NCBI GenBank assembly: GCA_020634575.1
Contig: JACKBM010000031.1
Span: forward strand, 1 to 64,000
Length of the DNA: 64,000 nt
From: Ardenticatenales bacterium
GTDB taxonomy: Bacteria > Chloroflexota > Anaerolineae > Promineifilales > Promineifilaceae
Direction: 5' to 3'
Position 1 is the first letter of the stretch. Each line of letters opens with the position of its first letter. The position numbers and the translations under genes were made by a program. This document shows, in pieces, positions 1 to 64,000 of the stretch. A model generated the notes under the pieces. The model saw only the letters and a program-made list of their open reading frames with translations, had not been told where the DNA came from and ran no database searches.

Positions 1-865
1 CATAGGCATCGCCAAGGGCCAGGTAGGTCTGCCCTTTGAGGACCTGCTCAGTCTGCGTGCCGGTTGGATATTGCTCAATCCGGTCGATCGCATCACGGAA
101 GTAATCAACTGCCTGGCCAAAACGGGGTGGCCCTTCGCGCCGGTCGCCAGCCGCCACCAGGCCACGCAGTGAGGCGAGGTAGCCCAGCAGTTCCGCCGGC
201 AAATCTGGCTCGATGGCGTTGAGGATGCCCAGCACCTCATCCCATTCCCGCCGCTCGACCGCATTGCGGGCGTACATGAGGTCGATGCGCCCCTTCAGTT
301 CGCGCAAAAAATCGGCATCCTGACCCAGCAGTCGCAGGTACGGGAAAGCATCCTCGGCCGTGGCCACAAGCTGTTCGGCAAACGCCAGCTGACCGTCGTC
401 GATATAACCTGTATAGGCGCGGGTGAGCAGGTCCAGACCGGCTTGCGAATCAACAAAAAGCGCATGGTACATCGTCATGCGCTCCTGCACGAAGCCATTT
501 TGTTCGGGCTCAGCCTGCCAATAATCAAGCGCTGCCAGGTGGGCGGCGCGGTAAAGATCGGGCTCTTCCGCGATGGCCAGCCGCTGCAGACTATCCCGTT
601 CAGCGCTGTTAATCAGGTAAGCCTGGGCACCGCCGCCGCGTTCCGCCAGGGCTGAGACCATCGAGTAAGAAGCAACCCGCTCGATGACACCGGCCGCATT
701 TTCCAGGCTCGTACCGGCCAGCTGGGCCACCAGAACCTGGTTGAACCAGAAGGGGACAGCCAGCTGAAAAAAGGTGGTGCGCAGGCGCGGATGAACCTGG
801 CCCAACAGCCGGGTCAACAGATCGTCGATATACGCTTCTGGCGGAAGGGTCGTCGTCTCAGCCAT
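1..865 (-). CDS. Winged-helix/TPR-like helical protein, 3' end outside window
   Basis: Partial gene: 288 codons are visible from ATG 865 and the frame stays open to base 1. The product is almost wholly alpha-helical. The first 100 residues (around FFQLAVPFWFNQ, ASYSMVSAL and YLINSAERDSL) resemble the winged-helix module that follows the ATPase in STAND/NLR proteins. The rest has the Ala/Leu/Tyr/Gly spacing of tetratricopeptide-like helices. Both readings are by eye. The start codon shares one base with the stop of the upstream CHAT-ATPase gene (TGATG), so translation is probably coupled. I infer it is the sensor half of a split STAND protein. No family name can be assigned. Confidence 0.7.
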   Translation of the reverse strand, partial: MAETTTLPPEAYIDDLLTRLLGQVHPRLRTTFFQLAVPFWFNQVLVAQLAGTSLENAAGVIERVASYSMVSALAERGGGAQAYLINSAERDSLQRLAIAEEPDLYRAAHLAALDYWQAEPEQNGFVQERMTMYHALFVDSQAGLDLLTRAYTGYIDDGQLAFAEQLVATAEDAFPYLRLLGQDADFLRELKGRIDLMYARNAVERREWDEVLGILNAIEPDLPAELLGYLASLRGLVAAGDRREGPPRFGQAVDYFRDAIDRIEQYPTGTQTEQVLKGQTYLALGDAY

Positions 866-3018
866 CAAAGGTTATCCCAGAAGCTGTCGCCAGGCGGACC
901 GGGCGCGCTGTCCTGAACAGTGCGTCGCTCAATCACGTCGGCGATGGTTGCCAGGGTGGCCGGTTTCTTCCCAAAGGTCAGCGCCTCCTGCCATTCCGCC
1001 TCACTGGGCGTTAGCAGCCGGATCTGGGTGAGATATTGGCGAATATCCCGTTCGGTCAGGTCATGCAGCTCAGTCGGGACCAGGCGGGCGCCCAGCCGGA
1101 ACTGGGTCTGTAGCTCGCCGGGCAACGCTTCTTCGGTCACCACGGCAACCACACCATCAGCCGCCGGTGTTGCCAGCCAGGGCATAAAACGGGTCCGGAT
1201 CCATTCCCGGGTATCTGCCGCCGCCAGGTGATGATTGTAGGAATCAAAAAAGAAGACAATGGGCTGCAAATCGGCCACAATCGCTTCCAGCCGCGCCAGA
1301 AATGCCCGGGAAATCTGATCGACGGCGCGGGTGAGCTCATCAGGGCCCTGCGCCCGCAGCCGATCGCCAAACTCCCACACGTAATTGGGGCGTTGCTGCC
1401 GCAAGACGGCCATCAGCCGGGGCAGCTCGCGCCGCCGCTGAAAATGGCTGATCAACGCCCCAATGCGTTCACTCAGTTTACCACTGCCCCACAGGATCGG
1501 GTCAACCCCCAATACCTCGCGGCTGAGCTGACTAAGCTCCTCCTCAGCAAAAGCCTGGCGCATGCTTTCAGCCAGGGTGAGGTTCTTGCCCGTGGCCCAG
1601 CGGTCAATGGTTTCATTTAGCCGGCCAAAGTCATGCTGGGAGCCAAGCCGGTCGCGCATGAAGCGAATGAGGCTCAGGAAATCCTGGATATCGCGAGCTA
1701 CAGAAAAGTCGATTTTGACGACCGGCACCAGAATATCGCCGGTGACGGGCACATCCTCACGGCAGAAGTCATGGAGGCGATGGATGAGCCAGGTTTTGCC
1801 CATACCGGCCGGTGCATGAATCTGCATCCCCACATACGGATCGCCCGGTTCCAGGACCTTGGCAAAGCCACGAAGCTGCCGCTCCCGGTCGACAAAACGA
1901 GATTTGTGATACTCCTCCCAGACCGGCAGCGGCGCCGGGCTGACGGTGGACTCGCCCGGCTGCCCGGCCGCCGGATCCCACAAGCGACCGTCACTCAGCC
2001 GCTGCAGCAGGACCGGCATCCAGACATCGTCCCGCTCCCGCAGCGCAAAACGGGTAGCCGCCAGCGCCCGGTCGATGAAGCCATCAACCAGCAGTTCGCG
2101 GAAAAAACGGGGCACGAAGGCGGCGGCCGTCGCGACGCTGAAGTTGCCCTGCATGGCAACGACAGCGGGTGTACCGGCCCGCAGCAGCAGCGGCCCCGTC
2201 GCATTCAGGGCATTGCTTTCCCGGGTAAACACGCCATTGCCGGCGCCGCCGCAGGAGACCAGCACGACCAGCCGGGGCATGGTCCGCAGGCCGCTGAGGG
2301 CCGTGGCCAGGTCCGCGCCCAGGGTGACGGCAACTTGACCGGCATCATCCTCCAGGAACAGCGTGGGCGTGTTGGCCAGATAACGGCCGTGGGCAACCAG
2401 GTAGAGGATCTCGGCGCCGGCGCGCAGGCCGTCACGGATGGCATCCAGGCGTCCGGGCACAATGGTGACCTCGGCGCCGGCCAGGTTGTCCTGGGCGGCA
2501 GCGGTGAAGAGAGCACGGTCGGGTTGGGGTAGATCGTAGGCATCCAGCCCGTCGGGGGCGGCCACGGCGACGAGGGCGCGCAGCTTTTCAGGTGGGATGC
2601 GGGGGACCGGCCGGTGCTCGCCCCCCGACAAAAAGCGGGAAAAGCGCAACCGCTCCCGCAGCGCCAGCGGCCCCAGCCCGGGCAGGCTCAGCGTCTCCCA
2701 GGGCAGGACATGAAGTTCGTCTTCGAGCTGCAGCCGCAGACGGACCGGCTTGTCCTTCTGCGCCGCCGTCGCCAGCCCCTTTTCCAGCGCCGCCAGGGCC
2801 ACCGGCGCCCCAAAGACGATCTGGCCCAGCGCCTCACCATACTCTGCCAGGGAAAATTGTTGCAGGCGGGGATCGGCCGGGTCGATAGTAACCGGCAGCC
2901 GTTGCCCATTGAGCAGATCAATCGGAGCGCTGATGGCCGAGTCATGCAGCGACAAACGCAGCAGATATTGCTGGCCCTGCAATTTGATCAGTTCAAGGTG
3001 AAGATCGACAGCGTCCAT
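865..3018 (-). CDS. CHAT-domain protease fused to a P-loop ATPase
   Basis: 717 residues. The N-terminal ~340 residues form a CHAT (caspase-HetF-associated) domain: the expected catalytic His lies in LYLVAHGRY (H210) and the Cys in VVLVSCGGAG (C256). A second module starts near residue 370 with a Walker A (APAGMGKTW, K408) and a Walker B-like VFFFDS (D592), typical of AAA/STAND ATPases. There is no signal peptide or membrane segment, so it should be cytoplasmic. The stop overlaps the start of the winged-helix/TPR-like gene (TGATG), so effector, ATPase and probable sensor are split over two coupled genes. CHAT proteases cleave partner proteins in known defence and cell-death systems. That role is inference here and the substrate is unknown. 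Confidence 0.88.
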   Translation of the reverse strand: MDAVDLHLELIKLQGQQYLLRLSLHDSAISAPIDLLNGQRLPVTIDPADPRLQQFSLAEYGEALGQIVFGAPVALAALEKGLATAAQKDKPVRLRLQLEDELHVLPWETLSLPGLGPLALRERLRFSRFLSGGEHRPVPRIPPEKLRALVAVAAPDGLDAYDLPQPDRALFTAAAQDNLAGAEVTIVPGRLDAIRDGLRAGAEILYLVAHGRYLANTPTLFLEDDAGQVAVTLGADLATALSGLRTMPRLVVLVSCGGAGNGVFTRESNALNATGPLLLRAGTPAVVAMQGNFSVATAAAFVPRFFRELLVDGFIDRALAATRFALRERDDVWMPVLLQRLSDGRLWDPAAGQPGESTVSPAPLPVWEEYHKSRFVDRERQLRGFAKVLEPGDPYVGMQIHAPAGMGKTWLIHRLHDFCREDVPVTGDILVPVVKIDFSVARDIQDFLSLIRFMRDRLGSQHDFGRLNETIDRWATGKNLTLAESMRQAFAEEELSQLSREVLGVDPILWGSGKLSERIGALISHFQRRRELPRLMAVLRQQRPNYVWEFGDRLRAQGPDELTRAVDQISRAFLARLEAIVADLQPIVFFFDSYNHHLAAADTREWIRTRFMPWLATPAADGVVAVVTEEALPGELQTQFRLGARLVPTELHDLTERDIRQYLTQIRLLTPSEAEWQEALTFGKKPATLATIADVIERRTVQDSAPGPPGDSFWDNL

Positions 3019-3191
3019 GAACCCGTAAACATTGGCTAAACGCCGTTCTGGCGAACGATAGGGTACAGGATACTACAAAGTTGACCATAACAAAATAAAT
3101 TGGCTGACGGCATGAAGTTTGGGAAGGAGCCTGGTTCACCTTACGGCGGTGGCTGTATGGCCTGTAACGGTCAGTCCCCAGACACCTCCAT

Positions 3192-4373
3192 CTAGAAAAG
3201 CGTCTCCAGATATTCCTTAAACGCTTCTTTGGCTGCATCCCCGGCTTGATACTTGGCCCTATAATCATCCAAACTCACTTTGACCAGGGTAAGGAGTTCA
3301 GTTGTTGGGTGCTTGTTAAAGAAGTGCTCCGCAGCAACAGGCTCCGTCAAATAATTAATCAGTTTTTCGGCAAACGCAACCTGTTCAGGATAGATGTTTT
3401 TTGGGGCGGTCTGACCCATTTCCTCGATAACCCGTTTGGTGAAATACTGTGTGGCACCCTCGTTGCCAAATTCGCCGAAGATGCCAAAGTGACCATCTGC
3501 AAGTTTGTGAATCGACTCGTGCAGCATCTCCTGATTAGTGGAGTCTGATCGCAGATGAATCGTGTCACTCTTACCATGGTAAAATCCATGCTTGGCAGCA
3601 AGTTCTTGTTTCCCCTTGTCCGTGTCCCGTAGCTCCCATTTATCTGCCAGTTTCATGTATTCATACTCGAACCGTTGATCATTTTTATGGATGATCAGCT
3701 TACTGGCATCTGCGATGGCCTTGTCTTTGAGTTTGTCGCCAATATAGGGCTTTAGCAAGACGCTGCTGGCCAGAACAGTGTCAATGAGCGTACCGACTGA
3801 GACATTGTCGATGACTACGCCTTCAGCCAGCTCCGGCACTGGCGTGGGGGCTGGTGTTTCATCTGGGGTCACAGCGTTGTCGCTTTCCGTCTTGCCGTCA
3901 GATTCTTCGCTTTCTACTGGCGTTTCGGCCTCCGGCGCGTCACCAGGGGTCACAGCGTCGCCGCTTTCCTTGGTACCCTCAGGTTCTTCACCACCAACTG
4001 GCGTGGGCGCTGGCGTTTCATCTGGGGTCACAGCGTCTCCGCCCTCAGGTTCTTCGCTTGCTACCGGCGTAGCGGCCTCTGGCTTTTCCTCGGGCACCGG
4101 TCCGTCACCCCCGGTGGGCGCCTCATCTTCGCTGCGGGCGACGGTGCTCGGCCGGCCGGCAAGGTAGCGCAGAACAAACTGATTGCCGCGATCACGCCCA
4201 AGCTGTTGGACGTGTTGCTGTCGCCTGAGCGTCGGCAATTCCTCTAAATTTCCAGCTGGCAATATCGCCGGGAAATGAGTTGGGGACGGTTCGGTGCTGG
4301 TTTTTTCCGTTGGGGCGGGCTGCTGGATATGGCTATGCCCTACAGACGGCTGTTTGCCGGCCGGTGTCGCCAT
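3192..4373 (-). CDS. Putative secreted HExxH metallopeptidase toxin with an eCIS-cargo-like N terminus
   Basis: 393 residues in three parts. Residues 1-75 are polar and end in a VQQLGRDRGNQFVLRYL segment that resembles the LGN..V signature near the N terminus of many extracellular contractile injection system (eCIS) cargoes. Residues 80-185 are a Pro/Glu/Thr linker with internal repeats (DAVTPDETPAPTPV occurs twice and a related version once). Residues 190-393 carry MLHESIHKLADG, a zincin HExxH (H285, E286, H289), and FGNEGATQYF, whose E305 suits a third, gluzincin-type ligand. There is no signal peptide. A GGGAGGA-like ribosome site sits about 7 nt before ATG 4373. It lies upstream of, and codirectional with, the CHAT-ATPase gene. 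No immunity gene or injection-system structural gene is in the window. The effector role is inference. Confidence 0.6.
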   Translation of the reverse strand: MATPAGKQPSVGHSHIQQPAPTEKTSTEPSPTHFPAILPAGNLEELPTLRRQQHVQQLGRDRGNQFVLRYLAGRPSTVARSEDEAPTGGDGPVPEEKPEAATPVASEEPEGGDAVTPDETPAPTPVGGEEPEGTKESGDAVTPGDAPEAETPVESEESDGKTESDNAVTPDETPAPTPVPELAEGVVIDNVSVGTLIDTVLASSVLLKPYIGDKLKDKAIADASKLIIHKNDQRFEYEYMKLADKWELRDTDKGKQELAAKHGFYHGKSDTIHLRSDSTNQEMLHESIHKLADGHFGIFGEFGNEGATQYFTKRVIEEMGQTAPKNIYPEQVAFAEKLINYLTEPVAAEHFFNKHPTTELLTLVKVSLDDYRAKYQAGDAAKEAFKEYLETLF

Positions 4374-4566
4374 CAGAAATTCCTCCCTGAGTCCGGCGGC
4401 TGAACCGGCCGGTGCCTCACAGACTTACTATCTGGCGACCACTATAAATGTACTCCGGGCCAGCCTCATCGGGCCATCGCACCTATTTTTGCGGGCAACG
4501 CCCCCTATTTTGACGAATCTGCCGGAAAGTCAGGCCAAGGCCAGTAGCACATGCCACAATCTGCGC

Positions 4567-4578
4567 TATCCTTGAAGC
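4567..4578 (+). promoter_or_regulatory. -10 box six bases before ATG 4579 (leaderless start)
   Basis: TATCCT at 4567-4572 is followed by six bases and then ATG 4579, so transcription would begin at or next to the start codon. The -35 region (4544-4549) is poor. No Shine-Dalgarno sequence is possible in a leaderless transcript and none is seen. Confidence 0.4.
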
Positions 4579-5268
4579 ATGGAACCGCTTCTCTACCTGA
4601 TCGTTGGCTCGTTACTGGCTTACACACCGCTGATCCTGTTTGACATGTTCACCAAACGGCAGCGGCTGGCAGCATTGCGCAAGGCTGCTGAACGGCTGGG
4701 ACTCACCTACACTGCCGATGATCCTGAGCAACTTCCGCTCAAGCTGGCGGATTTTGCCCTGTTCAAGCTGGGGCAGGACGGCAAGGCTGTCAATGTGATG
4801 CGTGGGGATGGTGTTTGGTTGTTTGAATACAGCTACCGGATTCCCGGTCGTTTTCGCCATAACCGGCGCTATCAGACGGTGATTTATTTTCAGCGCGAGG
4901 AAATGGATTTGCCGCAGTTCAGGTTGCAACCGGCCGGTCTGCTACCTGCCGTCATGCGCGAATTAGGCTATCTGGACAAGGAGAAGGCCAAACAGACCCA
5001 GCTCACCCTCCACCCGGACCTGGCCGACCTGTACCAACTCAGCAGCCCACAAGCAGCGCTGATGCCAACGCTCTTCAACCCCGCCCTGGTCGCCAACCTG
5101 GCCGAAAACCCCGGCCCGAGCATCGAAGGGGCGGCACGTGATCTGATTTTTTATTACGATCAGAAGCGATTTGAACCGAAAGAACTTGACGCGTTTTACG
5201 CCAATTCGGCGGCCCAGGCGGCGTTAATCTTCGTCGACGGCTTCCGGCGCGAGACGGCCGCTGGGTAG
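4579..5268 (+). CDS. Membrane-anchored protein of unknown function
   Basis: 229 residues. One hydrophobic segment at the N terminus (residues 3-22) is followed by a basic stretch (KRQRLAALRK) and a soluble alpha/beta domain, so the bulk probably lies in the cytoplasm. The soluble part has an aromatic strand region (VWLFEYSYRIPG, YQTVIYF) that loosely recalls DUF3137-like proteins, but I cannot assign it. The 3' end overlaps the convergent gene at 5224 by 45 bases, which is unusual. The start is ATG 4579, six bases after a -10-like box. Confidence 0.65.
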   Translation: MEPLLYLIVGSLLAYTPLILFDMFTKRQRLAALRKAAERLGLTYTADDPEQLPLKLADFALFKLGQDGKAVNVMRGDGVWLFEYSYRIPGRFRHNRRYQTVIYFQREEMDLPQFRLQPAGLLPAVMRELGYLDKEKAKQTQLTLHPDLADLYQLSSPQAALMPTLFNPALVANLAENPGPSIEGAARDLIFYYDQKRFEPKELDAFYANSAAQAALIFVDGFRRETAAG

Positions 5269-5526
5269 CTTCAGCACGATGGTGCCGTTCAGAGCCACCA
5301 GCACCCCCGCCCAGAACAGCATAAACACGGCCCGATCTTCGTAGTTAATGCGGGTGATGTTCGGGAAGAGGGCAAGAAGGAAACTGCCTGAGGCCGCCAG
5401 CAGACCAGCGACAATCAAGAGCCAGATGACTTCGCCGCGGCGCAGCCAGCGGGGCAAGAAACGGAAGGCCACCAGGGTACCCAGCAGCGTCAGAACACCA
5501 ATTGCGTAGACCAACCAATCCATCAT
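5224..5526 (-). CDS. Small three-TM membrane protein
   Basis: About 100 residues with three hydrophobic segments (WLVYAIGVLTLLGTLVAF; VIWLLIVAGLLAASGSFLLA; FMLFWAGVLVALNGTIVL) and a charged C terminus. The chosen start is the ATG preceded by AGGATTTA; a start 13 codons upstream at 5565 is also open. It overlaps the convergent 4579 gene by 45 bases. It is not recognised as a named family and has no functional motif. Confidence 0.6.
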   Translation of the reverse strand: MMDWLVYAIGVLTLLGTLVAFRFLPRWLRRGEVIWLLIVAGLLAASGSFLLALFPNITRINYEDRAVFMLFWAGVLVALNGTIVLKLPSGRLAPEAVDED

Positions 5527-5596
5527 TAAATCCTGTAATTGGCTGACAATGAATCCTTTCCCCACTTACGACAACAAATGGCGAAAGGGCTAACTG

Positions 5597-6190
5597 TCAA
5601 CTCAGGGCTGCCAGCACATCCGCTTCCTGGCGGGCGGTGATACGGCCATGCTGTTCCAAAATCGTCAGCATTTCCGCCAGCGAGAGGACGCTGTGCAGCG
5701 TGTAACCATTTTCCTGCAAATTCTGCCGGCCGCCCTGCCCTCTGTCAAGCAAAACGACCACATCCTGAACGTGTAAACCGGCCGCCTTGAGCAGCGCGAT
5801 GCCCCGCAGCACACTGCCGGCCGACGTCACCAGATCTTCCACTACCGCCACGGTCTGGCCCACCTGGAATTGCCCCTCAATGCGCTTACCGGTGCCGTAG
5901 GTCTTGGCTTCCTTGCGCGGGAAAATGAGCGGCCGGTTCATAACCAGGCTGACGGCAACACCAATCGGCAAGCCCGCGTAGGGGATGGCGCCCAACAGGT
6001 CAAACTCCAGCGTTTCCAGGCGCCGGGCATAAAGCTCAGCCACCTGCTGCAGCAGCGAAGGCGCCGAGATGAGCAGACGCAGATCCATGTAGATGGGGGA
6101 GGTTTGCCCGCTGGCCAGGGTAAAGCGACCAAATTTGACCGCACCGATCTGATGTAATCCAAGGGTGACAGCTTCGATTATGGCATCCAT
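5597..6190 (-). CDS. pyrE: Orotate phosphoribosyltransferase
   Basis: 197 residues, the usual size of OPRTase. It transfers phosphoribose from PRPP to orotate, giving OMP in the fifth step of pyrimidine synthesis. The PRPP loop is clear (VAVVEDLVTSAGS, residues ~113-125), as are the N-terminal KFGRFTLASGQTSPIYMDLR segment that contacts substrate and the flexible-loop region PRKEAKTYGTG. It is divergent from the YigZ-type gene with 53 bases between them. A TAGAAT box ends seven bases before the ATG. No other pyrimidine gene is nearby. Confidence 0.93.
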   Translation of the reverse strand: MDAIIEAVTLGLHQIGAVKFGRFTLASGQTSPIYMDLRLLISAPSLLQQVAELYARRLETLEFDLLGAIPYAGLPIGVAVSLVMNRPLIFPRKEAKTYGTGKRIEGQFQVGQTVAVVEDLVTSAGSVLRGIALLKAAGLHVQDVVVLLDRGQGGRQNLQENGYTLHSVLSLAEMLTILEQHGRITARQEADVLAALS

Positions 6191-6243
6191 GGGCCATATT
6201 CTACCATGTTTTGTCCAACCGTCGGCTACGGTATACTCGACTC
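6191..6243. promoter_or_regulatory. Divergent leaderless promoters of pyrE and the YigZ-type gene
   Basis: Plus strand: TATACT 6232-6237, then six bases, then ATG 6244; TTGTCC at 6211 gives only a 15-base spacer. Minus strand: TAGAAT at 6203-6198, then seven bases, then ATG 6190. Neither gene has a Shine-Dalgarno sequence in the 53-base gap, which fits transcripts starting at the ATG. Confidence 0.5.
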
Positions 6244-6894
6244 ATGAAACAATATCCGATACCGGCCCGGCGGACGCGCACGGAGATTGAGGTGCTGCGT
6301 TCCCGCTTCATCGCCACCGCCGCGCCGGTCTTCTCCGTAGACGAGGCGCGCGACTTCGTCAACAGTGTGAAGGACGAGTTTGCCGATGCCTCGCACAACG
6401 TCCCTGCCTTCCTCGTCGGCTACGGCCCCTCGGTGACGGCGCATTGCAGCGATGATGGCGAGCCATCCGGCACGGCGGGCCGGCCGGCGCTGGCGGTGTT
6501 GCAGGGCAGCGGCCTGGGCGACATCGCCGTGGTGGTGACGCGCTATTTTGGCGGCACCAAACTGGGCACCGGCGGTCTGGTACGGGCTTATGGCGATGCG
6601 GTCAAAGCCGTGCTGGCGATCCTGCCGCTGGCGGAGAAAGTACCCACGCACACGGTAGGTATCGAGATGCCTTACAGCTTTCTGGAACGGGCACGACGCC
6701 TGGTCGCTGCCCACAACGGCGAAATCCTGGATGAGAGCTTTCTGGCTGAGATCACGCTGACCGTCCGTTTTCACCAGGCCCACCTGGACGATTTTGCCGC
6801 CGAACTGGCGGAAGCCGCCAACGGCACCATCGAACCGGTTATTCTCGAGTCTGATGACGCGACCATCATGCCGCTGCCAGGGCCTCAGACATAG
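6244..6894 (+). CDS. yigZ: YigZ/IMPACT (UPF0029) family protein
   Basis: 216 residues. It carries the family block DDGEPSGTAGRPAL followed by VVVTRYFGGTKLGTGGLVRAYGDAV, the diagnostic region of the UPF0029 N-terminal domain, and a C-terminal ferredoxin-like half (residues ~140-205). The family is linked to translation/stress control (eukaryotic IMPACT) and RNA-related functions, but the bacterial role is not settled. A TTG start 11 codons upstream is possible; ATG 6244 is preferred because it sits exactly behind the -10 box. Its end overlaps the convergent phosphatase gene by 10 bases. Confidence 0.9.
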   Translation: MKQYPIPARRTRTEIEVLRSRFIATAAPVFSVDEARDFVNSVKDEFADASHNVPAFLVGYGPSVTAHCSDDGEPSGTAGRPALAVLQGSGLGDIAVVVTRYFGGTKLGTGGLVRAYGDAVKAVLAILPLAEKVPTHTVGIEMPYSFLERARRLVAAHNGEILDESFLAEITLTVRFHQAHLDDFAAELAEAANGTIEPVILESDDATIMPLPGPQT

Positions 6895-7466
6895 GTTTGC
6901 AGGGATTCGGGCAGATGGTCCAGGTCGTTGAAGCTATGTAGGCGGGGCTGCTGGTCGTCGTCAAAATCCAGGATGGTGACGCTGCAATTGCCAATATGCA
7001 TCTCATGCCAATGGTCGACAGGCAGACCGCGTACCCGCGTCACAAAATAGCGAATGATGTTGCCGTGGCAGACGACAAGCTGACAGCGAGAATCATCATC
7101 CATTTGCAGGATGTAATGCTCATAGGCAGCAGATGCGCGCCGGAGATCCTGTGCCACCTGGCCGGATTCAGCGAGACCGACAAAGAGATGTTCGTAGCCT
7201 GCGGGAATGGAGGGCAAAGCCTCCCAGAGAAGCTCACTCTGTTCAATCGGTCCGATCTGCACAATGTCGGCAATCAGGGCCGCCGTTTGCGCTGCCCGGG
7301 GCAATGAGCTGGCAACGATGCGATCCACCGCCAGCCGCGACAACCGTTCGCCTGTTAACCGGGCCTGGCGCACACCCAGCTCCGTCAGTTCGCCACCCAA
7401 CTCCCCACGCCGCGCCGCCACATTTTCCTGGCCATGCCGGACCAGGATGATCCTCTTCTTACTCAT
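6885..7466 (-). CDS. Histidine phosphatase (phosphoglycerate mutase-like) family protein
   Basis: 193 residues. The catalytic RHG motif is at the N terminus (ILVRHGQEN, His 11), the second conserved Arg lies in SSLPRAAQTA, and the C-terminal conserved His in VVCHGNIIRYFV. The eight-residue SIPAGYEH region and the later RYFVTRVRGLP segment recall PGAM5/SixA-like phosphatases more than glycolytic mutases. The substrate cannot be inferred from the sequence. It overlaps the end of yigZ by 10 bases. It has its own leaderless-type promoter. Confidence 0.88.
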   Translation of the reverse strand: MSKKRIILVRHGQENVAARRGELGGELTELGVRQARLTGERLSRLAVDRIVASSLPRAAQTAALIADIVQIGPIEQSELLWEALPSIPAGYEHLFVGLAESGQVAQDLRRASAAYEHYILQMDDDSRCQLVVCHGNIIRYFVTRVRGLPVDHWHEMHIGNCSVTILDFDDDQQPRLHSFNDLDHLPESLQTYV

Positions 7467-7502
7467 GCCTACAGTTTATGCCGAAGTTGAGGGGTTCGCC
7501 AA
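7467..7502 (-). promoter_or_regulatory. Leaderless promoter of the histidine phosphatase gene
   Basis: Read on the minus strand: TTGGCG (7502-7497), 18-base spacer, TAAACT (7478-7473), six bases, ATG 7466. A CCCGACGGGT repeat copy overlaps the far end at 7502-7512. Confidence 0.5.
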
Positions 7503-7643
7503 CCCGACGGGTCGGCTAACCTGTCAGGTCGGGGGCGAAATGGCCGAAAATGGCCAGCGGCGGCGGCAGATTACGAAAGTGTAACCTGATTGGAACCGGG
7601 CTGAAACCAGGCGACGTTACAGTGAGAAAAATCGGAGGATGCC

Positions 7644-8600
7644 ATGATTAGACCCAGCCGCCTTCTCGTTCCGCTTGCGCTGCTGCTGCTGTTCCTGCTG
7701 CCGGCCACGCCGGCCTATGCCATCATCGGCCGGCATGATGTGGCCGCAGAATCGTATTTGCAACCGGCCGGTGCCCACCCAGCCGTCTTCGACATCTTCC
7801 CCGGTAACGGCGCCGCCACACTCATCGCGCCCGAATGGGCCGTCACCGCCGCCCATGTGGCCCAGGCGATCCCGCCGGATGGCTCGCATGAAGTGCAAAT
7901 CGGTGCCGGGACGTACCAGGTTGTCCAGGTCGTCACCCATCCGGAGTGGAGCGGCGTTCATTTTCACGATGTGGCCCTGGTTCAGCTCAGCCCGCCAGTC
8001 AGCGCTGTGGCCCCCCTGCCCATTTACCGGTCCGAGGATGAAGTTGGCCAGATCGTCTCGCTGCTGGGTCGCGGTGACTATGGCGACGGCGAAAACGGCG
8101 CTTTGGGGGCAGATGGCCAGCTACGCGCGGCCACCAATCGGGTAGAACGGGAAGAATCTGGTAGCCTCTGGCTCCGCTTCGACGCGCCGGACAATGAACA
8201 TGTGACAGAGTTAGAGGGTGTGGCGGGACCCGGGGACAGCGGCGGGCCGGCTTTACTCGAGAAGGATGGCGAGCTGTTCGTGGTCGGGGTCGCTTCGTTT
8301 AGTCTCAGCCTGGAACAGCCGGCGCCTGGACCGGGCCATTACGGCATCTTTGACACCTATACCAGTCTTGCCAGAGCCCAGGCATGGATCGATGGGGTCC
8401 TGGCCGGCGAATTGGTTGGCGCCCCGGCCGCCGCCAACCTGGCCAGCCCTGCTGCCGCGACGCCCACAGCGGTCCCGGCGCAGGCAGAACCGGCCGGTGC
8501 CCTCAGCCTGAGCTACCCCGCCCTGGTCGCCATCATCCTGGCTGCCCTCGTGATTGGCGCCGTCCTCACCTTCGTTTTAGGCAGAATTCGCCGCGAATGA
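7644..8600 (+). CDS. Trypsin-like serine protease with C-terminal membrane anchor
   Basis: 318 residues. A signal peptide (LLVPLALLLLFLLPATPAYA) is followed by a chymotrypsin-fold protease domain (S1). The triad is visible: His in VTAAHVAQ, Asp in FHDVALVQL, Ser in GPGDSGGPALL. Residues ~255-285 are an Ala/Pro/Thr linker. A final TM helix (LVAIILAALVIGAVLTFVLG) ends in RIRRE, so the enzyme should face outside, anchored by its C terminus. GGAGG lies just before ATG 7644. A strong terminator follows. The substrate is unknown. Confidence 0.9.
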   Translation: MIRPSRLLVPLALLLLFLLPATPAYAIIGRHDVAAESYLQPAGAHPAVFDIFPGNGAATLIAPEWAVTAAHVAQAIPPDGSHEVQIGAGTYQVVQVVTHPEWSGVHFHDVALVQLSPPVSAVAPLPIYRSEDEVGQIVSLLGRGDYGDGENGALGADGQLRAATNRVEREESGSLWLRFDAPDNEHVTELEGVAGPGDSGGPALLEKDGELFVVGVASFSLSLEQPAPGPGHYGIFDTYTSLARAQAWIDGVLAGELVGAPAAANLASPAAATPTAVPAQAEPAGALSLSYPALVAIILAALVIGAVLTFVLGRIRRE

Positions 8601-8630
8601 CGCGAATTGGCGCCAAGGTTCATTTTGCAG

Positions 8631-8688
8631 AAAAGCAAGGATGGCATGGATCTTGTGATGACAGATCCGTACCATCCTTGCTTTTTTT
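8631..8688 (+). terminator. Rho-independent terminator
   Basis: A perfect 14-bp stem (8631-8644 with 8672-8685) plus an inner GGATCT/AGATCC stem (8648-8653, 8663-8668) is followed by a T run to 8688. The opposite arm begins with four As, so it may also work in the other orientation. It ends the serine protease transcript and isolates the Lrp gene. Confidence 0.9.
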
Positions 8689-8810
8689 GTAGCGGCCGAC
8701 ACCCGCTCTGACATCACAAGGGTATTATGAAATTGATACTGGACAGCCGTTCCCGTTATCAATTAGGTAGAACTACCAGACCCAAAGCGCATAAAATGAC
8801 AATTTAGCCA

Positions 8811-8845
8811 TTGCCACCTGCGGCAGCCGGCGCTAAACTTCCCGG
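8811..8845 (+). promoter_or_regulatory. Leaderless sigma70-type promoter of the Lrp-type gene
   Basis: TTGCCA (8811-8816), 17-base spacer, TAAACT (8834-8839), six bases, ATG 8846. This is one of the clearest cases in the window of a -10 box placed so that the first transcribed base is the A of ATG. Confidence 0.65.
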
Positions 8846-9313
8846 ATGCAACTAGACGATCTTGACATCGCGATTTTACGGGAACTCCAACAGGATGGGC
8901 GGGCCGCCTTCACTGATATCGCCACTAAACTCCAGGTCTCGCACGGCACGATCCGTAATCGGGTCAACCGGCTGCAGGAAGAACAGCTGCTCAAAATCAT
9001 CGGCTGGGTGAATCCCCAGGCGGTGGGCTACAGGCTGCCGGCCAACATCCAGATCGCCGTCGAGCCGCCGGCCCGAATCCGCGAGGTGGCCTTGCAGTTG
9101 GTCGATCTGCCGGAAGCGCGCTTTGTGGCGATGATGAGCGGGGAATATGACCTTTTTGTCGATGTCAACGCCCGCGATATCAAACATCTGACCGAATTTG
9201 TCACCGAATTTATTTACCCCATCGCCGGCGTGACCCGGACCCGCATCAACATGTACCTGGAGGTATTCAAGATCGGGCCTTCCAAGGTCAGTCTGTCGGC
9301 CGCCAATCGCTAG
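8846..9313 (+). CDS. Lrp/AsnC family transcriptional regulator
   Basis: 155 residues. An N-terminal helix-turn-helix (residues ~5-50: LDIAILRELQQDGRAAFTDI, then GTIRNRVNRLQ) is followed by a RAM ligand-binding/oligomerisation domain (residues ~70-145). Length and layout match the family. It is the first gene of a set with an MFS transporter starting seven bases after its stop, so it may control that transporter in response to an amino acid or similar small molecule. This is inferred from position only. Confidence 0.9.
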   Translation: MQLDDLDIAILRELQQDGRAAFTDIATKLQVSHGTIRNRVNRLQEEQLLKIIGWVNPQAVGYRLPANIQIAVEPPARIREVALQLVDLPEARFVAMMSGEYDLFVDVNARDIKHLTEFVTEFIYPIAGVTRTRINMYLEVFKIGPSKVSLSAANR

Positions 9314-9320
9314 AGGTCAG

Positions 9321-10607
9321 ATGATCACGCGTTTGTGGCAGCGGGGGCAAAGCATCCCCCGAAATATGCGGCTGTTTCTGCTCAATGTGCTGGCTTATGG
9401 CATGGTGATTGACGGCATCCTCTCGGTGCTGCTCAACCTCTATCTACTAAGACTGGGCTACGACACAACCTTTATCGGCACGATCAATTCCATTGGCACC
9501 CTGGTCTTTGCGCTGGTCAGTCTGCCGATCGGCGCCGTACAGCGGTACAGCAGCCGCCAGATGATGCAGTTGGGCCAATTTCTCTCCCTGATTGGCCTCC
9601 TCGGCGTCCCACTGGCGCTTTACGTCAACGAGGGCCAGGCGCTGTTCCTGATTGGTTTCCGCGTCGTGGCCTCAATTGGCCTGTCCACCTACTTCGTCCA
9701 TCAGGTCCCCCTGGTGATGGAGATCACCCGCCCGGCCTGGCACGCCCGCGCCCTCTCGCTGACGATGGCGTTCTTCTCGCTGGCGGCCTTTCTCGGCAGC
9801 TGGATCGGGGGGATGCTGCCCGGCTTCTTCGGCGGTCTGTTGACGCTGCCGCTCACGGACCCACAGCCGTATCAGCTGACCATGTTCACCGCCGCGCTGC
9901 TCCTCATCCCGGCCATGATCGCCATCAGATTACTGCCGGACCGGCCGGTCGGCGAAGAAACGCCCGCCGAAGAAACAAACCACGGCACGCTCGCCGCCGG
10001 TTGGAAACCATTGGCCGGCCTGCTGGCGGTGATCCTGCTGGTGCGCGCCCTGCAATCCGGCGGCATCGGCGTGGTGATGACGTTCACTAACGTCTATCTG
10101 GACGAAGCGCTCATGGTGCCCACAAGCCGGATTGGCCTGATCACGGGCTTCGGCCGGCTGTTGGGTGTGCCGATGTCGCTGACTGTGCCCTGGCTGGTCA
10201 GCCGCTTTGGCAATTTCAAGCTGGTGCACCTGTCGCTGGGGCTGATAGCCTTGCTGATCGTGCCGTTGGCGCTAGTGCCCTACTGGCCCGTCGCCGCCCT
10301 GGCCGTCATTGGCATCAGCAGCATGGGTTCCGTCCGCTACCTTTCCTTCATCGGCTTTACGATGGCGCTTGTCTCCGACAAACAGCGCAGCCTGATCTCT
10401 GGCACCAACGAAATGGCGATTGGCGCCGGTTTTGCCATCTCCTCGTTCATCGGCGGCTACCTGATTGCCTGGCTGGGTTATCGGGAGCTGTTTCTGTTTG
10501 GGTCGGCGCTCACCGTGCTGGGCACCGTCGTTTTTGGTCTCATTTTTTGGCGTCGGTCAGGCCAGACAGCCAGGCCAGCCCCCATTCCACGAGCTCCCAA
10601 ATTATGA
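9321..10607 (+). CDS. MFS transporter
   Basis: 428 residues with about 12 hydrophobic segments and a central cytoplasmic loop rich in Glu (around EETPAEETNH). It starts seven bases after the Lrp-type gene, with an AGAGGTC ribosome site, and ends in an ATGA overlap with the next MFS gene. The family is clear from topology; no substrate motif is recognised. Two consecutive MFS genes behind one regulator suggest linked export or uptake functions. Confidence 0.87.
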   Translation: MITRLWQRGQSIPRNMRLFLLNVLAYGMVIDGILSVLLNLYLLRLGYDTTFIGTINSIGTLVFALVSLPIGAVQRYSSRQMMQLGQFLSLIGLLGVPLALYVNEGQALFLIGFRVVASIGLSTYFVHQVPLVMEITRPAWHARALSLTMAFFSLAAFLGSWIGGMLPGFFGGLLTLPLTDPQPYQLTMFTAALLLIPAMIAIRLLPDRPVGEETPAEETNHGTLAAGWKPLAGLLAVILLVRALQSGGIGVVMTFTNVYLDEALMVPTSRIGLITGFGRLLGVPMSLTVPWLVSRFGNFKLVHLSLGLIALLIVPLALVPYWPVAALAVIGISSMGSVRYLSFIGFTMALVSDKQRSLISGTNEMAIGAGFAISSFIGGYLIAWLGYRELFLFGSALTVLGTVVFGLIFWRRSGQTARPAPIPRAPKL

Positions 10608-11788
10608 TCGTCAACTTACCTCTGCATCGCCTGCCGGCCCAGCCCCTGACCGTGGCGGCAAGCCATTTTTCGCTCGAGCTTCTCGGCAATATCCTCCCGT
10701 TGGTCTATCCTCTGCTGATTGCCCAGCGCGGTTTTGACTATGGGCAGATCGGCACCATCGCTCTCATCGGCGGCCTCTGCGGTTCAATTACCCAGCTCTT
10801 CTTCGGGGCGCTGGTGGACCGTTGGGATGCGCGCAAACAGGCGATCCTGAGCATTGCCTGGATGGGCGTGGGGATGGGGATCGTGGGGATGGTGGGGTCG
10901 ATAGGCTGGCTGATAGTGATTGTCAGTTTAGCCAAGCTTGCTTCGGCCGCTTACCATCCGGCCGGTGCCGCTCTGACCAATTTCGCCAGCAGCCAATCAA
11001 AAGGCAAATCTTTCTCGTACTTTTCCGTCGGCGGCAGCCTGGGCTCGGCGCTGTGCCCCTTACTCATGGGGCTGGCCCTGGGCCATTGGGGGTTACCCGG
11101 CACGCTGGTCCTTCTGCCCACCGGGCTGCTCCTGGCTGCTTTGCTCTGGTCTCCCCTGGGCCGCATCCCGCTGACCAAAGTAGCTACCAGAGAGGGTAAA
11201 CGGGGCGGTAAGCGCGGCCCGCTCATGGCGCTCCTGCCCATTGTCTTCCTGGTCGGCACCAACTCCTGGACCTCTGGGACGCTGAATACCTATTTGCCGG
11301 AATGGTTTGCCAGTCAGGGCAACTCTCTGGCCCTGGCCAGCGGCGCCTTCTCCCTGATGCTCATCATGACCAGCATCGGCAATATCGCCGGCGGTCGCAT
11401 TGCGGATCGCCTCGGCAATGAACAGGTCGTCATCACCTGCATGATCCTGCTCCCGCTCTTCTTCTGGGGCTTAATCCATCTGACCGGCCTGCTGCAGTTC
11501 GTCGCCCTGGCCCTGATCGGCATCACCGTCGGCGCCACCACGCCCTGTTACCTGGTGATGGCTCAGGATGCCTGGCCCGATGCCATCGGTCTGGCCTCGT
11601 CACTGGTGATGGGGGTCGCCTGGTTGCCCTCCAGCCTGGGCGCCTGGGTCGTCGGCCTGATTGCTGACCGTAGCTCGCTCACCTTTGCGCTTTCCACCCT
11701 GACCTTTGTGCCCCTGTTGGGCGTCGCCGTCTTGCTGCTTGGCATCTGGTGGAATCACCACCACCCTCCAGATACCAGCAACTTTTGA
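10604..11788 (+). CDS. MFS transporter, fosmidomycin-resistance (Fsr)-like
   Basis: 394 residues from ATG 10604, which overlaps the previous stop as ATGA; the frame is open further upstream but only inside the preceding gene. It has about 12 TM segments. The segment AYHPAGAALTNF, with HPAG after TM4, and the opening ELLGNILPLVYPLL resemble Fsr-type exporters. The assignment to a drug substrate is family resemblance only. Confidence 0.85.
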   Translation: MIVNLPLHRLPAQPLTVAASHFSLELLGNILPLVYPLLIAQRGFDYGQIGTIALIGGLCGSITQLFFGALVDRWDARKQAILSIAWMGVGMGIVGMVGSIGWLIVIVSLAKLASAAYHPAGAALTNFASSQSKGKSFSYFSVGGSLGSALCPLLMGLALGHWGLPGTLVLLPTGLLLAALLWSPLGRIPLTKVATREGKRGGKRGPLMALLPIVFLVGTNSWTSGTLNTYLPEWFASQGNSLALASGAFSLMLIMTSIGNIAGGRIADRLGNEQVVITCMILLPLFFWGLIHLTGLLQFVALALIGITVGATTPCYLVMAQDAWPDAIGLASSLVMGVAWLPSSLGAWVVGLIADRSSLTFALSTLTFVPLLGVAVLLLGIWWNHHHPPDTSNF

Positions 11789-11813
11789 CGGTCTCAAAGC
11801 AGTATGCCATACT
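11785..11813 (+). promoter_or_regulatory. Sigma70-type promoter with overlapping palindrome, upstream of the MFS-HEAT gene
   Basis: TTGACG (11785-11790, overlapping the previous stop codon), 17-base spacer, CATACT (11808-11813). The palindrome AGTATG-c-CATACT (11801-11813) covers the -10 box and could bind a repressor. The 5' leader would be about 100 bases and contains an ACTGGT/ACCAGT hairpin just after the expected start of transcription. Confidence 0.5.
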
Positions 11814-11920
11814 GGTACTCTAATAGAACCAGTGACGCATGGTAACGTTCGGCTGGCAGCTCAATCCTCCACAATTGACAAGCGCCCGCCGGGACGGCCA
11901 ACCAATCATAAGGAATCCCG

Positions 11921-14164
11921 ATGAGTGCCGCTCACATCGCTGAGCCGACCAACGCGGAAAAGATACGTTTGCTCCCCTGGAGCATTGCGTCTAACGCGGC
12001 CAATACGGTGTTTGTCCATTACACCTTTTTTGGCTCGGCTTTTGTCCTCTTTCTAAATGAGTTGCAGCTGAACAATGCCCAGATCGGTCTACTGCTCTCA
12101 TTTTTTCCCTTCTTTGGTCTTATCGCTATTTTCATCGCACCCCGTGTTGCCCGTTATGGCTACAAGCGGACCTTCCTGACCTTTTTCGGCACCCGGAAGA
12201 TCATCACAGCGCTGCTATTGTTCACGCCCATGCTGGCCCAATGGGGCGGCCCGCAATTAACGCTCTATTTTGTGATGCTGATCGTCATCCTGGTGGCCCT
12301 GTGCCGGGCCGTAGCCGAAACGGCCTGGATTCCCTGGGCCCAGGAATACGTCCCCAACGCCATCCGGGGCAAATACAGCGCGACAAACAGCATTGTTTCC
12401 AACCTGACCGGTGTCATCGCGACCTCAATCGCCGGCGCGATCATCGGCGCCTCGTTGGGGTTGGGACGCTTCATGGTGTTGATCGGCATTGGCGTCATTG
12501 CCGGGCTCATTTCTGTCTGGGCGGCCTCCTTTCGCCCGGGCGGGGCGCCACTGGAGCCGTCCGCGGATGCCTCCCTCTCCCTGGCCGGCCTGCGCAGTTC
12601 CTGGGCCGACCGCAATCTACGTAATTTCCTCATTGGATTTGGCCTGATCACCCTGGCGACCGTCCCGATGGTCTCCTTCATCCCGGTCTTCATGGAAAAT
12701 GAGATTGGCCTCAATTCCGGGGAAATTGTCTGGCTGCAGACGGCCACGTTGATCGGCGGCCTGGCCTCAACTTATCTCTGGGGCTGGGCGTCCGACCGCT
12801 ATGGCGGCAAACCGGTGATGATTACCGGGCTGGTTGCGCGCCTTTTGTTGCCGCTGGGTTGGCTCTGGCTGCCATTGGCCGGTCCGCTCAGCCTGCCAAT
12901 TGCCCTGGGCATCGCCATCCTGCAGGGCGCCACTGACATCGGCTGGGCCCTTGGCTCCTCCCGCTTGCTCTACGTCAGCATCGTGCCCCCGGAAAAGCGG
13001 GTCGAATATACGGCGCTCTACTCGGCCGCAGTGGGTCTGTTTGGCGGCGTCAGCCAGTTGTTGGGCGGCCGGCTACTGGATCTGTTCGGCGGTCTACAGG
13101 GCGAACTTCTTTTCTTCCCCCTGAACCCTCATGTCCCCCTGTTCCTGTTCGGTTTATTTGTGCCGCTCATCAGCCTATTCCTTTTTAGCCGGGTTGATGC
13201 GGATAGCCGCTTCTCATTCAGCGAATTTGCCGGTTTATTCATTCACGGCAATCCGTTTCTGGCCCTGACCACCCTGCCCCGCTACTACTGGGCCAAAGAT
13301 GAGGCCCGGGCCGTGGACATGACCGCCCGGCTGGGCCAATCCCAGAGTCACCTGACCGTCGAAGAGCTGCTGGATGCTCTGGTGGACCCCCGCTTCAATG
13401 TTCGCTTTGAGGCGATCATCGCCATCGCCCGTATGCGACCGGATCCCCGCCTGATCACCGCCCTGCGCAAAATCATGGAAGGGACGGAGCTTTCCCTGAG
13501 CGTGGTCGCTGCCTGGGCGTTGGGCCGCATCGGCGATGAGCATGCGCTCAAGACGTTGCGGGGTGGCCTGGATTCGGACTATAAGTCCATCCGGGCCCAT
13601 GCCGCCCGCGCCCTGGGCGCCCTGGGTGACAAACAGGTCGGCCCGTTACTGCTGGCGCGACTGGGCGAAGAAGAGGACAAGGGGCTACAGATGGCTTACG
13701 CCTCGGCGCTGGGCAATTTGCAGATGCACGAGGCCACCAGTCAGCTCCTCAACATGCTGCAAACGACGGCCAACCCCGGCGCCCGCCTTGAGCTGGCGCT
13801 TTCCCTGGCCCGCATCATCGGCGACGAGCCCAACTTCATCAACCTGCTGCGCCGCTTCCGCAATGACGCCGCTACAACCAGTGCCCAGGAGGTACGCGGT
13901 CTGGCTGGCAAGGTACCGGCCGGTTGGCCCGACGCAGCCACCATAGAGCAAACCCTGCGCCGCAGCAGCACCGCCTTCGCCGAAAACCGGCTGGCCGCTG
14001 GCGCGACCTTGCTGCATGAAGCCCTGATCAAACAGGCCCAAACCCGCGCCGACGGCAACACCCAGCATATTCAGGAGGCCTGTTTGGAACATCTCGTCAG
14101 CTACGACATCGAACACCCGGAGTATTTGCTGCTGCTGCTGCATTCGCTGCGCGCGGGCTGGTAG
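11921..14164 (+). CDS. MFS transporter fused to HEAT-like repeats
   Basis: 747 residues, far longer than a normal MFS protein (400-450). Residues ~15-425 form 12 TM segments of the major facilitator type. Residues ~440-740 are soluble and, in the middle part, built of HEAT/PBS-lyase-like helical pairs (e.g. LVDPRFNVRFEAIIAIARM, VVAAWALGRIGDEHALKTL, ARALGALGDKQVGPLLLARL). AAGGAA precedes ATG 11921. The C-terminal part should lie in the cytoplasm and could bind a partner. The next gene starts six bases after the stop. The substrate is unknown. Confidence 0.88.
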   Translation: MSAAHIAEPTNAEKIRLLPWSIASNAANTVFVHYTFFGSAFVLFLNELQLNNAQIGLLLSFFPFFGLIAIFIAPRVARYGYKRTFLTFFGTRKIITALLLFTPMLAQWGGPQLTLYFVMLIVILVALCRAVAETAWIPWAQEYVPNAIRGKYSATNSIVSNLTGVIATSIAGAIIGASLGLGRFMVLIGIGVIAGLISVWAASFRPGGAPLEPSADASLSLAGLRSSWADRNLRNFLIGFGLITLATVPMVSFIPVFMENEIGLNSGEIVWLQTATLIGGLASTYLWGWASDRYGGKPVMITGLVARLLLPLGWLWLPLAGPLSLPIALGIAILQGATDIGWALGSSRLLYVSIVPPEKRVEYTALYSAAVGLFGGVSQLLGGRLLDLFGGLQGELLFFPLNPHVPLFLFGLFVPLISLFLFSRVDADSRFSFSEFAGLFIHGNPFLALTTLPRYYWAKDEARAVDMTARLGQSQSHLTVEELLDALVDPRFNVRFEAIIAIARMRPDPRLITALRKIMEGTELSLSVVAAWALGRIGDEHALKTLRGGLDSDYKSIRAHAARALGALGDKQVGPLLLARLGEEEDKGLQMAYASALGNLQMHEATSQLLNMLQTTANPGARLELALSLARIIGDEPNFINLLRRFRNDAATTSAQEVRGLAGKVPAGWPDAATIEQTLRRSSTAFAENRLAAGATLLHEALIKQAQTRADGNTQHIQEACLEHLVSYDIEHPEYLLLLLHSLRAGW

Positions 14165-14169
14165 GCAAA

Positions 14170-15132
14170 ATGACGCTGTTTTCCTTACCGGCCGGTCAGA
14201 AACAGGCCACCTGGGTTCCCCTGGCGCCCCGCAGCGGCGGCGGTCAATGGCAGCTGCCTCTGCTCATCATCCAGGGCGCCCGGCCAGGGCCAACACTGGC
14301 CGTCAGCGCCGGCGTCCATGGCGACGAATACGAAGGGATCGCGGCGATTCGGACCCTTTACGACGGTCTGGCGCCAAACCAGCTCAGCGGCCGCCTGCTC
14401 ATGATCCCGGTCTGCAATGGGCCGGCTTTTGAGGCCGGCACGCGCAATAGTCCGGTGGATGGGCTGAACCTGGCCCGCGTCTTCCCCGGGGACAGCGGCG
14501 GCACGCTCACCCAGCGCATCGCCGCCTGGATGCACCACCATTTCCTGCCCGAAGCTGACTTCTACATCGACCTGCACAGCGGCGGGGTTGCGTATGACAT
14601 CCCGACGTTGATCGGCTATGGCGTGGGGGATGATGCTCTGGGGCAGGCATCTCGGACGGCGGCTGAGGCATTTGGCGCGCCGGTGCTCTGGGGCCATCCG
14701 CTGCCCCATCCACCCGGCCGGACCATCAGCTCGGCAACGGCGCTGGGCATCCCCTCGTTGTACACCGAGGCGCCGGGCGGCGGCTTTGCCCGGCCGGCCG
14801 ATGTGGCCTGTTTTGGGCGGGGCGTCCAGAATGTCATGCGCCATCTGGGCATCTTGCCAGGCGCCATCGAGAAAGCAGCCGTTACCCATGACCTGCTGGG
14901 CAGCGGCGACCTGGACCGGGTGCTGGCGGCACCGGCCGGTGGCTTCTTCCAGCCTGAGGTCAGCTTGCTGGATGAGGTAAAGGCCGGCGACCAGCTGGGC
15001 ACCATCTACGACCTGCTGGGTCAGCCATTGGCCACGCTCCAGGCCGAGCAGAGCGGTATCGTCATCATGCTGCGCCGCTTACAACGGGTACAGGCCGGCG
15101 ACGGGCTGGTGCATCTGACCAACCGCAGGTGA
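14170..15132 (+). CDS. Succinylglutamate desuccinylase/aspartoacylase family zinc hydrolase
   Basis: 320 residues. The zinc site is visible: H and E in AGVHGDEYEG (residues ~48-57) and the third ligand in YIDLHSGG (~136-143). The SPVDGLNLARVFPG segment is typical of the M14/AstE-AspA group. These enzymes cleave N-acyl groups from amino acids or related amides. No partner in the window fixes the substrate. It is probably cotranscribed with the MFS-HEAT gene six bases upstream, so transport and hydrolysis of the same compound is a reasonable guess. Confidence 0.87.
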   Translation: MTLFSLPAGQKQATWVPLAPRSGGGQWQLPLLIIQGARPGPTLAVSAGVHGDEYEGIAAIRTLYDGLAPNQLSGRLLMIPVCNGPAFEAGTRNSPVDGLNLARVFPGDSGGTLTQRIAAWMHHHFLPEADFYIDLHSGGVAYDIPTLIGYGVGDDALGQASRTAAEAFGAPVLWGHPLPHPPGRTISSATALGIPSLYTEAPGGGFARPADVACFGRGVQNVMRHLGILPGAIEKAAVTHDLLGSGDLDRVLAAPAGGFFQPEVSLLDEVKAGDQLGTIYDLLGQPLATLQAEQSGIVIMLRRLQRVQAGDGLVHLTNRR

Positions 15133-15142
15133 ACTAAATCAG

Positions 15143-15250
15143 CTATTCCCGGCTGACAATACCCCCTTCCACCACAATCACGCCCGCGCGAAGGTCATAG
15201 AGGCGATCATGAATAAGACTCAGCTGCCTTTCTCCCAACCGCGTTATGAC
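15143..15250 (-). pseudogene. Possible C-terminal gene remnant
   Basis: A minus-strand frame ending at a TAG (15145-15143) reads about 30 codons of protein-like sequence (for example QLSLIHDRLYDLRAG then VIVVEGG) before a stop upstream. It has no start codon with a ribosome site. It may be a decayed gene end or chance. I do not recognise the family. Confidence 0.2.
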
Positions 15251-15255
15251 AAATC

Positions 15256-15287
15256 AACCCGACGGGTTGGCGGACCCGACGGGTTGG
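15256..15287 (+). repeat. CCCGACGGGTTGG tandem pair
   Basis: Two copies of ACCCGACGGGTTGG (15256-15270 with an extra A, and 15274-15287), 18 bases apart. The same short unit recurs at 51507-51553 and, degenerate, at 7501-7515. Each copy is close to an inverted repeat (ACCCG/CGGGT). Confidence 0.6.
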
Positions 15288-15303
15288 GCAACCCCTCAGC
15301 CGG

Positions 15304-15338
15304 TTGCCGGAGATGATAGCAGACGGTATAAGAGTGTG
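15304..15338 (+). promoter_or_regulatory. Leaderless sigma70-type promoter of the M24 peptidase gene
   Basis: TTGCCG (15304-15309), 17-base spacer, TATAAG (15327-15332), six bases, ATG 15339. This decides the start codon against a longer frame beginning at 15246, whose extra 31 codons are made of intergenic repeat. Confidence 0.6.
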
Positions 15339-16466
15339 ATGAACCAGCCGCAGCGCGACCAAACCCAACAGCTACTCCGGGAGCGCGGCCTGAGCCGCGC
15401 TCTGTTTGCCGACCCGGCCAACATCACCTGGCTGACCGGCGTGCCCCTCCCCTGGCGAGCCGGCGCCTTTCTTTACGCCGGCGGGCCACCGCTACTCTGG
15501 TATGAGGCGGGCCAGTTTACCCTGATCCTGATGGCCGGCCACGATGGCGAGGCGGCGGAATTTGCCGCCCAGCCGGGCTGCGCCGTTCAAACTTATGAAG
15601 GGTACGCTTATGAACGGCAACCGGCCGGTGCCCAAAACTTGCAGGCAACATTGGCCGCGCTGATCCGCTCCAGCCGCGGCGGCCCGATTGGCATCGAAAG
15701 CGGCCATTTGCCCGTCGCTTTGCTGGATATCCTCACCAGCCAACAGCCGCCAGACACCATCTTCACCCCCATCGACGGCTGGTTGGCCCCGCTGCGCCTC
15801 ATCCGCACCAACGAAGAGCTGGCCCGGATGCGCGCCAATTTTGCCCTGATCGCCGAGGCCCAGGCCGCTTGCCCCGCCGCGATTCGGCCGGGTAACACGG
15901 AGCTGGCTGTGTGGCATGCGGCGCACACCGCCCTGCAGCAAGCCGCTGGGATGACCCTGCCTCTGGGCAACGACTGCACTGTCGGCCGGCGAATGGGTGG
16001 GCCGCCTCAGCCGGTCGAAATCCTGCCAACGGACTCGTTTATCGTCGACCTCAGCACCATCTGGCGGGGTTACTGGAGTGATAGTTGTGTAACCTATTAC
16101 GCGACGGCGCCATCGCCGCAGCAGGTTGCCATGCATCGGGCCGTGGCTGAGGCGCTGGAGCTGGCTATCTCGCTGGCCAAACCGGGCGCCCGCTGCCGCG
16201 ACATTGACCAGGCCGTGCGCCAACAGCTGCTTGACCAGGGTTACCCAACCTATCCGCACCACACCGGCCACGGTATCGGCGTTATCGGCCACGAGGCGCC
16301 GCGGGTGACGCCGCACAGCGACGAACGGCTGCAGGCGGGCATGGTCATCATGCTGGAACCGGGCATCTATTACCCCGGGGAAACCGGCGTACGCCTGGAA
16401 CATGCTGTGCTGGTCACGGCATCCGGGCCGGAAATCCTGACGCCGTACGATTTGAACATCCCCTGA
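15339..16466 (+). CDS. M24 family metallopeptidase (Xaa-Pro aminopeptidase/dipeptidase-like)
   Basis: 375 residues from ATG 15339. There is an N-terminal creatinase-like domain (residues 1-125) and a C-terminal pita-bread domain. Metal ligands fit the family: Asp in FIVDLSTIW, Asp in YWSDSCV, His in HHTGHGIGV, Glu in MLEPGIYY and Glu in VRLEHAVL. The GHGIG and EPGIY blocks are diagnostic. It removes N-terminal residues next to proline or a related bond; the exact substrate is open. It has its own promoter and no operon partner. Confidence 0.9.
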   Translation: MNQPQRDQTQQLLRERGLSRALFADPANITWLTGVPLPWRAGAFLYAGGPPLLWYEAGQFTLILMAGHDGEAAEFAAQPGCAVQTYEGYAYERQPAGAQNLQATLAALIRSSRGGPIGIESGHLPVALLDILTSQQPPDTIFTPIDGWLAPLRLIRTNEELARMRANFALIAEAQAACPAAIRPGNTELAVWHAAHTALQQAAGMTLPLGNDCTVGRRMGGPPQPVEILPTDSFIVDLSTIWRGYWSDSCVTYYATAPSPQQVAMHRAVAEALELAISLAKPGARCRDIDQAVRQQLLDQGYPTYPHHTGHGIGVIGHEAPRVTPHSDERLQAGMVIMLEPGIYYPGETGVRLEHAVLVTASGPEILTPYDLNIP

Positions 16467-16598
16467 CCTGTTTCTGTCACCATCTCTAAATCCAAACAGC
16501 CCAATCCCGTCAGACATTTGACGTATGGTCGGGGCTGAAAACGGAACATTCCGCCCGGCCATTTCGGCTGATGCACCGATCCTCGTTCAAGCCAACAG

Positions 16599-16612
16599 GC
16601 CTAAGCTTAGGC
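16599..16612. promoter_or_regulatory. 14-bp perfect palindrome upstream of the PRC-barrel gene
   Basis: GCCTAAGCTTAGGC is a perfect 14-base palindrome 42 bases before ATG 16655. Its position suits an operator or a small hairpin in the leader. No regulator is linked to it. Confidence 0.35.
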
Positions 16613-16654
16613 TGTCTTGTTAAACGCAGATTGCGAACGAGCGAGGAAACAGAA

Positions 16655-17284
16655 ATGGATATCAGCCTTCAAGCCGAAGTTGTTTGCCAGGACGGCACCC
16701 GGGGTCGCCTGGAATGCATCATCCTCAACCCGATTAACGACCGAATTACCCATCTGGCCATCGGAACTGGCGGGCTGGTCGGGCAAGCTTATCTGGTGCC
16801 GCTGGCCTTTGTGCGCCACAGCAGCCCCGAAAGGATTGAGCTGACCTGTACCAGTGCAGAACTGGTCGAAATGGAACCTTTTGTGCGGACCCATTTTATC
16901 GGCCCCAAAGACCCGGAATATGATTCGTATTTGGCGTCCGAATTGGCTTACGATCCGGCCGGTAGCCTGCTCTGGCCCTACGTTCCGGCCGATCCACGGG
17001 CCATTAATCTGGGCGAAGAGCAGATCCCGGCGGGCGAGTTGGGCATTCACCGCGGCGCAACCGTGCAGGCCACCGACGGCGCCATCGGCCATGTCAACGA
17101 GTTCATCATCAATCCGGAGAACAACCATATCAGCCACCTGGTCTTGCGAACCGGTTACCTGTGGAACCGCCATGAAGTCACGGTCCCGGTAGCTGAAATC
17201 GAGCGTATCGGCACCGACACCGTCTACCTCAAGCTGAACAAGCATCAGGTACGCGCCCTGCCGGACGTACCCGTCGGCCAGTAA
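16655..17284 (+). CDS. PRC-barrel domain protein
   Basis: 209 residues with two related halves, each opening with a PRC-barrel-type strand pattern (VVCQDGTRGRLECIILNP at ~10-27; VQATDGAIGHVNEFIINP at ~139-156), then ITHLAIGTGG / ISHLVLRTGY. PRC-barrels are small beta domains found in photosynthetic reaction centres, RimM and many stress-linked proteins. The start ATG 16655 has GAGG upstream; 28 more in-frame codons lie upstream but read through the palindromic leader. Probably cytoplasmic. The partner is unknown. Confidence 0.82.
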   Translation: MDISLQAEVVCQDGTRGRLECIILNPINDRITHLAIGTGGLVGQAYLVPLAFVRHSSPERIELTCTSAELVEMEPFVRTHFIGPKDPEYDSYLASELAYDPAGSLLWPYVPADPRAINLGEEQIPAGELGIHRGATVQATDGAIGHVNEFIINPENNHISHLVLRTGYLWNRHEVTVPVAEIERIGTDTVYLKLNKHQVRALPDVPVGQ

Positions 17285-17559
17285 GGCAGCTACAGGCTGC
17301 CTGAACACTGCCTTACCGGTCGGGCCGCCAGCCCGGGCAGAGGGATTGGAAGATGAACAATGACCATCAAATGCGTCATTTGTCGTAGATAAACGTGAAT
17401 CGCGTAGCCCATTTGCCGTAAATAATTGCGGTCAAAGCTCGGTTTCCCCGGCAACCAGGTCCGGTTATGCTTTAGCAGGCAGGGAACATCTGGTAACGAT
17501 GATGCGAGCGATTCACCAACAACGACACATTTGTGGCCGAATCGGGCCAGGAACGGCTG
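17285..17559. other. 275-base spacer with a small hairpin
   Basis: AGGCAGC-tacag-GCTGCCT (17284-17302) follows the PRC-barrel stop and could be a weak terminator without a T run. The rest is more A/T-rich than its surroundings (TAAATAAT near 17420), but I see no convincing promoter pair or gene. Confidence 0.4.
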
Positions 17560-18225
17560 ATGTTTAAGACAAATCTGTTCCTGACCAGCTTAATCATCCT
17601 ACTGGCAGCTGTTTCCCTCTTCTTTTTGCTTAAACTCCTATTCCGGTCGCTTGCCAGGCAAAAATCAGAGCGCCAAAGGGAAAAACAGAAAATCAGCGAC
17701 TTCGTCGCTCGTTATGGACGAACACCCATGGACCAATTTCTATTACAGCCAGGTCGCACATACTGGTTTTCACCACACGGCTCAGTTGTTGGCTACATCC
17801 GCTACGCGCAGAATGTTGTCGGCCTGGGTGACCCGGTGGGGCCGGCCGAGGATATTGCCGGCGCTATTATCAGCTTCCGCGATTATTGCCATGCCCACGG
17901 CTGGCAACCGGCCTTCTACCAGATCCGCCCGGCCAACATCAGCCATTACCAGGCCGCCGGCTTTGGCACAGCGCCGCTCGAACAGGCGCCGCTCCCTCTG
18001 TACGCCCAGCTGACATTGCCAGCCAGTGATGAACCGGACCCTATGTACTACATCGCCTTTCCCAGCCCGGAGAGCGTGCCGGCTATTCATCAAGCAGTCA
18101 GGCGAGCCCAGAGCAAGCCAACAGCCTGGCAACAGCTCTGGCAAGGGCTGGCCCACTGGTCGCATCACCATGAATCGCAACTTTCCGTCGGTCTCAATTC
18201 GGTGGAAGACGATCCACGCCACTGA
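17560..18225 (+). CDS. DUF2156/LPG-synthase C-terminal-like protein with N-terminal anchor
   Basis: 221 residues. One TM segment (residues 6-26) is followed by a basic stretch and a GNAT-like domain resembling the start of phosphatidylglycerol lysyltransferase C-terminal domains: FVARYGRTPMDQF, then GSVVGYIRYAQNVVGLGDPVGP and FYQIRPANISHYQAAGFG. The typical domain is near 300 residues, so this copy is short and may lack the second half. AGGA precedes ATG 17560. Lipid or peptidoglycan modification at the membrane is a guess from the family. Confidence 0.65.
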   Translation: MFKTNLFLTSLIILLAAVSLFFLLKLLFRSLARQKSERQREKQKISDFVARYGRTPMDQFLLQPGRTYWFSPHGSVVGYIRYAQNVVGLGDPVGPAEDIAGAIISFRDYCHAHGWQPAFYQIRPANISHYQAAGFGTAPLEQAPLPLYAQLTLPASDEPDPMYYIAFPSPESVPAIHQAVRRAQSKPTAWQQLWQGLAHWSHHHESQLSVGLNSVEDDPRH

Positions 18226-18332
18226 GACGGATTGGCGGCGTGCTTCCGGCCGGTTCAACCCTGATTGCCCTACACTTACAGGAAAAAAGATGCCCAGCCA
18301 GACCCGGCAGTCTCATCTTGCCCACAGAATGT

Positions 18333-18361
18333 TTGTAGCTCCACATGATGCAGGGTATACA
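18333..18361 (+). promoter_or_regulatory. Promoter of the S41 protease operon
   Basis: TTGTAG (18333-18338), 17-base spacer, TATACA (18356-18361), about 38 bases before the ribosome site GAAGGAGA and ATG 18406. It probably drives the run of genes to at least 21131. Confidence 0.5.
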
Positions 18362-18405
18362 GGAGCCAGGGGCCAGCGACAAAATGGCCTGAAGGAGATC
18401 TGTTT

Positions 18406-19647
18406 ATGAACATGCGGAGCCTAACACGTATTTTTCTTGGGCTGCTGGCTGCCGTCGTCCTGGTGACGGTAGGGCTGGCCGGCGGCCTGATCCTGGGTCG
18501 AACCATGGCCCAACCCTCTTTGCAACTGGAAAGCGGTGCTGACGGCCAGCTGATTGACGAGGCCTGGCAGACCATTCAGGACAACTATGTGGACCAGGCG
18601 GTCCTGACCGACGAGACTCTTACCTACGGCGCCATCGACGGCATCGTACAGGCGCTGGGCGATACGGGCCACAGCCGCTTCCTGACGCCGGCGATGGTTG
18701 CCGCCCAACATGAATACACCTCGGGCGAATTTGAGGGGATCGGCGCCTATGTGGAAAGTCAGGATGGCATCGTGGTGATTGTGTCGCCCATCGATAACTC
18801 ACCGGCGCAGGCGGCCGGCCTGTTGCCCGGCGACATGATCCTGGCGGTGGATGGCGAGGATGTCACCAACATGCCGGTCTCAGAGGTAGTCGGGCGGGTG
18901 TTGGGACCGGCCGGTAGCGAGGTCACCCTCACCATTTTCACACCAGCAACGGAGACAACCCGGGATGTCACCGTCACCCGGGCCAAAATTGAACTGGAAA
19001 ATGTCCGCTGGGCGCAACTACCCGGAACCACACTGGCCCACGTCCGCATCGCCGCCTTCAGCGACGGCGTCAGTGAGGACCTGGTGGCAGCGCTGCAAGA
19101 GATCCAGGCCGCTGGCCTGACTGGCGTCGTCCTGGACCTGCGCAACAACCCGGGCGGCCTGCTGACGGAGGCCGTCGGCGTAACCAGCCAGTTCCTGCCT
19201 GAAGATAGTGTTGTCTTGCAGCGCCAGAATGCCCAGGGCGAGATCAGCCTGGAAACGGCCATTGGCGATGGGGCCGCCCTTACCATCCCGGTCGTCGTGT
19301 TGATCAACCAGGGCAGCGCCAGCGCCAGCGAAATTGTCGCCGGCGCCTTGCAGGACGCTGAGCGGGCGCAGCTTGTCGGTATGACCACCTTTGGCACCGG
19401 CACCGTGCTGCGTGAATTCTCCCTGTCCGACGGCTCGGCCATGCTGCTGGCGACGGAGCTGTGGCTGACACCGGCCGGCCGCGTCATCTGGCACAAAGGG
19501 GTGGAGCCGGACCTGATGGTGGATCTACCGGCCGGTACCGTCCTGCTCAGCCCGGAACGGGAAGCACAGCTCAGCGCCGCCGAGTTGCAGGCCAACCCGG
19601 ATGAACAGCTCCTTCAGGCCATCACCTTACTGGAGAATACGCAATAG
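18406..19647 (+). CDS. S41 (C-terminal processing) peptidase with PDZ domain, catalytic Lys replaced
   Basis: 413 residues. An N-terminal membrane anchor (residues 9-31) is followed by a helical region, a PDZ domain (~105-185) and an S41 core. The nucleophile is S306 in NQGSASASEIVAGAL. In CtpA/Prc enzymes a Lys follows about 25 residues later in a T.GKG motif; here that place reads TTFGTGTV, with Thr 331. The VVLDLRNNPGG block and the WLTP.GR...HKG end are typical of the family. It should act outside the membrane. Either another residue serves as base or activity is altered. Strong ribosome site GAAGGAGA. Confidence 0.88.
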   Translation: MNMRSLTRIFLGLLAAVVLVTVGLAGGLILGRTMAQPSLQLESGADGQLIDEAWQTIQDNYVDQAVLTDETLTYGAIDGIVQALGDTGHSRFLTPAMVAAQHEYTSGEFEGIGAYVESQDGIVVIVSPIDNSPAQAAGLLPGDMILAVDGEDVTNMPVSEVVGRVLGPAGSEVTLTIFTPATETTRDVTVTRAKIELENVRWAQLPGTTLAHVRIAAFSDGVSEDLVAALQEIQAAGLTGVVLDLRNNPGGLLTEAVGVTSQFLPEDSVVLQRQNAQGEISLETAIGDGAALTIPVVVLINQGSASASEIVAGALQDAERAQLVGMTTFGTGTVLREFSLSDGSAMLLATELWLTPAGRVIWHKGVEPDLMVDLPAGTVLLSPEREAQLSAAELQANPDEQLLQAITLLENTQ

Positions 19648-19656
19648 CGAAAGACC

Positions 19657-19929
19657 ATGGACAACAAAGAACATCAAACCCAGGTACATACCCTGCTGCG
19701 CCAGCTCCATCACGAGCTGCGGCATGTCGACCAGATCTCCGACCGGGATCGGGAACTCCTGAACCATCTCAGCCAGCACGTCGAGGCGGCGCTGGCCCAG
19801 GCCGACCAGCCTGACGAGCCGTTGAGCAGCCGGCTGGAAGCGGCCGTGGCCGAGCTGACCACAACCCATGCGACCATTGTTAGCCTGCTTAATCAGATCA
19901 GCGCGGCCCTGAGTAACATGGGCATCTAG
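19657..19929 (+). CDS. DUF4404-like small helical protein
   Basis: 90 residues, all helical, with heptad-like LLRQLHHELRHVDQI and LLNHLSQHVEAAL segments, matching DUF4404 in size and pattern. It starts ten bases after the S41 stop; no strong ribosome site is seen, so coupling is likely. Function unknown. Probably a cytoplasmic coiled-coil protein. Confidence 0.7.
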   Translation: MDNKEHQTQVHTLLRQLHHELRHVDQISDRDRELLNHLSQHVEAALAQADQPDEPLSSRLEAAVAELTTTHATIVSLLNQISAALSNMGI

Positions 19930-19943
19930 CCAGGAGGTACAAG

Positions 19944-20639
19944 ATGCCCACCACAGCTCACATCGAAAAGCACTTTACGGCCAGCGATACGGTCCGCGAC
20001 ATCGTCATCGGCATGTCGGATGGTTTGACGGTGCCGTTTGCGCTGGCCGCCGGCCTATCCGGCGCCGCTGCAGCCACCAATGTCGTGGTGACGGCGGGGC
20101 TGGCCGAAATCGCGGCCGGCTCCATCGCCATGGGGCTGGGCGGTTATCTGGCAGCGCGCTCCGATGCGGAGCATTACCAGGCCGAGTACCGGCGCGAAAC
20201 CGCCGAAACGGAGACGATGCCGGCGGCCGAGAGCGCAGAGGTGGCAGACGTTTTCCGGCGGTACGGTTTGGCGGAGGAGCAGATCCGGCCGGTCGTCGCC
20301 GCCATTCGTGCTGACAAAGAACAATGGGTGGAGTTCATGATGCGCTTTGAATTGGGGCTGGAACCGCCAGAACCGGCCCGGGCCCGCCAAAGTGCCCTGA
20401 CGATCGCTCTGTCCTACATCGCCGGCGGCCTGGTGCCCCTGTCACCCTATATCCTGCTGAACGATCTGCAAAGTGCGCTTCTGGTGTCAGTCGGCCTGAC
20501 GTTGGTCGCGCTTTTTCTCTTTGGCTACTTCAAGGGCCGCTTTACCGGCGCCACACCCTGGCGCAGCGGCTGGCAAACGATCCTGGTCGGCGGGCTGGCG
20601 GCGGGCGCAGCGTTCCTGCTGGCCCGGCTGATTGGCTAG
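19944..20639 (+). CDS. VIT1/CCC1 family transporter
   Basis: 231 residues. It opens with the family motif RDIVIGMSDGLTVPFALAAGLSGA and continues with EIAAGSIAMGLGGYLAARS, then a soluble helical insert (residues ~75-140) that could bind metal, and three further TM segments. Relatives move Fe2+ or Mn2+. GGAGG precedes the ATG. It sits in the S41-DUF4404-DUF1003 run, four bases before the next gene. Confidence 0.88.
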   Translation: MPTTAHIEKHFTASDTVRDIVIGMSDGLTVPFALAAGLSGAAAATNVVVTAGLAEIAAGSIAMGLGGYLAARSDAEHYQAEYRRETAETETMPAAESAEVADVFRRYGLAEEQIRPVVAAIRADKEQWVEFMMRFELGLEPPEPARARQSALTIALSYIAGGLVPLSPYILLNDLQSALLVSVGLTLVALFLFGYFKGRFTGATPWRSGWQTILVGGLAAGAAFLLARLIG

Positions 20640-20642
20640 GCT

Positions 20643-21131
20643 ATGAAACGATTAACCTTTCCCCATCCCTTTACTCATGACCATTCGCCGGTCCAGGATG
20701 TCAACCGGCTGCTCGACGAGCGCGCCTCTCAGGGCGAACGGGCGGCAGATTGGGTCGCTACGGCCGTTGGTTCCTGGCGCTTCATCATTGGGCAAACCTT
20801 GCTCCTTATTCTCTGGGTCATTTTGAATGTGACGGCCCTGATCAAACATTGGGATCCGTATCCGTTTATCCTGATGAACCTGTTCATGTCGCTGCAGGCA
20901 GCCTTTACGGCCCCCGTTATCATGATGAGCCAGAACCGGCAGGCAGCCCGCGACCGGCTGGAGGCCCACAATGATTTTGTGATTAACCTGAAGGCCGAAG
21001 AGGAAATCCGGGCTGTCCTGGATCATCTGGCCGCTCAGGATGCGGCGTTGTTAACCATCCACCAGCAATTGGCTGCCCTGACAGCAGGCCAAAGCGGCGC
21101 TGGAACCGGTCCGCTACCAGCCGAGATATGA
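20643..21131 (+). CDS. DUF1003 membrane protein
   Basis: 162 residues. The two-TM core with WRFIIGQTLLLILWVILNV and DPYPFILMNLFMSLQAAFTAPVI... is the DUF1003 signature, followed by MMSQNRQAARDRLEAHND and a cytoplasmic helix. Cyanobacterial and other members are loosely linked to metal or stress responses. It is directly downstream of the VIT1-like gene, which supports a metal-related role, though only by position. Confidence 0.88.
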   Translation: MKRLTFPHPFTHDHSPVQDVNRLLDERASQGERAADWVATAVGSWRFIIGQTLLLILWVILNVTALIKHWDPYPFILMNLFMSLQAAFTAPVIMMSQNRQAARDRLEAHNDFVINLKAEEEIRAVLDHLAAQDAALLTIHQQLAALTAGQSGAGTGPLPAEI

Positions 21132-21182
21132 TAAAATCCAGCCCAGGAGTCCGCTAGCCAAGCTCTGGGTAGCGGCCAGAAT

Positions 21183-22766
21183 ATGCGAGTTCCTGGTATG
21201 AAAGGCAGAGGACTGCCGGATTTGCTTAACAGCTTGCAGGCAAGGATGACATTGGTCTTTAGCCTGCTCGTCATGCTGTTGCTGCTCATTCTGATCATTT
21301 CCCTGGAGATCACCACCGCATCAGAATCGTTTGATCCCGATATGGCTGTGGCCCATTTGCAGCGCCATTTGTGGATTGCCGGCCTGATTGCCATGGTTGT
21401 CTTTGGTGCCGTGGCCTGGTATTTTGCCGGGCGCATTGCCCACCCCCTGAAAACCATCTCCGCCGCAGCTGAAGCAATCCGCCGAACCGGTCACGAACAA
21501 ATTATCCCTACCTTCGCCGGTAAAGATGAAGTCGCCAGCCTGTCGCGCTCGCTGAATGTGCTGGTCGCCACCCTCCGCACCCAACAGCAATCGCTCCACG
21601 AGGCTAACACCGTCCTGGAAGCGCGCGTCCGGCAACGGACCAATCAGCTGGCAGCCCTTTACGACATCCTGGCTATGCGAAGCGAGGTGCGCGATCTGCC
21701 GGCGTTGTTGCAGCAAGCGCTGGAGCGGATCCTGCGCACCGCCCGCGCCGATACCGGCAGCGTCTTTCTGCTCAGCCAGGACGAGACCATGCTGCAGCTC
21801 GTCGCCCAGGTTGGCCAGGCGCTGCCCCCGAACACAACCGTCCCCAGCGACCAGCCTCTAGCCCAGGAGATCCTGGCGGGCACCACCTATTTGCAGCGCT
21901 CGCCGCTGGATTACGATGCCAATCCACTCCTCGGCGATCCGGCTGAAACGCGTAAGGCGGCGCTCTGTCTCCCGTTGCGCTTCAGCGAACGCCACCTGGG
22001 CATTATGATCGTGTATGCCAGCCATTTTGAGCTCATTGATCAAGAAGAGACAGACCTGTTAACCTCCCTGGCGGCCCAGCTGGCCATCGTCATTGAAAAC
22101 ACACGGCTGCGGCAGCAGGCCGACCAGCTGGCCGTCCTCGACGAGCGCAACCGGCTGGCCCGTGAACTACATGATTCAGTCACCCAGGGGCTTTATAGTG
22201 CCGCCCTATTTGCCGAAGCCAGCCTGAAACAGGCCGAGTTAGGGAACCAGGAAAAATCACAGGCGTATATCAGTGAAGTCCTGGAATCAAGCCGCCAGGC
22301 GCTCAAGGAAATGCGGTTGCTCATCCATAAATTGCGCCCTTCATCCGTCGAAAAAGAGGGGCTGGCGCAAGCGATTGAACAACGGCTTAAGGCAGTTGAA
22401 GAGCGTTCCGGCATCAGCTATGAGCTGGCGATCGCCAGGCCGCTTCAGCTTGAGGCAGCCATCGAAGATACGCTGTATTTTATGGCAACTGAGGCGCTAA
22501 ATAACGCCCTGAAACACGCCCAGGCCACCGTAATCCAGGTGGAAATTGCACAATCAGAACAAGCTGTTACCATGTCCATTCGTGACAATGGCCGGGGTTT
22601 TGATCCGGCCGGTGCCGGCGCCAGCGGTGGCTATGGGTTGACGACCTTGCAAGAGCGGGCCGCCGCCCAGCAGGGCACATTGACGATTAATTCCACCCCC
22701 GGCGAAGGGACGCTTGTCCAGGTGACCTTGCCCACGGCGGACGCCGTCGTCAGGGTCAACAATTGA
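21183..22766 (+). CDS. NarL-type sensor histidine kinase (HAMP-GAF-HisKA_3)
   Basis: 527 residues. Two TM segments (around residues 20-38 and 62-78) enclose only a short outer loop, so an external ligand domain is nearly absent. A HAMP-like segment (~80-135), a coiled coil, a GAF domain (~155-305) and the HisKA_3 motif ARELHDSVTQGLYSAALF follow (His in ELHD), then an HATPase with DNGRGFDPAG and GYGLTTLQERA. The response regulator follows at 22787. The kinase core closely matches the kinase at 40509. Sensing probably occurs in the GAF domain or the membrane. Confidence 0.92.
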   Translation: MRVPGMKGRGLPDLLNSLQARMTLVFSLLVMLLLLILIISLEITTASESFDPDMAVAHLQRHLWIAGLIAMVVFGAVAWYFAGRIAHPLKTISAAAEAIRRTGHEQIIPTFAGKDEVASLSRSLNVLVATLRTQQQSLHEANTVLEARVRQRTNQLAALYDILAMRSEVRDLPALLQQALERILRTARADTGSVFLLSQDETMLQLVAQVGQALPPNTTVPSDQPLAQEILAGTTYLQRSPLDYDANPLLGDPAETRKAALCLPLRFSERHLGIMIVYASHFELIDQEETDLLTSLAAQLAIVIENTRLRQQADQLAVLDERNRLARELHDSVTQGLYSAALFAEASLKQAELGNQEKSQAYISEVLESSRQALKEMRLLIHKLRPSSVEKEGLAQAIEQRLKAVEERSGISYELAIARPLQLEAAIEDTLYFMATEALNNALKHAQATVIQVEIAQSEQAVTMSIRDNGRGFDPAGAGASGGYGLTTLQERAAAQQGTLTINSTPGEGTLVQVTLPTADAVVRVNN

Positions 22767-22786
22767 GGTCACCGGAAGGAATAGAG

Positions 22787-23446
22787 ATGAGTGGGAAGAT
22801 TCGTGTATTTTTAGCCGACGACCATGATGTTGTGCGGCGTGGTTTGCAGGCCCTGATAGAGTCAGAACCGGACATGGAGGTTGTTGGCTTTGCCGAGAAT
22901 GGGGCTGAAGCGGTGCGCCGGTTGGGCCAGCTCCAGGTCGACGTCGTCCTGCTGGATATGAAGATGCCGATCAAAACCGGCCTGGAAGCGCTGGTGGAAA
23001 TCAAGGCGCTTCAACCCGACCAACGGGTCCTGGTGCTGACCAGTTTCAGCGACGACGAGATGGTGTTTTCCGCCATCAAAGCCGGGGCTCTGGGTTATCT
23101 GCTTAAAGATGCGCAGGGCCATGAGCTGACCCAGGCCATTCGCAATGCCCATGAAGGTAAATCGACGCTCTCGCCGGACGTCGCCCTGAAAGTCATTCAG
23201 GAGCTGAACAAGCCGGCCCATCCCCAGGCGGAGTTGACCGAAGACCCGCTGACAGAGCGCGAAGAAGAGATTTTGCGCCAGGTGGCCCGGGGGCTGAGCA
23301 ACCAGGAGATCGCGGATGAGCTGTTTGTCAGCGAGCGTACCGTCCGTACCCACATCAGCAACATCCTGGGCAAGCTGCACCTGGCCAATCGAACCCAGGC
23401 AACCCTTTACGCCCTCCGTGAAGGCATCGCCGACCTCGACGAATAG
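22787..23446 (+). CDS. NarL/FixJ-type response regulator
   Basis: 219 residues from ATG 22787 behind GGAAGGA; the frame is open 24 bases upstream. The receiver domain has DD in FLADDHDVVRRG, the phospho-Asp in VVLLDMKMP and a Lys in YLLKDAQGHE. The LuxR-type HTH is LTEREEEILRQVARGLSNQEI then SERTVRTHISNIL. Partner of the kinase at 21183. Its HTH differs at only a few positions from that of the regulator at 39837, so the two may share targets. Confidence 0.93.
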   Translation: MSGKIRVFLADDHDVVRRGLQALIESEPDMEVVGFAENGAEAVRRLGQLQVDVVLLDMKMPIKTGLEALVEIKALQPDQRVLVLTSFSDDEMVFSAIKAGALGYLLKDAQGHELTQAIRNAHEGKSTLSPDVALKVIQELNKPAHPQAELTEDPLTEREEEILRQVARGLSNQEIADELFVSERTVRTHISNILGKLHLANRTQATLYALREGIADLDE

Positions 23447-23448
23447 AG

Positions 23449-23479
23449 AGCAGGCGCGGCAGACATGGCCGCGCCTGCT
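23449..23479. terminator. Hairpin between convergent genes
   Basis: A perfect 11-bp stem AGCAGGCGCGG (23449-23459) / CCGCGCCTGCT (23469-23479) with a nine-base loop, starting just after the response-regulator stop and just before the end of the convergent oxidase-operon gene. No T run follows, so termination may need help. Confidence 0.55.
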
Positions 23480-23485
23480 GCCATT

Positions 23486-26400
23486 CTACAAAGAAACAGA
23501 GGATGACGGTTCCAGAGTCGTCAACGGCGCTGGCCTTGTAACGGGTGCTGCGGCCGTCTGAATCGTCTTGAGATAGCCCCAGAACATCAGACTCACGCCA
23601 AGCGTCATGGCGATATAAAGATATTGCTCGTGGCCCAAGCGGGTGAGGCTACCGCCGGCAGCGACCACCATCGCCCCCCCGGCCAGCAGCAACAGACCAA
23701 CCATCCGCAACCGCATGATGCCCTGCCGCCAGAACTGCCAGGCGGACCAGAGCGCGCCGCCTACCAGGATGAGCGTCCCCAGACTATTCAAACCAATTGT
23801 TAAGATGGTTAGCGGCAGCGGTTTGCTCAGAGCGCCCCACCCTTCGGCGGCCAGAAGCGCCGGATCGACAGGGGTCAGGTTGATCAACCCAAGGCCGTAG
23901 CCGGACAGGCCCAGCATCAGCCAGGTCCCAGCCGTGCGCAACGTCTGGTTGTGGACGACAACCAGCCAGGTGCCCAGACCCAGCCAGCCAACCACCAATG
24001 TCGCGCCAAAGATGTAGTAGAAGCGGGCCAGGAAGGGCGTCCAGCCCCAGATGTCGCCAACAAACTGGCTGCCGGCGGCGGCGGCGAACATGGCAAAGGC
24101 GACGGTCCAGGCTGCTTCGTGGGCGCGCCATTTCCGCCGCAGGCGCCGCGCCATCAGCAGCATCATAAGCGCACTCACCAGAGCGGCCGACAGCGGCCAG
24201 ATCTCCAGCCAACGGCTGGCGCCAGCGGCCGGCACGACCGGCGCAACCGCCGCCGGGGCCACAAAGGGCAGCGCCGTTACGGCCGGATCAACGCGGAAAT
24301 AATAATAGTCCCGGCCGGCAAACATGCCGCCCGTCGGCACATCCAGCATGTAGGCGCCCGGTTCCAGGGTCTCCAGCGGTCGCAAGACCATTTCACGCTG
24401 AAATGAGGTCTCCTGGGCTGCCAGCGGGATCAGATGGCCATCATCGGCGTGGAAGAGCCGGTAGCTAGCCGGGCTGTCGAGCCCCTTTTGCCGGATGGTG
24501 AAACCCTGCAGATGTGACGGGTTCAGCACGGGAGATTCGGCCGGAAAGTCGTCGACGGGAAAGCTCCAGGCAAACAGCTTCACCAGCCCCTGGTCGGTGG
24601 CATCCGCCACATTCAGGTAGGCGCCATCCGCCCGGTCGGGCAGCTCATCAACCAGAGGTTGCGGGCTGGAGAGGTCAGCCGGCAGCCCGGACAAAAGAGG
24701 AACGAGGGGTACGCTGAGGAGCACCAGCAGCAGGAAGCCGGCGCCGATTTTGAGACCGCGGGGAATGGGTGTTGGGGAGGGCTTTGATGGGGTCCTGGCC
24801 GGGGATGGAGTAACACGATGCGGAACCGGCCGGTGCGCCCGCAAAAAGAGCCCCAGCAACCCCGCACTCAACCCGGCCGATACCGGCAGCCAGACCAGCA
24901 AGGTATGCCAGCCCCATTGGGAAAAAACCGTGCCCGTAAACGGTGAGAACAACATGGGCAGCAACGCCCAGGCAATCGACGGGCCGATCAACATCAGGGC
25001 CACGGCGACCAGAGCCTGGCCGCTGAATAACCAGCCCAAACCAGGCCAGCCAAACAGCCCACCCAGCAACTCCATACCGACGACATACGCCAGCGGAATA
25101 CGCCCCAACCGCGCCGGCATCGGGCCGGCAAAGCGGCCGGGCAGTTGCCCCATCTCCGCCGCCATCCGGGTCCGGTAAGCCGGCGTCGCCCGATAAACCG
25201 CCGTGGCAAAAGCAAAGAAACCGAGCACTAGAGGCAACGCCGAAATCATCAGGAGCCAGGGCGCCAGCCAGCCGAGCTGTTCCGCCGCTGCCACGCTGCT
25301 CAACCCCTGCCGCATCAGACCCAGCCGCACCAGACCCAGCACCAGCGTCGTCACGTAATAGGCGAAGATGCCGCCGCCGATGCCATACAGGCTTCGTTTC
25401 ACCAGCCGTGGCTCGGGTTGCCTACCGACCAGCTCAGGCAGCAGCCAGTAAACAACGCCCATCAGGGCCGGCAGCACACCGCCAATCATGTTGAGTTGGG
25501 CATGGATATTGGGCACTTCTTCGGCGTTCGTCAGGTAGTAGGCGGTCGTTGGCAGCACTTGCAAGAGACCCTGCAAGGTGCCCACAACCAGCGCCGCGCT
25601 AGACAAGAACCAGAAAGCGGCCGGTGTAGCAGCTTTGAACTGCCGGAATGACGAACGCCAATCCAGCAAGCGCCACAAGTTGATGAAATAGAGCCAGAAG
25701 CCGGCAAACATTGTCGAGCCAGCCAGGGCCAGCAGCAAACGCAGATGGCGGCCCATGAATCCGGCCAGCAGTCGCCACATCGGGCCACCATAGCCGCCCA
25801 GGGAGAGGCCGCCCAACAGGAAGACCAGGTAAAAGAACAGCGAACCCGGCACCAGCGTCCAAAAGAGGCTATTGGCGCGCCGTCGCGCAGCGTCAGGGGC
25901 CAGCTCCCTGCCGGCAAAGCGGGGAGCAAAGTAAAGCAAAAAGGCGGCCAGGGAGACCATCATGCCGGTAACCAGATTGATGTGCGCGTGGCTGATCGGA
26001 TCGACATATTGGCCGAATTTGCCGGCAGCATGGATCCAGTCCGCATTAGCCGGCAACACCTGCAAAACACCCTGCACCGTGCCGATGAACAGGGCCAGCG
26101 CCGAAACAACGCTGAATTTGGTCAGATACCCATATGGCTTTACCCTGACATGCCGGCCAACCCAGGCGGTTAGCAACACGTTGAGCACATAGGTCCAGTA
26201 GCCGACTCCCATGATGGTCGAGGTAATCCGGGTTGGCACAGTATGCCAGGAGCCGATGGCCTCCTTGGCCGCCTGGTATTCCCAGCCCTGCCGCACCATG
26301 GCACCTTCAACCAGGCCCAGAATCAGCCAGGCCAGGTAAAAGCCAAAAACGCCGATCACTGTAAACCAGAGGGAGGCGGAGGCCAGCGCCGTGCTGTAGA

Positions 26401-26776
26401 GCGGCCGGTTGACAAAGCGGGGCAGCAGATACCAGGTCAGCCCGGTCAGCAGCACGGTACCACCGCCCACAATGATGATGTGTGAATTGGCCAGATCGCG
26501 GAAGAGATGGCCGCCGTAACCAGCCTGCCAGAGCCAGGTCCAGAACCCGGGCAGGTTCTTGACCATGATGTGCAGACCGCCCAGCAACAACGCCAGCGCC
26601 GCGGCCAGGAAGTAGCGGGGAATATGTTGATCGTAGGCGTGAATCTCTGCTTCTGTGTAGCTATCCTTGTGCGTAACCACGGCCCCTGGCACCAGCCAGA
26701 GGACCGTCCCGATAATGGCCGCAGCCGCCACAACCATCAACAACAGATCATTGGCACTCCATTCAAGTAAAAACAT
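23486..26776 (-). CDS. Giant CcoN-like membrane protein with repeated heme-helix modules, no CuB site
   Basis: 1096 residues with about 20 or more TM helices, last gene of the cbb3 operon. It repeats the helix module that holds the heme ligands of CcoN: NSHIIIVGGG (H99), then GTVQGVLQVLP...ISHAHINLVTG (residues 233-271; H263, H265), then GTLQGLLQVLP...NIHAQLNMIGG (399-433; H425). The HH pair and Tyr that form the CuB site in CcoN are absent. Residues ~690-880 include a periplasmic beta-type domain between two TM blocks. It may bind b-type heme or quinol, or be a structural subunit. GAGGAGGAA precedes the ATG. Confidence 0.75.
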   Translation of the reverse strand: MFLLEWSANDLLLMVVAAAAIIGTVLWLVPGAVVTHKDSYTEAEIHAYDQHIPRYFLAAALALLLGGLHIMVKNLPGFWTWLWQAGYGGHLFRDLANSHIIIVGGGTVLLTGLTWYLLPRFVNRPLYSTALASASLWFTVIGVFGFYLAWLILGLVEGAMVRQGWEYQAAKEAIGSWHTVPTRITSTIMGVGYWTYVLNVLLTAWVGRHVRVKPYGYLTKFSVVSALALFIGTVQGVLQVLPANADWIHAAGKFGQYVDPISHAHINLVTGMMVSLAAFLLYFAPRFAGRELAPDAARRRANSLFWTLVPGSLFFYLVFLLGGLSLGGYGGPMWRLLAGFMGRHLRLLLALAGSTMFAGFWLYFINLWRLLDWRSSFRQFKAATPAAFWFLSSAALVVGTLQGLLQVLPTTAYYLTNAEEVPNIHAQLNMIGGVLPALMGVVYWLLPELVGRQPEPRLVKRSLYGIGGGIFAYYVTTLVLGLVRLGLMRQGLSSVAAAEQLGWLAPWLLMISALPLVLGFFAFATAVYRATPAYRTRMAAEMGQLPGRFAGPMPARLGRIPLAYVVGMELLGGLFGWPGLGWLFSGQALVAVALMLIGPSIAWALLPMLFSPFTGTVFSQWGWHTLLVWLPVSAGLSAGLLGLFLRAHRPVPHRVTPSPARTPSKPSPTPIPRGLKIGAGFLLLVLLSVPLVPLLSGLPADLSSPQPLVDELPDRADGAYLNVADATDQGLVKLFAWSFPVDDFPAESPVLNPSHLQGFTIRQKGLDSPASYRLFHADDGHLIPLAAQETSFQREMVLRPLETLEPGAYMLDVPTGGMFAGRDYYYFRVDPAVTALPFVAPAAVAPVVPAAGASRWLEIWPLSAALVSALMMLLMARRLRRKWRAHEAAWTVAFAMFAAAAGSQFVGDIWGWTPFLARFYYIFGATLVVGWLGLGTWLVVVHNQTLRTAGTWLMLGLSGYGLGLINLTPVDPALLAAEGWGALSKPLPLTILTIGLNSLGTLILVGGALWSAWQFWRQGIMRLRMVGLLLLAGGAMVVAAGGSLTRLGHEQYLYIAMTLGVSLMFWGYLKTIQTAAAPVTRPAPLTTLEPSSSVSL

Positions 26777-26800
26777 GGCCTCATTCCTCCTCAGGGTCAG

Positions 26801-27022
26801 TTAGCGAATGCCGGGTTCCAGCAAATAAATGAGGCCTGTCCAGACCAGATAAGTCGCGATCATCAGGAGCAGAACCCACCAATCGCGCCAGCCGCGACGC
26901 TGGTGCTGCCAGCGATCGTCGTCGCGTTCCAAGCTGGTTTGCTCGGCAGCCGAGCTTTGGTCCTGGGAATCAGCAGCGACGATCTCCGATTCATCAGGAT
27001 TGTTTGAGGGAAACTCATTCAT
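26801..27022 (-). CDS. Small acidic protein with one C-terminal TM helix
   Basis: 73 residues from the ATG at 27022, which has GGAG seven bases upstream (a TTG at 27034 is also open). The N-terminal ~40 residues are acidic and polar; RDWWVLLLMIATYLVWTGLIYLL is a single TM near the C terminus, so the tail would stay in the cytoplasm. It lies inside the cbb3 operon and is probably an accessory subunit or assembly factor. Not recognised. Confidence 0.6.
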   Translation of the reverse strand: MNEFPSNNPDESEIVAADSQDQSSAAEQTSLERDDDRWQHQRRGWRDWWVLLLMIATYLVWTGLIYLLEPGIR

Positions 27023-27082
27023 GATATTCTCCAAAGAAGTGCCAGGCGGCGGACCGCACTCAATTTGGCAAGATACAAGCTA

Positions 27083-27391
27083 TCAGGCGATCTCTTCGTA
27101 CAGGTCAACCTGCAGGGAGATGGGCGGTGGCAGCACCGCTCTGAGCACGGCATCAACCGTGACACCATTCTCCAGCCAGAGCGCCAGCTGGTCGGGATAA
27201 TCCCAGTTGGTGACAGCGACCAGTTTGATGGTGTCGTCGTCCAGGTCGCGCGCCCAGAAATCAAACCCCTGCCAGCCAGGCAGCGACTGTAAATGCATCT
27301 TCAACGAGAGGAGGGAAAAGTAAGCTTCGTCCCAGGCAGCTCGGGCAACAACAGCCTGAACCATTTGTGAATAGGCAGTTACGGAACTCAT
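27083..27391 (-). CDS. Small soluble protein of the oxidase operon, unknown
   Basis: 102 residues, no TM. The pattern (helix, then KMHLQSLPGWQGFDFWARDLD, then TIKLVAVTNWDYPDQLALWL) resembles a dimeric ferredoxin-like alpha/beta barrel of the monooxygenase/ABM type, a fold also used for heme handling. The resemblance is weak. It sits between the small membrane subunit genes of the cbb3 operon. Confidence 0.55.
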   Translation of the reverse strand: MSSVTAYSQMVQAVVARAAWDEAYFSLLSLKMHLQSLPGWQGFDFWARDLDDDTIKLVAVTNWDYPDQLALWLENGVTVDAVLRAVLPPPISLQVDLYEEIA

Positions 27392-27401
27392 GGGCCCTCC
27401 T

Positions 27402-27752
27402 CTAGTAGATCTGCCCGTTCAGCAGATCCAGCACAGTCACGATAATCAGCCAGATCGCCATGGCGATGAAAAAGATGGTCAGGAACGGGCCAACCGGTCC
27501 GTTGCCTTCCTGGATGTGGCCATCGTAGGATTCAACCGGGTAAGGCTCCTGGCTGGCGCGGGTGGTGCGCTGCCAGCGGGTGTAGGCAAAAAAGCCGGCA
27601 GTGAGAATGACAAACCAGAACAAGAACCAGAGCAGGACATCGGCGTGGATGGTATAGGCCTGACGGAACTGGTTCAGATAATGGCTGAAAAGGTGCTGGT
27701 AATATTCGCGAACTACCTCACCACTACTGCCGGTTGGAACTTGCGGATTCAT
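27402..27752 (-). CDS. Two-TM cbb3 oxidase accessory subunit, CcoP N-terminus-like
   Basis: 116 residues with TM segments at ~40-58 and ~88-110. Between them ESYDGHIQEGNGPVGPF resembles the DGI.E.(D/N)NP.P stretch that opens CcoP, but no heme-binding CxxCH is present, and the heme domains of CcoP appear to be carried by the upstream cytochrome. It overlaps the preceding gene by four bases. Probably an integral subunit that stabilises the complex. Confidence 0.6.
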   Translation of the reverse strand: MNPQVPTGSSGEVVREYYQHLFSHYLNQFRQAYTIHADVLLWFLFWFVILTAGFFAYTRWQRTTRASQEPYPVESYDGHIQEGNGPVGPFLTIFFIAMAIWLIIVTVLDLLNGQIY

Positions 27753-28084
27753 GCGTCACCTCCTGTCTCGGCCCATTCAGGCGTGTAATAATCCTCTTCC
27801 TCAATATCGAGAATGTAATATTTGGCGTCCTCCAGGTTACTGAGCAGGCCGGCCTTGAGCGCCAGCAGGAAGACAACCAGGGCGGCGCCAGCGAACAGGA
27901 TGAAGCTGAGGAACATCCAGTCCGCCATCACCCATTCACTGCCTTCCGGCGCCTCGTGCGCCAGCGCCGGCCGGACCAGCCAGAAGAGCGCCACCAGCGT
28001 CATCACCAGGCTGGTGATGAATTTGGACCGCTGGGAAGCAGTCTGCGGCCGGGTGCGTCGTGTGTGTCGGGTTAATTTATTCAT
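27749..28084 (-). CDS. CcoS-like small membrane protein of the cbb3 operon
   Basis: 111 residues: a basic N terminus, one hydrophobic stretch ending in Ala-rich WLVRPALAHEA that could be a signal or anchor, and a second TM (MFLSFILFAGAALVVFLLALKAG). The following SNLEDAKYYILDIEEEDYY resembles the end of CcoS (FDDLD...ILFD), a factor for heme/copper assembly in cbb3 oxidases. It overlaps the end of the cytochrome gene by eight bases. Confidence 0.6.
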   Translation of the reverse strand: MNKLTRHTRRTRPQTASQRSKFITSLVMTLVALFWLVRPALAHEAPEGSEWVMADWMFLSFILFAGAALVVFLLALKAGLLSNLEDAKYYILDIEEEDYYTPEWAETGGDA

Positions 28085-29606
28085 TACCTGCTCCTGTGGT
28101 AATCGCCGGATTGGGCTGGCCCCAGACAGAATCCAACCATTGCGGCGGCAGCTGGCTGGGGTCGATCAGGGCGTTCGGGATGAATTGCAGCTGGTTGATG
28201 CCCTGGCGAGCGTACCCGTCCGTGCGACCGGCCGCTTCGTTCAGGATCTGTTGCAGCGTAACCGACTCAAAGCCGGGGGTGCCGCAGGGTCGGGCGTTGT
28301 TGTTGGCCATCCAGAGAACGACGGCATAGGTGTCGTTCAGGTCGCCCTCGCCGACGATGCCGGGGACATCGCCGATACCGGCCGGTGCCGTCGTATTGGT
28401 GATAATCGTGCTGGCCAGCGGCGTCGGCAGGGCCGGATCCGGGGCAGGCGCTTCATAAACGCCTGGCGCCGGCGGCCCAGCCTGGAAGTAGCTGGCGTCC
28501 GGGGCAAAACAGTCTGCCCAGGCAAAGAGGCCGGGGAAGCCTTCCCATTGCACGTACATGTCAGGTGTGGGCACTTCAGCCGTCAGGCCGCCGTTGGCGA
28601 TGGTCTTCAGGAACAGGGTGACCTTCCAGATATCGTCCACCGAAAGGCGCGTGCCGAAGTTTTCCATGCCGGTGCCGGGCAGGCCGCGCAGGATGCGCCA
28701 GTAGTACGTGCCGGGCGAGGTGTCCGAACCGCGCAATTGGTCATCCACCACATCAAAAGCGGCCGGGGGCGGGTTCAGGTAGAAAGCGCCGGGCCCGTTG
28801 CCGTCGCCCTGACTGCCGTGACAGGCGATACAGCGCTCTTCATAGATCTGACGACCGCGCAGGAGGTTTTCGCTGGTCACCGGCAATGGATTGCTGGCAA
28901 ACCAATAGCCTCTTTCAATCAGCATCATATTTTTGATCGCGTTGGCCGAGGGGTAACCATCGGTCCGGTCACCGTTCTCCCCTGGCGCGGCGACATTGCC
29001 GGCCGCCATCTCCATTACCTTGACGGTCTCCTGGTGCTCGTTGCGCAGGTCGGCCAGATGCCCGCCACGCGACTGGGTGAAGGCGACCAGCGCCGCCATC
29101 TGATCCGTGGTCAGGAACTCAAATGAGGGCATGATGGACAATGGCGTGGTGTAGCGGGCGTTGGTGTAATGGGCGTAATGCCAATCGTCAGGGTGATAGC
29201 CGCCGGCCTGGGAGAGATCCGGACCCGTCCGAATCGTCCCGAACAGATTGGGCGTCTCGCCTTCGCCCATGTAGTCCCCCGGCTCAGAGACGCGGCCGTA
29301 CACGTAATATTGGCTGGCATAGACATCCTGCGGCCGGGTAAAACCACTGTGGCAGTAGATACAACCATTGGCCAGAAAGATATTCCGCCCCTCGGTTTCC
29401 AGGGCCGTCAGCGGCCGCCAGTTCTCGGAGGGTTCCGGCTCGAAGGTGGTCGTGGGCAGGACAACAACCATGAACACCACAGTGAAAAACGCCAACAGCC
29501 CGCCGATTGTGATGAGATAGGGTCCCATCAGCATCTTCCGGGGCGGATGGGGCGGCCAGGATTCAGGATGCACTGGTTCGCTGGGAATTTCAGGTATGGA
29601 ACTCAT
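28077..29606 (-). CDS. ccoO: Fused cbb3 oxidase cytochrome c subunit (CcoO plus CcoP-like heme domain)
   Basis: 509 residues. An N-terminal TM (residues ~29-51) precedes a CcoO-like heme c domain: CIYCH (82-86) with RPQD after it, and the Met ligand in LSIMPSF (M159). A second cytochrome c domain has CIACH (259-263) followed by GDGNGPGA, as in CcoP. So two heme c domains, usually on separate CcoO and CcoP chains, are joined. The domain after residue 360 has a proline-rich linker and no third CxxCH. It overlaps ccoN by four bases (ATGA). It passes electrons to CcoN. Confidence 0.9.
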   Translation of the reverse strand: MSSIPEIPSEPVHPESWPPHPPRKMLMGPYLITIGGLLAFFTVVFMVVVLPTTTFEPEPSENWRPLTALETEGRNIFLANGCIYCHSGFTRPQDVYASQYYVYGRVSEPGDYMGEGETPNLFGTIRTGPDLSQAGGYHPDDWHYAHYTNARYTTPLSIMPSFEFLTTDQMAALVAFTQSRGGHLADLRNEHQETVKVMEMAAGNVAAPGENGDRTDGYPSANAIKNMMLIERGYWFASNPLPVTSENLLRGRQIYEERCIACHGSQGDGNGPGAFYLNPPPAAFDVVDDQLRGSDTSPGTYYWRILRGLPGTGMENFGTRLSVDDIWKVTLFLKTIANGGLTAEVPTPDMYVQWEGFPGLFAWADCFAPDASYFQAGPPAPGVYEAPAPDPALPTPLASTIITNTTAPAGIGDVPGIVGEGDLNDTYAVVLWMANNNARPCGTPGFESVTLQQILNEAAGRTDGYARQGINQLQFIPNALIDPSQLPPQWLDSVWGQPNPAITTGAGNE

Positions 29607-31114
29607 GCGATTGTCTCCAGTTCAGGCAGGGCTGCCTGCAATTCCATCCGCAAGCTGTGGCGCGTATCGGTCGTCACAGTCTTGAAAATGTTGTAAGCCT
29701 GGATGGCGCCGGAAAAGACGATCATGGCGCCGAAGATAGCCCGGCCCATGTAGTAGGGGCGCAGGAAGGGGATGACATTGACTTCCGGTATGCCGCGTAA
29801 CCAGGCCTGCCCCTGAATGAAGCCGGCAATTGTCAGCGCCCAGAAAAAGCCCAGAAAGCCAATCACAATCAGCCAATATTGCCACTCCGCCAGTTTGGCA
29901 CTGTAAAGCGGCTTTTTGAGGACCTGCGGGATGATGTAATCGATCATCCCCATGCCCAGGAAGGTAAAGGCGCCCAGGAGGGCCAGATGGGCGTGGGCCA
30001 CCACAAAATTGGTGAAATGAGTGAGCCGGTTGAAGCTTTGAATCGCCTCAAAACTACCCTGGACGTTCACCAGGAAATAGAAAACAAACCCGGTCAGACC
30101 AAAGCGCAGCGGCAGATTGGTGAAGAATTTCTCCCAGTTGCCCCGCATCGTCATCAGGATGTTGATGGTGAAGGCAAACACGGGGATGAGCAGGCTGATG
30201 CTGGACAGGATAGCAATTGTCTTGAGCCAGCCAGGGGTTGGTGTCTGCAACAGATGGTGATGCCCAACTCCGGTGTAGAAAAAGGCCATCCCCCAGAAGG
30301 AGATCAGGCTAAGCGTATGGCTATAAAGGGGTGTGCGGGTGATGCGGGGCACCAGGTAATAAAGGCCGGCCAGCAACATGGGTGTCAGCCAGAGGCCAAA
30401 CAGGTTGTGGGCGTACCACCAGTTGAGGATACCGTCAGCCATGCTGGTTGGCAGCGCCCCGCTGACGCCATTGCCAAAGACGGCGCCCGGACGCCAGATC
30501 ACATTGCCAATGATGTAATCAGCGCCCAACCAGAGCGGCGCGGCGAGCGCCCACCAGGTCGTCACGTACAGCGGCTTGATGCGTCGCTGCGCCACGGTCA
30601 TGATGATATTGACGATGTTGCTGGTCCAGAGCAGAATGAGCAGAATGTCCAGCGGCCAGATAAATTCCGCATACTCACGCCCCTGCGTCAGCCCCATCGC
30701 AATGGTGATGATGCCCAGCAAGAACCAGAGGTTCCAGCCCCAGCAGGTCCAGATGGCCAGCTTCTCATTCCAGATGGCCCGCAGGCCGGTCAGGCGCGGG
30801 ATCATGTAGAAAAGCGCCCCCCAATACATCATGGAGAGCCAGGCAAAGATAACACCATTCACATGCAGCGGTCTGACGCGGCCAAAGAGAAGCCAGGGGA
30901 CACCGGCAAACAGGTTGGGGCTGATGAGTTCCAGGGCCAGAATTAGGCCAAAAAGATCGACAATGGTGAGCCAGACAATGGCGCTGTAGAGCCACATCAG
31001 GGTTGCCCTGTCACTGTGTTCGGTCACAGATTGACCCACCGTGCTGATACGATCCTGGGCGGATCCGTACCGTCTCACCAGTCGCTGGACCGGGAGTTCT
31101 GAAATCGACATCAT
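29603..31114 (-). CDS. ccoN: cbb3-type cytochrome c oxidase catalytic subunit
   Basis: 503 residues, about 12-14 TM segments. All expected ligands are in place: H84 (heme b, RPLHVNG), H236 (CuB, WWYAHNLFG), H286/H287 (CuB, GVGHHHLL), Y280 six residues before H286 as in the cross-linked Tyr of C-family oxidases, H374 (heme b3) and H376 (heme b) in VVAHAHLALLG. It reduces O2 to water and pumps protons; C-family enzymes usually have high oxygen affinity. First gene of the operon, behind GAGGAGGAAG. Confidence 0.95.
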   Translation of the reverse strand: MMSISELPVQRLVRRYGSAQDRISTVGQSVTEHSDRATLMWLYSAIVWLTIVDLFGLILALELISPNLFAGVPWLLFGRVRPLHVNGVIFAWLSMMYWGALFYMIPRLTGLRAIWNEKLAIWTCWGWNLWFLLGIITIAMGLTQGREYAEFIWPLDILLILLWTSNIVNIIMTVAQRRIKPLYVTTWWALAAPLWLGADYIIGNVIWRPGAVFGNGVSGALPTSMADGILNWWYAHNLFGLWLTPMLLAGLYYLVPRITRTPLYSHTLSLISFWGMAFFYTGVGHHHLLQTPTPGWLKTIAILSSISLLIPVFAFTINILMTMRGNWEKFFTNLPLRFGLTGFVFYFLVNVQGSFEAIQSFNRLTHFTNFVVAHAHLALLGAFTFLGMGMIDYIIPQVLKKPLYSAKLAEWQYWLIVIGFLGFFWALTIAGFIQGQAWLRGIPEVNVIPFLRPYYMGRAIFGAMIVFSGAIQAYNIFKTVTTDTRHSLRMELQAALPELETIA

Positions 31115-31146
31115 CTTCCTCCTCAGACAGAATTCGCTGTCAGCTA

Positions 31147-31261
31147 TGGTTCAAATGACAGGGTTGAAAGGTGCCAAATGTGGTGACAACTACGGGCAGT
31201 TTGAACCAGGTTACTTCTCTCGTCTCTGGGCAGAGTCTTACAAATGGACGGTCACTGTCAA
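31147..31261 (-). promoter_or_regulatory. Upstream region of the cbb3 operon with inverted repeat
   Basis: TTGACA (31261-31256) and TAAGAC (31240-31235) read on the minus strand with a 15-base spacer, shorter than usual. A nine-base inverted repeat TGGTTCAAA (31147-31155) / TTTGAACCA (31200-31208) lies between this and ATG 31114 and could be an operator. It is not an FNR or CRP consensus. Confidence 0.35.
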
Positions 31262-31354
31262 CGCCCACGGACAAAAATACAACAAATGACTTATGGCCCT
31301 CCGGCACTCCTGTACGACATATGTTCAAAACAGCTCACCATCGGATTTCCGGGC

Positions 31355-31798
31355 CTAATTACCCGTCTGGATGGTGGGTAGATCGCCGCCGCTAATCTTC
31401 CAGGTCCCGTTAATCAACTTCAGGCCAAGGTCCTGGCTCACAATATCCGAGCTGACTTCTGTACCGTCCCGGAATGATTTCAGCTGCAGTTGATATTTGA
31501 CTACCGCCTCCTGGCCGTGGACTTGCACATCCTGGATGATGATCTGGTCGATCTGCATGGTGACCCCGGGCTCAGCCGTTTGAATGGCCTTCTCGGCAGC
31601 CGCCAGCGTTTGCTGGGCGTCGCTATCTGTCAAATCAAAGTAGGTTGACAGCTCTTGGGTATCGTGAGCATTGAAGCCGCGCACATAGGTGTGCATCATC
31701 TCTTCCACGATGGTGTCAGGCTGGGTTTGTGGCTTGGCACAACCGGCCAGCCCTACGAACAGGAGCGCCAGGACGGCGATACGAACTAATTTCATCAT
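31355..31798 (-). CDS. Lipoprotein with NTF2-like domain
   Basis: 147 residues. A signal peptide ends in a lipobox (LFVGLAGC), so it is probably exported and lipid-anchored. The rest has the pattern of an NTF2/DUF4440-type cone fold (MMHTYVRGFNAHDTQELSTYF, then VVKYQLQLKSF and LKLINGTWKI). The ATG pair at 31798/31795 is chosen because the signal peptide begins there; the frame is open upstream. Function unknown. Confidence 0.7.
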   Translation of the reverse strand: MMKLVRIAVLALLFVGLAGCAKPQTQPDTIVEEMMHTYVRGFNAHDTQELSTYFDLTDSDAQQTLAAAEKAIQTAEPGVTMQIDQIIIQDVQVHGQEAVVKYQLQLKSFRDGTEVSSDIVSQDLGLKLINGTWKISGGDLPTIQTGN

Positions 31799-31886
31799 GC
31801 ATCCCATTTGGGTTTTACCGGCCGGTTCACAATCCCGGTTAGGCAGGGGAGCGGCCCAAAGAGGCTGCTCCCCTGTTGCACCCAAC

Positions 31887-32402
31887 CTACAGCGCATGCT
31901 CGGCAATCTGGCCACCCTGACGTTCCAGGATACGCAGCGCCTGTTCCACATCTGTCGTGCTGCCGCTCACAGCCAGCAGGTAACTCCCACTCTTGATGGA
32001 TTCCTCGTACAGCGGCACATGCTGCTTTTCGACCACGGCGCCGAGCAACTGCCCGAGCAGACCGCCGCTGGCCGCCCCCAGTACGGCCCCTTCCAGGCCA
32101 GCCGCCAGCGTCGCTGCCAACGGCCCCGCCACGAGCAGCGGCCCCAAACCGGGCACCCAGAGGAAGGCGGCCCCAATCAACGCGCCAAAAATGCCGCCCG
32201 TCCAGGCGCCCGTTTCGACACCTTCCCAGGCCACATCCCCGCGGGTCACATAGCCATGAATCTTTGATTCGGTTGTCAGATTCTGGGTAATGACCGAGAT
32301 CTTGCGCCGCTTGATGCCGGCGTCAACCAGAAGTTGAATGGATTCTTCAACCTGATCCAGGTCGTTGAAAATCGCCACGGTACGTTTATCACTGTCTTTC
32401 AT
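31887..32402 (-). CDS. General stress protein 17M-like (YflT/DUF1269-type) protein
   Basis: 171 residues. An N-terminal ferredoxin-like part (TVAIFNDLDQVEESIQLLVDAGIKRRKISVIT) is followed by a Gly/Ala-rich hydrophobic hairpin (GGIFGALIGAAFLWVPGLGPLLVAGPLAA) and a second alpha/beta part ending in DVEQALRILERQGG. This layout matches YflT/DUF1269-type stress proteins. AAGGAG precedes the ATG. No operon partner. Confidence 0.75.
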   Translation of the reverse strand: MKDSDKRTVAIFNDLDQVEESIQLLVDAGIKRRKISVITQNLTTESKIHGYVTRGDVAWEGVETGAWTGGIFGALIGAAFLWVPGLGPLLVAGPLAATLAAGLEGAVLGAASGGLLGQLLGAVVEKQHVPLYEESIKSGSYLLAVSGSTTDVEQALRILERQGGQIAEHAL

Positions 32403-32738
32403 CGCAAACTCCTTTTGTCTTGCGGCTCAAAACTGGGCCGTGATAAAGGCAGTCTATACTTGCCCCGGCAGCAGGGGATCGGCCCATTGACTAAAAGGCG
32501 ATAGACCAATTGACTGATACCTTCTGACCGGTAGGAATGGCCTGGAACCGGCCGGTTTTCCCCGCAATCTGCTCCTGTCCGGTGTTGCCCGGCTCCCAAT
32601 CAGGCCAGGCTAACCAGCAGAATCGGCCGATTGACGTAGGCGGTGCCGTCAATTGGCTGAGGGTGGAGCCCGGTTGCCTGATCAAAAATTAGGAAAGCCA
32701 GACAGGCGCAGCTTGCTCTGCCTGGGCGGAGGTTTGCC
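32403..32738. other. 336-base divergent spacer
   Basis: Between the stress-protein gene (minus) and the lipoprotein gene (plus). It holds TTGACT (32510) with a 16-base spacer to TAGGAA as a weak plus-strand promoter, a TATAGA box (32458-32453) for the minus gene, one ACCGGCCGGT copy (32547-32556), and an ATTGACG (32630-32636) / CGTCAAT (32647-32653) hairpin. No coding sequence is seen. Confidence 0.4.
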
Positions 32739-33449
32739 ATGAAGTACAAATGGTTCGCTTTTAACCTGATAATTTTCGCCCTGGTCGCCTGCACGACGAA
32801 CACGGCCACGCCGGCCGCGCCAACGCCCGTACCCCCGACCAGTACCGCGGCAGCGTCACCCACAGATACGCCAGCGCCCACCGTAATGCCGGTAGCAACA
32901 AACACACCAGCGCCAACCGAAACGCCGGTGCCCACCAGCATGCCGGCCGCGTGCCAGCTCACGGCAACCGCAGACACAGCCATCTATCAACGGCCTTCCA
33001 CGGACGCCAACCTCTTTGGCACCCTGCCGGCCGGCGAAATGGTTGCACCCACCATGCGATCGGACAGTGGCTGGCTGGGGTTTGACCCGGCCGTGGCCCA
33101 GGCAGCCAATATCGGCGTTTTCCGCCTCCGCTGGCTGCCCCCAGATGCGGCGGTGACAGTTACTGGCGCTTGTGACGCCCTGCCCCTGGCGCCTACCATA
33201 GGCGCCCAGACCTGCTATTTCATGGCGCTGAGTGATGCGGCCGTGCTGGATCTGCCTGACAGCGGCGGCAACCTGGTGACGACCATTCCAGCCGGGGGGT
33301 ACGCGGCGGTGACCGGCCGGTCATCTTCAGACTGGCTCCAGCTTGACCTGGCCGACAGCTCATTGGCCCTAACCGGCAGCGGCTGGCTTGATCCCGCCCT
33401 GGCCAACCTGAACGGCCCCTGCGACACGTTGCCGGACGCCAGCCCGTAG
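32739..33449 (+). CDS. Lipoprotein with Thr/Pro linker and two SH3-like domains
   Basis: 236 residues. A lipoprotein signal (LIIFALVAC) is followed by a low-complexity Thr/Pro/Ala linker (residues 20-68) and two similar domains (~70-145 and ~155-236). Each has the bacterial SH3 pattern: a Cys near the start, then (Y/D)(Q/L)(R/P)PS/DSG.., LPAGE or IPAGG, and SDSGWL or SSDWLQL. Probably displayed on the cell surface and bound to wall or a partner protein. GGAGG precedes the ATG. Such T/P-rich lipoproteins are common in Chloroflexota. Confidence 0.75.
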   Translation: MKYKWFAFNLIIFALVACTTNTATPAAPTPVPPTSTAAASPTDTPAPTVMPVATNTPAPTETPVPTSMPAACQLTATADTAIYQRPSTDANLFGTLPAGEMVAPTMRSDSGWLGFDPAVAQAANIGVFRLRWLPPDAAVTVTGACDALPLAPTIGAQTCYFMALSDAAVLDLPDSGGNLVTTIPAGGYAAVTGRSSSDWLQLDLADSSLALTGSGWLDPALANLNGPCDTLPDASP

Positions 33450-33476
33450 AACGTGAAACTGCTTTAGCCATCTTGG

Positions 33477-33504
33477 GCCTGGACCGGCCGGAGCCGGTCC
33501 AGGC
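33477..33504. terminator. 12-bp hairpin between lipoprotein and mgtE
   Basis: GCCTGGACCGGC (33477-33488) pairs perfectly with GCCGGTCCAGGC (33493-33504) around a four-base loop. There is no T run, so it may be a weak terminator or a leader structure before mgtE. It does not have the folds of a known Mg2+ riboswitch. Confidence 0.4.
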
Positions 33505-33528
33505 ATCCTCACGCCTGAAGGTCTGCCG

Positions 33529-34890
33529 ATGAGCAATGCGGATTACATCACCCTTTTTACAGACCGGTTGCAGCAATTGCGGGCTGCCCTGGAAGCCGAT
33601 GATCTGGCCGCCGCCCTGACCCTGATGGATGGCTTCCCCGCCCCGGACCAGGCCGAACTGCTCGACGAGCTGAACATCGACGAGCAGATGCAGCTTTTGC
33701 CGGAAATGGACCCGGAAGATTCCGCCAACCTTCTCGAAGAGCTGGACGAAGCCCAGGCTGCCCGCCTGGTAACCGCTCTCCCGGAAGCTTCGGCCGTGCG
33801 GATCATTGATGAGATGGCGCCGGACGCAGTGGCTGACGTCCTTGGCGAAATGGAACCAGGCGATGCGGCCGCTATCCTGGACCAACTGGAAGATGCTGAC
33901 GAAATCCGGCCGCTCCTCCTGCACCCGGATGACAGCGCCGGCGGCCTCATGACGTCAGAATATCTGGCCCTGCGCCGGCGCACCACCGCCGCCGAAGCGC
34001 TGGCAGCCGTCCGCAGCTGGCAACCCAAAGCGGACACCCTTTCCGACCTCTTTGTGATCGACCGGGACGGCAAACTGTGCGGCCTGGTGACCCTGCGACA
34101 ACTGGTCATGGCGGAGCCGGGCGACCTGGTCGGCGATTTTATGACCCCGGATCCGCTCTCGGTGACCGCCGGCATCGACCAGGAAGAGGCGGCCCGTCTC
34201 CTGGCCCGCTATTCGCTCTACGCTTTACCCGTCGTCAACAGCCAGCACCAGCTGGTCGGCGTCATCACCATTGACGATGTCCTGTTTGTGCTGGAGGAAG
34301 AGGCGACCGAAGATATTCAACGGTTCGGTGGCGCTGAGCCGCTGGAAAGACCGTATCTGGATACCACCCCCTGGACTATTGCCCGCAAGCGGATTGGCTG
34401 GCTGCTCCTCCTTTTCCTGACCGAAAGCCTGACCGGCAGTGTCCTGCGCCTTTTTGAACATGAGCTTCAGGCCGTCGTGGCCCTCTCGTTCTTTATTCCC
34501 CTGCTGATCGGCACGGGCGGCAACGCCGGCTCCCAATCCACCAGCACCATCATCCGCGCTCTGGCCACCGGCGATGTGCGCCGGCGCGATGCGTTGACGG
34601 CGTTCTGGCATGAGTTTCGTATCGGGCTGTTGCTGGCGGTGGTGATGGCCGCCATCGCCTATGGCCGCGCCCTGCTGTGGGGCACCTCACCGGCCCTGGC
34701 CCTGGCCGTGGCCATCTCCATCCTGGCGATCATCATCTGGGCCAACAGCCTGGGCGCCCTGCTGCCGATGGCGGCCAGCGCCCTCAAGATCGATCCCACC
34801 GTCGTCTCCGGTCCGGCCATGAGCACCCTGGTGGATGCCACCGGTCTGTTCATTTACTTTACAATCGCCGGCCTGATCATCGGCCTCTAG
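33529..34890 (+). CDS. mgtE: Magnesium transporter MgtE
   Basis: 453 residues, the normal length. An N-terminal superhelical domain (1-130, with the LPEMDPEDSANLLEEL and LGEMEPGDAAAIL repeats) is followed by a CBS pair (~135-255: GGLMTSEYLAL, then VGDFMTPDPLSV and VVNSQHQLVGVITIDDV), a plug helix and five TM segments with GTGGNAGSQSTSTIIRALA, which lines the Mg2+ pore. The channel opens at low cytoplasmic Mg2+ and moves Mg2+ inward. AAGG precedes the ATG. Confidence 0.95.
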   Translation: MSNADYITLFTDRLQQLRAALEADDLAAALTLMDGFPAPDQAELLDELNIDEQMQLLPEMDPEDSANLLEELDEAQAARLVTALPEASAVRIIDEMAPDAVADVLGEMEPGDAAAILDQLEDADEIRPLLLHPDDSAGGLMTSEYLALRRRTTAAEALAAVRSWQPKADTLSDLFVIDRDGKLCGLVTLRQLVMAEPGDLVGDFMTPDPLSVTAGIDQEEAARLLARYSLYALPVVNSQHQLVGVITIDDVLFVLEEEATEDIQRFGGAEPLERPYLDTTPWTIARKRIGWLLLLFLTESLTGSVLRLFEHELQAVVALSFFIPLLIGTGGNAGSQSTSTIIRALATGDVRRRDALTAFWHEFRIGLLLAVVMAAIAYGRALLWGTSPALALAVAISILAIIIWANSLGALLPMAASALKIDPTVVSGPAMSTLVDATGLFIYFTIAGLIIGL

Positions 34891-35018
34891 CTGGCCCTGG
34901 CTGGTTTCTGTCCCCCATGTTGGGGATAGCTATGTCACGCCTTTATGGGACTCGGACCCGCCGGGATTGTTTTATGATTTGAATAGGGAAAATAGACCTA
35001 TCACCCGGCAGGTGTGCA

Positions 35019-36947
35019 ATGAACGATGACTCGTCACAAAATCCAGAATTGGCGACCGGGCTGCCTCGGCTGCCTAATTTTGTCCGCTGGCTGGTCCTTC
35101 TGGGGCTTCTGTGCTGGACATTGTGGGCCATCTGGCCACAGGGCACCGCGGCGGTTGAGCTGCCCTATTCCGCCTTTCTGGGGCAGGTTGAGGCGGCGAA
35201 CGTGGCGGCGGTAACCGTCATTGGCAACCAGATTCAGGGCAGCTTCAACCGGCCGGTCACCTGGCCAGCCACAGACACAACCGACAACAACGACCAGCCG
35301 CGCGCCTACACCGATTTCACCACCATGTTTCCGGATTCTCTGGGTGACAGCAATCTGCTGCCTCTCCTGGAAGCCAATCAGATCGAGATCAATGTCCTGG
35401 CCGAGCCAACGCCCTGGTTTGCCATCCTCCTGACGGATGGCTTGCCTATCATATTGCTGCTCGGCTACTTCATTTTCATGACGCGCCGGGTTTCGCAGCA
35501 ACAAAGCACCATCTTCGGCGTCGGCCGCAGCCAGGCCAAGACGCATACGCCGGATGAGGCACCGGCCGTCACCTTTGCCGACGTGGCCGGCGCTGACGAA
35601 GCCAAGGCAGAGCTGCAGCAGATTGTCGAGTTCTTGCAACGGCCGGAAGCGTTCCTGCAGCTGGGGGCGCGCATCCCGCGCGGGGTACTGCTGGTCGGAC
35701 TGCCGGGCACAGGCAAGACGTTGCTGGCCCGGGCCGTCGCCGGCGAGGCGGGCGTGCCCTTCTTCAGTCTGAGCGCCTCTGAATTTGTGGAGATGTTTGT
35801 GGGTGTCGGCGCCAGCCGGGTGCGCGACCTGTTCGACCAGGCGCGGCAAACAGCCCCGGCCATCGTCTTTATCGACGAGCTGGATGCGGTGGGCCGGCGC
35901 CGCGGCGCCGGCCTGGGCGCCGTCAACGACGAGCGGGAGCAGACGCTGAATCAGCTCCTGGTGGAAATGGATGGCTTTGATGCCCGCGCCGGCGTGATTT
36001 TGCTGGCAGCGACCAACCGGCCGGATGTCCTCGACCCCGCCCTCCTGCGGCCCGGTCGCTTTGATCGCCAGGTCGTCGTCAACCTGCCGGACCAACCCGG
36101 CCGTGAGGGCATCCTGCGCCTGCACGCCAGCAAAATTCCCCTGGCAGAGGACGTGGACCTGAGCCGCCTGGCCCAGATCACCGTCGGCATGAGCGGCGCC
36201 GATCTGGCCAACCTGTGTAACGAGGCCGCCCTCGCCGCCGCCACCAACAAGCAGGCGCTGGTCCACATGCATGATTTTGACCGCGCTCTGGACAAGATCA
36301 CCCTCGGCGGCGAACGGCCGCTGCTGCTAAACGAGCAGGATCGCCGGGTTGTTGCTTACCACGAAGCTGGCCACGCGCTCGTCGCCTGGCTCCTGCCGGC
36401 GGCCGACACCGTTCACAAGGTCACCATCATCCCCAGAGGACGCTCCCTGGGCGTGACGGAACAACGGCCCCAGGCAGACCAGTACAACTTGAGCAATCGT
36501 TACCTGCTGGCCCGGCTGGCAGTGCTCCTCGGCGGGCGTACGGCTGAGGAGATCGCCATCGGCGACATCACCACCGGGGCCGAAAATGACCTGGTCGAGG
36601 CGACCCGGCTGGCCCGCCGCATGGTCACCCGCTGGGGCATGAGCGAGGTCGGGCTGGCCACATTCGACCTGGATGAGGCCCAACCGTTCCTGGGCTATGA
36701 GCTGGCCCAGGGACGACCCTATGCCGACGCCACCGCCGCCCGTATCGACGCCGCCATTCAGGATCTGCTGACTGAGCAACATGAATTGGTCCATGATTTG
36801 TTGGCTGCCCACCAGGAGCAGCTCGATGCCCTGGCCGCTATGCTCCTGAGCCAGGAGACCGTGGCGGAAGCCGGCCTGGCCCAACTCCTGGGCGAGCGCA
36901 GTGATGAGCAGATCGATTTTCAACTTGAGGAGTTGGTGCCGGGCTGA
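35019..36947 (+). CDS. ftsH: ATP-dependent zinc metalloprotease FtsH
   Basis: 642 residues. Two TM segments (~23-40 and ~141-154) enclose a periplasmic domain; then AAA with Walker A GLPGTGKT (227-234), Walker [10 protein letters not shown], the second region of homology ([21 protein letters not shown]) and the pore motif [10 protein letters not shown]. The protease zinc site is HEAGH (448-452). It extracts and degrades membrane and regulatory proteins. It appears to be monocistronic; TATGAT at 34973 is a possible -10 box. Confidence 0.95.
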
Positions 36948-36954
36948 ATCAGTT

Positions 36955-37977
36955 CTAGATCGGCAACGCCTCATCCCCGGAGTTCCGCAACAGGGAGCGG
37001 CGCAGCAGGAAGAAGCCCAGCACAAACGGGAACCAGAAGGAGATACCCCGGTAAGCGACGGTGATTATCGTGGCGCCGGCCGTTTCCAGCCCCAGCGAGG
37101 TGTAGACAACCGGCATCAGCGCCTCCACAATGCCAATGCCATTCGGCGTCGGCGAGATGATCCAGAACAGCCGCGTCATCGCGTACCCGGCGATGATGAT
37201 ACCCAACGATCCCTTGATGTTGAACGCCAGAAAGATCGAGTACAAGGTACAGATGTTGATAACGTGGGCAACCAGACCGATGCCGCTCATTTCCAGCAAC
37301 CGATCAGGGTGGGCCGCAATCTGATTGGCAGCAGCCTCAAACTCCCGGCTGTTGTTGTCCGACCAATTCTCATCCAGGATGGTGGGGTAGCGCAGCCAGG
37401 CGCCGACACGATTGACCCCTTGCTGCACCCGCTGCAACAGCCGTCTAAGCCGATCAGGTCGCCATAGTCCCAGCAACAAAACGGCCACCATCACACCTAC
37501 ATAGGTGTACATGAGAAACGCCGTCACAATTTCGTAGACGACGAGATCGTGCAGGAGCAGCAGGATGACCAGGCCAACCGTCAAGACAACCAGAAACGAG
37601 CCAAAATCAGCGATATTGACCAGCAACATGCCAGCCGCAGCCCGAGCGGCCGATTGACCACGCCGGCGGGCGTCATCCACGAACAGGGCGATGCCGCCGG
37701 TGCCGCCCGACGGGGTAGCGGAGTTGACAAAGACGCTGGCCAGAACCAGCGGAATCAGACTGCGCAGCGGGCTATGAACACCGACAACGGCAAACGAGGC
37801 CCGGAACAGCAGGGCGTAGCTGACCCAGTAAACAATCTGCAGCAAAATCGCCGACAAGATCCAGGGCCAGCGACCGGCCAGCAGAGTAGCGGTCAAATCC
37901 CGTATCTCGTCAAAGCGGCTGTGTACAACCCAGACAAAGGCCACGACCAGGCCCAAAAATAGAAGGCGACGCAACAT
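36955..37977 (-). CDS. Lysylphosphatidylglycerol flippase-like (UPF0104) membrane protein
   Basis: 340 residues, about eight TM segments, with the family features FVNSATPSGGTGGIALFVDDARRRG and WIISPTPNGIGIVEALMPVVY. Related domains in MprF flip lysyl-PG; many stand-alone members have unknown lipid substrates. It converges on ftsH with a seven-base gap and is divergent from an MFS gene across a palindromic spacer. Confidence 0.85.
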   Translation of the reverse strand: MLRRLLFLGLVVAFVWVVHSRFDEIRDLTATLLAGRWPWILSAILLQIVYWVSYALLFRASFAVVGVHSPLRSLIPLVLASVFVNSATPSGGTGGIALFVDDARRRGQSAARAAAGMLLVNIADFGSFLVVLTVGLVILLLLHDLVVYEIVTAFLMYTYVGVMVAVLLLGLWRPDRLRRLLQRVQQGVNRVGAWLRYPTILDENWSDNNSREFEAAANQIAAHPDRLLEMSGIGLVAHVINICTLYSIFLAFNIKGSLGIIIAGYAMTRLFWIISPTPNGIGIVEALMPVVYTSLGLETAGATIITVAYRGISFWFPFVLGFFLLRRSLLRNSGDEALPI

Positions 37978-38000
37978 GAAAAATGAATCCTGATAATTGC

Positions 38001-38041
38001 AAAGTTAAAGCATTGCGGTGGCAATGCTTTGTGCTAACTTT
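38001..38041. promoter_or_regulatory. Large inverted repeat in divergent spacer
   Basis: AAAGCATTGC (38007-38016) and GCAATGCTTT (38021-38030) form a perfect 10-bp repeat around GGTG, flanked by AAAGTT (38001-38006) and AACTTT (38036-38041). It lies between two divergent membrane-protein genes (starts 37977 and 38077), a place for an operator serving both. No adjacent regulator gene explains it. Confidence 0.5.
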
Positions 38042-38076
38042 ACCCGAAGATTGACGGCGACGCGAAAGGAAAGCAA

Positions 38077-39321
38077 ATGACACCTGGAGAAAATCAGGCA
38101 TCTTCTCAGTCAATTTGGGGCCAGTTACGGGCCCTGCCACGCAACATCTGGGTCCTGACGGTCTCCTCGCTGCTGACCGACATCTCCAGCGAGATGATCG
38201 TCCATTTACTACCGCTTTTTCTGGCAAATGTTCTGGGTGTGCGTACGGTGACCATCGGCCTGATTGAGGGGATGGCGGAGACGACGGCCAGCCTGCTGAA
38301 GCTGTGGTCCGGCCGGTTCTCCGACAAACTCGGCCAGCGCAAATCGCTCACCGTAGCCGGCTACGCCCTCTCCACATTCGCCAAGCCTTTTCTGGTCCTG
38401 GCGCATAGCTGGCCCGCCGTCCTGACCATCCGCTTTCTGGAACGGAGCGGCAAGGGGCTCCGGGCCGCCCCGCGGGACGCGCTGGTGGCTGACAGTATCC
38501 CGGCCGAACGGCGCGGTTTCGCCTTCGGCGTCCATCGCACCGGCGATACTGCCGGCGCGGCCCTGGGTCTGGTGGTCGCCATTCTGGTGATCTGGCGGCT
38601 GCAAGGTCAGGCGTTGCTCCTGCAGCAAGCCACCTTCACAACCGTTGTCTGGTTAAGCGTCATCCCGGCTTTCCTGGCGGTCATCCTGCTGGCCTTCGGC
38701 ATCCAGGAGATCCGACCGGCAGCCGGGGCAGCCCAAAACCGGCCGGCGGCCACGCCCCTGCCGGCCAACTTCCGCCGTTTCCTGCTGATCGTCCTGGTTT
38801 TTACCCTGGGCAACTCGGCGGATGCCTTTCTGGTGCTGCGGGCCCAGGAACGGGGGCTATCTTTGCTGGGTGTTCTGGGGATGTTGCTGGCATTTAACGT
38901 GGTTTATGCGCTGGTGGCGGGACCGGCCGGTTCCCTATCGGACAGAATCGGCCGGCGCCGGCTGCTGCTGGCCGGCTGGCTGCTTTATGCGCTCATCTAC
39001 CTCGGCTTTGCCCTGGCTCGCAACAGCAGTGAGGTGATTGGGCTGATGCTGCTTTACGGCCTGTACAATGCGTTGACGGTCGGCGCGGCCAAATCCTTTG
39101 TGGCCGACCTGGTACCAGTCCAGCAGCGCGGCACCGCCTACGGCTGGTACAACGGCGCCATCGGCCTGGCTGCCCTACCGGCCAGCATCATCGCCGGCCT
39201 GCTCTGGCAGGGTGCCGGCTCATGGCCTGGATTTGGGGCGCCCGCCCCATTTCTATTCGGCGCCAGCATGTCGCTGATTGCCCTGGTTCTTTTGCTGTGG
39301 TGGCTGCCGCAAACAGAATGA
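38077..39321 (+). CDS. MFS transporter
   Basis: 414 residues, about 12 TM segments. The start region NIWVLTVSSLLTDISSEMI and the FLERSGKGLRAAPRDALVADS block define a distinct MFS subgroup common in bacteria, without an agreed substrate. AAAGGA precedes ATG 38077. The upstream palindrome may control it together with the flippase-like gene. Confidence 0.88.
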   Translation: MTPGENQASSQSIWGQLRALPRNIWVLTVSSLLTDISSEMIVHLLPLFLANVLGVRTVTIGLIEGMAETTASLLKLWSGRFSDKLGQRKSLTVAGYALSTFAKPFLVLAHSWPAVLTIRFLERSGKGLRAAPRDALVADSIPAERRGFAFGVHRTGDTAGAALGLVVAILVIWRLQGQALLLQQATFTTVVWLSVIPAFLAVILLAFGIQEIRPAAGAAQNRPAATPLPANFRRFLLIVLVFTLGNSADAFLVLRAQERGLSLLGVLGMLLAFNVVYALVAGPAGSLSDRIGRRRLLLAGWLLYALIYLGFALARNSSEVIGLMLLYGLYNALTVGAAKSFVADLVPVQQRGTAYGWYNGAIGLAALPASIIAGLLWQGAGSWPGFGAPAPFLFGASMSLIALVLLLWWLPQTE

Positions 39322-39348
39322 GTCTTCAGGGGCGGCAATGGCGCCTGG

Positions 39349-39762
39349 TCAGTCAGGCAAATCCTGATTGGCCGTCAGATCAACCCGGCTCGCATATAAC
39401 AAACGAATGGTCTGCACCAGCTTCTGAGAGCTCTGCCCCTTGAGCAGATACCCCTGTACCCCGGCCGCAAAAGCTGCCTGCATTTTAGCGGAAGCACCGT
39501 CATCGGTATGGACCAGGAGAGAAGCGGCTGGCAGCGCTGCACTTAATTCTCGGAGTAGCGGCAGCCCCCCATCATCGGGCAAATCCGGGTCCAGCAGAAC
39601 AATATCGGGCTGTGTTGCCATGATATGGGCCAGGATCCCGGCAGAATCCCCGGCTTCACCGACAACAACGATCTCCGGGGACGACTCAAGCAGGGCTCGC
39701 AGCCCGGCCCGAATGGCGGGATGCCTTTCCAGGATGAAGACTCTTATGCGCTCATTGGCCAT
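39349..39762 (-). CDS. Stand-alone receiver-domain protein
   Basis: 137 residues from ATG 39762; the frame is open further upstream. Only a CheY-like receiver is present: ERHPAIRAGLRALL (where two acidic residues are expected the sequence has E-R-H), VLLDPDLPDDGG with the phospho-Asp, and YLLKGQSS with the conserved Lys. One of the usual acidic Mg2+ ligands appears altered. No output domain. It follows the kinase/regulator pair on the same strand after 74 bases but has its own leaderless-type -10 box, so it may act as a phosphate sink or adaptor. Confidence 0.75.
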   Translation of the reverse strand: MANERIRVFILERHPAIRAGLRALLESSPEIVVVGEAGDSAGILAHIMATQPDIVLLDPDLPDDGGLPLLRELSAALPAASLLVHTDDGASAKMQAAFAAGVQGYLLKGQSSQKLVQTIRLLYASRVDLTANQDLPD

Positions 39763-39774
39763 GGCCACATTGTA
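39763..39774 (-). promoter_or_regulatory. -10 box six bases before ATG 39762
   Basis: TACAAT (39774-39769 on the minus strand), then six bases, then ATG. No good -35. It supports the shorter start of the receiver protein. Confidence 0.4.
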
Positions 39775-39836
39775 GCCAGCGGCAGCGCCTCCCTCATCGG
39801 CGTAAAGGCGGCAACGACCTGCGACAAATGACGGTG

Positions 39837-40508
39837 TCAAATAGCGTCATCGTCCAGACGGGCAATCCCTTCGCGCAGCGCATAAAGCGTCGCCTGCGTG
39901 CGGTTGGCCAGGTGGAGTTTGCTGAGAATGTTGCTGATGTGAGTGCGCACGGTCCGCTCACTGAGAAAGAGCAGATCGGCAATTTCCTGATTATTCATGC
40001 CCCGGGCCACATATTTCAGGATCTCAACCTCGCGCTCAGTGAGCGGCTCTTCTGTTAGCGGCACATTGCTCCGGGGCGGCTTGCTGATCTCTTCAATGAG
40101 TTTCAGCGCCACATCCGGCGACAGCGTTGATTTGCCAACATGGGTATTACGAATCGCCTGAACCAGCTCTTCCGGGCTGCTATCCTTCAGCAGATAGCCA
40201 ATGGCGCCAGCCTTGATCGCCTCGTAAATCGTCTCCCGATCGCTAAAGCTGGTCAACACCAAAACACGCGTATCCCGAGCGCCCTGGCGGATCTCGTTGA
40301 GCACATCCACGCCGCTTTTTTGCGGCATTTGCAGGTCCAGCAGGACCACGCCTGGCTGTAGCTGAATGATGCGTTCCACTGCCTCTCCCCCATTGGCGGC
40401 GGTCCCCACAACTTCCATGTCCATCTCGGTGGCCAGTAGAGCTTCCAGGCCCCGGCGCACCACAGCGTGGTCATCAGCCAGAAAAATACGAATTTTTTCA
40501 CTCATCAT
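39837..40508 (-). CDS. NarL/FixJ-type response regulator
   Basis: 223 residues. Receiver with FLADDHAVVRRG, phospho-Asp in VVLLDLQMP and Lys in YLLKDSSPEE. The LuxR-type HTH is LTEREVEILKYVARGMNNQEI, then SERTVRTHISNILSKLHL. The start ATG follows the kinase stop directly (TAAATG). It is very close to the regulator at 22787 over the whole length, including identical residues in most of the recognition helix, so regulon overlap is likely. Confidence 0.93.
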   Translation of the reverse strand: MMSEKIRIFLADDHAVVRRGLEALLATEMDMEVVGTAANGGEAVERIIQLQPGVVLLDLQMPQKSGVDVLNEIRQGARDTRVLVLTSFSDRETIYEAIKAGAIGYLLKDSSPEELVQAIRNTHVGKSTLSPDVALKLIEEISKPPRSNVPLTEEPLTEREVEILKYVARGMNNQEIADLLFLSERTVRTHISNILSKLHLANRTQATLYALREGIARLDDDAI

Positions 40509-41642
40509 TTAGTCCTGGGGGCATTTGGCGGGCAGCATAACGGTCACTGACGTCCCATGGCCAATTTCCGAACAGATCTGCAAGGTACCGGCCAACTGCT
40601 CGACCCGTTCGCGAATATTGTTCAGCCCCTGGCCGCCACCGGCCAGGGCGGCAGTCTGATCAAAACCCAGGCCATCGTCTCGCGCTATCAACCACAACTC
40701 GTGATCCGTTTGCCTTATTTCCACAGTCACATTGGCAGCTCGCGAATGTTTCAGGGCGTTATTCAGCGCTTCCTGGAGAATGTAATATGATGTGTCTTCC
40801 AGATCCCTGGAGAGCTGCAACTCACCCTCGGCCAACAGCTCATGCTGGATGCCGGCCCGCCCCTCAACTGCCTTCAGCCGGCTCCGCAGCGCCGCCAGCA
40901 GACCTTCTTTTTCCAGGACAGATGGCCGGAGCTTATGAACCAACAGCCGCATCTCTTTAAGCGCTTGCTGGCTCGTCTCCGCGACCTCGGCCAGGTGCTG
41001 CAACGCCATCTCAATGTGACCGGCGCGGGCCTGGCGCTGGGCCGCTTCGGCAAATAGGGTGGTGCTGTACAACGATTGAGTCACCGAATCATGCAGTTCA
41101 CGCGCCAGCCGGTTGCGTTCCTCCACCACCGCCAGCTGCTCAGCCCGCCGGCGCAACTGCGCATTTTCAATGATGATAGCCAGCTGGTCCGCCAGGGAGA
41201 CAAACAGGCGCATCTCGCCCTCGTCGACCGTTTCACGGCCCAGCACAGCGGTCAGCGTACCCAGATTGCGGGCGCCTTTGCGAATGGGGAAGCTCAGCAG
41301 CGTTTGCACACCAGCCAGGCCGGTCAGGCCAGCCAGCGCTGGCTCCTGTGACAGGTCGAGGGTGATGTAATGCTCGCTGGCCAACGCTGCCTTGAAGGGT
41401 GGTTGATCGGCCGGTATCTGACGCCATTGCGCGACAAGGGTCGGCGGCAGCGCGATCTCGGTCACCAGCTCCAGCTGGGTGGCCGCTTCATTCAGAATGT
41501 GGATGGCGCCATTGCGGGTGACGGTCACCGCCAGGATGCGGCCCAGCGCCCGGTGCAACACAAGGGTCAGATCGCTGACCACATCACTGGTCAGCGAAAG
41601 CACGTCATAGAGCGCGGCCAGCTGTTCTGTCCATCCATCCAT
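40509..41642 (-). CDS. NarL-type sensor histidine kinase, cytoplasmic (GAF-HisKA_3)
   Basis: 377 residues, no TM segment. An N-terminal coiled coil with a GAF domain (~10-165) is followed by HisKA_3 with ARELHDSVTQSLYSTTLFAE and an HATPase with RDDGLGFDQ and GQGLNNIRERVEQ. The kinase core matches the membrane kinase at 21183, which has in addition TM and HAMP parts, so this looks like a soluble paralogue. Upstream is a TTGATT-17-TAGAAT promoter. Partner: the regulator directly downstream. Confidence 0.92.
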   Translation of the reverse strand: MDGWTEQLAALYDVLSLTSDVVSDLTLVLHRALGRILAVTVTRNGAIHILNEAATQLELVTEIALPPTLVAQWRQIPADQPPFKAALASEHYITLDLSQEPALAGLTGLAGVQTLLSFPIRKGARNLGTLTAVLGRETVDEGEMRLFVSLADQLAIIIENAQLRRRAEQLAVVEERNRLARELHDSVTQSLYSTTLFAEAAQRQARAGHIEMALQHLAEVAETSQQALKEMRLLVHKLRPSVLEKEGLLAALRSRLKAVEGRAGIQHELLAEGELQLSRDLEDTSYYILQEALNNALKHSRAANVTVEIRQTDHELWLIARDDGLGFDQTAALAGGGQGLNNIRERVEQLAGTLQICSEIGHGTSVTVMLPAKCPQD

Positions 41643-41727
41643 CGCTAATGTGGGTCTCGCTTTTGCCTAGAGCATCTTGAAGCCGAAGCAGATTGCCGTG
41701 ACAAGGTTTTTACAATCGACAGGCTAC

Positions 41728-41756
41728 ATTCTAATGGGAATAGCAACTGCAATCAA
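41728..41756 (-). promoter_or_regulatory. Sigma70-type promoter of the soluble kinase operon
   Basis: On the minus strand: TTGATT (41756-41751), 17-base spacer, TAGAAT (41733-41728). The leader to ATG 41642 is about 80 bases. On the plus strand TTGAGT (41787-41792), 17 bases, TAAAAA is a weaker candidate for the gene at 41888. Confidence 0.55.
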
Positions 41757-41887
41757 TGCGGCCCTGGCGGGCAATCAAATCAGACCTTGAGTTCACAGTC
41801 CAACAGTGATAAAAAAGCAGATGTCTGAGCGCACATTTTTCACCCAACCGAGCTCGGGCCGCATGCATTTATAACGATTGGTGGCCT

Positions 41888-43642
41888 ATGGAGATACGGG
41901 ATAGCCAGGTTTATCGACAGGCAATTCATGATTTTGTGCAGGCACGGCGGCGGGCAAGCCTGCATGAGTTGCTGAGTGGGCTGACCGGCCGGTCCAACCA
42001 ACTCCTGCCCTACAACGATATCGCCCGGGACCTGCAAATCACCAACGTCCACAGCGCCGGCCTCGAGGAAGTGCCCCTGGAAGCCATCGTCGGCAGCGTG
42101 GGCCGCTACGGCGATTTCACCCGCGATTTTCTCCCCCGCCATGATAGCGATAAGGAACGCTGGGCCCGGGTCAAGGCCGCCATGACCAGCGGCACCGGCC
42201 TGCCGCCGGTCGACCTCTACAAATTGGGCGAACTCTACTTCGTGCGCGACGGCAACCATCGTGTCTCCGTCGCCCGGCAGCTCGGCAACCCCACCATCGA
42301 AGCCCATGTCACCGAAGTGCATACCCGCGTCCCTCTGGGCAAAAGTGATCAGCCGGATGAGATCATCGTCAAAGCCCGCTACGCCGCCTTCCTGCTCCAG
42401 ACCAACCTGGACAAACTGCGCCCCGATGCCGACCTGACCATGACTCTGCCCGGCTATTACCGGCTGCTGCTGGAACATATCGAGGTGCACCGTTACTACA
42501 TGGGCATCGATTTTCAGCGGGAAATCAGCTACGAGGAGGCGGTGACGCATTGGTATGATGCGGTGTACCGGCCGGTCATCAACCTCATCCACGAACTCGG
42601 CGTCATGCACTACTTCCCCAACCGGACGGAGACAGACCTCTACGCCCTCGTCGCCGAGCACCGGCGCGAAATTGAGGAAGGTCTGGGCTGGGATGTGGAC
42701 GCTCCCGAGGTAATCGTCGATCTGGTTGAAGCCAAAAGCAGCCACCCCGACAAGTTACTGGATAGAGTTAGTGAACGCCTCTATGATGTCGTCGTGCCGG
42801 ATGAGCTGGAGCGTGGTCCTGAGGCGGGCCAATGGCGAGCCCGACGGCGAGCGCCGCGCCCGGAGGACCGGCTTTTTGCCGATATCCTGGTGGCGCTGGC
42901 CAGCAGCACTGGCCAGGACCATCTACTCACCCATGCCTTGCGCCTGGCTCAACGAGAAGAAAGCCGGCTGCTGGGGATTCATGTAGCCGAGGACGGGCAG
43001 CCAACCGCCAACAAGGCCACCCGGGCCGCCCTGCGCGAGATATTCAACAAAAAGCTGGCCAGTGCCGGCATCAAGGGCAAACTGGTGTTTGATTCCGGGC
43101 CAGTGGGCCGGGTTCTCGTGTCCCGCTCCAGTTGGGCTGACCTGCTCGTGGTCAGCCTGACGCCTAGCACCCCCTACCAGACCAGCTCAACCCCACACCG
43201 CCTCTCCACCCGGCTGCGCACCATCCTGAACCGGACGGCCCGGCCGGTCCTGGCCGTGCCGCCCGCTGCCGATTCGGCGATGAAACGGGCCATTCTGGCC
43301 TACGATGGCAGCCCGCGCGCCAACGAAGCGCTCTATGTCGCGGCGTATGCCGCCCACCGCTGGCTGGAAAACCTGGTGGTGGTGGTCGCCGGGCAACGGC
43401 AGGATGCCGAGCCCCTGGCCCAGCAAGCCCAGGCTTATCTGGCCGAACAGGGTCTCCAGGTCCGGGTTATCGTCGAGCCCGAGCGAGCCGGCCACCTGAT
43501 TTTACGCGTGGCCGAGCGGGAAGCAGCCGACCTCATCATCATGGGCGCTTTTGGCGCCACCCCGGTGCGCCAGCTCATCCTGGGCAGCACCGTGGTCGAC
43601 CTACTGCGCGAAACGGCTCAGCCAGTCCTGCTGTGCCGCTAG
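41888..43642 (+). CDS. ParB-like domain fused to two universal stress protein domains
   Basis: 584 residues. Residues ~30-150 carry a ParB/Srx-like core with VRDGNHRVSVARQLG (119-133). A middle helical region (~150-300, DUF4032-like in feel) follows. Then come two Usp domains: the first from ~328 (ADILVALASSTGQDHLLTHAL), the second from ~463 (AILAYDGSPRANEALYVAAY), ending with GAFGATPVRQLILGSTV, whose G..G.........G(S/T) pattern suits ATP binding. The first Usp looks degenerate. The role is unknown; nucleotide-dependent control of a ParB-like activity is a guess. Converges on mscS with a four-base overlap. Confidence 0.8.
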   Translation: MEIRDSQVYRQAIHDFVQARRRASLHELLSGLTGRSNQLLPYNDIARDLQITNVHSAGLEEVPLEAIVGSVGRYGDFTRDFLPRHDSDKERWARVKAAMTSGTGLPPVDLYKLGELYFVRDGNHRVSVARQLGNPTIEAHVTEVHTRVPLGKSDQPDEIIVKARYAAFLLQTNLDKLRPDADLTMTLPGYYRLLLEHIEVHRYYMGIDFQREISYEEAVTHWYDAVYRPVINLIHELGVMHYFPNRTETDLYALVAEHRREIEEGLGWDVDAPEVIVDLVEAKSSHPDKLLDRVSERLYDVVVPDELERGPEAGQWRARRRAPRPEDRLFADILVALASSTGQDHLLTHALRLAQREESRLLGIHVAEDGQPTANKATRAALREIFNKKLASAGIKGKLVFDSGPVGRVLVSRSSWADLLVVSLTPSTPYQTSSTPHRLSTRLRTILNRTARPVLAVPPAADSAMKRAILAYDGSPRANEALYVAAYAAHRWLENLVVVVAGQRQDAEPLAQQAQAYLAEQGLQVRVIVEPERAGHLILRVAEREAADLIIMGAFGATPVRQLILGSTVVDLLRETAQPVLLCR

Positions 43643-44541
43643 CGACCGGTCAGCGCCACGTTCAGGTTCGATGGTTCCACAAGCTGCATCGTGGTTGACG
43701 CGATGGCGACCTTGCCGCCGGTCCCATCGATGGCATCGAGAATCTGGCGTGACATCAGATCTTTGGTGCTACGGCGGCGTTTGTACTCCACAACATAGCG
43801 GATGGTGTATTCCAGCCAATTATCGTTAAACACCATCGTCACCATAGGCGCAATCTCAGCATCCTCGACGAAAAAGCGGCCCTGAATATCGGCCCAGGTC
43901 TGGCGGGCGAACTCGGTGTAATTGCCGCTGATCTCGTTCGCCACCCGAATCATGATCTGCTCCGCCAGGGCCCGATCGCTGCCATAACGAATCGGGACAA
44001 CAATCTCATCCCAGAGGAAAGGAAACCCACCGGAGTAGTTGTAGACCGGCTCTTTGAAGACAAAGCTATTGGCTACACGAACGGTGCGCCCATTGTACAG
44101 GTCGCCATTGACCCAGCCGCCCGTCTCCATAATGGTTGTGCGCAGGACGCCGATATCGATGATGTCACCGGTGATGCCGCCGAGCTGGACCCGGTCGCCC
44201 GTCTTGTAGAAGTCGCCGGCCAGAATGGCCAGCCAGCCGGCGAAGCTGGTGATCACCTCCTGCAGCGCAAAAGCGATGCCGGCGGTCGCCACACCAAAAG
44301 CCACTGCCAGCCCGGAAAGCTGATCGCTGAAAACAAAGGCGACCACAACTATCAGCAGGAAATAGCTGACAAAATTGGTCACCTTGCGCGCCTGGTAGCG
44401 CAGCCCTTTGTCTTTGATACCGCGGTTCCAGCTCCTATTCAGCAGATTGACAAGAAGGCGCAGCAAAACAAAGGCTGCCAGGACAGCCAGCAGGCGGACA
44501 ACCGTCGGGTTAAGCAGCCATTCGCGGATAACAGTCAACAT
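43639..44541 (-). CDS. MscS family mechanosensitive channel
   Basis: 300 residues from ATG 44541 behind GGGAGGA; 12 extra upstream codons are open. Three TM segments; the pore helix and beta domain follow as GVATAGIAFALQEVITSFAGWLAILAG, then GDRVQLGGITGDIIDIGVLRTTI. It opens when membrane tension rises and releases solutes on osmotic down-shock. The C-terminal cytoplasmic domain is somewhat longer than the minimal MscS. Confidence 0.92.
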   Translation of the reverse strand: MLTVIREWLLNPTVVRLLAVLAAFVLLRLLVNLLNRSWNRGIKDKGLRYQARKVTNFVSYFLLIVVVAFVFSDQLSGLAVAFGVATAGIAFALQEVITSFAGWLAILAGDFYKTGDRVQLGGITGDIIDIGVLRTTIMETGGWVNGDLYNGRTVRVANSFVFKEPVYNYSGGFPFLWDEIVVPIRYGSDRALAEQIMIRVANEISGNYTEFARQTWADIQGRFFVEDAEIAPMVTMVFNDNWLEYTIRYVVEYKRRRSTKDLMSRQILDAIDGTGGKVAIASTTMQLVEPSNLNVALTGR

Positions 44542-44815
44542 TCGCAGTTCCTCCCGGTCATCTTGCCCAACCAGCACCCAGGCACACGGGCAGAAATGTG
44601 GCGCAGGTTGGTAAGCCTACTTCCATTTTTCCAGCTTAGAGGGTCAGAATGGGGATGGCTACTGGCAGGTGTAACAGAAAGTCATGCCATCTGGCAGGAT
44701 CCGCTGGTGGGGAAGCGCCTCTGGTCGGGCAGCGATAGGGCGACCAGGAGCCGGGCATTGCCCTGCAGCAATACCCGGCTCACTTTTCGCGCCGCTACAT
44801 CATTTTGCTCACTTA

Positions 44816-46600
44816 TCAGTTAACAATCGGCAAGCTGCTGATCGACACCGACGGGTTGAGGAAGTAAGCATTCATCCAGCCCTCCGTGCCATTGGCCAGC
44901 CGAACTTTGGCCCAACTACTGTTGCTATTGCGGCCCAGTAACTGCACCACCGTGCCAGAAGTGACAGCCGTCACAATATTGTTAGCCACCACCGGCGCCT
45001 GGCGCACATTCACCGCATAAGCATTGTAAACAACCGCCGTGGGCGTGCCGGTGCTGGGGCCGCCGCTGCTGCCCGGGCAGCTGTAACTGCCGGTCCAGAT
45101 CGGCATGGTCGCAACCGCCACAGCGCTGTTCAGGTACGCCGGCAAACCGCTCACCCAGGCCTGGCCCCCGTTGTAGGTCACCATGACCCAGCTACTGTTG
45201 GCCGAGCGATAACCGGCCAGGTTGAGCACCGTACCCTGCGGCACGGTGGTCAGGATGGTGTAACTCAGGCCGGGGCCGCAGCGAATGTTGAGCTGGGCGC
45301 TAACAACCACGCCCGTACCAGTCGCCGGCCCTGGTGTTGGCGATGGTGCGGGGGGCGGCGCGGCCAGTAGGGTCCAGCTGAGTTGGACCTGGGCGCCGCC
45401 AGTTGCCTCGTAATACTCCACCTTGAGCGGGATGTTGGCGGCCGTCAGCGTGATGTCGCCGGTAAACGTTTGGGGCGGATGGTCGGTCCAGGCGTCAATC
45501 AGAAGCTGATTATTCACCCAGACCCGCACGCCATCATCAGACGTCGCCGAGAAGCGGTAGCTGCCGGCGGCGAAGTTCTGGCTGCGCGTCCAGCGGGCCG
45601 AGAAATTGTCGCTGTTAATACCAGTGGCCGGCGAGCCATTACCCCAGTTGAAGTTGAGCTGGGCATCGTCGCGCACAAGCGCCGCATTGCCGGCAAGCGT
45701 CCGGTTGTTGAAATATTCGCCATGCCAATTGCCAGCGCTGCTGCTGCCGGTGCGCTGGTAACTCATCATCGCTTTGGCCCCGCCAACGTTCTCATAGAAC
45801 TCGACTTGCATTGTGTTGGAACCGGCCGGTAGATCAACATTCGCTTCATAGAACTGCCCCTGCGCCTCGTGCCATTCATTGATGGCGAGTTGGCCGTTGA
45901 TCAGCACCCGAATGCCGTCATCCGCCTGGGCCAGCAGTTGATAGCGGCCCCCTTCCAGCGTCACCGTGCGTGTCCACCGGACCGAAAAGTGCTCCGAGGG
46001 CACCTGGGCTGCGGGTGAGCCCACCCCCCAGTCAAAGTTGATGGCGGCATCATCACGCACGAGCACCGGCGTGCCGCTCAGGGTCATGTTGTTGAAATAT
46101 TCGCCCTTCCAATTGGCGATGGGCGGCGGCGCGGAGCCGCCAACCTGGGCCCATGTCAGCTTCGCGACAGCTTTGCCACCGGCTTCGTAATACTCCACTT
46201 TTAGGCTGTGGTCGCCGGCAGTGAGGGAACGGTCAGCACTCAGACTATGCACCTGGCTATCCGTCCAGGAATCAATCACCAGGGCGCCATCGACCCAGAC
46301 ACGTAGGCCATCATCCATGGTGGCGGTGAAACGGTAGGTGGCAGCGGCCGGAACATTGATGGTTCGCGTCCAGCGGGCGGAAAACTCATCCTTCTGAACG
46401 GCCGGGTCAGGGGCATTGTCGCCCCAATCATGGTCCAGGTTGGTTTCCGTACGAGTCAAAACCGGGTTGCCGCTCAGCGTCCGGTTGTTCCAGTAAGACG
46501 CCTGCCAGGCACTGTCCGCCGCTGGCGCTGCCTGTACCAATGTCAGCAGTAAAAAAAGAAACAGGGACAGCCCCACATATTTAAAATAGTGACGAGACAT
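44816..46600 (-). CDS. Secreted protein with three PA14 domains and two SH3 domains
   Basis: 594 residues from ATG 46600 behind AAGGAG. A signal peptide (LSLFLFLLLTLVQAAPAA) is followed by three tandem PA14-like domains (roughly 30-150, 155-275, 285-405), each with W...Y(W/F)NN.(T/M)L.G, FSARWTR or FSVRWTR, and DDG.RV.(V/I)(D/N). Then comes a Pro linker (PPPAPSPTPGP) and two SH3b domains (~415-490 and ~510-590; YRSANSSWVMV, RNSNSSWAKV). PA14 modules bind carbohydrates in many proteins. Probably a surface or matrix glycan-binding protein. Confidence 0.85.
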   Translation of the reverse strand: MSRHYFKYVGLSLFLFLLLTLVQAAPAADSAWQASYWNNRTLSGNPVLTRTETNLDHDWGDNAPDPAVQKDEFSARWTRTINVPAAATYRFTATMDDGLRVWVDGALVIDSWTDSQVHSLSADRSLTAGDHSLKVEYYEAGGKAVAKLTWAQVGGSAPPPIANWKGEYFNNMTLSGTPVLVRDDAAINFDWGVGSPAAQVPSEHFSVRWTRTVTLEGGRYQLLAQADDGIRVLINGQLAINEWHEAQGQFYEANVDLPAGSNTMQVEFYENVGGAKAMMSYQRTGSSSAGNWHGEYFNNRTLAGNAALVRDDAQLNFNWGNGSPATGINSDNFSARWTRSQNFAAGSYRFSATSDDGVRVWVNNQLLIDAWTDHPPQTFTGDITLTAANIPLKVEYYEATGGAQVQLSWTLLAAPPPAPSPTPGPATGTGVVVSAQLNIRCGPGLSYTILTTVPQGTVLNLAGYRSANSSWVMVTYNGGQAWVSGLPAYLNSAVAVATMPIWTGSYSCPGSSGGPSTGTPTAVVYNAYAVNVRQAPVVANNIVTAVTSGTVVQLLGRNSNSSWAKVRLANGTEGWMNAYFLNPSVSISSLPIVN

Positions 46601-46778
46601 TTTTCTCCTTAGGAGCAGGATGGAACTGACACACCCTATGCCCACAGGTAATATGATAAGAAATGCCGTTGGCGCGGGGATCAGCCGAATGAAGGTAGCT
46701 GGCTACGTCTTTTGACGGGCGGGCAAGGCGGCCCACAGATTACGTCATTTGACGGATTAAACGGGCAAACCATAAGCC

Positions 46779-46784
46779 TATAAT
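46779..46784 (+). promoter_or_regulatory. Consensus -10 box upstream of the small basic protein
   Basis: TATAAT, perfect -10 consensus, about 65 bases before ATG 46850. The -35 is not clear (TTAAAC at 46758 would give 15 bases; TTGACG at 46749 gives 24). Confidence 0.45.
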
Positions 46785-46849
46785 GCTTTCTGTTCGGACT
46801 TTAGGACGAACCCAGATAATCTGAATTTCACCCAACGAGGATAAAGAAA

Positions 46850-46975
46850 ATGGCCAACCGTCAGGGGCAGAAAAAAGCGCCCAAACCGAAAGCAAAACCG
46901 GCACCAGTAGCGCAGCAACCTGCAGCCACCCAGACCAAAAAGGGGAATACCCCGGCCAAAAAGGGTGGTCGCTAG
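46850..46975 (+). CDS. 41-residue basic Lys/Pro/Ala-rich protein
   Basis: ATG 46850 to TAG 46975. The product is very basic: MANRQGQKKAPKPK at the start and NTPAKKGGR at the end, with Ala/Pro/Gln in between and no hydrophobic segment. GAGG lies nine bases before the ATG, a TATAAT box is upstream, and a perfect terminator follows 17 bases after the stop, so a real, independently transcribed gene is likely despite the length. It may bind RNA, DNA or ribosomes; that is inferred from charge only. Confidence 0.65.
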   Translation: MANRQGQKKAPKPKAKPAPVAQQPAATQTKKGNTPAKKGGR

Positions 46976-46992
46976 GTTGAAGCGATAACAGC

Positions 46993-47026
46993 AAAAAAAG
47001 AGGGAGCAGTTGCTCCCTCTTTTTTT
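46993..47026. terminator. Bidirectional Rho-independent terminator
   Basis: AAAAAAAGAGGGAGCA (46993-47008) pairs perfectly with TGCTCCCTCTTTTTTT (47011-47026), giving a T run in both directions. It serves the small basic-protein gene (plus) and the flavin monooxygenase gene (minus, ending at 47049). Confidence 0.93.
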
Positions 47027-47048
47027 GCCTGTAACCGTCTTGTTGACG

Positions 47049-48188
47049 TCAAAAGTCGAGTTTGTACAGCGCCTCGGCCTGCCGCTGGCCCAGGCTGGCC
47101 GGGACCAGGCGGAAAGCGGTATTGCGCAAGAAGCGGGCCGGCGCCGAGGTCAGGTGAGCCAATTGGCCAATGCGCCAGGCCTGGCTGGCGATCCGCTGGG
47201 CGCGCGGCCGGCGGCCGGCCTGGTAAGCCGCCAGCGCCGCCTCGACCGTCGGCTTCTCCGCCAGCAGCCGGGCCAGGAAGTAACCATCCTCAATCGCCTG
47301 GGCACCGCCCTGGCCCAGGTTGGGCGTCATGGCGTGGGCGGCGTCGCCCAGAAGCACGACGCGGCCCGCGTACCAACGCTTTTGCGGCAAGATGTCCTTC
47401 AGGGGAACCAGGATAATTTGGGCCGGATCCGTGTGCGCCAGGATATCAGCGACGGGGTCAGGGAAAGCAGCGTACGCCTGCTGCAGGGCCGCCAGCGGTT
47501 CAGCGCCACCGAAGATGGGCTCCGGCGCGGCGATGGGCGCGAACCAGTAGACTTTGTCTGGCGTCACCGGGGAGTAGCCAAAGCGATAAATGCCACCCCA
47601 GATTTCGCGAACGACGGTGTGCTGACCGGCCGGTAGCCTTACATCCGCCACCCCCAGAAAACAGCGCTGACCCGAATCACGCAGCTGCACACCAGGGGCA
47701 ACCTGGTCCCGCACCACAGAACGCAACCCATCGGCGCCAATGAGCAGATCGGCGGCGGCCGTGCTGCCATCGGCAAATGTGACGGTCACGCCGGCTTCAG
47801 CTTGCTGGACCGCCACACAGCGTTTGCCCAGTTGGATGCTCTCGGCCGGCAGGGCCGCGGCCAACGTGGCCTGGAGGTCAGCGCGAAGGATGGAAGTGGT
47901 AGTGCGGCCAAAATGGGCTTTGACGGCGGCCAGGTCGATGGCCTGTAACCGGCCGGTTGCCCGGTCATGAACCTCAATGGCGGTCAACTCAATGCCTAGC
48001 GCCACCAGAGCCTCAGCCAGTCCCAACCGCTCCAGCACCAGCATCGCATTGGTGGGCAACCAGATCCCCTTGCCCACCGGCTCCAGCGAGGGCGCTGCTT
48101 CATACACCAACGGGGCAAACCCGGCCTGCCGCAAGGCCACAGCCGTGGTCAGACCGCCAATGCCGCCGCCGACAATCATAATCTTCAT
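47049..48188 (-). CDS. FAD-dependent monooxygenase
   Basis: 379 residues, group A flavoprotein hydroxylase. The GxGxxG of the Rossmann fold is at the N terminus (IVGGGIGGLTTAVAL), the DG motif in LLIGADGLRSVVRDQ, and the GD motif in VVLLGDAAHAMTPNLGQGGAQAIEDG. Such enzymes use NAD(P)H and O2 to hydroxylate aromatic or related compounds. No pathway genes lie next to it. It sits upstream of the shared terminator. Confidence 0.9.
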   Translation of the reverse strand: MKIMIVGGGIGGLTTAVALRQAGFAPLVYEAAPSLEPVGKGIWLPTNAMLVLERLGLAEALVALGIELTAIEVHDRATGRLQAIDLAAVKAHFGRTTTSILRADLQATLAAALPAESIQLGKRCVAVQQAEAGVTVTFADGSTAAADLLIGADGLRSVVRDQVAPGVQLRDSGQRCFLGVADVRLPAGQHTVVREIWGGIYRFGYSPVTPDKVYWFAPIAAPEPIFGGAEPLAALQQAYAAFPDPVADILAHTDPAQIILVPLKDILPQKRWYAGRVVLLGDAAHAMTPNLGQGGAQAIEDGYFLARLLAEKPTVEAALAAYQAGRRPRAQRIASQAWRIGQLAHLTSAPARFLRNTAFRLVPASLGQRQAEALYKLDF

Positions 48189-48233
48189 CGCTCTTCCCCT
48201 AGCTCACTTGAATATCGTGACCAGGCTACCCGG

Positions 48234-48737
48234 TCAGACCGCCAAGAGCGCTTCCAGAGCGGCCAGATGTTCACCAAAGTGATGCACCGTATTGCTGTAA
48301 ACCTTGTCCATGGCGAGATAGTCGGGAGCTACGCCCGGTTCAGCCGGCAGGTAGGCGCTGTACGGGCGGGCCATATCGGCGTCTGTCAGCGGTTCCAGCA
48401 GTTGCAGAAGTTCTGCATGGGTCGCCCGCAGCTGGGCGATGGCTTCTGTAAGGGAAATCGCCTGCGCTTGCTGCCAGAGCGCCGCATTGACTTCGTCCTC
48501 GCCGCCCTCTTCATAGGTGGTTTCCGTGACACCCAACCCCAGGTGGCGCGGCTTTCCCTGCAACATGAAGACAACCGAGCGCTCCCAGCGCAGCAAATGG
48601 ACCAGGTGATCCCGCGCATTCCAGCCCTCGGCAGGTGCTGTTTTCTCTGGGCTGTCGATCAGCCGGTCCAATAGCGCCGCCAGCCGCTGCCAGCTCGCCG
48701 CAATTTCGGCCAATAAGGCTGCTTTACTCGTTACCAT
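48234..48737 (-). CDS. ClbS/DfsB family DinB-like protein
   Basis: 167 residues from ATG 48737, behind GGAGAAAGGTG. It has the four-helix DinB pattern with W(N)ARDHLVHLLRWE and a C-terminal VHHFGEHLAALEALL. ClbS/DfsB relatives protect against DNA-damaging metabolites or act as thiol transferases; the substrate is unknown here. It is the first of three DinB-fold genes in this region (also 53798 and 60719). Confidence 0.78.
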   Translation of the reverse strand: MVTSKAALLAEIAASWQRLAALLDRLIDSPEKTAPAEGWNARDHLVHLLRWERSVVFMLQGKPRHLGLGVTETTYEEGGEDEVNAALWQQAQAISLTEAIAQLRATHAELLQLLEPLTDADMARPYSAYLPAEPGVAPDYLAMDKVYSNTVHHFGEHLAALEALLAV

Positions 48738-48875
48738 CACCTTTCTCCCGGCCGCAAACAACGGCAGACAGCACCATATTAGCCTATGGTGAGGCGGCGG
48801 GCATCTATGCGTGTTGTGGTTTGCTGGTGAAACGGGGATGTGGCGGATTACTTCGGTGGGGAACTGAGCATGGCT

Positions 48876-48970
48876 GGCGACCGGCCGGTTGCCGGTCGCC
48901 CTGCCATCTACCCGGCAGAGTGACGCTCTGCCGGCCGTGTTTCATTCGCTAACGCCCGGACGGGCGCGTT
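48876..48970. repeat. Three successive stem-loops in an intergenic region
   Basis: Stem 1: GGCGACCGG (48876-48884) / CCGGTCGCC (48892-48900), containing an ACCGGCCGGT copy. Stem 2: CCGGCAGAG (48912-48920) / CTCTGCCGG (48926-48934). Stem 3: AACGCCCG (48951-48958) / CGGGCG-c-GTT (48961-48970). They lie after the end of the protoglobin gene. No T runs follow, so they could protect mRNA ends or act as a terminator cluster. Confidence 0.5.
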
Positions 48971-48978
48971 TGCCTGGG

Positions 48979-49545
48979 CTACATTGCCTGGCGCGCTTCG
49001 GCCAGCATGTCATCTACGGCAAAGCCAACCTGGCGGGAGACCAGCGCCTTGCTTTGCCCGGTCGCCCGCTCCATCGCCTCGAGGAAGCTCTGGAAATAGC
49101 CTTCAGCAATCAGGCCGGCAATGACGTCGGTCACACGCTTAAAAGCATGAAAGACCTCGATGGCCTGCTCCTGGGGGAACGCTTCCAGGCAATTGGCCAG
49201 GAACAGCTGCTGCACCCGGCTCATCATCCCCATCATGAACGGATTGCTGATGCCGCGAGGAATATGGACCAGGCCGACAAACCATTGCCATTGCCAAAAA
49301 CGCTCATCAATCTGCCCTTCGGCAACGTAATCATACCAGTTGCGCAGCGTATCTTCGCGGGCCGGCCGCTCGCCGTCGCGGAACACCTTCGCGGTCGAGC
49401 TGTAGCCATAAAGCATGTCGTAGAAGGCCTGGGTGACCTCTTCTTTCCATTGTTGCGTGGTCGCACTGACACTGCTTAAAGTTTGGGCATCGGCGTCCGT
49501 ATAGCCGGTTAGATGAATAAGATCCTGTAATACTTGCTGTTCCAT
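48979..49545 (-). CDS. Protoglobin-family heme protein
   Basis: 188 residues, the usual size of a single-domain protoglobin. The proximal heme His fits GLVHIPRGISNPF (residue ~94), with the Trp/Tyr-rich segment NWYDYVAEGQIDERFW before it and a helical C terminus. Protoglobins bind O2, CO and NO; some act as sensors when fused to other domains, but here the domain stands alone. It has GAGAGGGAAAC before the ATG. Confidence 0.8.
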   Translation of the reverse strand: MEQQVLQDLIHLTGYTDADAQTLSSVSATTQQWKEEVTQAFYDMLYGYSSTAKVFRDGERPAREDTLRNWYDYVAEGQIDERFWQWQWFVGLVHIPRGISNPFMMGMMSRVQQLFLANCLEAFPQEQAIEVFHAFKRVTDVIAGLIAEGYFQSFLEAMERATGQSKALVSRQVGFAVDDMLAEARQAM

Positions 49546-49685
49546 GTTTCCCTCTCAAGGTAAAAAACGCGCTTGGATATTCCGTCACATCTGGGGGGGT
49601 CTGAAACCAAACAGGCCGTCGACCGGCGCGTTTGAGACATCATAGCAAATTTAGAGGACCTGCGGACTAGGAGAGAAGTCCGGTC

Positions 49686-50585
49686 TTAGGAGCTGGCTGC
49701 CAGCGTCTGGCAACGAGCCAGCAGCCAATCTACATCCATAGGATTCAGGCCGGCAGCAACCTCGTAGATTTCCTGCAGGCCCTGGCGGAGCTGGTAGCAG
49801 CGGATCCGCTCACGCCCGCCCGGCTGCGTGGTCACCTCGTCCCGCAGGCGGGTCAGCAACGGCATCAAACCCTGCTCTTCCCAGAACAACAACCCGGCCA
49901 CATCGTAGAGCGGATCGCCATACATGGCTCGATCCCAATCGATTAGCGCCGTGATTTGTTCGCCATCAGTCAGGATGTTATAGCCGCCCAGATCACCATG
50001 GATGAGGTGGCGGATTTCTGGACAGGCCGGGGCCAGCCACTCGATCTGAGCCAAGAGGGGTTCGATAGCGGCCAGCGGCAACTTGTCAGCAAGCGCAGCC
50101 CAATCGTACCGGGACGGGTCACGCAGACCGCGCAAAAAGTCAGCCCAGCGACGATAGGGGCCCTGACCGGCACCATCGAACCAGCCGTAACCAGTGGTGC
50201 CCGCCAGATCGGTATTCGCGACTGTTATCAGCAGGGTCAGCAGCTGCTCGACCAATCTGTCCACCTGACTGGGCATCAGGTCAGTCAGGCGGACGCCTGC
50301 CGCAAGACGGGAAAGACAATAAGCGTGGACCGCATCGATCTGGCCCACCGCCAGCACTTCGGGCACCGGCAAATCCGGACCGGTCAGCCGCTGGCTGACA
50401 AAAGCATCTTTTTGGAACCCCTCCAGCCGCCGGTTGACGCGCAGGACGCGTTGCTGGCCAGCCTGGGTGAAAGCAAAAGCCTGGGAGGCCAACCCTTCCT
50501 GCAAGGGGCGGAAGCCAGCCAGCGCACCCCATTGGCTGATGGCAAACTGGCGCACGGCCGCCTTTGCCAGTGTCGTTTTACTCAT
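49686..50585 (-). CDS. APH-fold phosphotransferase
   Basis: 299 residues. The catalytic loop HLIHGDLGGYNIL (Brenner-like HGD....N) and the metal-binding IDWDRAMYGDPLYD are complete, and the N-lobe is present. Members of the APH family phosphorylate aminoglycosides, choline, homoserine, fructosamine or other small molecules, so a resistance call is not justified. It overlaps the upstream kinase of the same family by eight bases, so the pair may act on related substrates. Confidence 0.85.
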   Translation of the reverse strand: MSKTTLAKAAVRQFAISQWGALAGFRPLQEGLASQAFAFTQAGQQRVLRVNRRLEGFQKDAFVSQRLTGPDLPVPEVLAVGQIDAVHAYCLSRLAAGVRLTDLMPSQVDRLVEQLLTLLITVANTDLAGTTGYGWFDGAGQGPYRRWADFLRGLRDPSRYDWAALADKLPLAAIEPLLAQIEWLAPACPEIRHLIHGDLGGYNILTDGEQITALIDWDRAMYGDPLYDVAGLLFWEEQGLMPLLTRLRDEVTTQPGGRERIRCYQLRQGLQEIYEVAAGLNPMDVDWLLARCQTLAASS

Positions 50586-51474
50586 CTAACAGTTGCGCCA
50601 GGGCTCGTTGGGCCGCCGCCACCCCGCCCGGATTTGTATGCAAATAGTAAGGAATGAACATGGCCGCCTGGGCCAGCGCCTGGCCACGGCCGCGCGCCCA
50701 GGTTGCCTCGTCTACCGCCAGTTCACGACGAAACCAGTCACGGCTGGCGCCAGCAAACAGATTCCAGGCGATCAGCATATCCGGCGCCGGGTCGCCCACC
50801 CCCAGGCCGCTAAAGTCGATGATGGCGCTGACCTGCCCATCATGTACCAGCACGTTGCCGGCGAGCAGATCGCCATGAAACCAGACCGGCGAACCGGCCC
50901 ATTCCGGCGCTGCCAGCGCCTCCTCCCAGACTCGCAGGGCGGCAGCCGTGTCAATCAATCCAGCCATTTCCGCGATAGCGGCGCGGGTGTCTTCATCGCG
51001 CCACTGCAAGGATTGGCCCCGCAGCTCGTGCGTTACCGCGTCCGGCCCACCGTCAGTCGGGATCGCCTGCAGGGCCTGGATAAAGCGGGCCAGGTCGGTC
51101 GCCGCCTGCTTTGGTTCAGCCAGGATATCCAGCCGGGCAGATTGGCCCGGCAACCAACGATAGATCGCCCAGGACCAGGGATAACCGGCGCCCGGTTCGC
51201 CCATGGCCAGCTGCTCAGGCAGGCGCAGAGGCAAGTGGGGCGCCAGCCGGGGTAACCAATAGCGCTCTTTGTCAGCCTGTTCGGTGGCCCAATCGATGCG
51301 CGGCAGGCGAACCAGTAGCTCATCGCCAGCCCGGTACAGGGCATTGTCCGTGCCGGAAGAAGGCACCCGCTGGATGGGCAGGTCCGCCCATTGGGGGAAC
51401 TGGGCAGCGAGCAACTGTTGGACTAACGCGGCACTGGTCGGCACTTCGTTTTTGTGCATTTGGGTGGCAGTCAT
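50578..51474 (-). CDS. APH-fold phosphotransferase
   Basis: 298 residues from ATG 51474 (a GTG two codons upstream is possible). N-lobe with VPSSGTDNALYRAGDELLVRLPR, catalytic WFHGDLLAGNVLV and IIDFSGLGVGDPAPDM. This subgroup is often annotated as an aminoglycoside phosphotransferase-like protein, but the substrate is not inferable. It overlaps the next kinase gene by eight bases (stop at 50578, next start at 50585), consistent with one operon. Confidence 0.85.
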   Translation of the reverse strand: MTATQMHKNEVPTSAALVQQLLAAQFPQWADLPIQRVPSSGTDNALYRAGDELLVRLPRIDWATEQADKERYWLPRLAPHLPLRLPEQLAMGEPGAGYPWSWAIYRWLPGQSARLDILAEPKQAATDLARFIQALQAIPTDGGPDAVTHELRGQSLQWRDEDTRAAIAEMAGLIDTAAALRVWEEALAAPEWAGSPVWFHGDLLAGNVLVHDGQVSAIIDFSGLGVGDPAPDMLIAWNLFAGASRDWFRRELAVDEATWARGRGQALAQAAMFIPYYLHTNPGGVAAAQRALAQLLDE

Positions 51475-51506
51475 AAACACCTGTGTGTGGGTGAGGGGTT
51501 CCCCCC

Positions 51507-51553
51507 AACCCGACGGGTTGGTAGGGACCCGACGGGTTGGGGACCCGTCGGGT
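51507..51553 (+). repeat. CCCGACGGGTTGG tandem repeat, second site
   Basis: AACCCGACGGGTTGG (51507-51521), ACCCGACGGGTTGG (51527-51540) and the inverted ACCCGTCGGGT (51543-51553). They fill the spacer between the kinase start (51474) and the end of the VOC gene (51575). Same unit as at 15256-15287. Confidence 0.6.
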
Positions 51554-51574
51554 GCCGTAACCGTCGGGTAGTTG

Positions 51575-51955
51575 TTAGTTCATCTGGATGAGTTGCAGCA
51601 AGTTGCCACAGGTGTCGTCGATGACGGCCATGCTGACCGGACCGGCCGGTGTCAGCGGCTGCACAAAAACGACGCCCTCCGCCTGCAAGCGCGCACACTC
51701 AGCCTCCAGATCGTCGACCATAAACGAGGCCGCCGGGATGCCATCAGCCACCAGCGCCTGCTTATAGGGGCCGACGGCGGGGTGCTCGCTCGGCTCCAGC
51801 AGCAGCTGCACCCCATCGGCCTCATCCACAACCGTCAGCCAGCGGTGCTCACCCATCGGGATGTCCAGCTTCAGCTTAAAACCGAGCTTGTTGGTATAAA
51901 AGTCAAGCGCCTTACTCTGATCGTCGACAAAGACATTGGTAATGTAGATTCTCAT
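51575..51955 (-). CDS. VOC (glyoxalase/bleomycin-resistance) superfamily protein
   Basis: 126 residues, a single VOC protomer: two beta-alpha-beta-beta-beta halves (MRIYITNVFVDDQSKALDFYTNKLGF; then IPAASFMVDDLEAECARL ending in IDDTCGNLLQLIQ). Metal-ligand-type Glu/His cannot be assigned by eye. It overlaps the ArsR-type gene by four bases (ATGA), so it is likely under its control, typical of inducible detoxification modules. Confidence 0.88.
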   Translation of the reverse strand: MRIYITNVFVDDQSKALDFYTNKLGFKLKLDIPMGEHRWLTVVDEADGVQLLLEPSEHPAVGPYKQALVADGIPAASFMVDDLEAECARLQAEGVVFVQPLTPAGPVSMAVIDDTCGNLLQLIQMN

Positions 51956-52260
51956 GTTTTCTCCTCAAATTGTTTTAACCATTCATGCTGCATCAGGCTG
52001 GCCAGTGGTTGTTTGTTCAGGGTATGCAGTTTGGTGGTCCCCTGCCATTCAACCTCAATGATGCCAACCTCCTCCAGGGCCGCCAGATGACGCGAGAAGC
52101 CCTGCCGGCTCTGGCTGATATCAGACGCGCTCATCACGCGCGTATAAATCTCGAAGAGCGACTGGCGCTCGCGCCGAGCCAGCTCATCAATGATGTAGCG
52201 TCTGGTGGTATCAGCCAGCGCCCGTAACAGGCGGTTCAAATCGTCATCTGCGGCAGACAT
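51952..52260 (-). CDS. ArsR-type winged-helix repressor
   Basis: 102 residues from ATG 52260. The HTH is clear (LARRERQSLFEIYTR, then SQSRQGFSRHLAALEEVGIIEVEW), followed by a wing and a short C terminus. There is no Cys cluster for arsenic or cadmium, so the inducer is something else. The ATG is six bases behind CATAAT and the operator TTATGCAAC-n6-GTTGCATAA overlaps that box, so it probably represses itself and the downstream VOC gene. Confidence 0.87.
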   Translation of the reverse strand: MSAADDDLNRLLRALADTTRRYIIDELARRERQSLFEIYTRVMSASDISQSRQGFSRHLAALEEVGIIEVEWQGTTKLHTLNKQPLASLMQHEWLKQFEEKT

Positions 52261-52295
52261 GGGGAAATTATGCAACAAAGGTGTTGCATAAGCAA
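52261..52295 (-). promoter_or_regulatory. Leaderless promoter with ArsR-type operator
   Basis: On the minus strand TTGCTT (52295-52290), 17-base spacer, CATAAT (52272-52267), six bases, ATG 52260. A perfect nine-base inverted repeat TTATGCAAC (52268-52276) / GTTGCATAA (52283-52291) covers spacer and -10 box, the usual site for steric repression. Confidence 0.65.
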
Positions 52296-52402
52296 TGGGC
52301 AATTTGGGCAACCGGCGTGCGGTGCAATTACTGGCAGGGGAATTTGCCACAAAACTCGTGTCGGAAAAACGTGCCTGGCAACGTTGAGTGTATTACCAGC
52401 TA

Positions 52403-52461
52403 ACCTCCGGGAGGCCCAGTAGGCGTACGTCTCGACGATATCGGTAGGGCCTCCCGGAGGT
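52403..52461. repeat. 15-bp perfect inverted repeat, intergenic
   Basis: ACCTCCGGGAGGCCC (52403-52417) pairs perfectly with GGGCCTCCCGGAGGT (52447-52461) around a 29-base loop. It lies after the end of the B3/B4 gene (52478, minus strand) and before the ArsR promoter. No T run. It may be a terminator or a dispersed extragenic palindrome. Confidence 0.55.
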
Positions 52462-52477
52462 AGGCGGGGCTGGCTTT

Positions 52478-53158
52478 TTAGGCGGGAATCAGGGTGTGCT
52501 GTTCGACGGCGGCGTTCGGGGCGAACAGCTGAACATGGGCCTGGATGCGCCGCAAATGGTGATCAACAGCGTCGCGAGAGACACCGGCCGGTCCATACGC
52601 CACATACAACACGTCCGTTGTCGCCGGCGTAATTGGTGAGCGGTTGTCCTGACCATAGATGATCGAGCAGCAGACGCCGGCCGCATCCCGCATGATCATG
52701 TCACCCGGCGGCAGCAGTTTGTCGCGGCCGTTCATCTGAATCATGCTGTCCGTCTCACCTGAAACATCCATCTCCACCGGTCCTTCGAGTTGGGCCACAT
52801 CGTGGCCGGCAGCCAGGATGAAGGTTTCCACTTCCGCACCAAAGTTGGCGTCTACAAGCGGCGAGACGGCCGGCAAGGGTTTTCCCTTGAGGGCAATTGA
52901 CTCCAGCTGCAGCTGCACATGATAGGTCTTGCCAAAGCGGCGGTAATAATCCTTATAAGCTGCCAGAACCGGCAGCTCCAGGAAATCCGCCCGGGTAAAA
53001 TCGCCATACTGCGTCCGCAGCGCGGTTTCAATGATGCGCTTCTGCGTTTCAAGCGCGGGCGCCGGCTGGCTGTTGTCGATACCAGAGAGCTGCAACAGCC
53101 CGATGGTGCCGCCGGGGTGGGCCTGACGCCAGGCATCGGTTGCGGTGATGGTCAGCAT
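52478..53158 (-). CDS. B3/B4 tRNA-binding domain protein
   Basis: 226 residues from ATG 53158 behind AGGAGGAAACAA; 22 more codons are open upstream. The fold is that of the B3/B4 editing-like domain of phenylalanyl-tRNA synthetase beta chain: YKDYYRRFGKTYHVQLQLE, LPAVSPLVDANFGAEVETFILAAGHDVA and a C-terminal Gly-rich strand region. Stand-alone members exist in many bacteria; their role is uncertain and may involve tRNA or amino-acid quality control. Confidence 0.82.
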   Translation of the reverse strand: MLTITATDAWRQAHPGGTIGLLQLSGIDNSQPAPALETQKRIIETALRTQYGDFTRADFLELPVLAAYKDYYRRFGKTYHVQLQLESIALKGKPLPAVSPLVDANFGAEVETFILAAGHDVAQLEGPVEMDVSGETDSMIQMNGRDKLLPPGDMIMRDAAGVCCSIIYGQDNRSPITPATTDVLYVAYGPAGVSRDAVDHHLRRIQAHVQLFAPNAAVEQHTLIPA

Positions 53159-53241
53159 TTGTTTCCTCCTAAAAGCCGCGGCCCCCTGTGGCCTGGTTGA
53201 AGCCAGGTTCGTAGTAAACGCCAACCGGCCGGACAGGTTTC

Positions 53242-53805
53242 TCAGTCGGTTGGCGACAGTTCAGCCACGATAGCCTGGATGCGCTTCACTTTGGTGGCCG
53301 GCCGTTTGGCGCTGTCCAGCCAATAGAGCAGCTGCTTTTTGCGCGATGCCGGTAGCGCCGCGTAGGCGGCCAGGGCGCCGGGTTGTTCGCTGAGGGCCGT
53401 CTCAAGTTCTGGCGGGATTCGATCGACCTGTTCGCGACGCAGGGCAGCGTCCCATTGGCCGTTGGCTCTGGCCAGGTCGATCTGGGTTTGACCGGCCGGT
53501 GCCATCAACCCTGCCGCCAGCAGCCGTTCGACCCGACCAATGTTACGGGCCGACCAGGGGCTGTCCGCCTGGCGCGGCGAGAAGCGCAGGGCATACCAAT
53601 TCTCATCAATGGGCTGCAACAGCCCATCGATCCAGCCAAAACACAGCGCTTCCTCAACCGCCTCATCCAGGCTGATCCCAGGCCCTCGCGCCCGCTGGCG
53701 CCGAATTTTGAGCCAGGCCTCGCTGGACGCCGCGTGGTTCTCATGCAACCAGCGGCGCCATTCGTCCCGGCTAGCACAGGACAGGGTGTCAGGCACATCA
53801 GCCAT
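53242..53805 (-). CDS. YdeI/OmpD-associated family protein
   Basis: 187 residues. The YdeI pattern is clear: DEWRRWLHENH, then EAWLKIRRQ, EEALCFGWIDGLLQPID, ALRFSPRQADSPWSARNIGRVERL, and a C-terminal helical domain with LPASRKKQLLYWLDSAKRPATKVKRI. The family is loosely tied to stress and bacteriocin protection; the biochemical role is unknown. It overlaps the DinB gene by eight bases, so the two are cotranscribed. Confidence 0.88.
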   Translation of the reverse strand: MADVPDTLSCASRDEWRRWLHENHAASSEAWLKIRRQRARGPGISLDEAVEEALCFGWIDGLLQPIDENWYALRFSPRQADSPWSARNIGRVERLLAAGLMAPAGQTQIDLARANGQWDAALRREQVDRIPPELETALSEQPGALAAYAALPASRKKQLLYWLDSAKRPATKVKRIQAIVAELSPTD

Positions 53806-54289
53806 GCTCAGCCACCAGCTTCTCTACCTGCGCCAAATGCGGCCCTTCGTGGTCAACAATGCGCGCCGCGAAACTTAGCACGGTCTGGTCCCGGTTGCGG
53901 GGCGAGGTGCCCGTGAAGGTGCCGGGCCGGAGCCAGTCAGCCGCCTGGAGCACCGTCAACGTCCCGATGAGCGCCCGCCGCTCCTGCACGAACGCGGCCA
54001 GGGCGGTGGCAAAATCGGCATCGCGGTATGTGGGCTTTTTCATCCAGCCACGCGGCGACTGATAACGCATGGTCGGGTTATCTTCGTTGATCATGGCGAC
54101 AATGCTGGCACCCCAGCAATCTGAGCAAGCGCGTAAATGCGTGAGAATATCAAGCACCGACCAGGGCTCCGCTTCAGTCCGGCTGGTTAAAGAGGCGGCC
54201 GTCAGATCGCGCGTGGCGGCCTGTAAACGGGGCGGTGCCTGGGCCAGGGCGGCCAGGATGCGGCTGGTTACCTCATTATCCGGCTGCAT
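53798..54289 (-). CDS. DinB family protein
   Basis: 163 residues, a four-helix DinB/YfiT-type fold with EPWSVLDILTHLRACSDCWG and a C-terminal VDHEGPHLAQVEKLV (DxxxH type, likely metal-binding). The start ATG comes immediately after a terminator hairpin and T run of the upstream gene, so either initiation is leaderless or expression is by read-through. It overlaps the YdeI gene downstream. Confidence 0.75.
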   Translation of the reverse strand: MQPDNEVTSRILAALAQAPPRLQAATRDLTAASLTSRTEAEPWSVLDILTHLRACSDCWGASIVAMINEDNPTMRYQSPRGWMKKPTYRDADFATALAAFVQERRALIGTLTVLQAADWLRPGTFTGTSPRNRDQTVLSFAARIVDHEGPHLAQVEKLVAEHG

Positions 54290-54329
54290 AAAAACATCCT
54301 CATGATCGCATCGGGATCATGAGGATGTT
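54290..54329 (-). terminator. Rho-independent terminator just before the DinB start codon
   Basis: AACATCCTCATGATC (54293-54307 on plus) pairs perfectly with GATCATGAGGATGTT (54315-54329), a 15-bp stem, followed on the minus strand by a T run that touches ATG 54289. It would end the hydrolase transcript (stop at 54362) and leaves no room for a DinB leader. Confidence 0.85.
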
Positions 54330-54361
54330 AACACAAAGCGGCTTATTGTTCCGGCCGGTTT

Positions 54362-55891
54362 CTACTCAAAATTTGGCCACTCGATCTCGTCCAGACAGCT
54401 ATCATCCGGCGCACTATCCGGCTCATCCAGGAAATCAGCCGTCATGCTGATGGCGCATTGGTGGTCGCTCAGCAGGGAATGGCCACCATCGGGGAACTTG
54501 AACAGGTAGGCGTGGCCCAATGTCTGCGCCGTCAGGTCAGCCCAGGCCGGCGGCGTGGCGTGGTCGTAAAGACCAGCCAGAATCAACGTGGGGATGTCGC
54601 TATGGACAGCCTGATTCTCTACCGAACCAGCGGCACCAGCCCCCCAGAACGAACAGACCTGGAACAGATCCGCCACCGGCTGCAGCAGCGCCGCCTCCAG
54701 CGGTTCCGGGATAGCGCCGACAGCCCGATTTTCGGCCTCATCGAAGCTGCCGAAGACATATTCGTCATGGCAGATGACGGAGTTGTACATCCCTTCGCTG
54801 TCGCTCCGATCCGCCTCGTCCTGGAACAGGAGCAGCAAGGTAGCCGGCAGCGCCGCTTCCAGGTCATCCAGGGCGTCGACGTTGCCAGCCGACACCTCGT
54901 AGATAACGTAAGGCACCAGCGGAATGAGCGACATGTCATTCAGGGCATTGGTTACCAGGAAGACGAGGTCGTCGCCAAATACGCCATCAACTGGCTCATC
55001 GTTCATATCCGCCACGGTTTCCAGGAAAACCGTCTCAAGGTCAGGATATTCGTCGGCACAATAATCGTCTTCGGCACAATCGGCGAAGAGCCGCTGCAGC
55101 GAACTATACGGCGCCAGCGCTTCCTCGCCGGGCGTGTCCGCGTTGGGCGGGAAAACAGAGTCCAGGACCACGCTGCGGATGCCTTCGGGATGGTCGCGCA
55201 TGATGGTCAGCGCCAGCCGCGTGCCGTAGGAGATGCCCAGCAGATCCCAGCTGTCGTAGCCCAACTCAATGCGTAGGGCAGCAATATCCGCCGCATTTTC
55301 AGCGCTGTTGTAAGCAGCCAGGTCGATGCCCTCGTCGACGAGCCGGTCATGGCAGACAACCTCCGGGTTTTCGTCGCTGAATTCGACATCTTCAGACAGT
55401 TCGGGGCAATCCAGGGTGGGCCAGGAATAGCCGGTGCCACGCTGGTCGACCAGGACCAGGTCGCGCTCCTCGGTAAACGGATACTCCCAGCCTTCGGGGT
55501 TGGCCACAAAATCGTCAATGGCGCTGCCGCCCGGGCCGCCGGCGAGATAGACCACGGGAGGCTGCTCGTCACCATCATCGGCATGGACAATCACATAGGC
55601 AATCTGGATCTGGCGGGAGCCAGAAACGGCGCGATTCTCCGGCACGGACAGGTAGCCGCAGGTGAGATCATAATCATCTGGTTCGTCAAAGGGACATTCA
55701 TCAGAACCGGCTGCCGGCGCTTCGGCCGCATCGTAGAATTCCGCGTCGAAATTCTCCTCATCATAGGCCGCCTCGTCATCGTAATACGCCTCATCATCCT
55801 CATCATATTCGTCGTAGGCGTCGGCTATCTCATCACAGGCCGTCAGCACGAGAATCGGCAAAAGCAGAGCCAGCCACCATTTTTTCACCAC
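54362..55891 (-). CDS. Lipoprotein alpha/beta hydrolase (TAP-like peptidase) with acidic linker
   Basis: About 509 residues; the start is one of two GTGs behind AAGGAG (spacing 8 and 11 bases). A lipobox (PILVLTAC) is followed by a very acidic, Tyr-rich linker (~20 to ~60) and an alpha/beta-hydrolase fold: VVYLAGGPGGSA (oxyanion loop), VLVDQRGTGYS, nucleophile in LLGISYGTR, and a C-terminal TAP domain with GLYDHATPP (Asp) and GGHSLLS (His). Exported prolyl or tripeptidyl aminopeptidase relatives cleave peptides. Probably a lipid-anchored extracellular enzyme. Confidence 0.87.
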   Translation of the reverse strand: MVKKWWLALLLPILVLTACDEIADAYDEYDEDDEAYYDDEAAYDEENFDAEFYDAAEAPAAGSDECPFDEPDDYDLTCGYLSVPENRAVSGSRQIQIAYVIVHADDGDEQPPVVYLAGGPGGSAIDDFVANPEGWEYPFTEERDLVLVDQRGTGYSWPTLDCPELSEDVEFSDENPEVVCHDRLVDEGIDLAAYNSAENAADIAALRIELGYDSWDLLGISYGTRLALTIMRDHPEGIRSVVLDSVFPPNADTPGEEALAPYSSLQRLFADCAEDDYCADEYPDLETVFLETVADMNDEPVDGVFGDDLVFLVTNALNDMSLIPLVPYVIYEVSAGNVDALDDLEAALPATLLLLFQDEADRSDSEGMYNSVICHDEYVFGSFDEAENRAVGAIPEPLEAALLQPVADLFQVCSFWGAGAAGSVENQAVHSDIPTLILAGLYDHATPPAWADLTAQTLGHAYLFKFPDGGHSLLSDHQCAISMTADFLDEPDSAPDDSCLDEIEWPNFE

Positions 55892-56018
55892 AAGACACAC
55901 TCCTTATGCAAAACACCAAAACGGCCGGTTGCCTGGTCAGGGGGGAACCGGCCGGTCGTGAAAAAGTATAAGGAGTTGGCAGCGGCCTCGCGATGGCCTT
56001 GCAGTCCTGTTATCGCGC

Positions 56019-56936
56019 TCAGGGATGGGCCTGGAACCAGCCCATCGCCCCACCCGCAATCCCCTCGTGGGCGCCGGCAAAGATGGAGACGCGGGCGTGG
56101 CCGGCGTGGCGGCGCAGCAAAATCTGCCGGCCAAATTCCTCGTCAAACAGTTCGTCAGACGGCAGGGGGTGCTCCAACCGCGGTTCATGCCGGCTGAGCT
56201 GAGCGATCTCGCTGTCAGAAATGGGCGGGGCGTCAACCGCCACAGCCAGGGCGTTGAAGGCTGCCAGGCTGTGCCACACTGGTATCGGCTCGCCCAGGTG
56301 GCCATCATCACAGCCGGCGGCGATATCGAGGGCGACGTCACGGGCCCTGGCCATCTCATGGAGTGGGGAACGGCGGGCCAGTTCAGCCAGCAGATCGCGC
56401 TGCTCGAACGGGTCGCCGCCGATACAGGCCTGCGTCATCTCCCCGTATTCGTCGAGGGCATGGAAATCGTACCAGGCGCGCAGGTCGGCAAGGGGCACCC
56501 AGGCCGAGGCGGCGCGCCAGCGCTCGGGGAAGCTGGTCACCATGGCCAGCGTCATGTAGCCGCCGCCGGAGATGCCGGTCAGGTAAACCCGGCCAGGATC
56601 AGCGGCAAAATGGGCCAGGACCCAATCCAGCGCATCGATCACATCCTGCCGGGCCAGCGGCGACGCACACGCTTCCGGATGGTCATTACGGCCACGAAAA
56701 TTGGGGAAGAGATAGAGCCAGCCTGCCTCGGCGACAAGTTGTTCCAGATCCTCATTGCGCTGTTCCAGGTCAAAGCTCCAGGTGTGCAGGGAGACGACGA
56801 GGGGGCGGGCGGGACCGGCCGGATCATAACCCGGTGGTAATATCAAATAAGCCGGCTGGCGGCTGCCATCCAGCGAGCTGGTAACCTCGACACGGTGCCG
56901 GCCAGCAGTTTGGGGCATAGACAATTCATGATTCAT
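56019..56936 (-). CDS. Alpha/beta hydrolase of the prolyl oligopeptidase/esterase type
   Basis: 305 residues, no signal peptide. RPLVVSLHTWSFD, FPNFRGRN and the nucleophile elbow LTGISGGGYMTL show the fold; the late Asp (AAGCDDGHLG) and His (FAGAHEGIAGG) suit a catalytic triad. GAGAGG precedes the ATG, and TATAAT (56971-56966) is a likely -10 box. Divergent from the DUF4287-like gene. Substrate unknown. Confidence 0.83.
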   Translation of the reverse strand: MNHELSMPQTAGRHRVEVTSSLDGSRQPAYLILPPGYDPAGPARPLVVSLHTWSFDLEQRNEDLEQLVAEAGWLYLFPNFRGRNDHPEACASPLARQDVIDALDWVLAHFAADPGRVYLTGISGGGYMTLAMVTSFPERWRAASAWVPLADLRAWYDFHALDEYGEMTQACIGGDPFEQRDLLAELARRSPLHEMARARDVALDIAAGCDDGHLGEPIPVWHSLAAFNALAVAVDAPPISDSEIAQLSRHEPRLEHPLPSDELFDEEFGRQILLRRHAGHARVSIFAGAHEGIAGGAMGWFQAHP

Positions 56937-56990
56937 GGGACAGACCTCTCGCCTGATTTGGGCATATTATAGTTGAATGCGTCAGGATGT

Positions 56991-57034
56991 TTGACATTTG
57001 GAATAGTCCCGCTTAGAATAGAACAATCGTTCTA
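56991..57034 (+). promoter_or_regulatory. Consensus promoter with LexA-box-like operator
   Basis: TTGACA (56991-56996), 17-base spacer, TAGAAT (57014-57019): almost perfect sigma70. The inverted repeat TAGAAC-aatc-GTTCTA (57019-57034) overlaps the -10 box and start of transcription and fits GAAC-N4-GTTC, the LexA box of many Gram-positive and Chloroflexota-type bacteria. Confidence 0.6.
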
Positions 57035-57064
57035 AAAAGTTGTGCCGATGATATGGAGGTACTG

Positions 57065-57634
57065 ATGAGTACAGACCTGGACCCCCAATTGCAGACGATG
57101 ATCAACAACATGCCGGAAAAGACAGGCAAAGCGCTACCGGACTGGTTCAAGGTCATCGCGGCGACCGGGCTGGAAAAGCATGGTGAGATCATGAAACTGC
57201 TCAAGGGTGAGCATGGCGTCACTCACGGCTTCGCCAACACCATCACGATCTTGTACCGGCAGCAGGCCGCCGGCGGGCCGCCAGCTGAGGCCGACCTGGT
57301 TGCCGCCCAATACGCCGGCGCCAAGGCCGGGTTGAAGCCCATTTATGAGTCGATCCTGGCAGTTGTGTCTGAGTTCGGGCCGGATGTCGAGGTCGCGCCC
57401 AAAAAGAGCTATGTCAGCTTACGGCGCCAGAAGCAGTTTGCCATTGTCCAACCTTCCACCAAAACCCGGGTTGATCTGGGCCTCAACCTAAAAGACGTTG
57501 AGGCCACAGAGCGGTTACAGGGCGGCGTGGTTTTCAGCGGCATGTGCAGTCACAAAGTGGCGCTCACCGCTCAGAATGAGATTGATGCCGAATTGCTAGA
57601 GTGGCTTCAGCAAGCTTACGAGCAGGCCGGCTAG
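57065..57634 (+). CDS. DUF4287/DUF5655 domain protein
   Basis: 189 residues from ATG 57065 with GGAGG upstream (an in-frame ATG four codons earlier exists). Residues ~1-65 match the DUF4287 pattern (MINNMPEKTGKALPDWFKVI, then KLLKGEHGVTHGFANTI); residues ~80-185 match the DUF5655 part (KSYVSLRRQKQFAIVQPSTKTRVDLGLNL). Function unknown; such proteins often sit beside DUF1801-like genes, as here. The LexA-like operator makes DNA-damage induction possible. Confidence 0.8.
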   Translation: MSTDLDPQLQTMINNMPEKTGKALPDWFKVIAATGLEKHGEIMKLLKGEHGVTHGFANTITILYRQQAAGGPPAEADLVAAQYAGAKAGLKPIYESILAVVSEFGPDVEVAPKKSYVSLRRQKQFAIVQPSTKTRVDLGLNLKDVEATERLQGGVVFSGMCSHKVALTAQNEIDAELLEWLQQAYEQAG

Positions 57635-57689
57635 CCGAACCGCGTGACAGCCCGCAACCGGCCTTATTGCCCCAATTTGGAGAAAAAGC

Positions 57690-58106
57690 ATGAGTGAAAA
57701 CAAGACACGCCCCACTGACCAAAAGGTAATGGAGTTTCTGAACGGCGTCGAGCACAAAACCCGCCGCACAGACGGTTTGACGCTGCTGAAGATGATGGAG
57801 GAAATCACCGGCGAAGACGCCGTCATGTGGGGCAGCAGCATCGTCGGTTTTGGCAGCTATCACTACAAATATGAAAGCGGGCGCGAAGGGGACATGCCGC
57901 TGGTCGGCTTCTCGCCGCGCAAGCAAAGCATGACCCTGTACATCATGCCCGGCTTTGACGAATACGAAGGCATGTTGGCCGAGTTGGGCAAGCACAAAAT
58001 CGGCAAAGCTTGTCTTTACGTCAACAAACTGGCCGATGTGGATGAGGCAGTGCTGCGGCGTCTGGTCAAACATTCCTATGAGCATATGAAAGAGACCAAT
58101 CAGTAA
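57690..58106 (+). CDS. DUF1801 family protein
   Basis: 138 residues. LLKMMEEITGEDAVMWGSSIVGFGSYHYKY and GFSPRKQSMTLYIMPGFDEYEGMLAELG, ending in LGKHKIGKACLYVNKLADVD, are typical of DUF1801 (YdhG/SufE-like frataxin fold). GGAGA precedes the ATG. It lies 55 bases after the DUF4287-like gene, probably in one transcript. Role unknown. Confidence 0.85.
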   Translation: MSENKTRPTDQKVMEFLNGVEHKTRRTDGLTLLKMMEEITGEDAVMWGSSIVGFGSYHYKYESGREGDMPLVGFSPRKQSMTLYIMPGFDEYEGMLAELGKHKIGKACLYVNKLADVDEAVLRRLVKHSYEHMKETNQ

Positions 58107-58119
58107 GACTCTCTTGAGT

Positions 58120-58779
58120 TCAAATCTCCACGCCTTGCACATAAGCAAGCCGCTCCAACTCACGCGGGATGCTGTCCTGGCGCCCGGCGGCCAGCTTGCG
58201 GGCAACCCGGATGGCGATGGTCAGCGACATGGCCGGCACCAGGGCGACCCGTTCGGCCGGGCTGAGAGGGCGGATGGTTTCGTAGCTGGTCAGCAACGCT
58301 CTTAGCCAGTCAAGTGAGCCACAATCCACGGCCGCGTCGGCCAGATCCAGGATAGCGTGACCCAGGCCGGCGTATTCCCAATCGATCAACGTCAGGGCAC
58401 CGTCGGGCCCTTCGATGATATTGCCACGCCAGAGGTCCGCGTGGATCACGGTAACCGGGCAGGGCGTGACCAGACGGGCATTGGCCAGCGCGGCCTGTAG
58501 CTCCGGGAAAGGCGCCAGCCAGGCTGTGACCTCATCGACCACATGGTTGAGGGGATGGTACCAGGAGTTGGGGGTACCGGCCGGTACAGCAACACCATGC
58601 AGCTGCCCCAGCAATACACCCAACGCCGCCGCCGTCTCCGCCCGCCAGCGCAGCCGTTCGCCGGGCACAAACACCCCCGCCCCCACCGCCGTCATCCCGA
58701 GCGCCTTTAACCAACTCATACGCCTCCCGTGACGAAGCGAGGGACCTCTACGCCCGTCATCCCGAGCGCCGGTTCCCAA
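58120..58779 (-). pseudogene. APH-fold kinase, N-lobe missing, fused to repeat DNA
   Basis: 219 codons. The C-lobe is intact: VIHADLWRGNII (catalytic loop) and LIDWEYAGLGHAILDLAD (metal loop). Instead of the ~90-residue N-lobe that carries the ATP-binding Lys, the first ~40 codons read through the CATCCCGAGCG...GAGGGACCTC repeat at 58690 onward. ATG 58719 with GGGAGG only three bases upstream is itself repeat-derived. Likely a kinase gene truncated by repeat insertion or recombination. A shortened active protein is less likely. Confidence 0.6.
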
Positions 58780-58950
58780 CTCATACGCTCCTCCTGACGC
58801 AGCGAGGGACCTCTACGCCTATCATCCCGAGCCCGCTTATCCCTTCCCTACAACCCTCACGGCGCAGCGAGGGACCGCTGCGACCGGCACCGTCGCACGA
58901 CGAACGTAGAGGTTCCTCCCTGCGACTGGTTGGGCGCCTCCATCGGCCAG
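58690..58950. repeat. Degenerate ~65-bp tandem repeat array with inverted copy
   Basis: Three units start at 58690, 58755 and 58820. Each opens with (G)TCATCCCGAGCG-like bases and ends in GCGAGGGACC(T/G)CT(A/G)CG; spacing is 65 bases. A reversed end (CGTAGAGGTTCCTCCCTGCG, 58914-58933) and GGAATGACGG copies (58957 and 58987) follow. It looks like a miniature, non-coding mobile or REP-type repeat. Confidence 0.65.
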
Positions 58951-59006
58951 CAGCGGTCGGAATGACGGGCCGGTGGATGGTGGTCGGAATGACGGTGGTG
59001 CGATGC

Positions 59007-59912
59007 CTACAGCGGTCCCAACAGCGCCGCCCAATGGCTCATGATCGCCAGCCCAAACTCGGTCACCGTCACCGATGGCTGGCGGGCCCGGCCACTGGGC
59101 AGCCCCAGTCGGTTGGCCAGCAGATGTTTGCCGTAGCCGATGAAGTTCTCCACTGAGCTCATCATAAACACGAGCAGCGGCAGCAGCTCCCGGTGCAGCC
59201 GCTCCGCCTCGGCAATCGACTCGGGCGTGCCCTGGCGCATCAGCTCGTAGATTTTGACCTGGGGGTCGAACAGGTCGGCCGCCGGGATCATGCCGACGCA
59301 ACCGGCCCGCATCGAATCGGGGAACTGGATGCCAGCCATACCGCCGAATATGTCGAAGGCGCCGTCCGTGTCCTCCATCAGCTGCTTGAGGTAGGTGGCC
59401 GGCCCCTCGCCCTTCAGCAGGCAGACATTGGGATGCTGCCGGTTCAGCTCTTTCAGACCGCTATTGGAAAGGCTGGTCGCCATCAGGCCGGGCGCGTTCT
59501 GCACCGCCAGCGGGAGCTCGGCCTTGTCAGCGACGGCGCCGAGGAAGCGGACGTAGGCAGATTCGGGCACACCGGTAATGGCCGGCGGCTGCAGGATGGC
59601 CCAATCCGCGCCGGCGGCCTGGGCAGCGCGCACAAATTCGATCTGGCCGGGCACGCTGCCCTCACCAACCGTAACGGCATACGGTACGCGACCGTTTATG
59701 TCCTCGCCAACCCACTCAATCACCTGACGGCGCTCATTGACATTCAGCTTGCCCACTTCGGTCGCCAGCCCCATGACGGCGATGCCGTGGGCGCCGTTAG
59801 CGATACAGGCTTCAACCTGGCGGCGCATCGCCTCACGATCAAGCTGATCGTTTTCGTCGAAAAAGCTATAGAGGATGGGGTAAACGCCGTGAAAACCGGT
59901 TTTGCTGCTCAT
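59007..59912 (-). CDS. DapA-family aldolase/lyase
   Basis: 301 residues, TIM-barrel class I aldolase related to dihydrodipicolinate synthase and N-acetylneuraminate lyase. The Schiff-base Lys fits VCLLKGEGP (K167); GLATEVGKL replaces the GTTGE substrate loop, and the Tyr of the DapA triad (usually Y.P) is not present (LAVQNAPGLM). So it is unlikely to be true DapA and probably cleaves another 2-oxo acid. GGAGG precedes the ATG. Transcribed after the RraA-like gene nine bases upstream. Confidence 0.85.
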   Translation of the reverse strand: MSSKTGFHGVYPILYSFFDENDQLDREAMRRQVEACIANGAHGIAVMGLATEVGKLNVNERRQVIEWVGEDINGRVPYAVTVGEGSVPGQIEFVRAAQAAGADWAILQPPAITGVPESAYVRFLGAVADKAELPLAVQNAPGLMATSLSNSGLKELNRQHPNVCLLKGEGPATYLKQLMEDTDGAFDIFGGMAGIQFPDSMRAGCVGMIPAADLFDPQVKIYELMRQGTPESIAEAERLHRELLPLLVFMMSSVENFIGYGKHLLANRLGLPSGRARQPSVTVTEFGLAIMSHWAALLGPL

Positions 59913-59921
59913 CTGTGCCTC

Positions 59922-60578
59922 CTACGCCCGACCAAACTTGTCGACAGCGGCTCGCATCGAACCCGATTCATGGATAAATTTCGCCATCTCAGCCTCCACC
60001 GCCTCGGCCTCTTCGGCGAAGGCGATGATGGCGGCCGCGTGCACCGCCGGTACAACCACAACGCCATCCTCATCGCCGACGATGTAGTCGCCAGGGTAAA
60101 CCATTACGCCGCCGACCTCGACCGGCACATCGCGGGCGATGGTTTGTAAGCGGCCCACAGAGCTGGCTGGCACGATGGAGCGGGCGTAGACGGGGAAGTC
60201 GGTCTGGCGGCGAATGAGCTCCACATCGCGCGTGCCACCATCCAACACAGCCGCTTCCAGGCCGCGCACCACGGCGCCGGCGTTCATCAGTTCGCCCCAA
60301 ACGGCCACATTGGCATTTGCGCCTGAGGCGATGCAAATGATGGCACCGGGGGCGGCGGCATCGATCATGTCAAAGGCCAGCTCCGGTTTGAATTTCTCCG
60401 AGCTGGGCACCTCCAGGACTGTGGCGGCGCAGCCCACAATTTTGCGGGCATTGACCCGTCCCTTGATGTCAAAATCCATGTAGCCGCGCTGCCCGGCAAT
60501 CTGGTCGCAGCCATCCGACAGGGTGGCCACGGCCAGCTGCCTGAGCCGGGCAATGTTGTCTGCTACATCCTTAGCCAT
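59922..60578 (-). CDS. RraA-like/HMG aldolase family protein
   Basis: 218 residues. The core AELMNAGAVVRGLEAAVLDGGTRDV-like block is present (read here as GELMNAGAVVRG then AVLDGGTRD), with the Arg and Asp of the metal and substrate site, and VYPGDYIVGDEDGVVVVP. The family contains 4-hydroxy-4-methyl-2-oxoglutarate aldolases and the RNase E inhibitor RraA. Next to a DapA-like aldolase, a catabolic role in sugar-acid or aromatic breakdown is more likely than RNase control. GGAGG precedes the ATG. Confidence 0.87.
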   Translation of the reverse strand: MAKDVADNIARLRQLAVATLSDGCDQIAGQRGYMDFDIKGRVNARKIVGCAATVLEVPSSEKFKPELAFDMIDAAAPGAIICIASGANANVAVWGELMNAGAVVRGLEAAVLDGGTRDVELIRRQTDFPVYARSIVPASSVGRLQTIARDVPVEVGGVMVYPGDYIVGDEDGVVVVPAVHAAAIIAFAEEAEAVEAEMAKFIHESGSMRAAVDKFGRA

Positions 60579-60718
60579 TTTGCTCTACCTCCTGCTGGGA
60601 ATCAGGCAGCGAGCCGATAAGTCTGGGGATACTCGCCGCCGCTGCAACGATACCCGAACCGGTCTCAGGTGCAAAAAAGCTGGCGCTTTAACTCAAAGGG
60701 TGGCTTTGCATAGCACGA

Positions 60719-61216
60719 TCAGGCAGCGATTTCTAGCAACGCCCCATGCAGCCGGCCAAAATACCAGCCATCGATCCGGGGCGCCGCTGCCCCCAGGGCC
60801 GTGAGCATACTTTTGATCTGCTCCCGATGTTCGGTGGCATGATTAATTGCCTGCACCAGCACCACCCAGGGGGCGATCGTGTACCCATCAAATTGGAAGT
60901 TCCCGCTCAGCGCCTCGCTCGGCGCCGTTCGGGCCAGATCATTCAACCCCTCGCCAGTGAGACGCAAGGCTGCGGCCAGTTCAGCCAAAGGCGGAATTGC
61001 CGGCCATTTGTAACGATGCTCGATGCCAAGCAACTGCGACAGGTAACTCTCCTGGGCATCCAGCAGGTGCCAGAGGGTAAAGCGAATACTGCCCTTGGTC
61101 GCCGAATCAGGCTCATGATCCAGTTGGGCGTCGCTCAGGTCGGCGCAGGCTGCCATGATTTGCATGTTGGCCCAATGGTTGTGTTCAAACAGTTTGAGAA
61201 GGATATTTTCAGGCAT
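60719..61216 (-). CDS. DinB family protein
   Basis: 165 residues from ATG 61216 behind GTGAGGAAAAAA; 32 codons upstream are open but unsupported. DinB fold with LFEHNHWANMQIM (first His), FTLWHLLDAQESYLSQL (second) and QAINHATEHREQIKSMLTAL (HxxxH), so the three-His metal site appears complete. Members are thiol-dependent transferases of varied role. It stands alone. Confidence 0.82.
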   Translation of the reverse strand: MPENILLKLFEHNHWANMQIMAACADLSDAQLDHEPDSATKGSIRFTLWHLLDAQESYLSQLLGIEHRYKWPAIPPLAELAAALRLTGEGLNDLARTAPSEALSGNFQFDGYTIAPWVVLVQAINHATEHREQIKSMLTALGAAAPRIDGWYFGRLHGALLEIAA

Positions 61217-61324
61217 GCATTTTTTCCTCACGATCTGGGGAGACAGTGTGACCAAGGATGACCTGTGCGTCAAACCTGAATCCAGAACAAGACCAATTCT
61301 AGATGCTGCCAAACCAGCAGTTCC

Positions 61325-63226
61325 CTAAGGTGCCCAGTCGGGATCAATTTCCTGGGCCAGGGTATAGGTCAGCCGTATCGTTTGGCCGCTGGCCAGTTCC
61401 AGAACATACAGCTCCGCATTGCCATCGACCTCCGAGACATAGAGAAGGTGTTGGCCATCGGGGGACCAGCTGGGGGCGGAATAACTTTGCACCAGATCGA
61501 GGATTGGCTGGCGGCTACCCATTGTGGCGATGAGTTCGTCCACCTGGGCGATAAAGAGGGACCGGCCGGAAATAAACGCCAGCTGCTGGCTATTAGCCGA
61601 TAAGGCAGGCAACGAGCCATTGCCAAGGGGAATTCGCTCCGTACGGTCGGTCGTTCTCAGGAACAGCCTGTAAGCCGGGTAGCGGCCAGAAGCATAGATA
61701 ATGCGCTCGCTGTCCAGCCAGACCGGCTGCAAATCTTGAATCGAATCAGTGGTATCTGTCAGCTGTGTGATCAAGCCATCAGTGAGATTCAGGATATGGA
61801 TTTCACTGTCATTTTCGGGGAAATCTGCATTGTGGGTATCCACATAAGCGATCGCCAGGCCATCCGGTGACCAGGCGGGCGACTCTTTGGGGGATAGGGA
61901 GTAGGTGAGGCGCTCAACAGCCGAGCCATCAGCATTCATGAGATAAACTTCATCATGGCCGGCGCGGTCAGAAACGAAGGCAATACGCTGGCCATCGGGC
62001 GACCAGGCCGGCTGATAATCATTGCCAGGATAATTCGTCAGACGGGTCAGGCCAGTACCATCGGCATACATGGTGTAGATCTCGAAGTTGCCATCGCGAT
62101 CTGTGGCAAAGACGAGGCGGCCCTGTAACGCCGCCATACCGGGTTGCTCCGGGGCAACCAATGGTTCGGGCGTGGGCGTCTGGCTTAGCGGGGGCACGGT
62201 CAGCCCATCACAGGTGAAAGGCAGCTCAAATTGCTGCCGCGTGGCGCCCCAGAACTGACTGGGTGTCTCATGGGGCAGGATGGGACGCAGGATAACATAA
62301 TAGGCCTGGTCACCCTCGCGAAATAGCCGGGACGACATCTTGAGGTCAAACAACGCCATCAGCGGCTCAATGTATTCCGGCGCGATCACGACGTGAGAAC
62401 TCACCGGATCACTCTTGAGTTCTGCCAAAGCAGGCAACTCGGTTGGCCAGGCCTGCAGGGAGCTCGCATCCTCATCCGTCAAGGGTTCGACCCAGAGCAC
62501 CAGGTGCTCAGGCATATAATTGGTCAATGCCACCGGCGGCTCGTAGTTCTGGAGAAATTGAAACCCGGCCTCAACCTCCGCGACCAGATAATCGGTGTAA
62601 GGTCCATAGATCGATATGCTATGATTAAATGGACCATTTACTTGAATCAGATAGCTTGATGCGCCATCACTGTATTCAGTGGTCTCATCAAACTCATATA
62701 TCATTTCTGGTGGTTCAAAAATGCCGGTTGTCTGCAATGTTCGCAAAATGTTACACATCTCGGCTACAGGCAATTGGCCTGTCCAGAGAGTGAAGCCGTC
62801 CTGCCAGCTACCACGACTGACGATTACCTGACCGTCGGCGTAAACCGCCAGGGCTGGCGTACCGCTACCCCGATAGAGATCGCTGGTTGTACCACCATCC
62901 CCCCCAAGCGCCCCAAAACGCAGCAAGAGTGGCTTGGTGGTGTAAAAAGCGAACGGCGTGACGGTGGGGAATGGCGCTGTTGTGATATACGGGATTGGCG
63001 TCAGGGAGGGAACGGGCGTAGCGGTAGGTGGCAATGGCGCAGTGGGTGTTGAAACCAGTTGAGCGGTAGCTATGGATGTCGGGAGCTGTGTAGCGATCGG
63101 TTCCAGACCGGCCGGTGTGCTCGTATGAGCGATGGTTGCCTCTAGAGTCGGTGTAGCGGGACCCTGACATGCCGCCAGGCAAAGAAGAACGATGAGGAAA
63201 AGTAGCGCGTGTTGTTGTTTAACCAT
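61325..63226 (-). CDS. Lipoprotein with TolB-like (PD40) propeller repeats
   Basis: 633 residues. A lipobox (LIVLLCLAAC) is followed by a Thr/Pro/Ala linker (~20-95), a long unassigned domain (~100-350), then five or so TolB/PD40 blades (YPGNDYQPAWSPDGQRIAFVSDRAG; SLSPKESPAWSPDGLAIAYVD; SYSAPSWSPDGQHLLYVSEVDG), each with the SPDG turn. Probably displayed on the outer face and involved in protein interaction or polysaccharide-linked functions. No partner gene is visible. Confidence 0.85.
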   Translation of the reverse strand: MVKQQHALLFLIVLLCLAACQGPATPTLEATIAHTSTPAGLEPIATQLPTSIATAQLVSTPTAPLPPTATPVPSLTPIPYITTAPFPTVTPFAFYTTKPLLLRFGALGGDGGTTSDLYRGSGTPALAVYADGQVIVSRGSWQDGFTLWTGQLPVAEMCNILRTLQTTGIFEPPEMIYEFDETTEYSDGASSYLIQVNGPFNHSISIYGPYTDYLVAEVEAGFQFLQNYEPPVALTNYMPEHLVLWVEPLTDEDASSLQAWPTELPALAELKSDPVSSHVVIAPEYIEPLMALFDLKMSSRLFREGDQAYYVILRPILPHETPSQFWGATRQQFELPFTCDGLTVPPLSQTPTPEPLVAPEQPGMAALQGRLVFATDRDGNFEIYTMYADGTGLTRLTNYPGNDYQPAWSPDGQRIAFVSDRAGHDEVYLMNADGSAVERLTYSLSPKESPAWSPDGLAIAYVDTHNADFPENDSEIHILNLTDGLITQLTDTTDSIQDLQPVWLDSERIIYASGRYPAYRLFLRTTDRTERIPLGNGSLPALSANSQQLAFISGRSLFIAQVDELIATMGSRQPILDLVQSYSAPSWSPDGQHLLYVSEVDGNAELYVLELASGQTIRLTYTLAQEIDPDWAP

Positions 63227-63257
63227 TTAGGCACCCACCCAAACGTATCCTGCTGGA

Positions 63258-64000
63258 TCAGGCAGAGAATAATTCCTGGAACGGGCTAATTGTGGCAAAG
63301 GGCGGGCGGTCCAGGATGGCGAAGACGATGTGGTGGAACCGGCCGTTAAATCGCCCACCTGCCAATAGCTGCTCAGCAAACAAACGCGCTATCGACCCCG
63401 GATCATTCTGAAAGACACCGCAGCCCCAGGCACCCAGAACCAGCTGCGCATGCCCCATCTGCAACGCGACGCTCAGCACGCGCGCCACACGCATTCGCAT
63501 GACCGGCACAATTCGCCCAACCTGCGCTGGCTCATTGGCCCTGACCGCCCCGGCATTGACCGCTGGCGCAGTCAGGATCGCCGCCGTGAACGGTTCACGC
63601 AATAACGAGCCATCATCATGCCGGAAGACCGGGACGGCCGGAGTATAGATCATATGATCAGAATAAAAGGCAGAACGATGGCGATTATTGTAATCGTACA
63701 TTTCGCGATGCTGTTGCAGGCACAGATAAAGGCCGGACGCGCGAGCCAGGCTTTCTTCCTGCGCCTGGCTGCCTCGCTGAAAGCCGCCTCCCGGATTGCG
63801 GGCTGAGGCAAAGTTAAGGACCAGGGGATTGGCCGTTGCCAGCCGGGCCGCTGCCGCCAGCGTTGTCTCATTAACGACCTCGATCGTCATTCGATACGGC
63901 GCAGGAACAGCCAACAGCCGGTCAACATTTGCCTCAATACTGGTCATCTCCTCCGGACGGATCAGCCTTGAGCTGGCCAGAGCAGTCTGCATAGCTGGCG
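63258..64000 (-). CDS. Bacterial poly(ADP-ribose) glycohydrolase (TIGR02452), 5' end outside window
   Basis: About 248 codons visible. The signature NPGGGFQRGSQAQEESLARASGLY (written in parts: NPGGGFQ, RGSQAQEESLAR) holds the GGG and QEE pair of PARG catalytic loops. The frame has an ATG at 63992 but is open to base 64000; the family usually has ~50 residues before the segment SSRLIRPEEM, so the true start is probably beyond the edge. It hydrolyses ADP-ribose chains. No PARP-like gene is in view. Confidence 0.88.
   Translation of the reverse strand, partial: PAMQTALASSRLIRPEEMTSIEANVDRLLAVPAPYRMTIEVVNETTLAAAARLATANPLVLNFASARNPGGGFQRGSQAQEESLARASGLYLCLQQHREMYDYNNRHRSAFYSDHMIYTPAVPVFRHDDGSLLREPFTAAILTAPAVNAGAVRANEPAQVGRIVPVMRMRVARVLSVALQMGHAQLVLGAWGCGVFQNDPGSIARLFAEQLLAGGRFNGRFHHIVFAILDRPPFATISPFQELFSA

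Follow-up and report, generated by a model that had tools for sequence, protein, structure and literature searches.

Introduction

The highly iterated palindrome HIP1 of cyanobacteria is found in coding and spacer DNA alike. Chi words are lineage-specific, frequent in an organism's own DNA and sometimes present in phages, and the known ones are directional; DUS, the uptake words of the Neisseriaceae, are not known to be palindromes. The words described here resemble Chi as lineage-specific short words frequent in their own DNA, but differ from the directional Chi in being palindromes.

Like HIP1 (GCGATCGC) and Elhai's alternate HIPs (GGCGCC, rCCGGy, GCsGC, GGGATCCC and TCGATCGA), as the cited portions of PMC4390886 describe them, they are short and GC-rich, stand at about 500-2,500 per Mb, and show outer-biased one-base deviations, extensions past a core and sporadic replacement by other palindromes. 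Unlike the cyanobacterial HIPs, they belong to another phylum and have another sequence, and a single core carries at least three flank dialects across one family tree. The likeness to Neisseriaceae DUS dialects lies in a core with lineage variants, thousands of copies and phylogeny-consistent dialects (part of PMC3630211), whereas the Chloroflexota word is palindromic and dense on some mobile elements. Neither CCGGCCGG, GGCCGGCC nor ACCGGCCGGT occurs in the main text of PMC4390886. Among the literature matches listed there was no report of a Chloroflexota HIP, and queries for overrepresented palindromes in Chloroflexi and for Promineifil palindromes returned no match, in searches that left most subscription papers outside.

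Results

The window, that is, the whole 64-kb stretch of DNA analysed here, carries 32 exact copies of ACCGGCCGGT, about one per 2 kb or 500 per Mb. The first-pass annotation had recognised the iteration but counted 30 copies at 4404..63116; the span is in fact 1804-63116, with the copies at 1804 and 2606 lying outside the earlier range.

Exact copies of ACCGGCCGGT in the window
Copy 1, 1804..1813, strand., exact match, before the earlier range
Copy 2, 2606..2615, strand., exact match, before the earlier range
Copy 3, 4404..4413, strand., exact match
Copy 4, 4929..4938, strand., exact match
Copy 5, 7763..7772, strand., exact match
Copy 6, 8489..8498, strand., exact match
Copy 7, 9940..9949, strand., exact match
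Copy 8, 13915..13924, strand., exact match
Copy 9, 14187..14196, strand., exact match
Copy 10, 14931..14940, strand., exact match
Copy 11, 15620..15629, strand., exact match
Copy 12, 18906..18915, strand., exact match
Copy 13, 19527..19536, strand., exact match
Copy 14, 24825..24834, strand., exact match, within a COX1-like 1096-aa ORF
Copy 15, 28377..28386, strand., exact match, within a FixO-cytochrome c ORF
Copy 16, 31817..31826, strand., exact match
Copy 17, 32547..32556, strand., exact match
Copy 18, 33312..33321, strand., exact match
Copy 19, 35248..35257, strand., exact match
Copy 20, 38922..38931, strand., exact match
Copy 21, 41984..41993, strand., exact match
Copy 22, 42567..42576, strand., exact match
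Copy 23, 45821..45830, strand., exact match
Copy 24, 47625..47634, strand., exact match
Copy 25, 47948..47957, strand., exact match
Copy 26, 48880..48889, strand., exact match
Copy 27, 51641..51650, strand., exact match
Copy 28, 52583..52592, strand., exact match
Copy 29, 53491..53500, strand., exact match
Copy 30, 55947..55956, strand., exact match
Copy 31, 58576..58585, strand., exact match
Copy 32, 63107..63116, strand., exact match

In 100 dinucleotide shuffles of the window the mean was 0.12 copies and the largest count 1, and Markov models trained on the window minus the motif, at orders 0 to 6, predicted 0.1 to 1.0 copies. On these figures chance or composition was rejected as the source of the 32. 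The comparison with 8-mers and 9-mers that had been proposed as a check gave, when run within the window, an estimate of 29.1, near the observed 32, but this test is circular because the window's 8-mers and 9-mers are mostly fragments of ACCGGCCGGT. Within the window the palindrome is a HIP in the wide sense (hundreds to thousands per Mb, far above a shorter-word model); the cyanobacterial HIP1 sequence GCGATCGC itself occurs twice, and in sequence the motif is not HIP1.

By mechanical ORF calls, 28 copies lie within ORFs, three outside and one across an ORF edge, and densities in coding and spacer DNA are alike, as first described, in the window (0.49 vs 0.42 per kb) and for the HIPs of two relatives (1.97 vs 1.71 per kb in G007; 1.60 vs 1.57 in G028). 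The Pro-Ala-Gly reading was also borne out, xPAG being read in 19 of the 28 coding copies. Inspection of 12 bases on each side of the 32 copies revealed no common sequence, and the commonest 12-mers in the window include at most nine copies, so that a dispersed repeat element, with likeness beyond the motif, was rejected. The suggested spreading selfish repeat does not fit these dissimilar flanks, nor the orthologous sites that stay where they are in relatives. Spacing in the window is slightly more regular than random (CV 0.70, P ~0.025), with a smallest gap of 272 bp (P ~0.011), and gaps below 50 bp are rarer than random in G028 (19 vs 51) and G007 (48 vs 75); over-dispersed 5-kb counts in G007 (variance/mean 1.71) speak against strict even spacing. 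The commonest one-base variants of ACCGGCCGGT in the window have the outermost base changed (TCCGGCCGGT, 7 vs 0.4 expected; ACCGGCCGGA, 5 vs 0.4). The 10-mer can also be read as two overlapping CCGG sites.

The closest relative that we found is an Anaerolineae MAG of the Chloroflexota (L001/G001), whose COX1 is 87% identical to that of the window. No universal marker gene was found in the window, and its host is for this reason inferred from the COX1 match rather than placed; FtsH was not decisive, being 44-55% identical to the family copies. G001 holds three copies of ACCGGCCGGT, 11,512 of ACGGCCGT and 99 of the reversed word. Its family comprises 52 genomes, 32 of them within a class sample of 396; more than 1,000 copies of ACGGCCGT were found in 22 of these 32, of which 19 have a density of about 1,000-2,100 per Mb. 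The maximum among the 364 sampled genomes outside the family was 430, in counts covering ACGGCCGT and ACCGGCCGGT only among the dialect words. Within the sampled class, ACGGCCGT at the rich level is thus confined to one family.

Across the family the core CGGCCG is iterated and its outer bases are lineage-specific: A..T in at least 25 genomes, T..A in G009 and G028, G..C in G045 or, in some lineages, none, set beside AC..GT in the window. CGGCCG exceeds GCCGGC more than twofold in 38 of the 52 genomes; this control hexamer is scarce in many family genomes, yet is the commonest hexamer of the window. In 420 kb of G007 the A..T form numbers 819 against 9.4 from an order-3 model (1,950 per Mb), and the whole genome holds 14,867 copies of ACGGCCGT, a word that includes adenine. 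Counts elsewhere are 673 vs 13.3 expected for TCGGCCGA in 420 kb of G028, and 75 vs 2.1 for GCGGCCGC in 43.6 kb of G045. Of the 48 CGGCCG in a 29-kb stretch of G009, 40 carry T..A flanks. In G028 the sister form ACGGCCGT is rare (2 copies, where 14.2 would be expected once the HIP is removed), and TCGGCCGA stands opposite ACGGCCGT at only 2 of 45 ungapped sites, so that sites of different dialects are seldom orthologous; conversion of dialects in place is rare (2/45 and 2/32 ungapped sites) and was set aside. In the rpoB tree the HIP-poor G024 branches from within the A..T genomes. With relatives that carry a genome-wide palindrome on the same CGGCCG core, the label HIP1-like given in the first pass fits as an analogy.

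It is likely that ACCGGCCGGT belongs to this CGGCCG dialect system. The alternative is an independent HIP of another lineage, which shares the core with the dialects by chance. Since FtsH (over matches of at least 400 residues) is only 44-55% identical to the family copies, the window may belong elsewhere than in this family, in which case its 10-mer might be an independent palindrome. Moreover, the window has little more of the CGGCCG hexamer than its shorter words predict (148 vs 135). Among 416 genomes counted, no relative has the window's 10-mer iterated, the highest ACCGGCCGGT count being 149 (G050), and none of the genomes counted showed an intermediate form. However, by COX1 the nearest relative belongs to the family, and its motif is built on the same six-base core; the other three symmetric outer pairs already occur in the family. 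We regard an independent origin as unlikely.

The proposed comparison of homologues in close relatives was carried out on the relatives' ACGGCCGT and gave strong retention: it was kept at orthologous positions in 626 of 704 comparisons, vs 4,076 of 8,047 for same-composition words, at 81-92% DNA identity. In rpoB the figures were 486/661 vs 2,304/14,487 and 150/187 vs 744/4,331, and CGGCCG was retained in G049, G051, G052 and G053 at 58/102 vs 26/135. These figures come from rpoB and from a single region compared among five genomes, at 10-25 kb per pair; the comparisons have sites in common and cannot be taken as independent. Fourfold (silent third) positions inside ACGGCCGT agreed in 291 of 296 cases, and the CGT codon was kept in 61 of 64 cases inside the HIP vs 25 of 90 outside. 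For the relatives, this silent-site conservation contradicts the earlier view that coding sequence tolerates the motif rather than needs it. Lost sites lay nearer a neighbour (median 101 vs 198 bp), but with 7 of 54 lost and P 0.12 an effect of nearby sites on loss was dropped. Collectively, the relatives show genome-wide abundance, equal coding and spacer density, and strong retention of orthologous sites, silent positions included.

The same high retention would come from a repair process that restores sites. Biased mutation or repair might, with no selection on the sites, create and restore the palindrome in whatever DNA is resident, and the equal coding and spacer densities suit a process acting on all DNA, as does the presence of sites on some mobile elements. 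Nevertheless, inner one-base variants, the expected substrate of such a process, are not specially depleted, close pairs are fewer than random, and the sister form is scarce in G028. A drive without function seems rather improbable to us.

The leading published idea on HIPs ties them to methyltransferases (PMC4390886, in the portions cited), and Elhai's proposal for cyanobacteria has an orphan cytosine methyltransferase marking the palindrome and methylation-guided mismatch repair converting near-sites. The methyltransferase search suggested in the first pass was run in the relatives' draft genomes with two profiles, PF00145 and, among the adenine-methyltransferase families, PF01555 alone; PF00145 was matched in 24 of the 52 family genomes and PF01555, over cut-off, in 41. 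A..T genomes show a 2.2-2.5-fold excess of outer-base variants, as for HIP1, but G028 shows none (1.02). However, PF00145 (m5C-methyltransferase) goes unmatched in 10 of the 22 genomes rich in ACGGCCGT, G053 matches neither profile, and G007 has two weak PF01555 matches (best E 4.6e-4) and none to PF00145; for these two families, a site-competent enzyme is not a constant feature of the rich genomes. Retention between G007 and its relatives (0.875-0.898) is close to that among the relatives themselves (0.880-0.926), which have 13-27 PF01555 matches. Adenine is absent from GCGGCCGC and CGGCCG, and the HIP-rich G001, G003, G011, G012, G020 and G033, drafts that may be incomplete, gave no match to MutS domain I. 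Depletion of inner one-base variants was dropped as a sign of conversion because G034 and a HIP-negative 64 kb pool are similarly depleted, and an excess of CpG deamination at the second base was dropped as a sign of m5C, G034 having an excess too (1.54). Among 40 window proteins scanned with Pfam there was no DNA methyltransferase. On the two families searched, the methylation or restriction origin put forward in the first pass lacks support in the relatives, and we consider a methylation-driven HIP quite unlikely. In having no or weak cytosine-methyltransferase family matches the rich Chloroflexota genomes differ from most cyanobacterial HIP carriers, but enzyme absence is not wholly new, since Elhai reports some HIP1-rich genomes without a CGATCG methyltransferase (same portions of PMC4390886).

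If the palindrome were a DNA uptake signal, competence machinery would prefer it and uptake bias would accumulate it, with dialects like those of Neisseriaceae DUS. DUS dialects likewise combine a common core with lineage variants, at thousands of copies (part of PMC3630211). ComEC (PF03772) was found in 47 of 52 family genomes, but it is equally present in the HIP-poor G016, G017, G023 and G024. Moreover, DUS are not known to be palindromic. On certain plasmid- or phage-like contigs, ACGGCCGT is as dense as in the host or denser, with 69 copies in 20.3 kb of L258 plus L313 and 47 copies in 13.2 kb of L295; the sample is biased, since these contigs were chosen for close pairs. In Neisseria, by contrast, an unusual distribution of DUS is what marks out such elements (part of PMC7371117). 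An uptake signal is, in our judgement, very doubtful. Of viral contigs with two close ACCGGCCGGT, 19 were found and none was enriched (2-4 copies each). The HIP-free gaps of G007 gave mixed signs and were dropped as foreign islands: of ten proteins scanned, seven belong to ordinary families and three had no match, one GmrSD-type restriction protein was found, and several gaps are lower in G+C.

Discussion

The interpretation given in the first-pass annotation is supported in part. We propose, with a probability of about 55%, that ACCGGCCGGT is the local dialect of a HIP system in an Anaerolineae (Chloroflexota) family, probably common to the window's lineage. The best reading is a HIP with dialects, maintained by selection or drive, whose sites are recognised by a putative sequence-specific protein and not by cytosine methylation.

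Such a system would be built on the constant hexamer CGGCCG, with symmetric outer bases that differ by lineage (A..T, T..A, G..C, AC..GT), and its sites may be bound by a dimeric sequence-specific protein. The outer-base contacts of this protein could drift between lineages, and each lineage would therefore build its own site set; the window's 10-mer would be part of the same system. The role of the reader is the least certain step: it may serve recombination, repair or chromosome upkeep, with sites that would act as a Chi-like mark of own DNA readable in both directions. This is suggested by their retention everywhere at sub-kilobase spacing and by their presence on some resident mobile elements.

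More tentatively, and at somewhat below even odds, we propose that this Chloroflexota family keeps a dense palindromic signal without cytosine methylation, in the dialects ACGGCCGT, TCGGCCGA, GCGGCCGC and ACCGGCCGGT, whose putative protein reader either discriminates between own and foreign DNA or directs recombination or chromosome upkeep, and that resident mobile elements must carry the same mark. The reader gene would be expected in HIP-rich genomes, missing or changed in the HIP-poor G024 and G023, with residues that vary with dialect. Within the group, the dialects may also be of use in linking plasmids and phages to their hosts. A dense and conserved dialect HIP in a second phylum, with rich genomes in which the expected enzyme families are missing or barely matched, would offer an independent comparative test of HIP function.

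The iterated palindrome in the window

The window carries 32 copies of the 10-mer ACCGGCCGGT, in which the core CGGCCG has the outer bases AC..GT; they span 1804 to 63116. The first-pass annotation had described the 10-mer as highly iterated, which holds, with 30 copies starting at 4404, a count that misses the copies at 1804 and 2606. Its estimate of less than one copy by chance was borne out, with a mean of 0.12 in dinucleotide shuffles and 0.1 to 1.0 from Markov models (orders 0 to 6) fitted to the window after the motif was cut out. It had also proposed a count near the 8-mer and 9-mer expectation as refutation. When this was run on the window, the maximal-order model (the window's own 9-mers) predicted 29.1 copies against 32; the test is circular because the fitted 9-mers are made by the motif itself. 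As had been noted, coding and spacer DNA both carry ACCGGCCGGT, at equal density by mechanical ORF calls, and it is frequently read as Pro-Ala-Gly, with xPAG in 19 of 28 coding copies. Its flanks differ from copy to copy, and the two commonest one-base variants alter the outermost base.

Gene content and kinship of the window

Genes of the window are of ordinary chromosomal types, judging from 40 scanned proteins. Searches for tRNAs and Rfam families gave nothing at the gathering score. The features concerned here are:

23486-31114, oxidase cluster encoding COX1 (503 aa), a FixO-cytochrome c fusion (509 aa) and a COX1-like protein (1096 aa)
865-3018, - strand, CHAT protease domain with effector-associated domain EAD7

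The second is perhaps a conflict-system effector. Genes similar to those of the oxidase cluster were seen in Anaerolineae, Actinobacteria and Meiothermus loci. In L017, from Meiothermus granaticius, CTCGAG appears 71 times over 21.5 kb where an order-3 model predicts 29.8, possibly another iterated palindrome.

One scan of genome contigs with the window's COX1 protein returned 21 loci. The best, L001, belongs to an uncultured Anaerolineae MAG (genome G001) and is 87% identical; the second, from a Chloroflexota MAG, is 74% identical. L001 also encodes a FixO-cytochrome c and a large COX1-like protein, 69% and 65% identical to those of the window's neighbouring genes. The window's FtsH shows only 44-55% identity to copies in L001's family of 52 genomes (matches of at least 400 residues), so the window either belongs to that family only distantly or falls outside it.

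A sister motif in the relatives

ACCGGCCGGT is absent from the 21 kb of L001 and occurs 3 times in the 7.3 Mb of G001. ACGGCCGT, an 8-mer that has CGGCCG in common with it, is present in 28 copies in L001 and 11,512 in G001, against 99 for the reversed word. Copies of ACGGCCGT were counted across a sample of 396 genomes of G001's class, of which 32 belong to the family and 364 do not. More than 1,000 copies (1,189 to 14,867) were found in 22 of the 32 family genomes sampled, at about 1,000-2,100 per Mb in 19 of these and at lower density in G010, G049 and G053. The highest count in the 364 genomes outside the family was 430, ACGGCCGT being the one dialect word, among ACGGCCGT, TCGGCCGA and GCGGCCGC, counted there. 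No relative carried ACCGGCCGGT at near the window's density, the maxima being 149 copies among the 52 family genomes and 126 among the 396 class genomes.

The core CGGCCG exceeded its reversed word GCCGGC more than twofold in 38 of 52 family genomes and one- to twofold in 10, a ratio inflated by the low GCCGGC counts in many of them; it fell below GCCGGC in G016, G017, G023 and G024. In G023 the core is scarce (447 against 7,315 GCCGGC), though abundant in most of the family. GCCGGC numbers 51 against 13,814 CGGCCG in G045 and 132 against 21,019 in G010; in these genomes and others, one GC palindrome is avoided beside another in excess.

Dialects of the outer bases

Dialects were sampled in contig 1 of 51 family genomes and in L001 (1.6 to 21 kb each, five only N). 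The A..T word ACGGCCGT was the top 8-mer in 21 contig-1 samples and within the top three in 24, and the T..A word TCGGCCGA was top in G009 and G028. Together with whole-genome counts, these samples place the A..T form in at least 25 of the 52 genomes. Further samples showed that the G..C word GCGGCCGC makes up 75 of 87 CGGCCG in G045, and that the core is enriched with mixed flanks in G010, G049, G050, G051 and G053 and more weakly in G034-G036. Sister forms are scarce in G028 (contig 1, 1-420000), where ACGGCCGT occurs 2 times against 14.2 expected, GCGGCCGC 4 against 21.0, and CCGGCCGG, another symmetric CGGCCG form, 12 against 29.8. Among 46 CGGCCG in G014 (samples L037, L226, L375 and L151), A..T flanks number 13 and A..A and T..T 9 each; an asymmetric dialect is possible there.

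In a midpoint-rooted rpoB tree of 46 genomes (47 matched, G042 as a fragment only; support values not inspected), genomes with at least 1,000 ACGGCCGT per Mb form one large group, within which lies G024, poor in the highly iterated palindrome (HIP). G028 and G009 group with the mixed-flank G010, and G045 with G049 and G051-G053.

Sites are maintained between relatives

One region was compared in 8 of the 10 pairings of G007, G006, G004, G008 and G005, with 10-25 kb of alignment and 81-92% DNA identity for each. The orthologous position still had an intact ACGGCCGT in 626 of 704 comparisons, against 4,076 of 8,047 for other 8-mers of the same composition, 117,046 of 270,573 for all other 8-mers and 88 of 239 for CGGCCG with other flanks; the comparisons are not independent, because they were counted in both directions and share sites. 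More distant pairs retained sites nearly as often as close ones: 0.875 for 81% identity, 0.902 and 0.926 for 92%. At fourfold-degenerate third positions within 54 aligned G007 sites, 291 of 296 agreed with four relatives; outside sites, the same codons agreed in 269 of 412 (ACG), 810 of 1054 (GCC), 567 of 751 (GGC) and 25 of 90 (CGT).

In rpoB, with pairs below 72% identity excluded, the 8-mer was kept in 486 of 661 cases (15 genomes, 104 pairs; permuted words, 2,304 of 14,487) and 150 of 187 (9 genomes, 28 pairs; permuted words, 744 of 4,331). For the hexamer, the figures were 58 of 102 (against 26 of 135) among G049, G051, G052 and G053, and 190 of 382 (against 954 of 2,584) in the G034 group; for the 8-mer they were 2 of 11 (against 88 of 652) and 0 of 5. 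The A..T group thus keeps the 8-mer, the G049 group the hexamer. Both G007 and G028 have fewer gaps below 50 bp between sites than random placement would give. When G028 was aligned with A..T genomes (23 gene pairs), ungapped TCGGCCGA stood opposite ACGGCCGT in 2 of 45 cases and opposite another CGGCCG in 5, and ungapped ACGGCCGT opposite TCGGCCGA in 2 of 32. Sites of a new dialect lie mostly at new places.

The HIP behaves as a binding site under constraint would: its palindromic core is fixed, its outer bases are symmetric and vary by lineage, and silent bases are kept. Its likeliest reader would be a dimeric sequence-specific protein. Repair that restores the sites is a possible alternative.

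METHYLTRANSFERASES and methyltransferases

Elhai 2015 (PMC4390886) describes alternate HIPs in some cyanobacteria, each with at least one fitting methyltransferase, and also some genomes rich in the cyanobacterial HIP1 without a CGATCG enzyme; the HIP-methyltransferase rule therefore has exceptions. In the family, PF00145 was found in 24 of 52 genomes and gave no hit in 10 of the 22 rich in ACGGCCGT (G001, G003, G007, G011, G013, G019, G022, G032, G033 and G053), and PF01555 lay above cut-off in 41 of 52, the completeness of the genomes searched being unstated. That methylation drives the HIP seems unlikely to us. Such exceptions, known already from HIP1-rich genomes, would accommodate it, as would the adenine present in ACGGCCGT (absent from GCGGCCGC and CGGCCG), PF01555 being the one adenine family searched. 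Against it, the ACGGCCGT-rich G053 matched neither family, and G007 (7.7 Mb), which gave no PF00145 match and two to PF01555 (best E 4.6e-4), holds 14,867 copies of ACGGCCGT, with site retention no poorer than that of its enzyme-rich relatives. Keeping the HIP in the relatives probably needs no cytosine methylation by known families.

Mobile elements and the role of the motif

ComEC occurs in 47 of 52 family genomes, including HIP-poor ones. MutS domain I was found in 42 of 52, and not in 6 of the 22 rich genomes (G001, G003, G011, G012, G020 and G033), which may reflect incompleteness. IMG/VR was scanned for ACGGCCGT copies lying close together, which gave at least 120 stretches; among the 80 matches listed, a few were rich, with 69 copies in 20.3 kb (L258 and L313), 47 in 13.2 kb (L295) and 44 in 14.7 kb (L246). 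L258 encodes a P22-type antirepressor, ParA-like and FtsK-like proteins, RadC and a lytic transglycosylase. On L246 lie genes for an IstB-like ATPase and for a protein weakly matching a replication protein, and on L295 those for a protein resembling PAPS reductase and for an N6 DNA methylase domain. These contigs look plasmid- or phage-like. Since the pattern search itself selected rich contigs, it follows that such elements exist, not that all bear the motif.

We infer that the HIP may mark own DNA for its reader, either as a Chi-like signal acting in both directions in recombination or repair or as a mark of another kind. Such a role accounts better than uptake does for the sub-kilobase spacing and for the motif's occurrence on some resident mobile elements (on DNA uptake sequences, PMC3630211, PMC7371117 and PMC1939737). 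The weakest link is the window's tie to the relatives, which draws on the CGGCCG core that they have in common and on kinship in COX1. HIPs are of a known kind; this variant occurs in another phylum, comes in dialects and, in some rich genomes, goes without the expected enzymes. The literature searched, with partial coverage, yielded no earlier report of a Chloroflexota HIP. The presence of ACGGCCGT in L258, L313, L295 and L246 could help to assign such contigs to Anaerolineae hosts.
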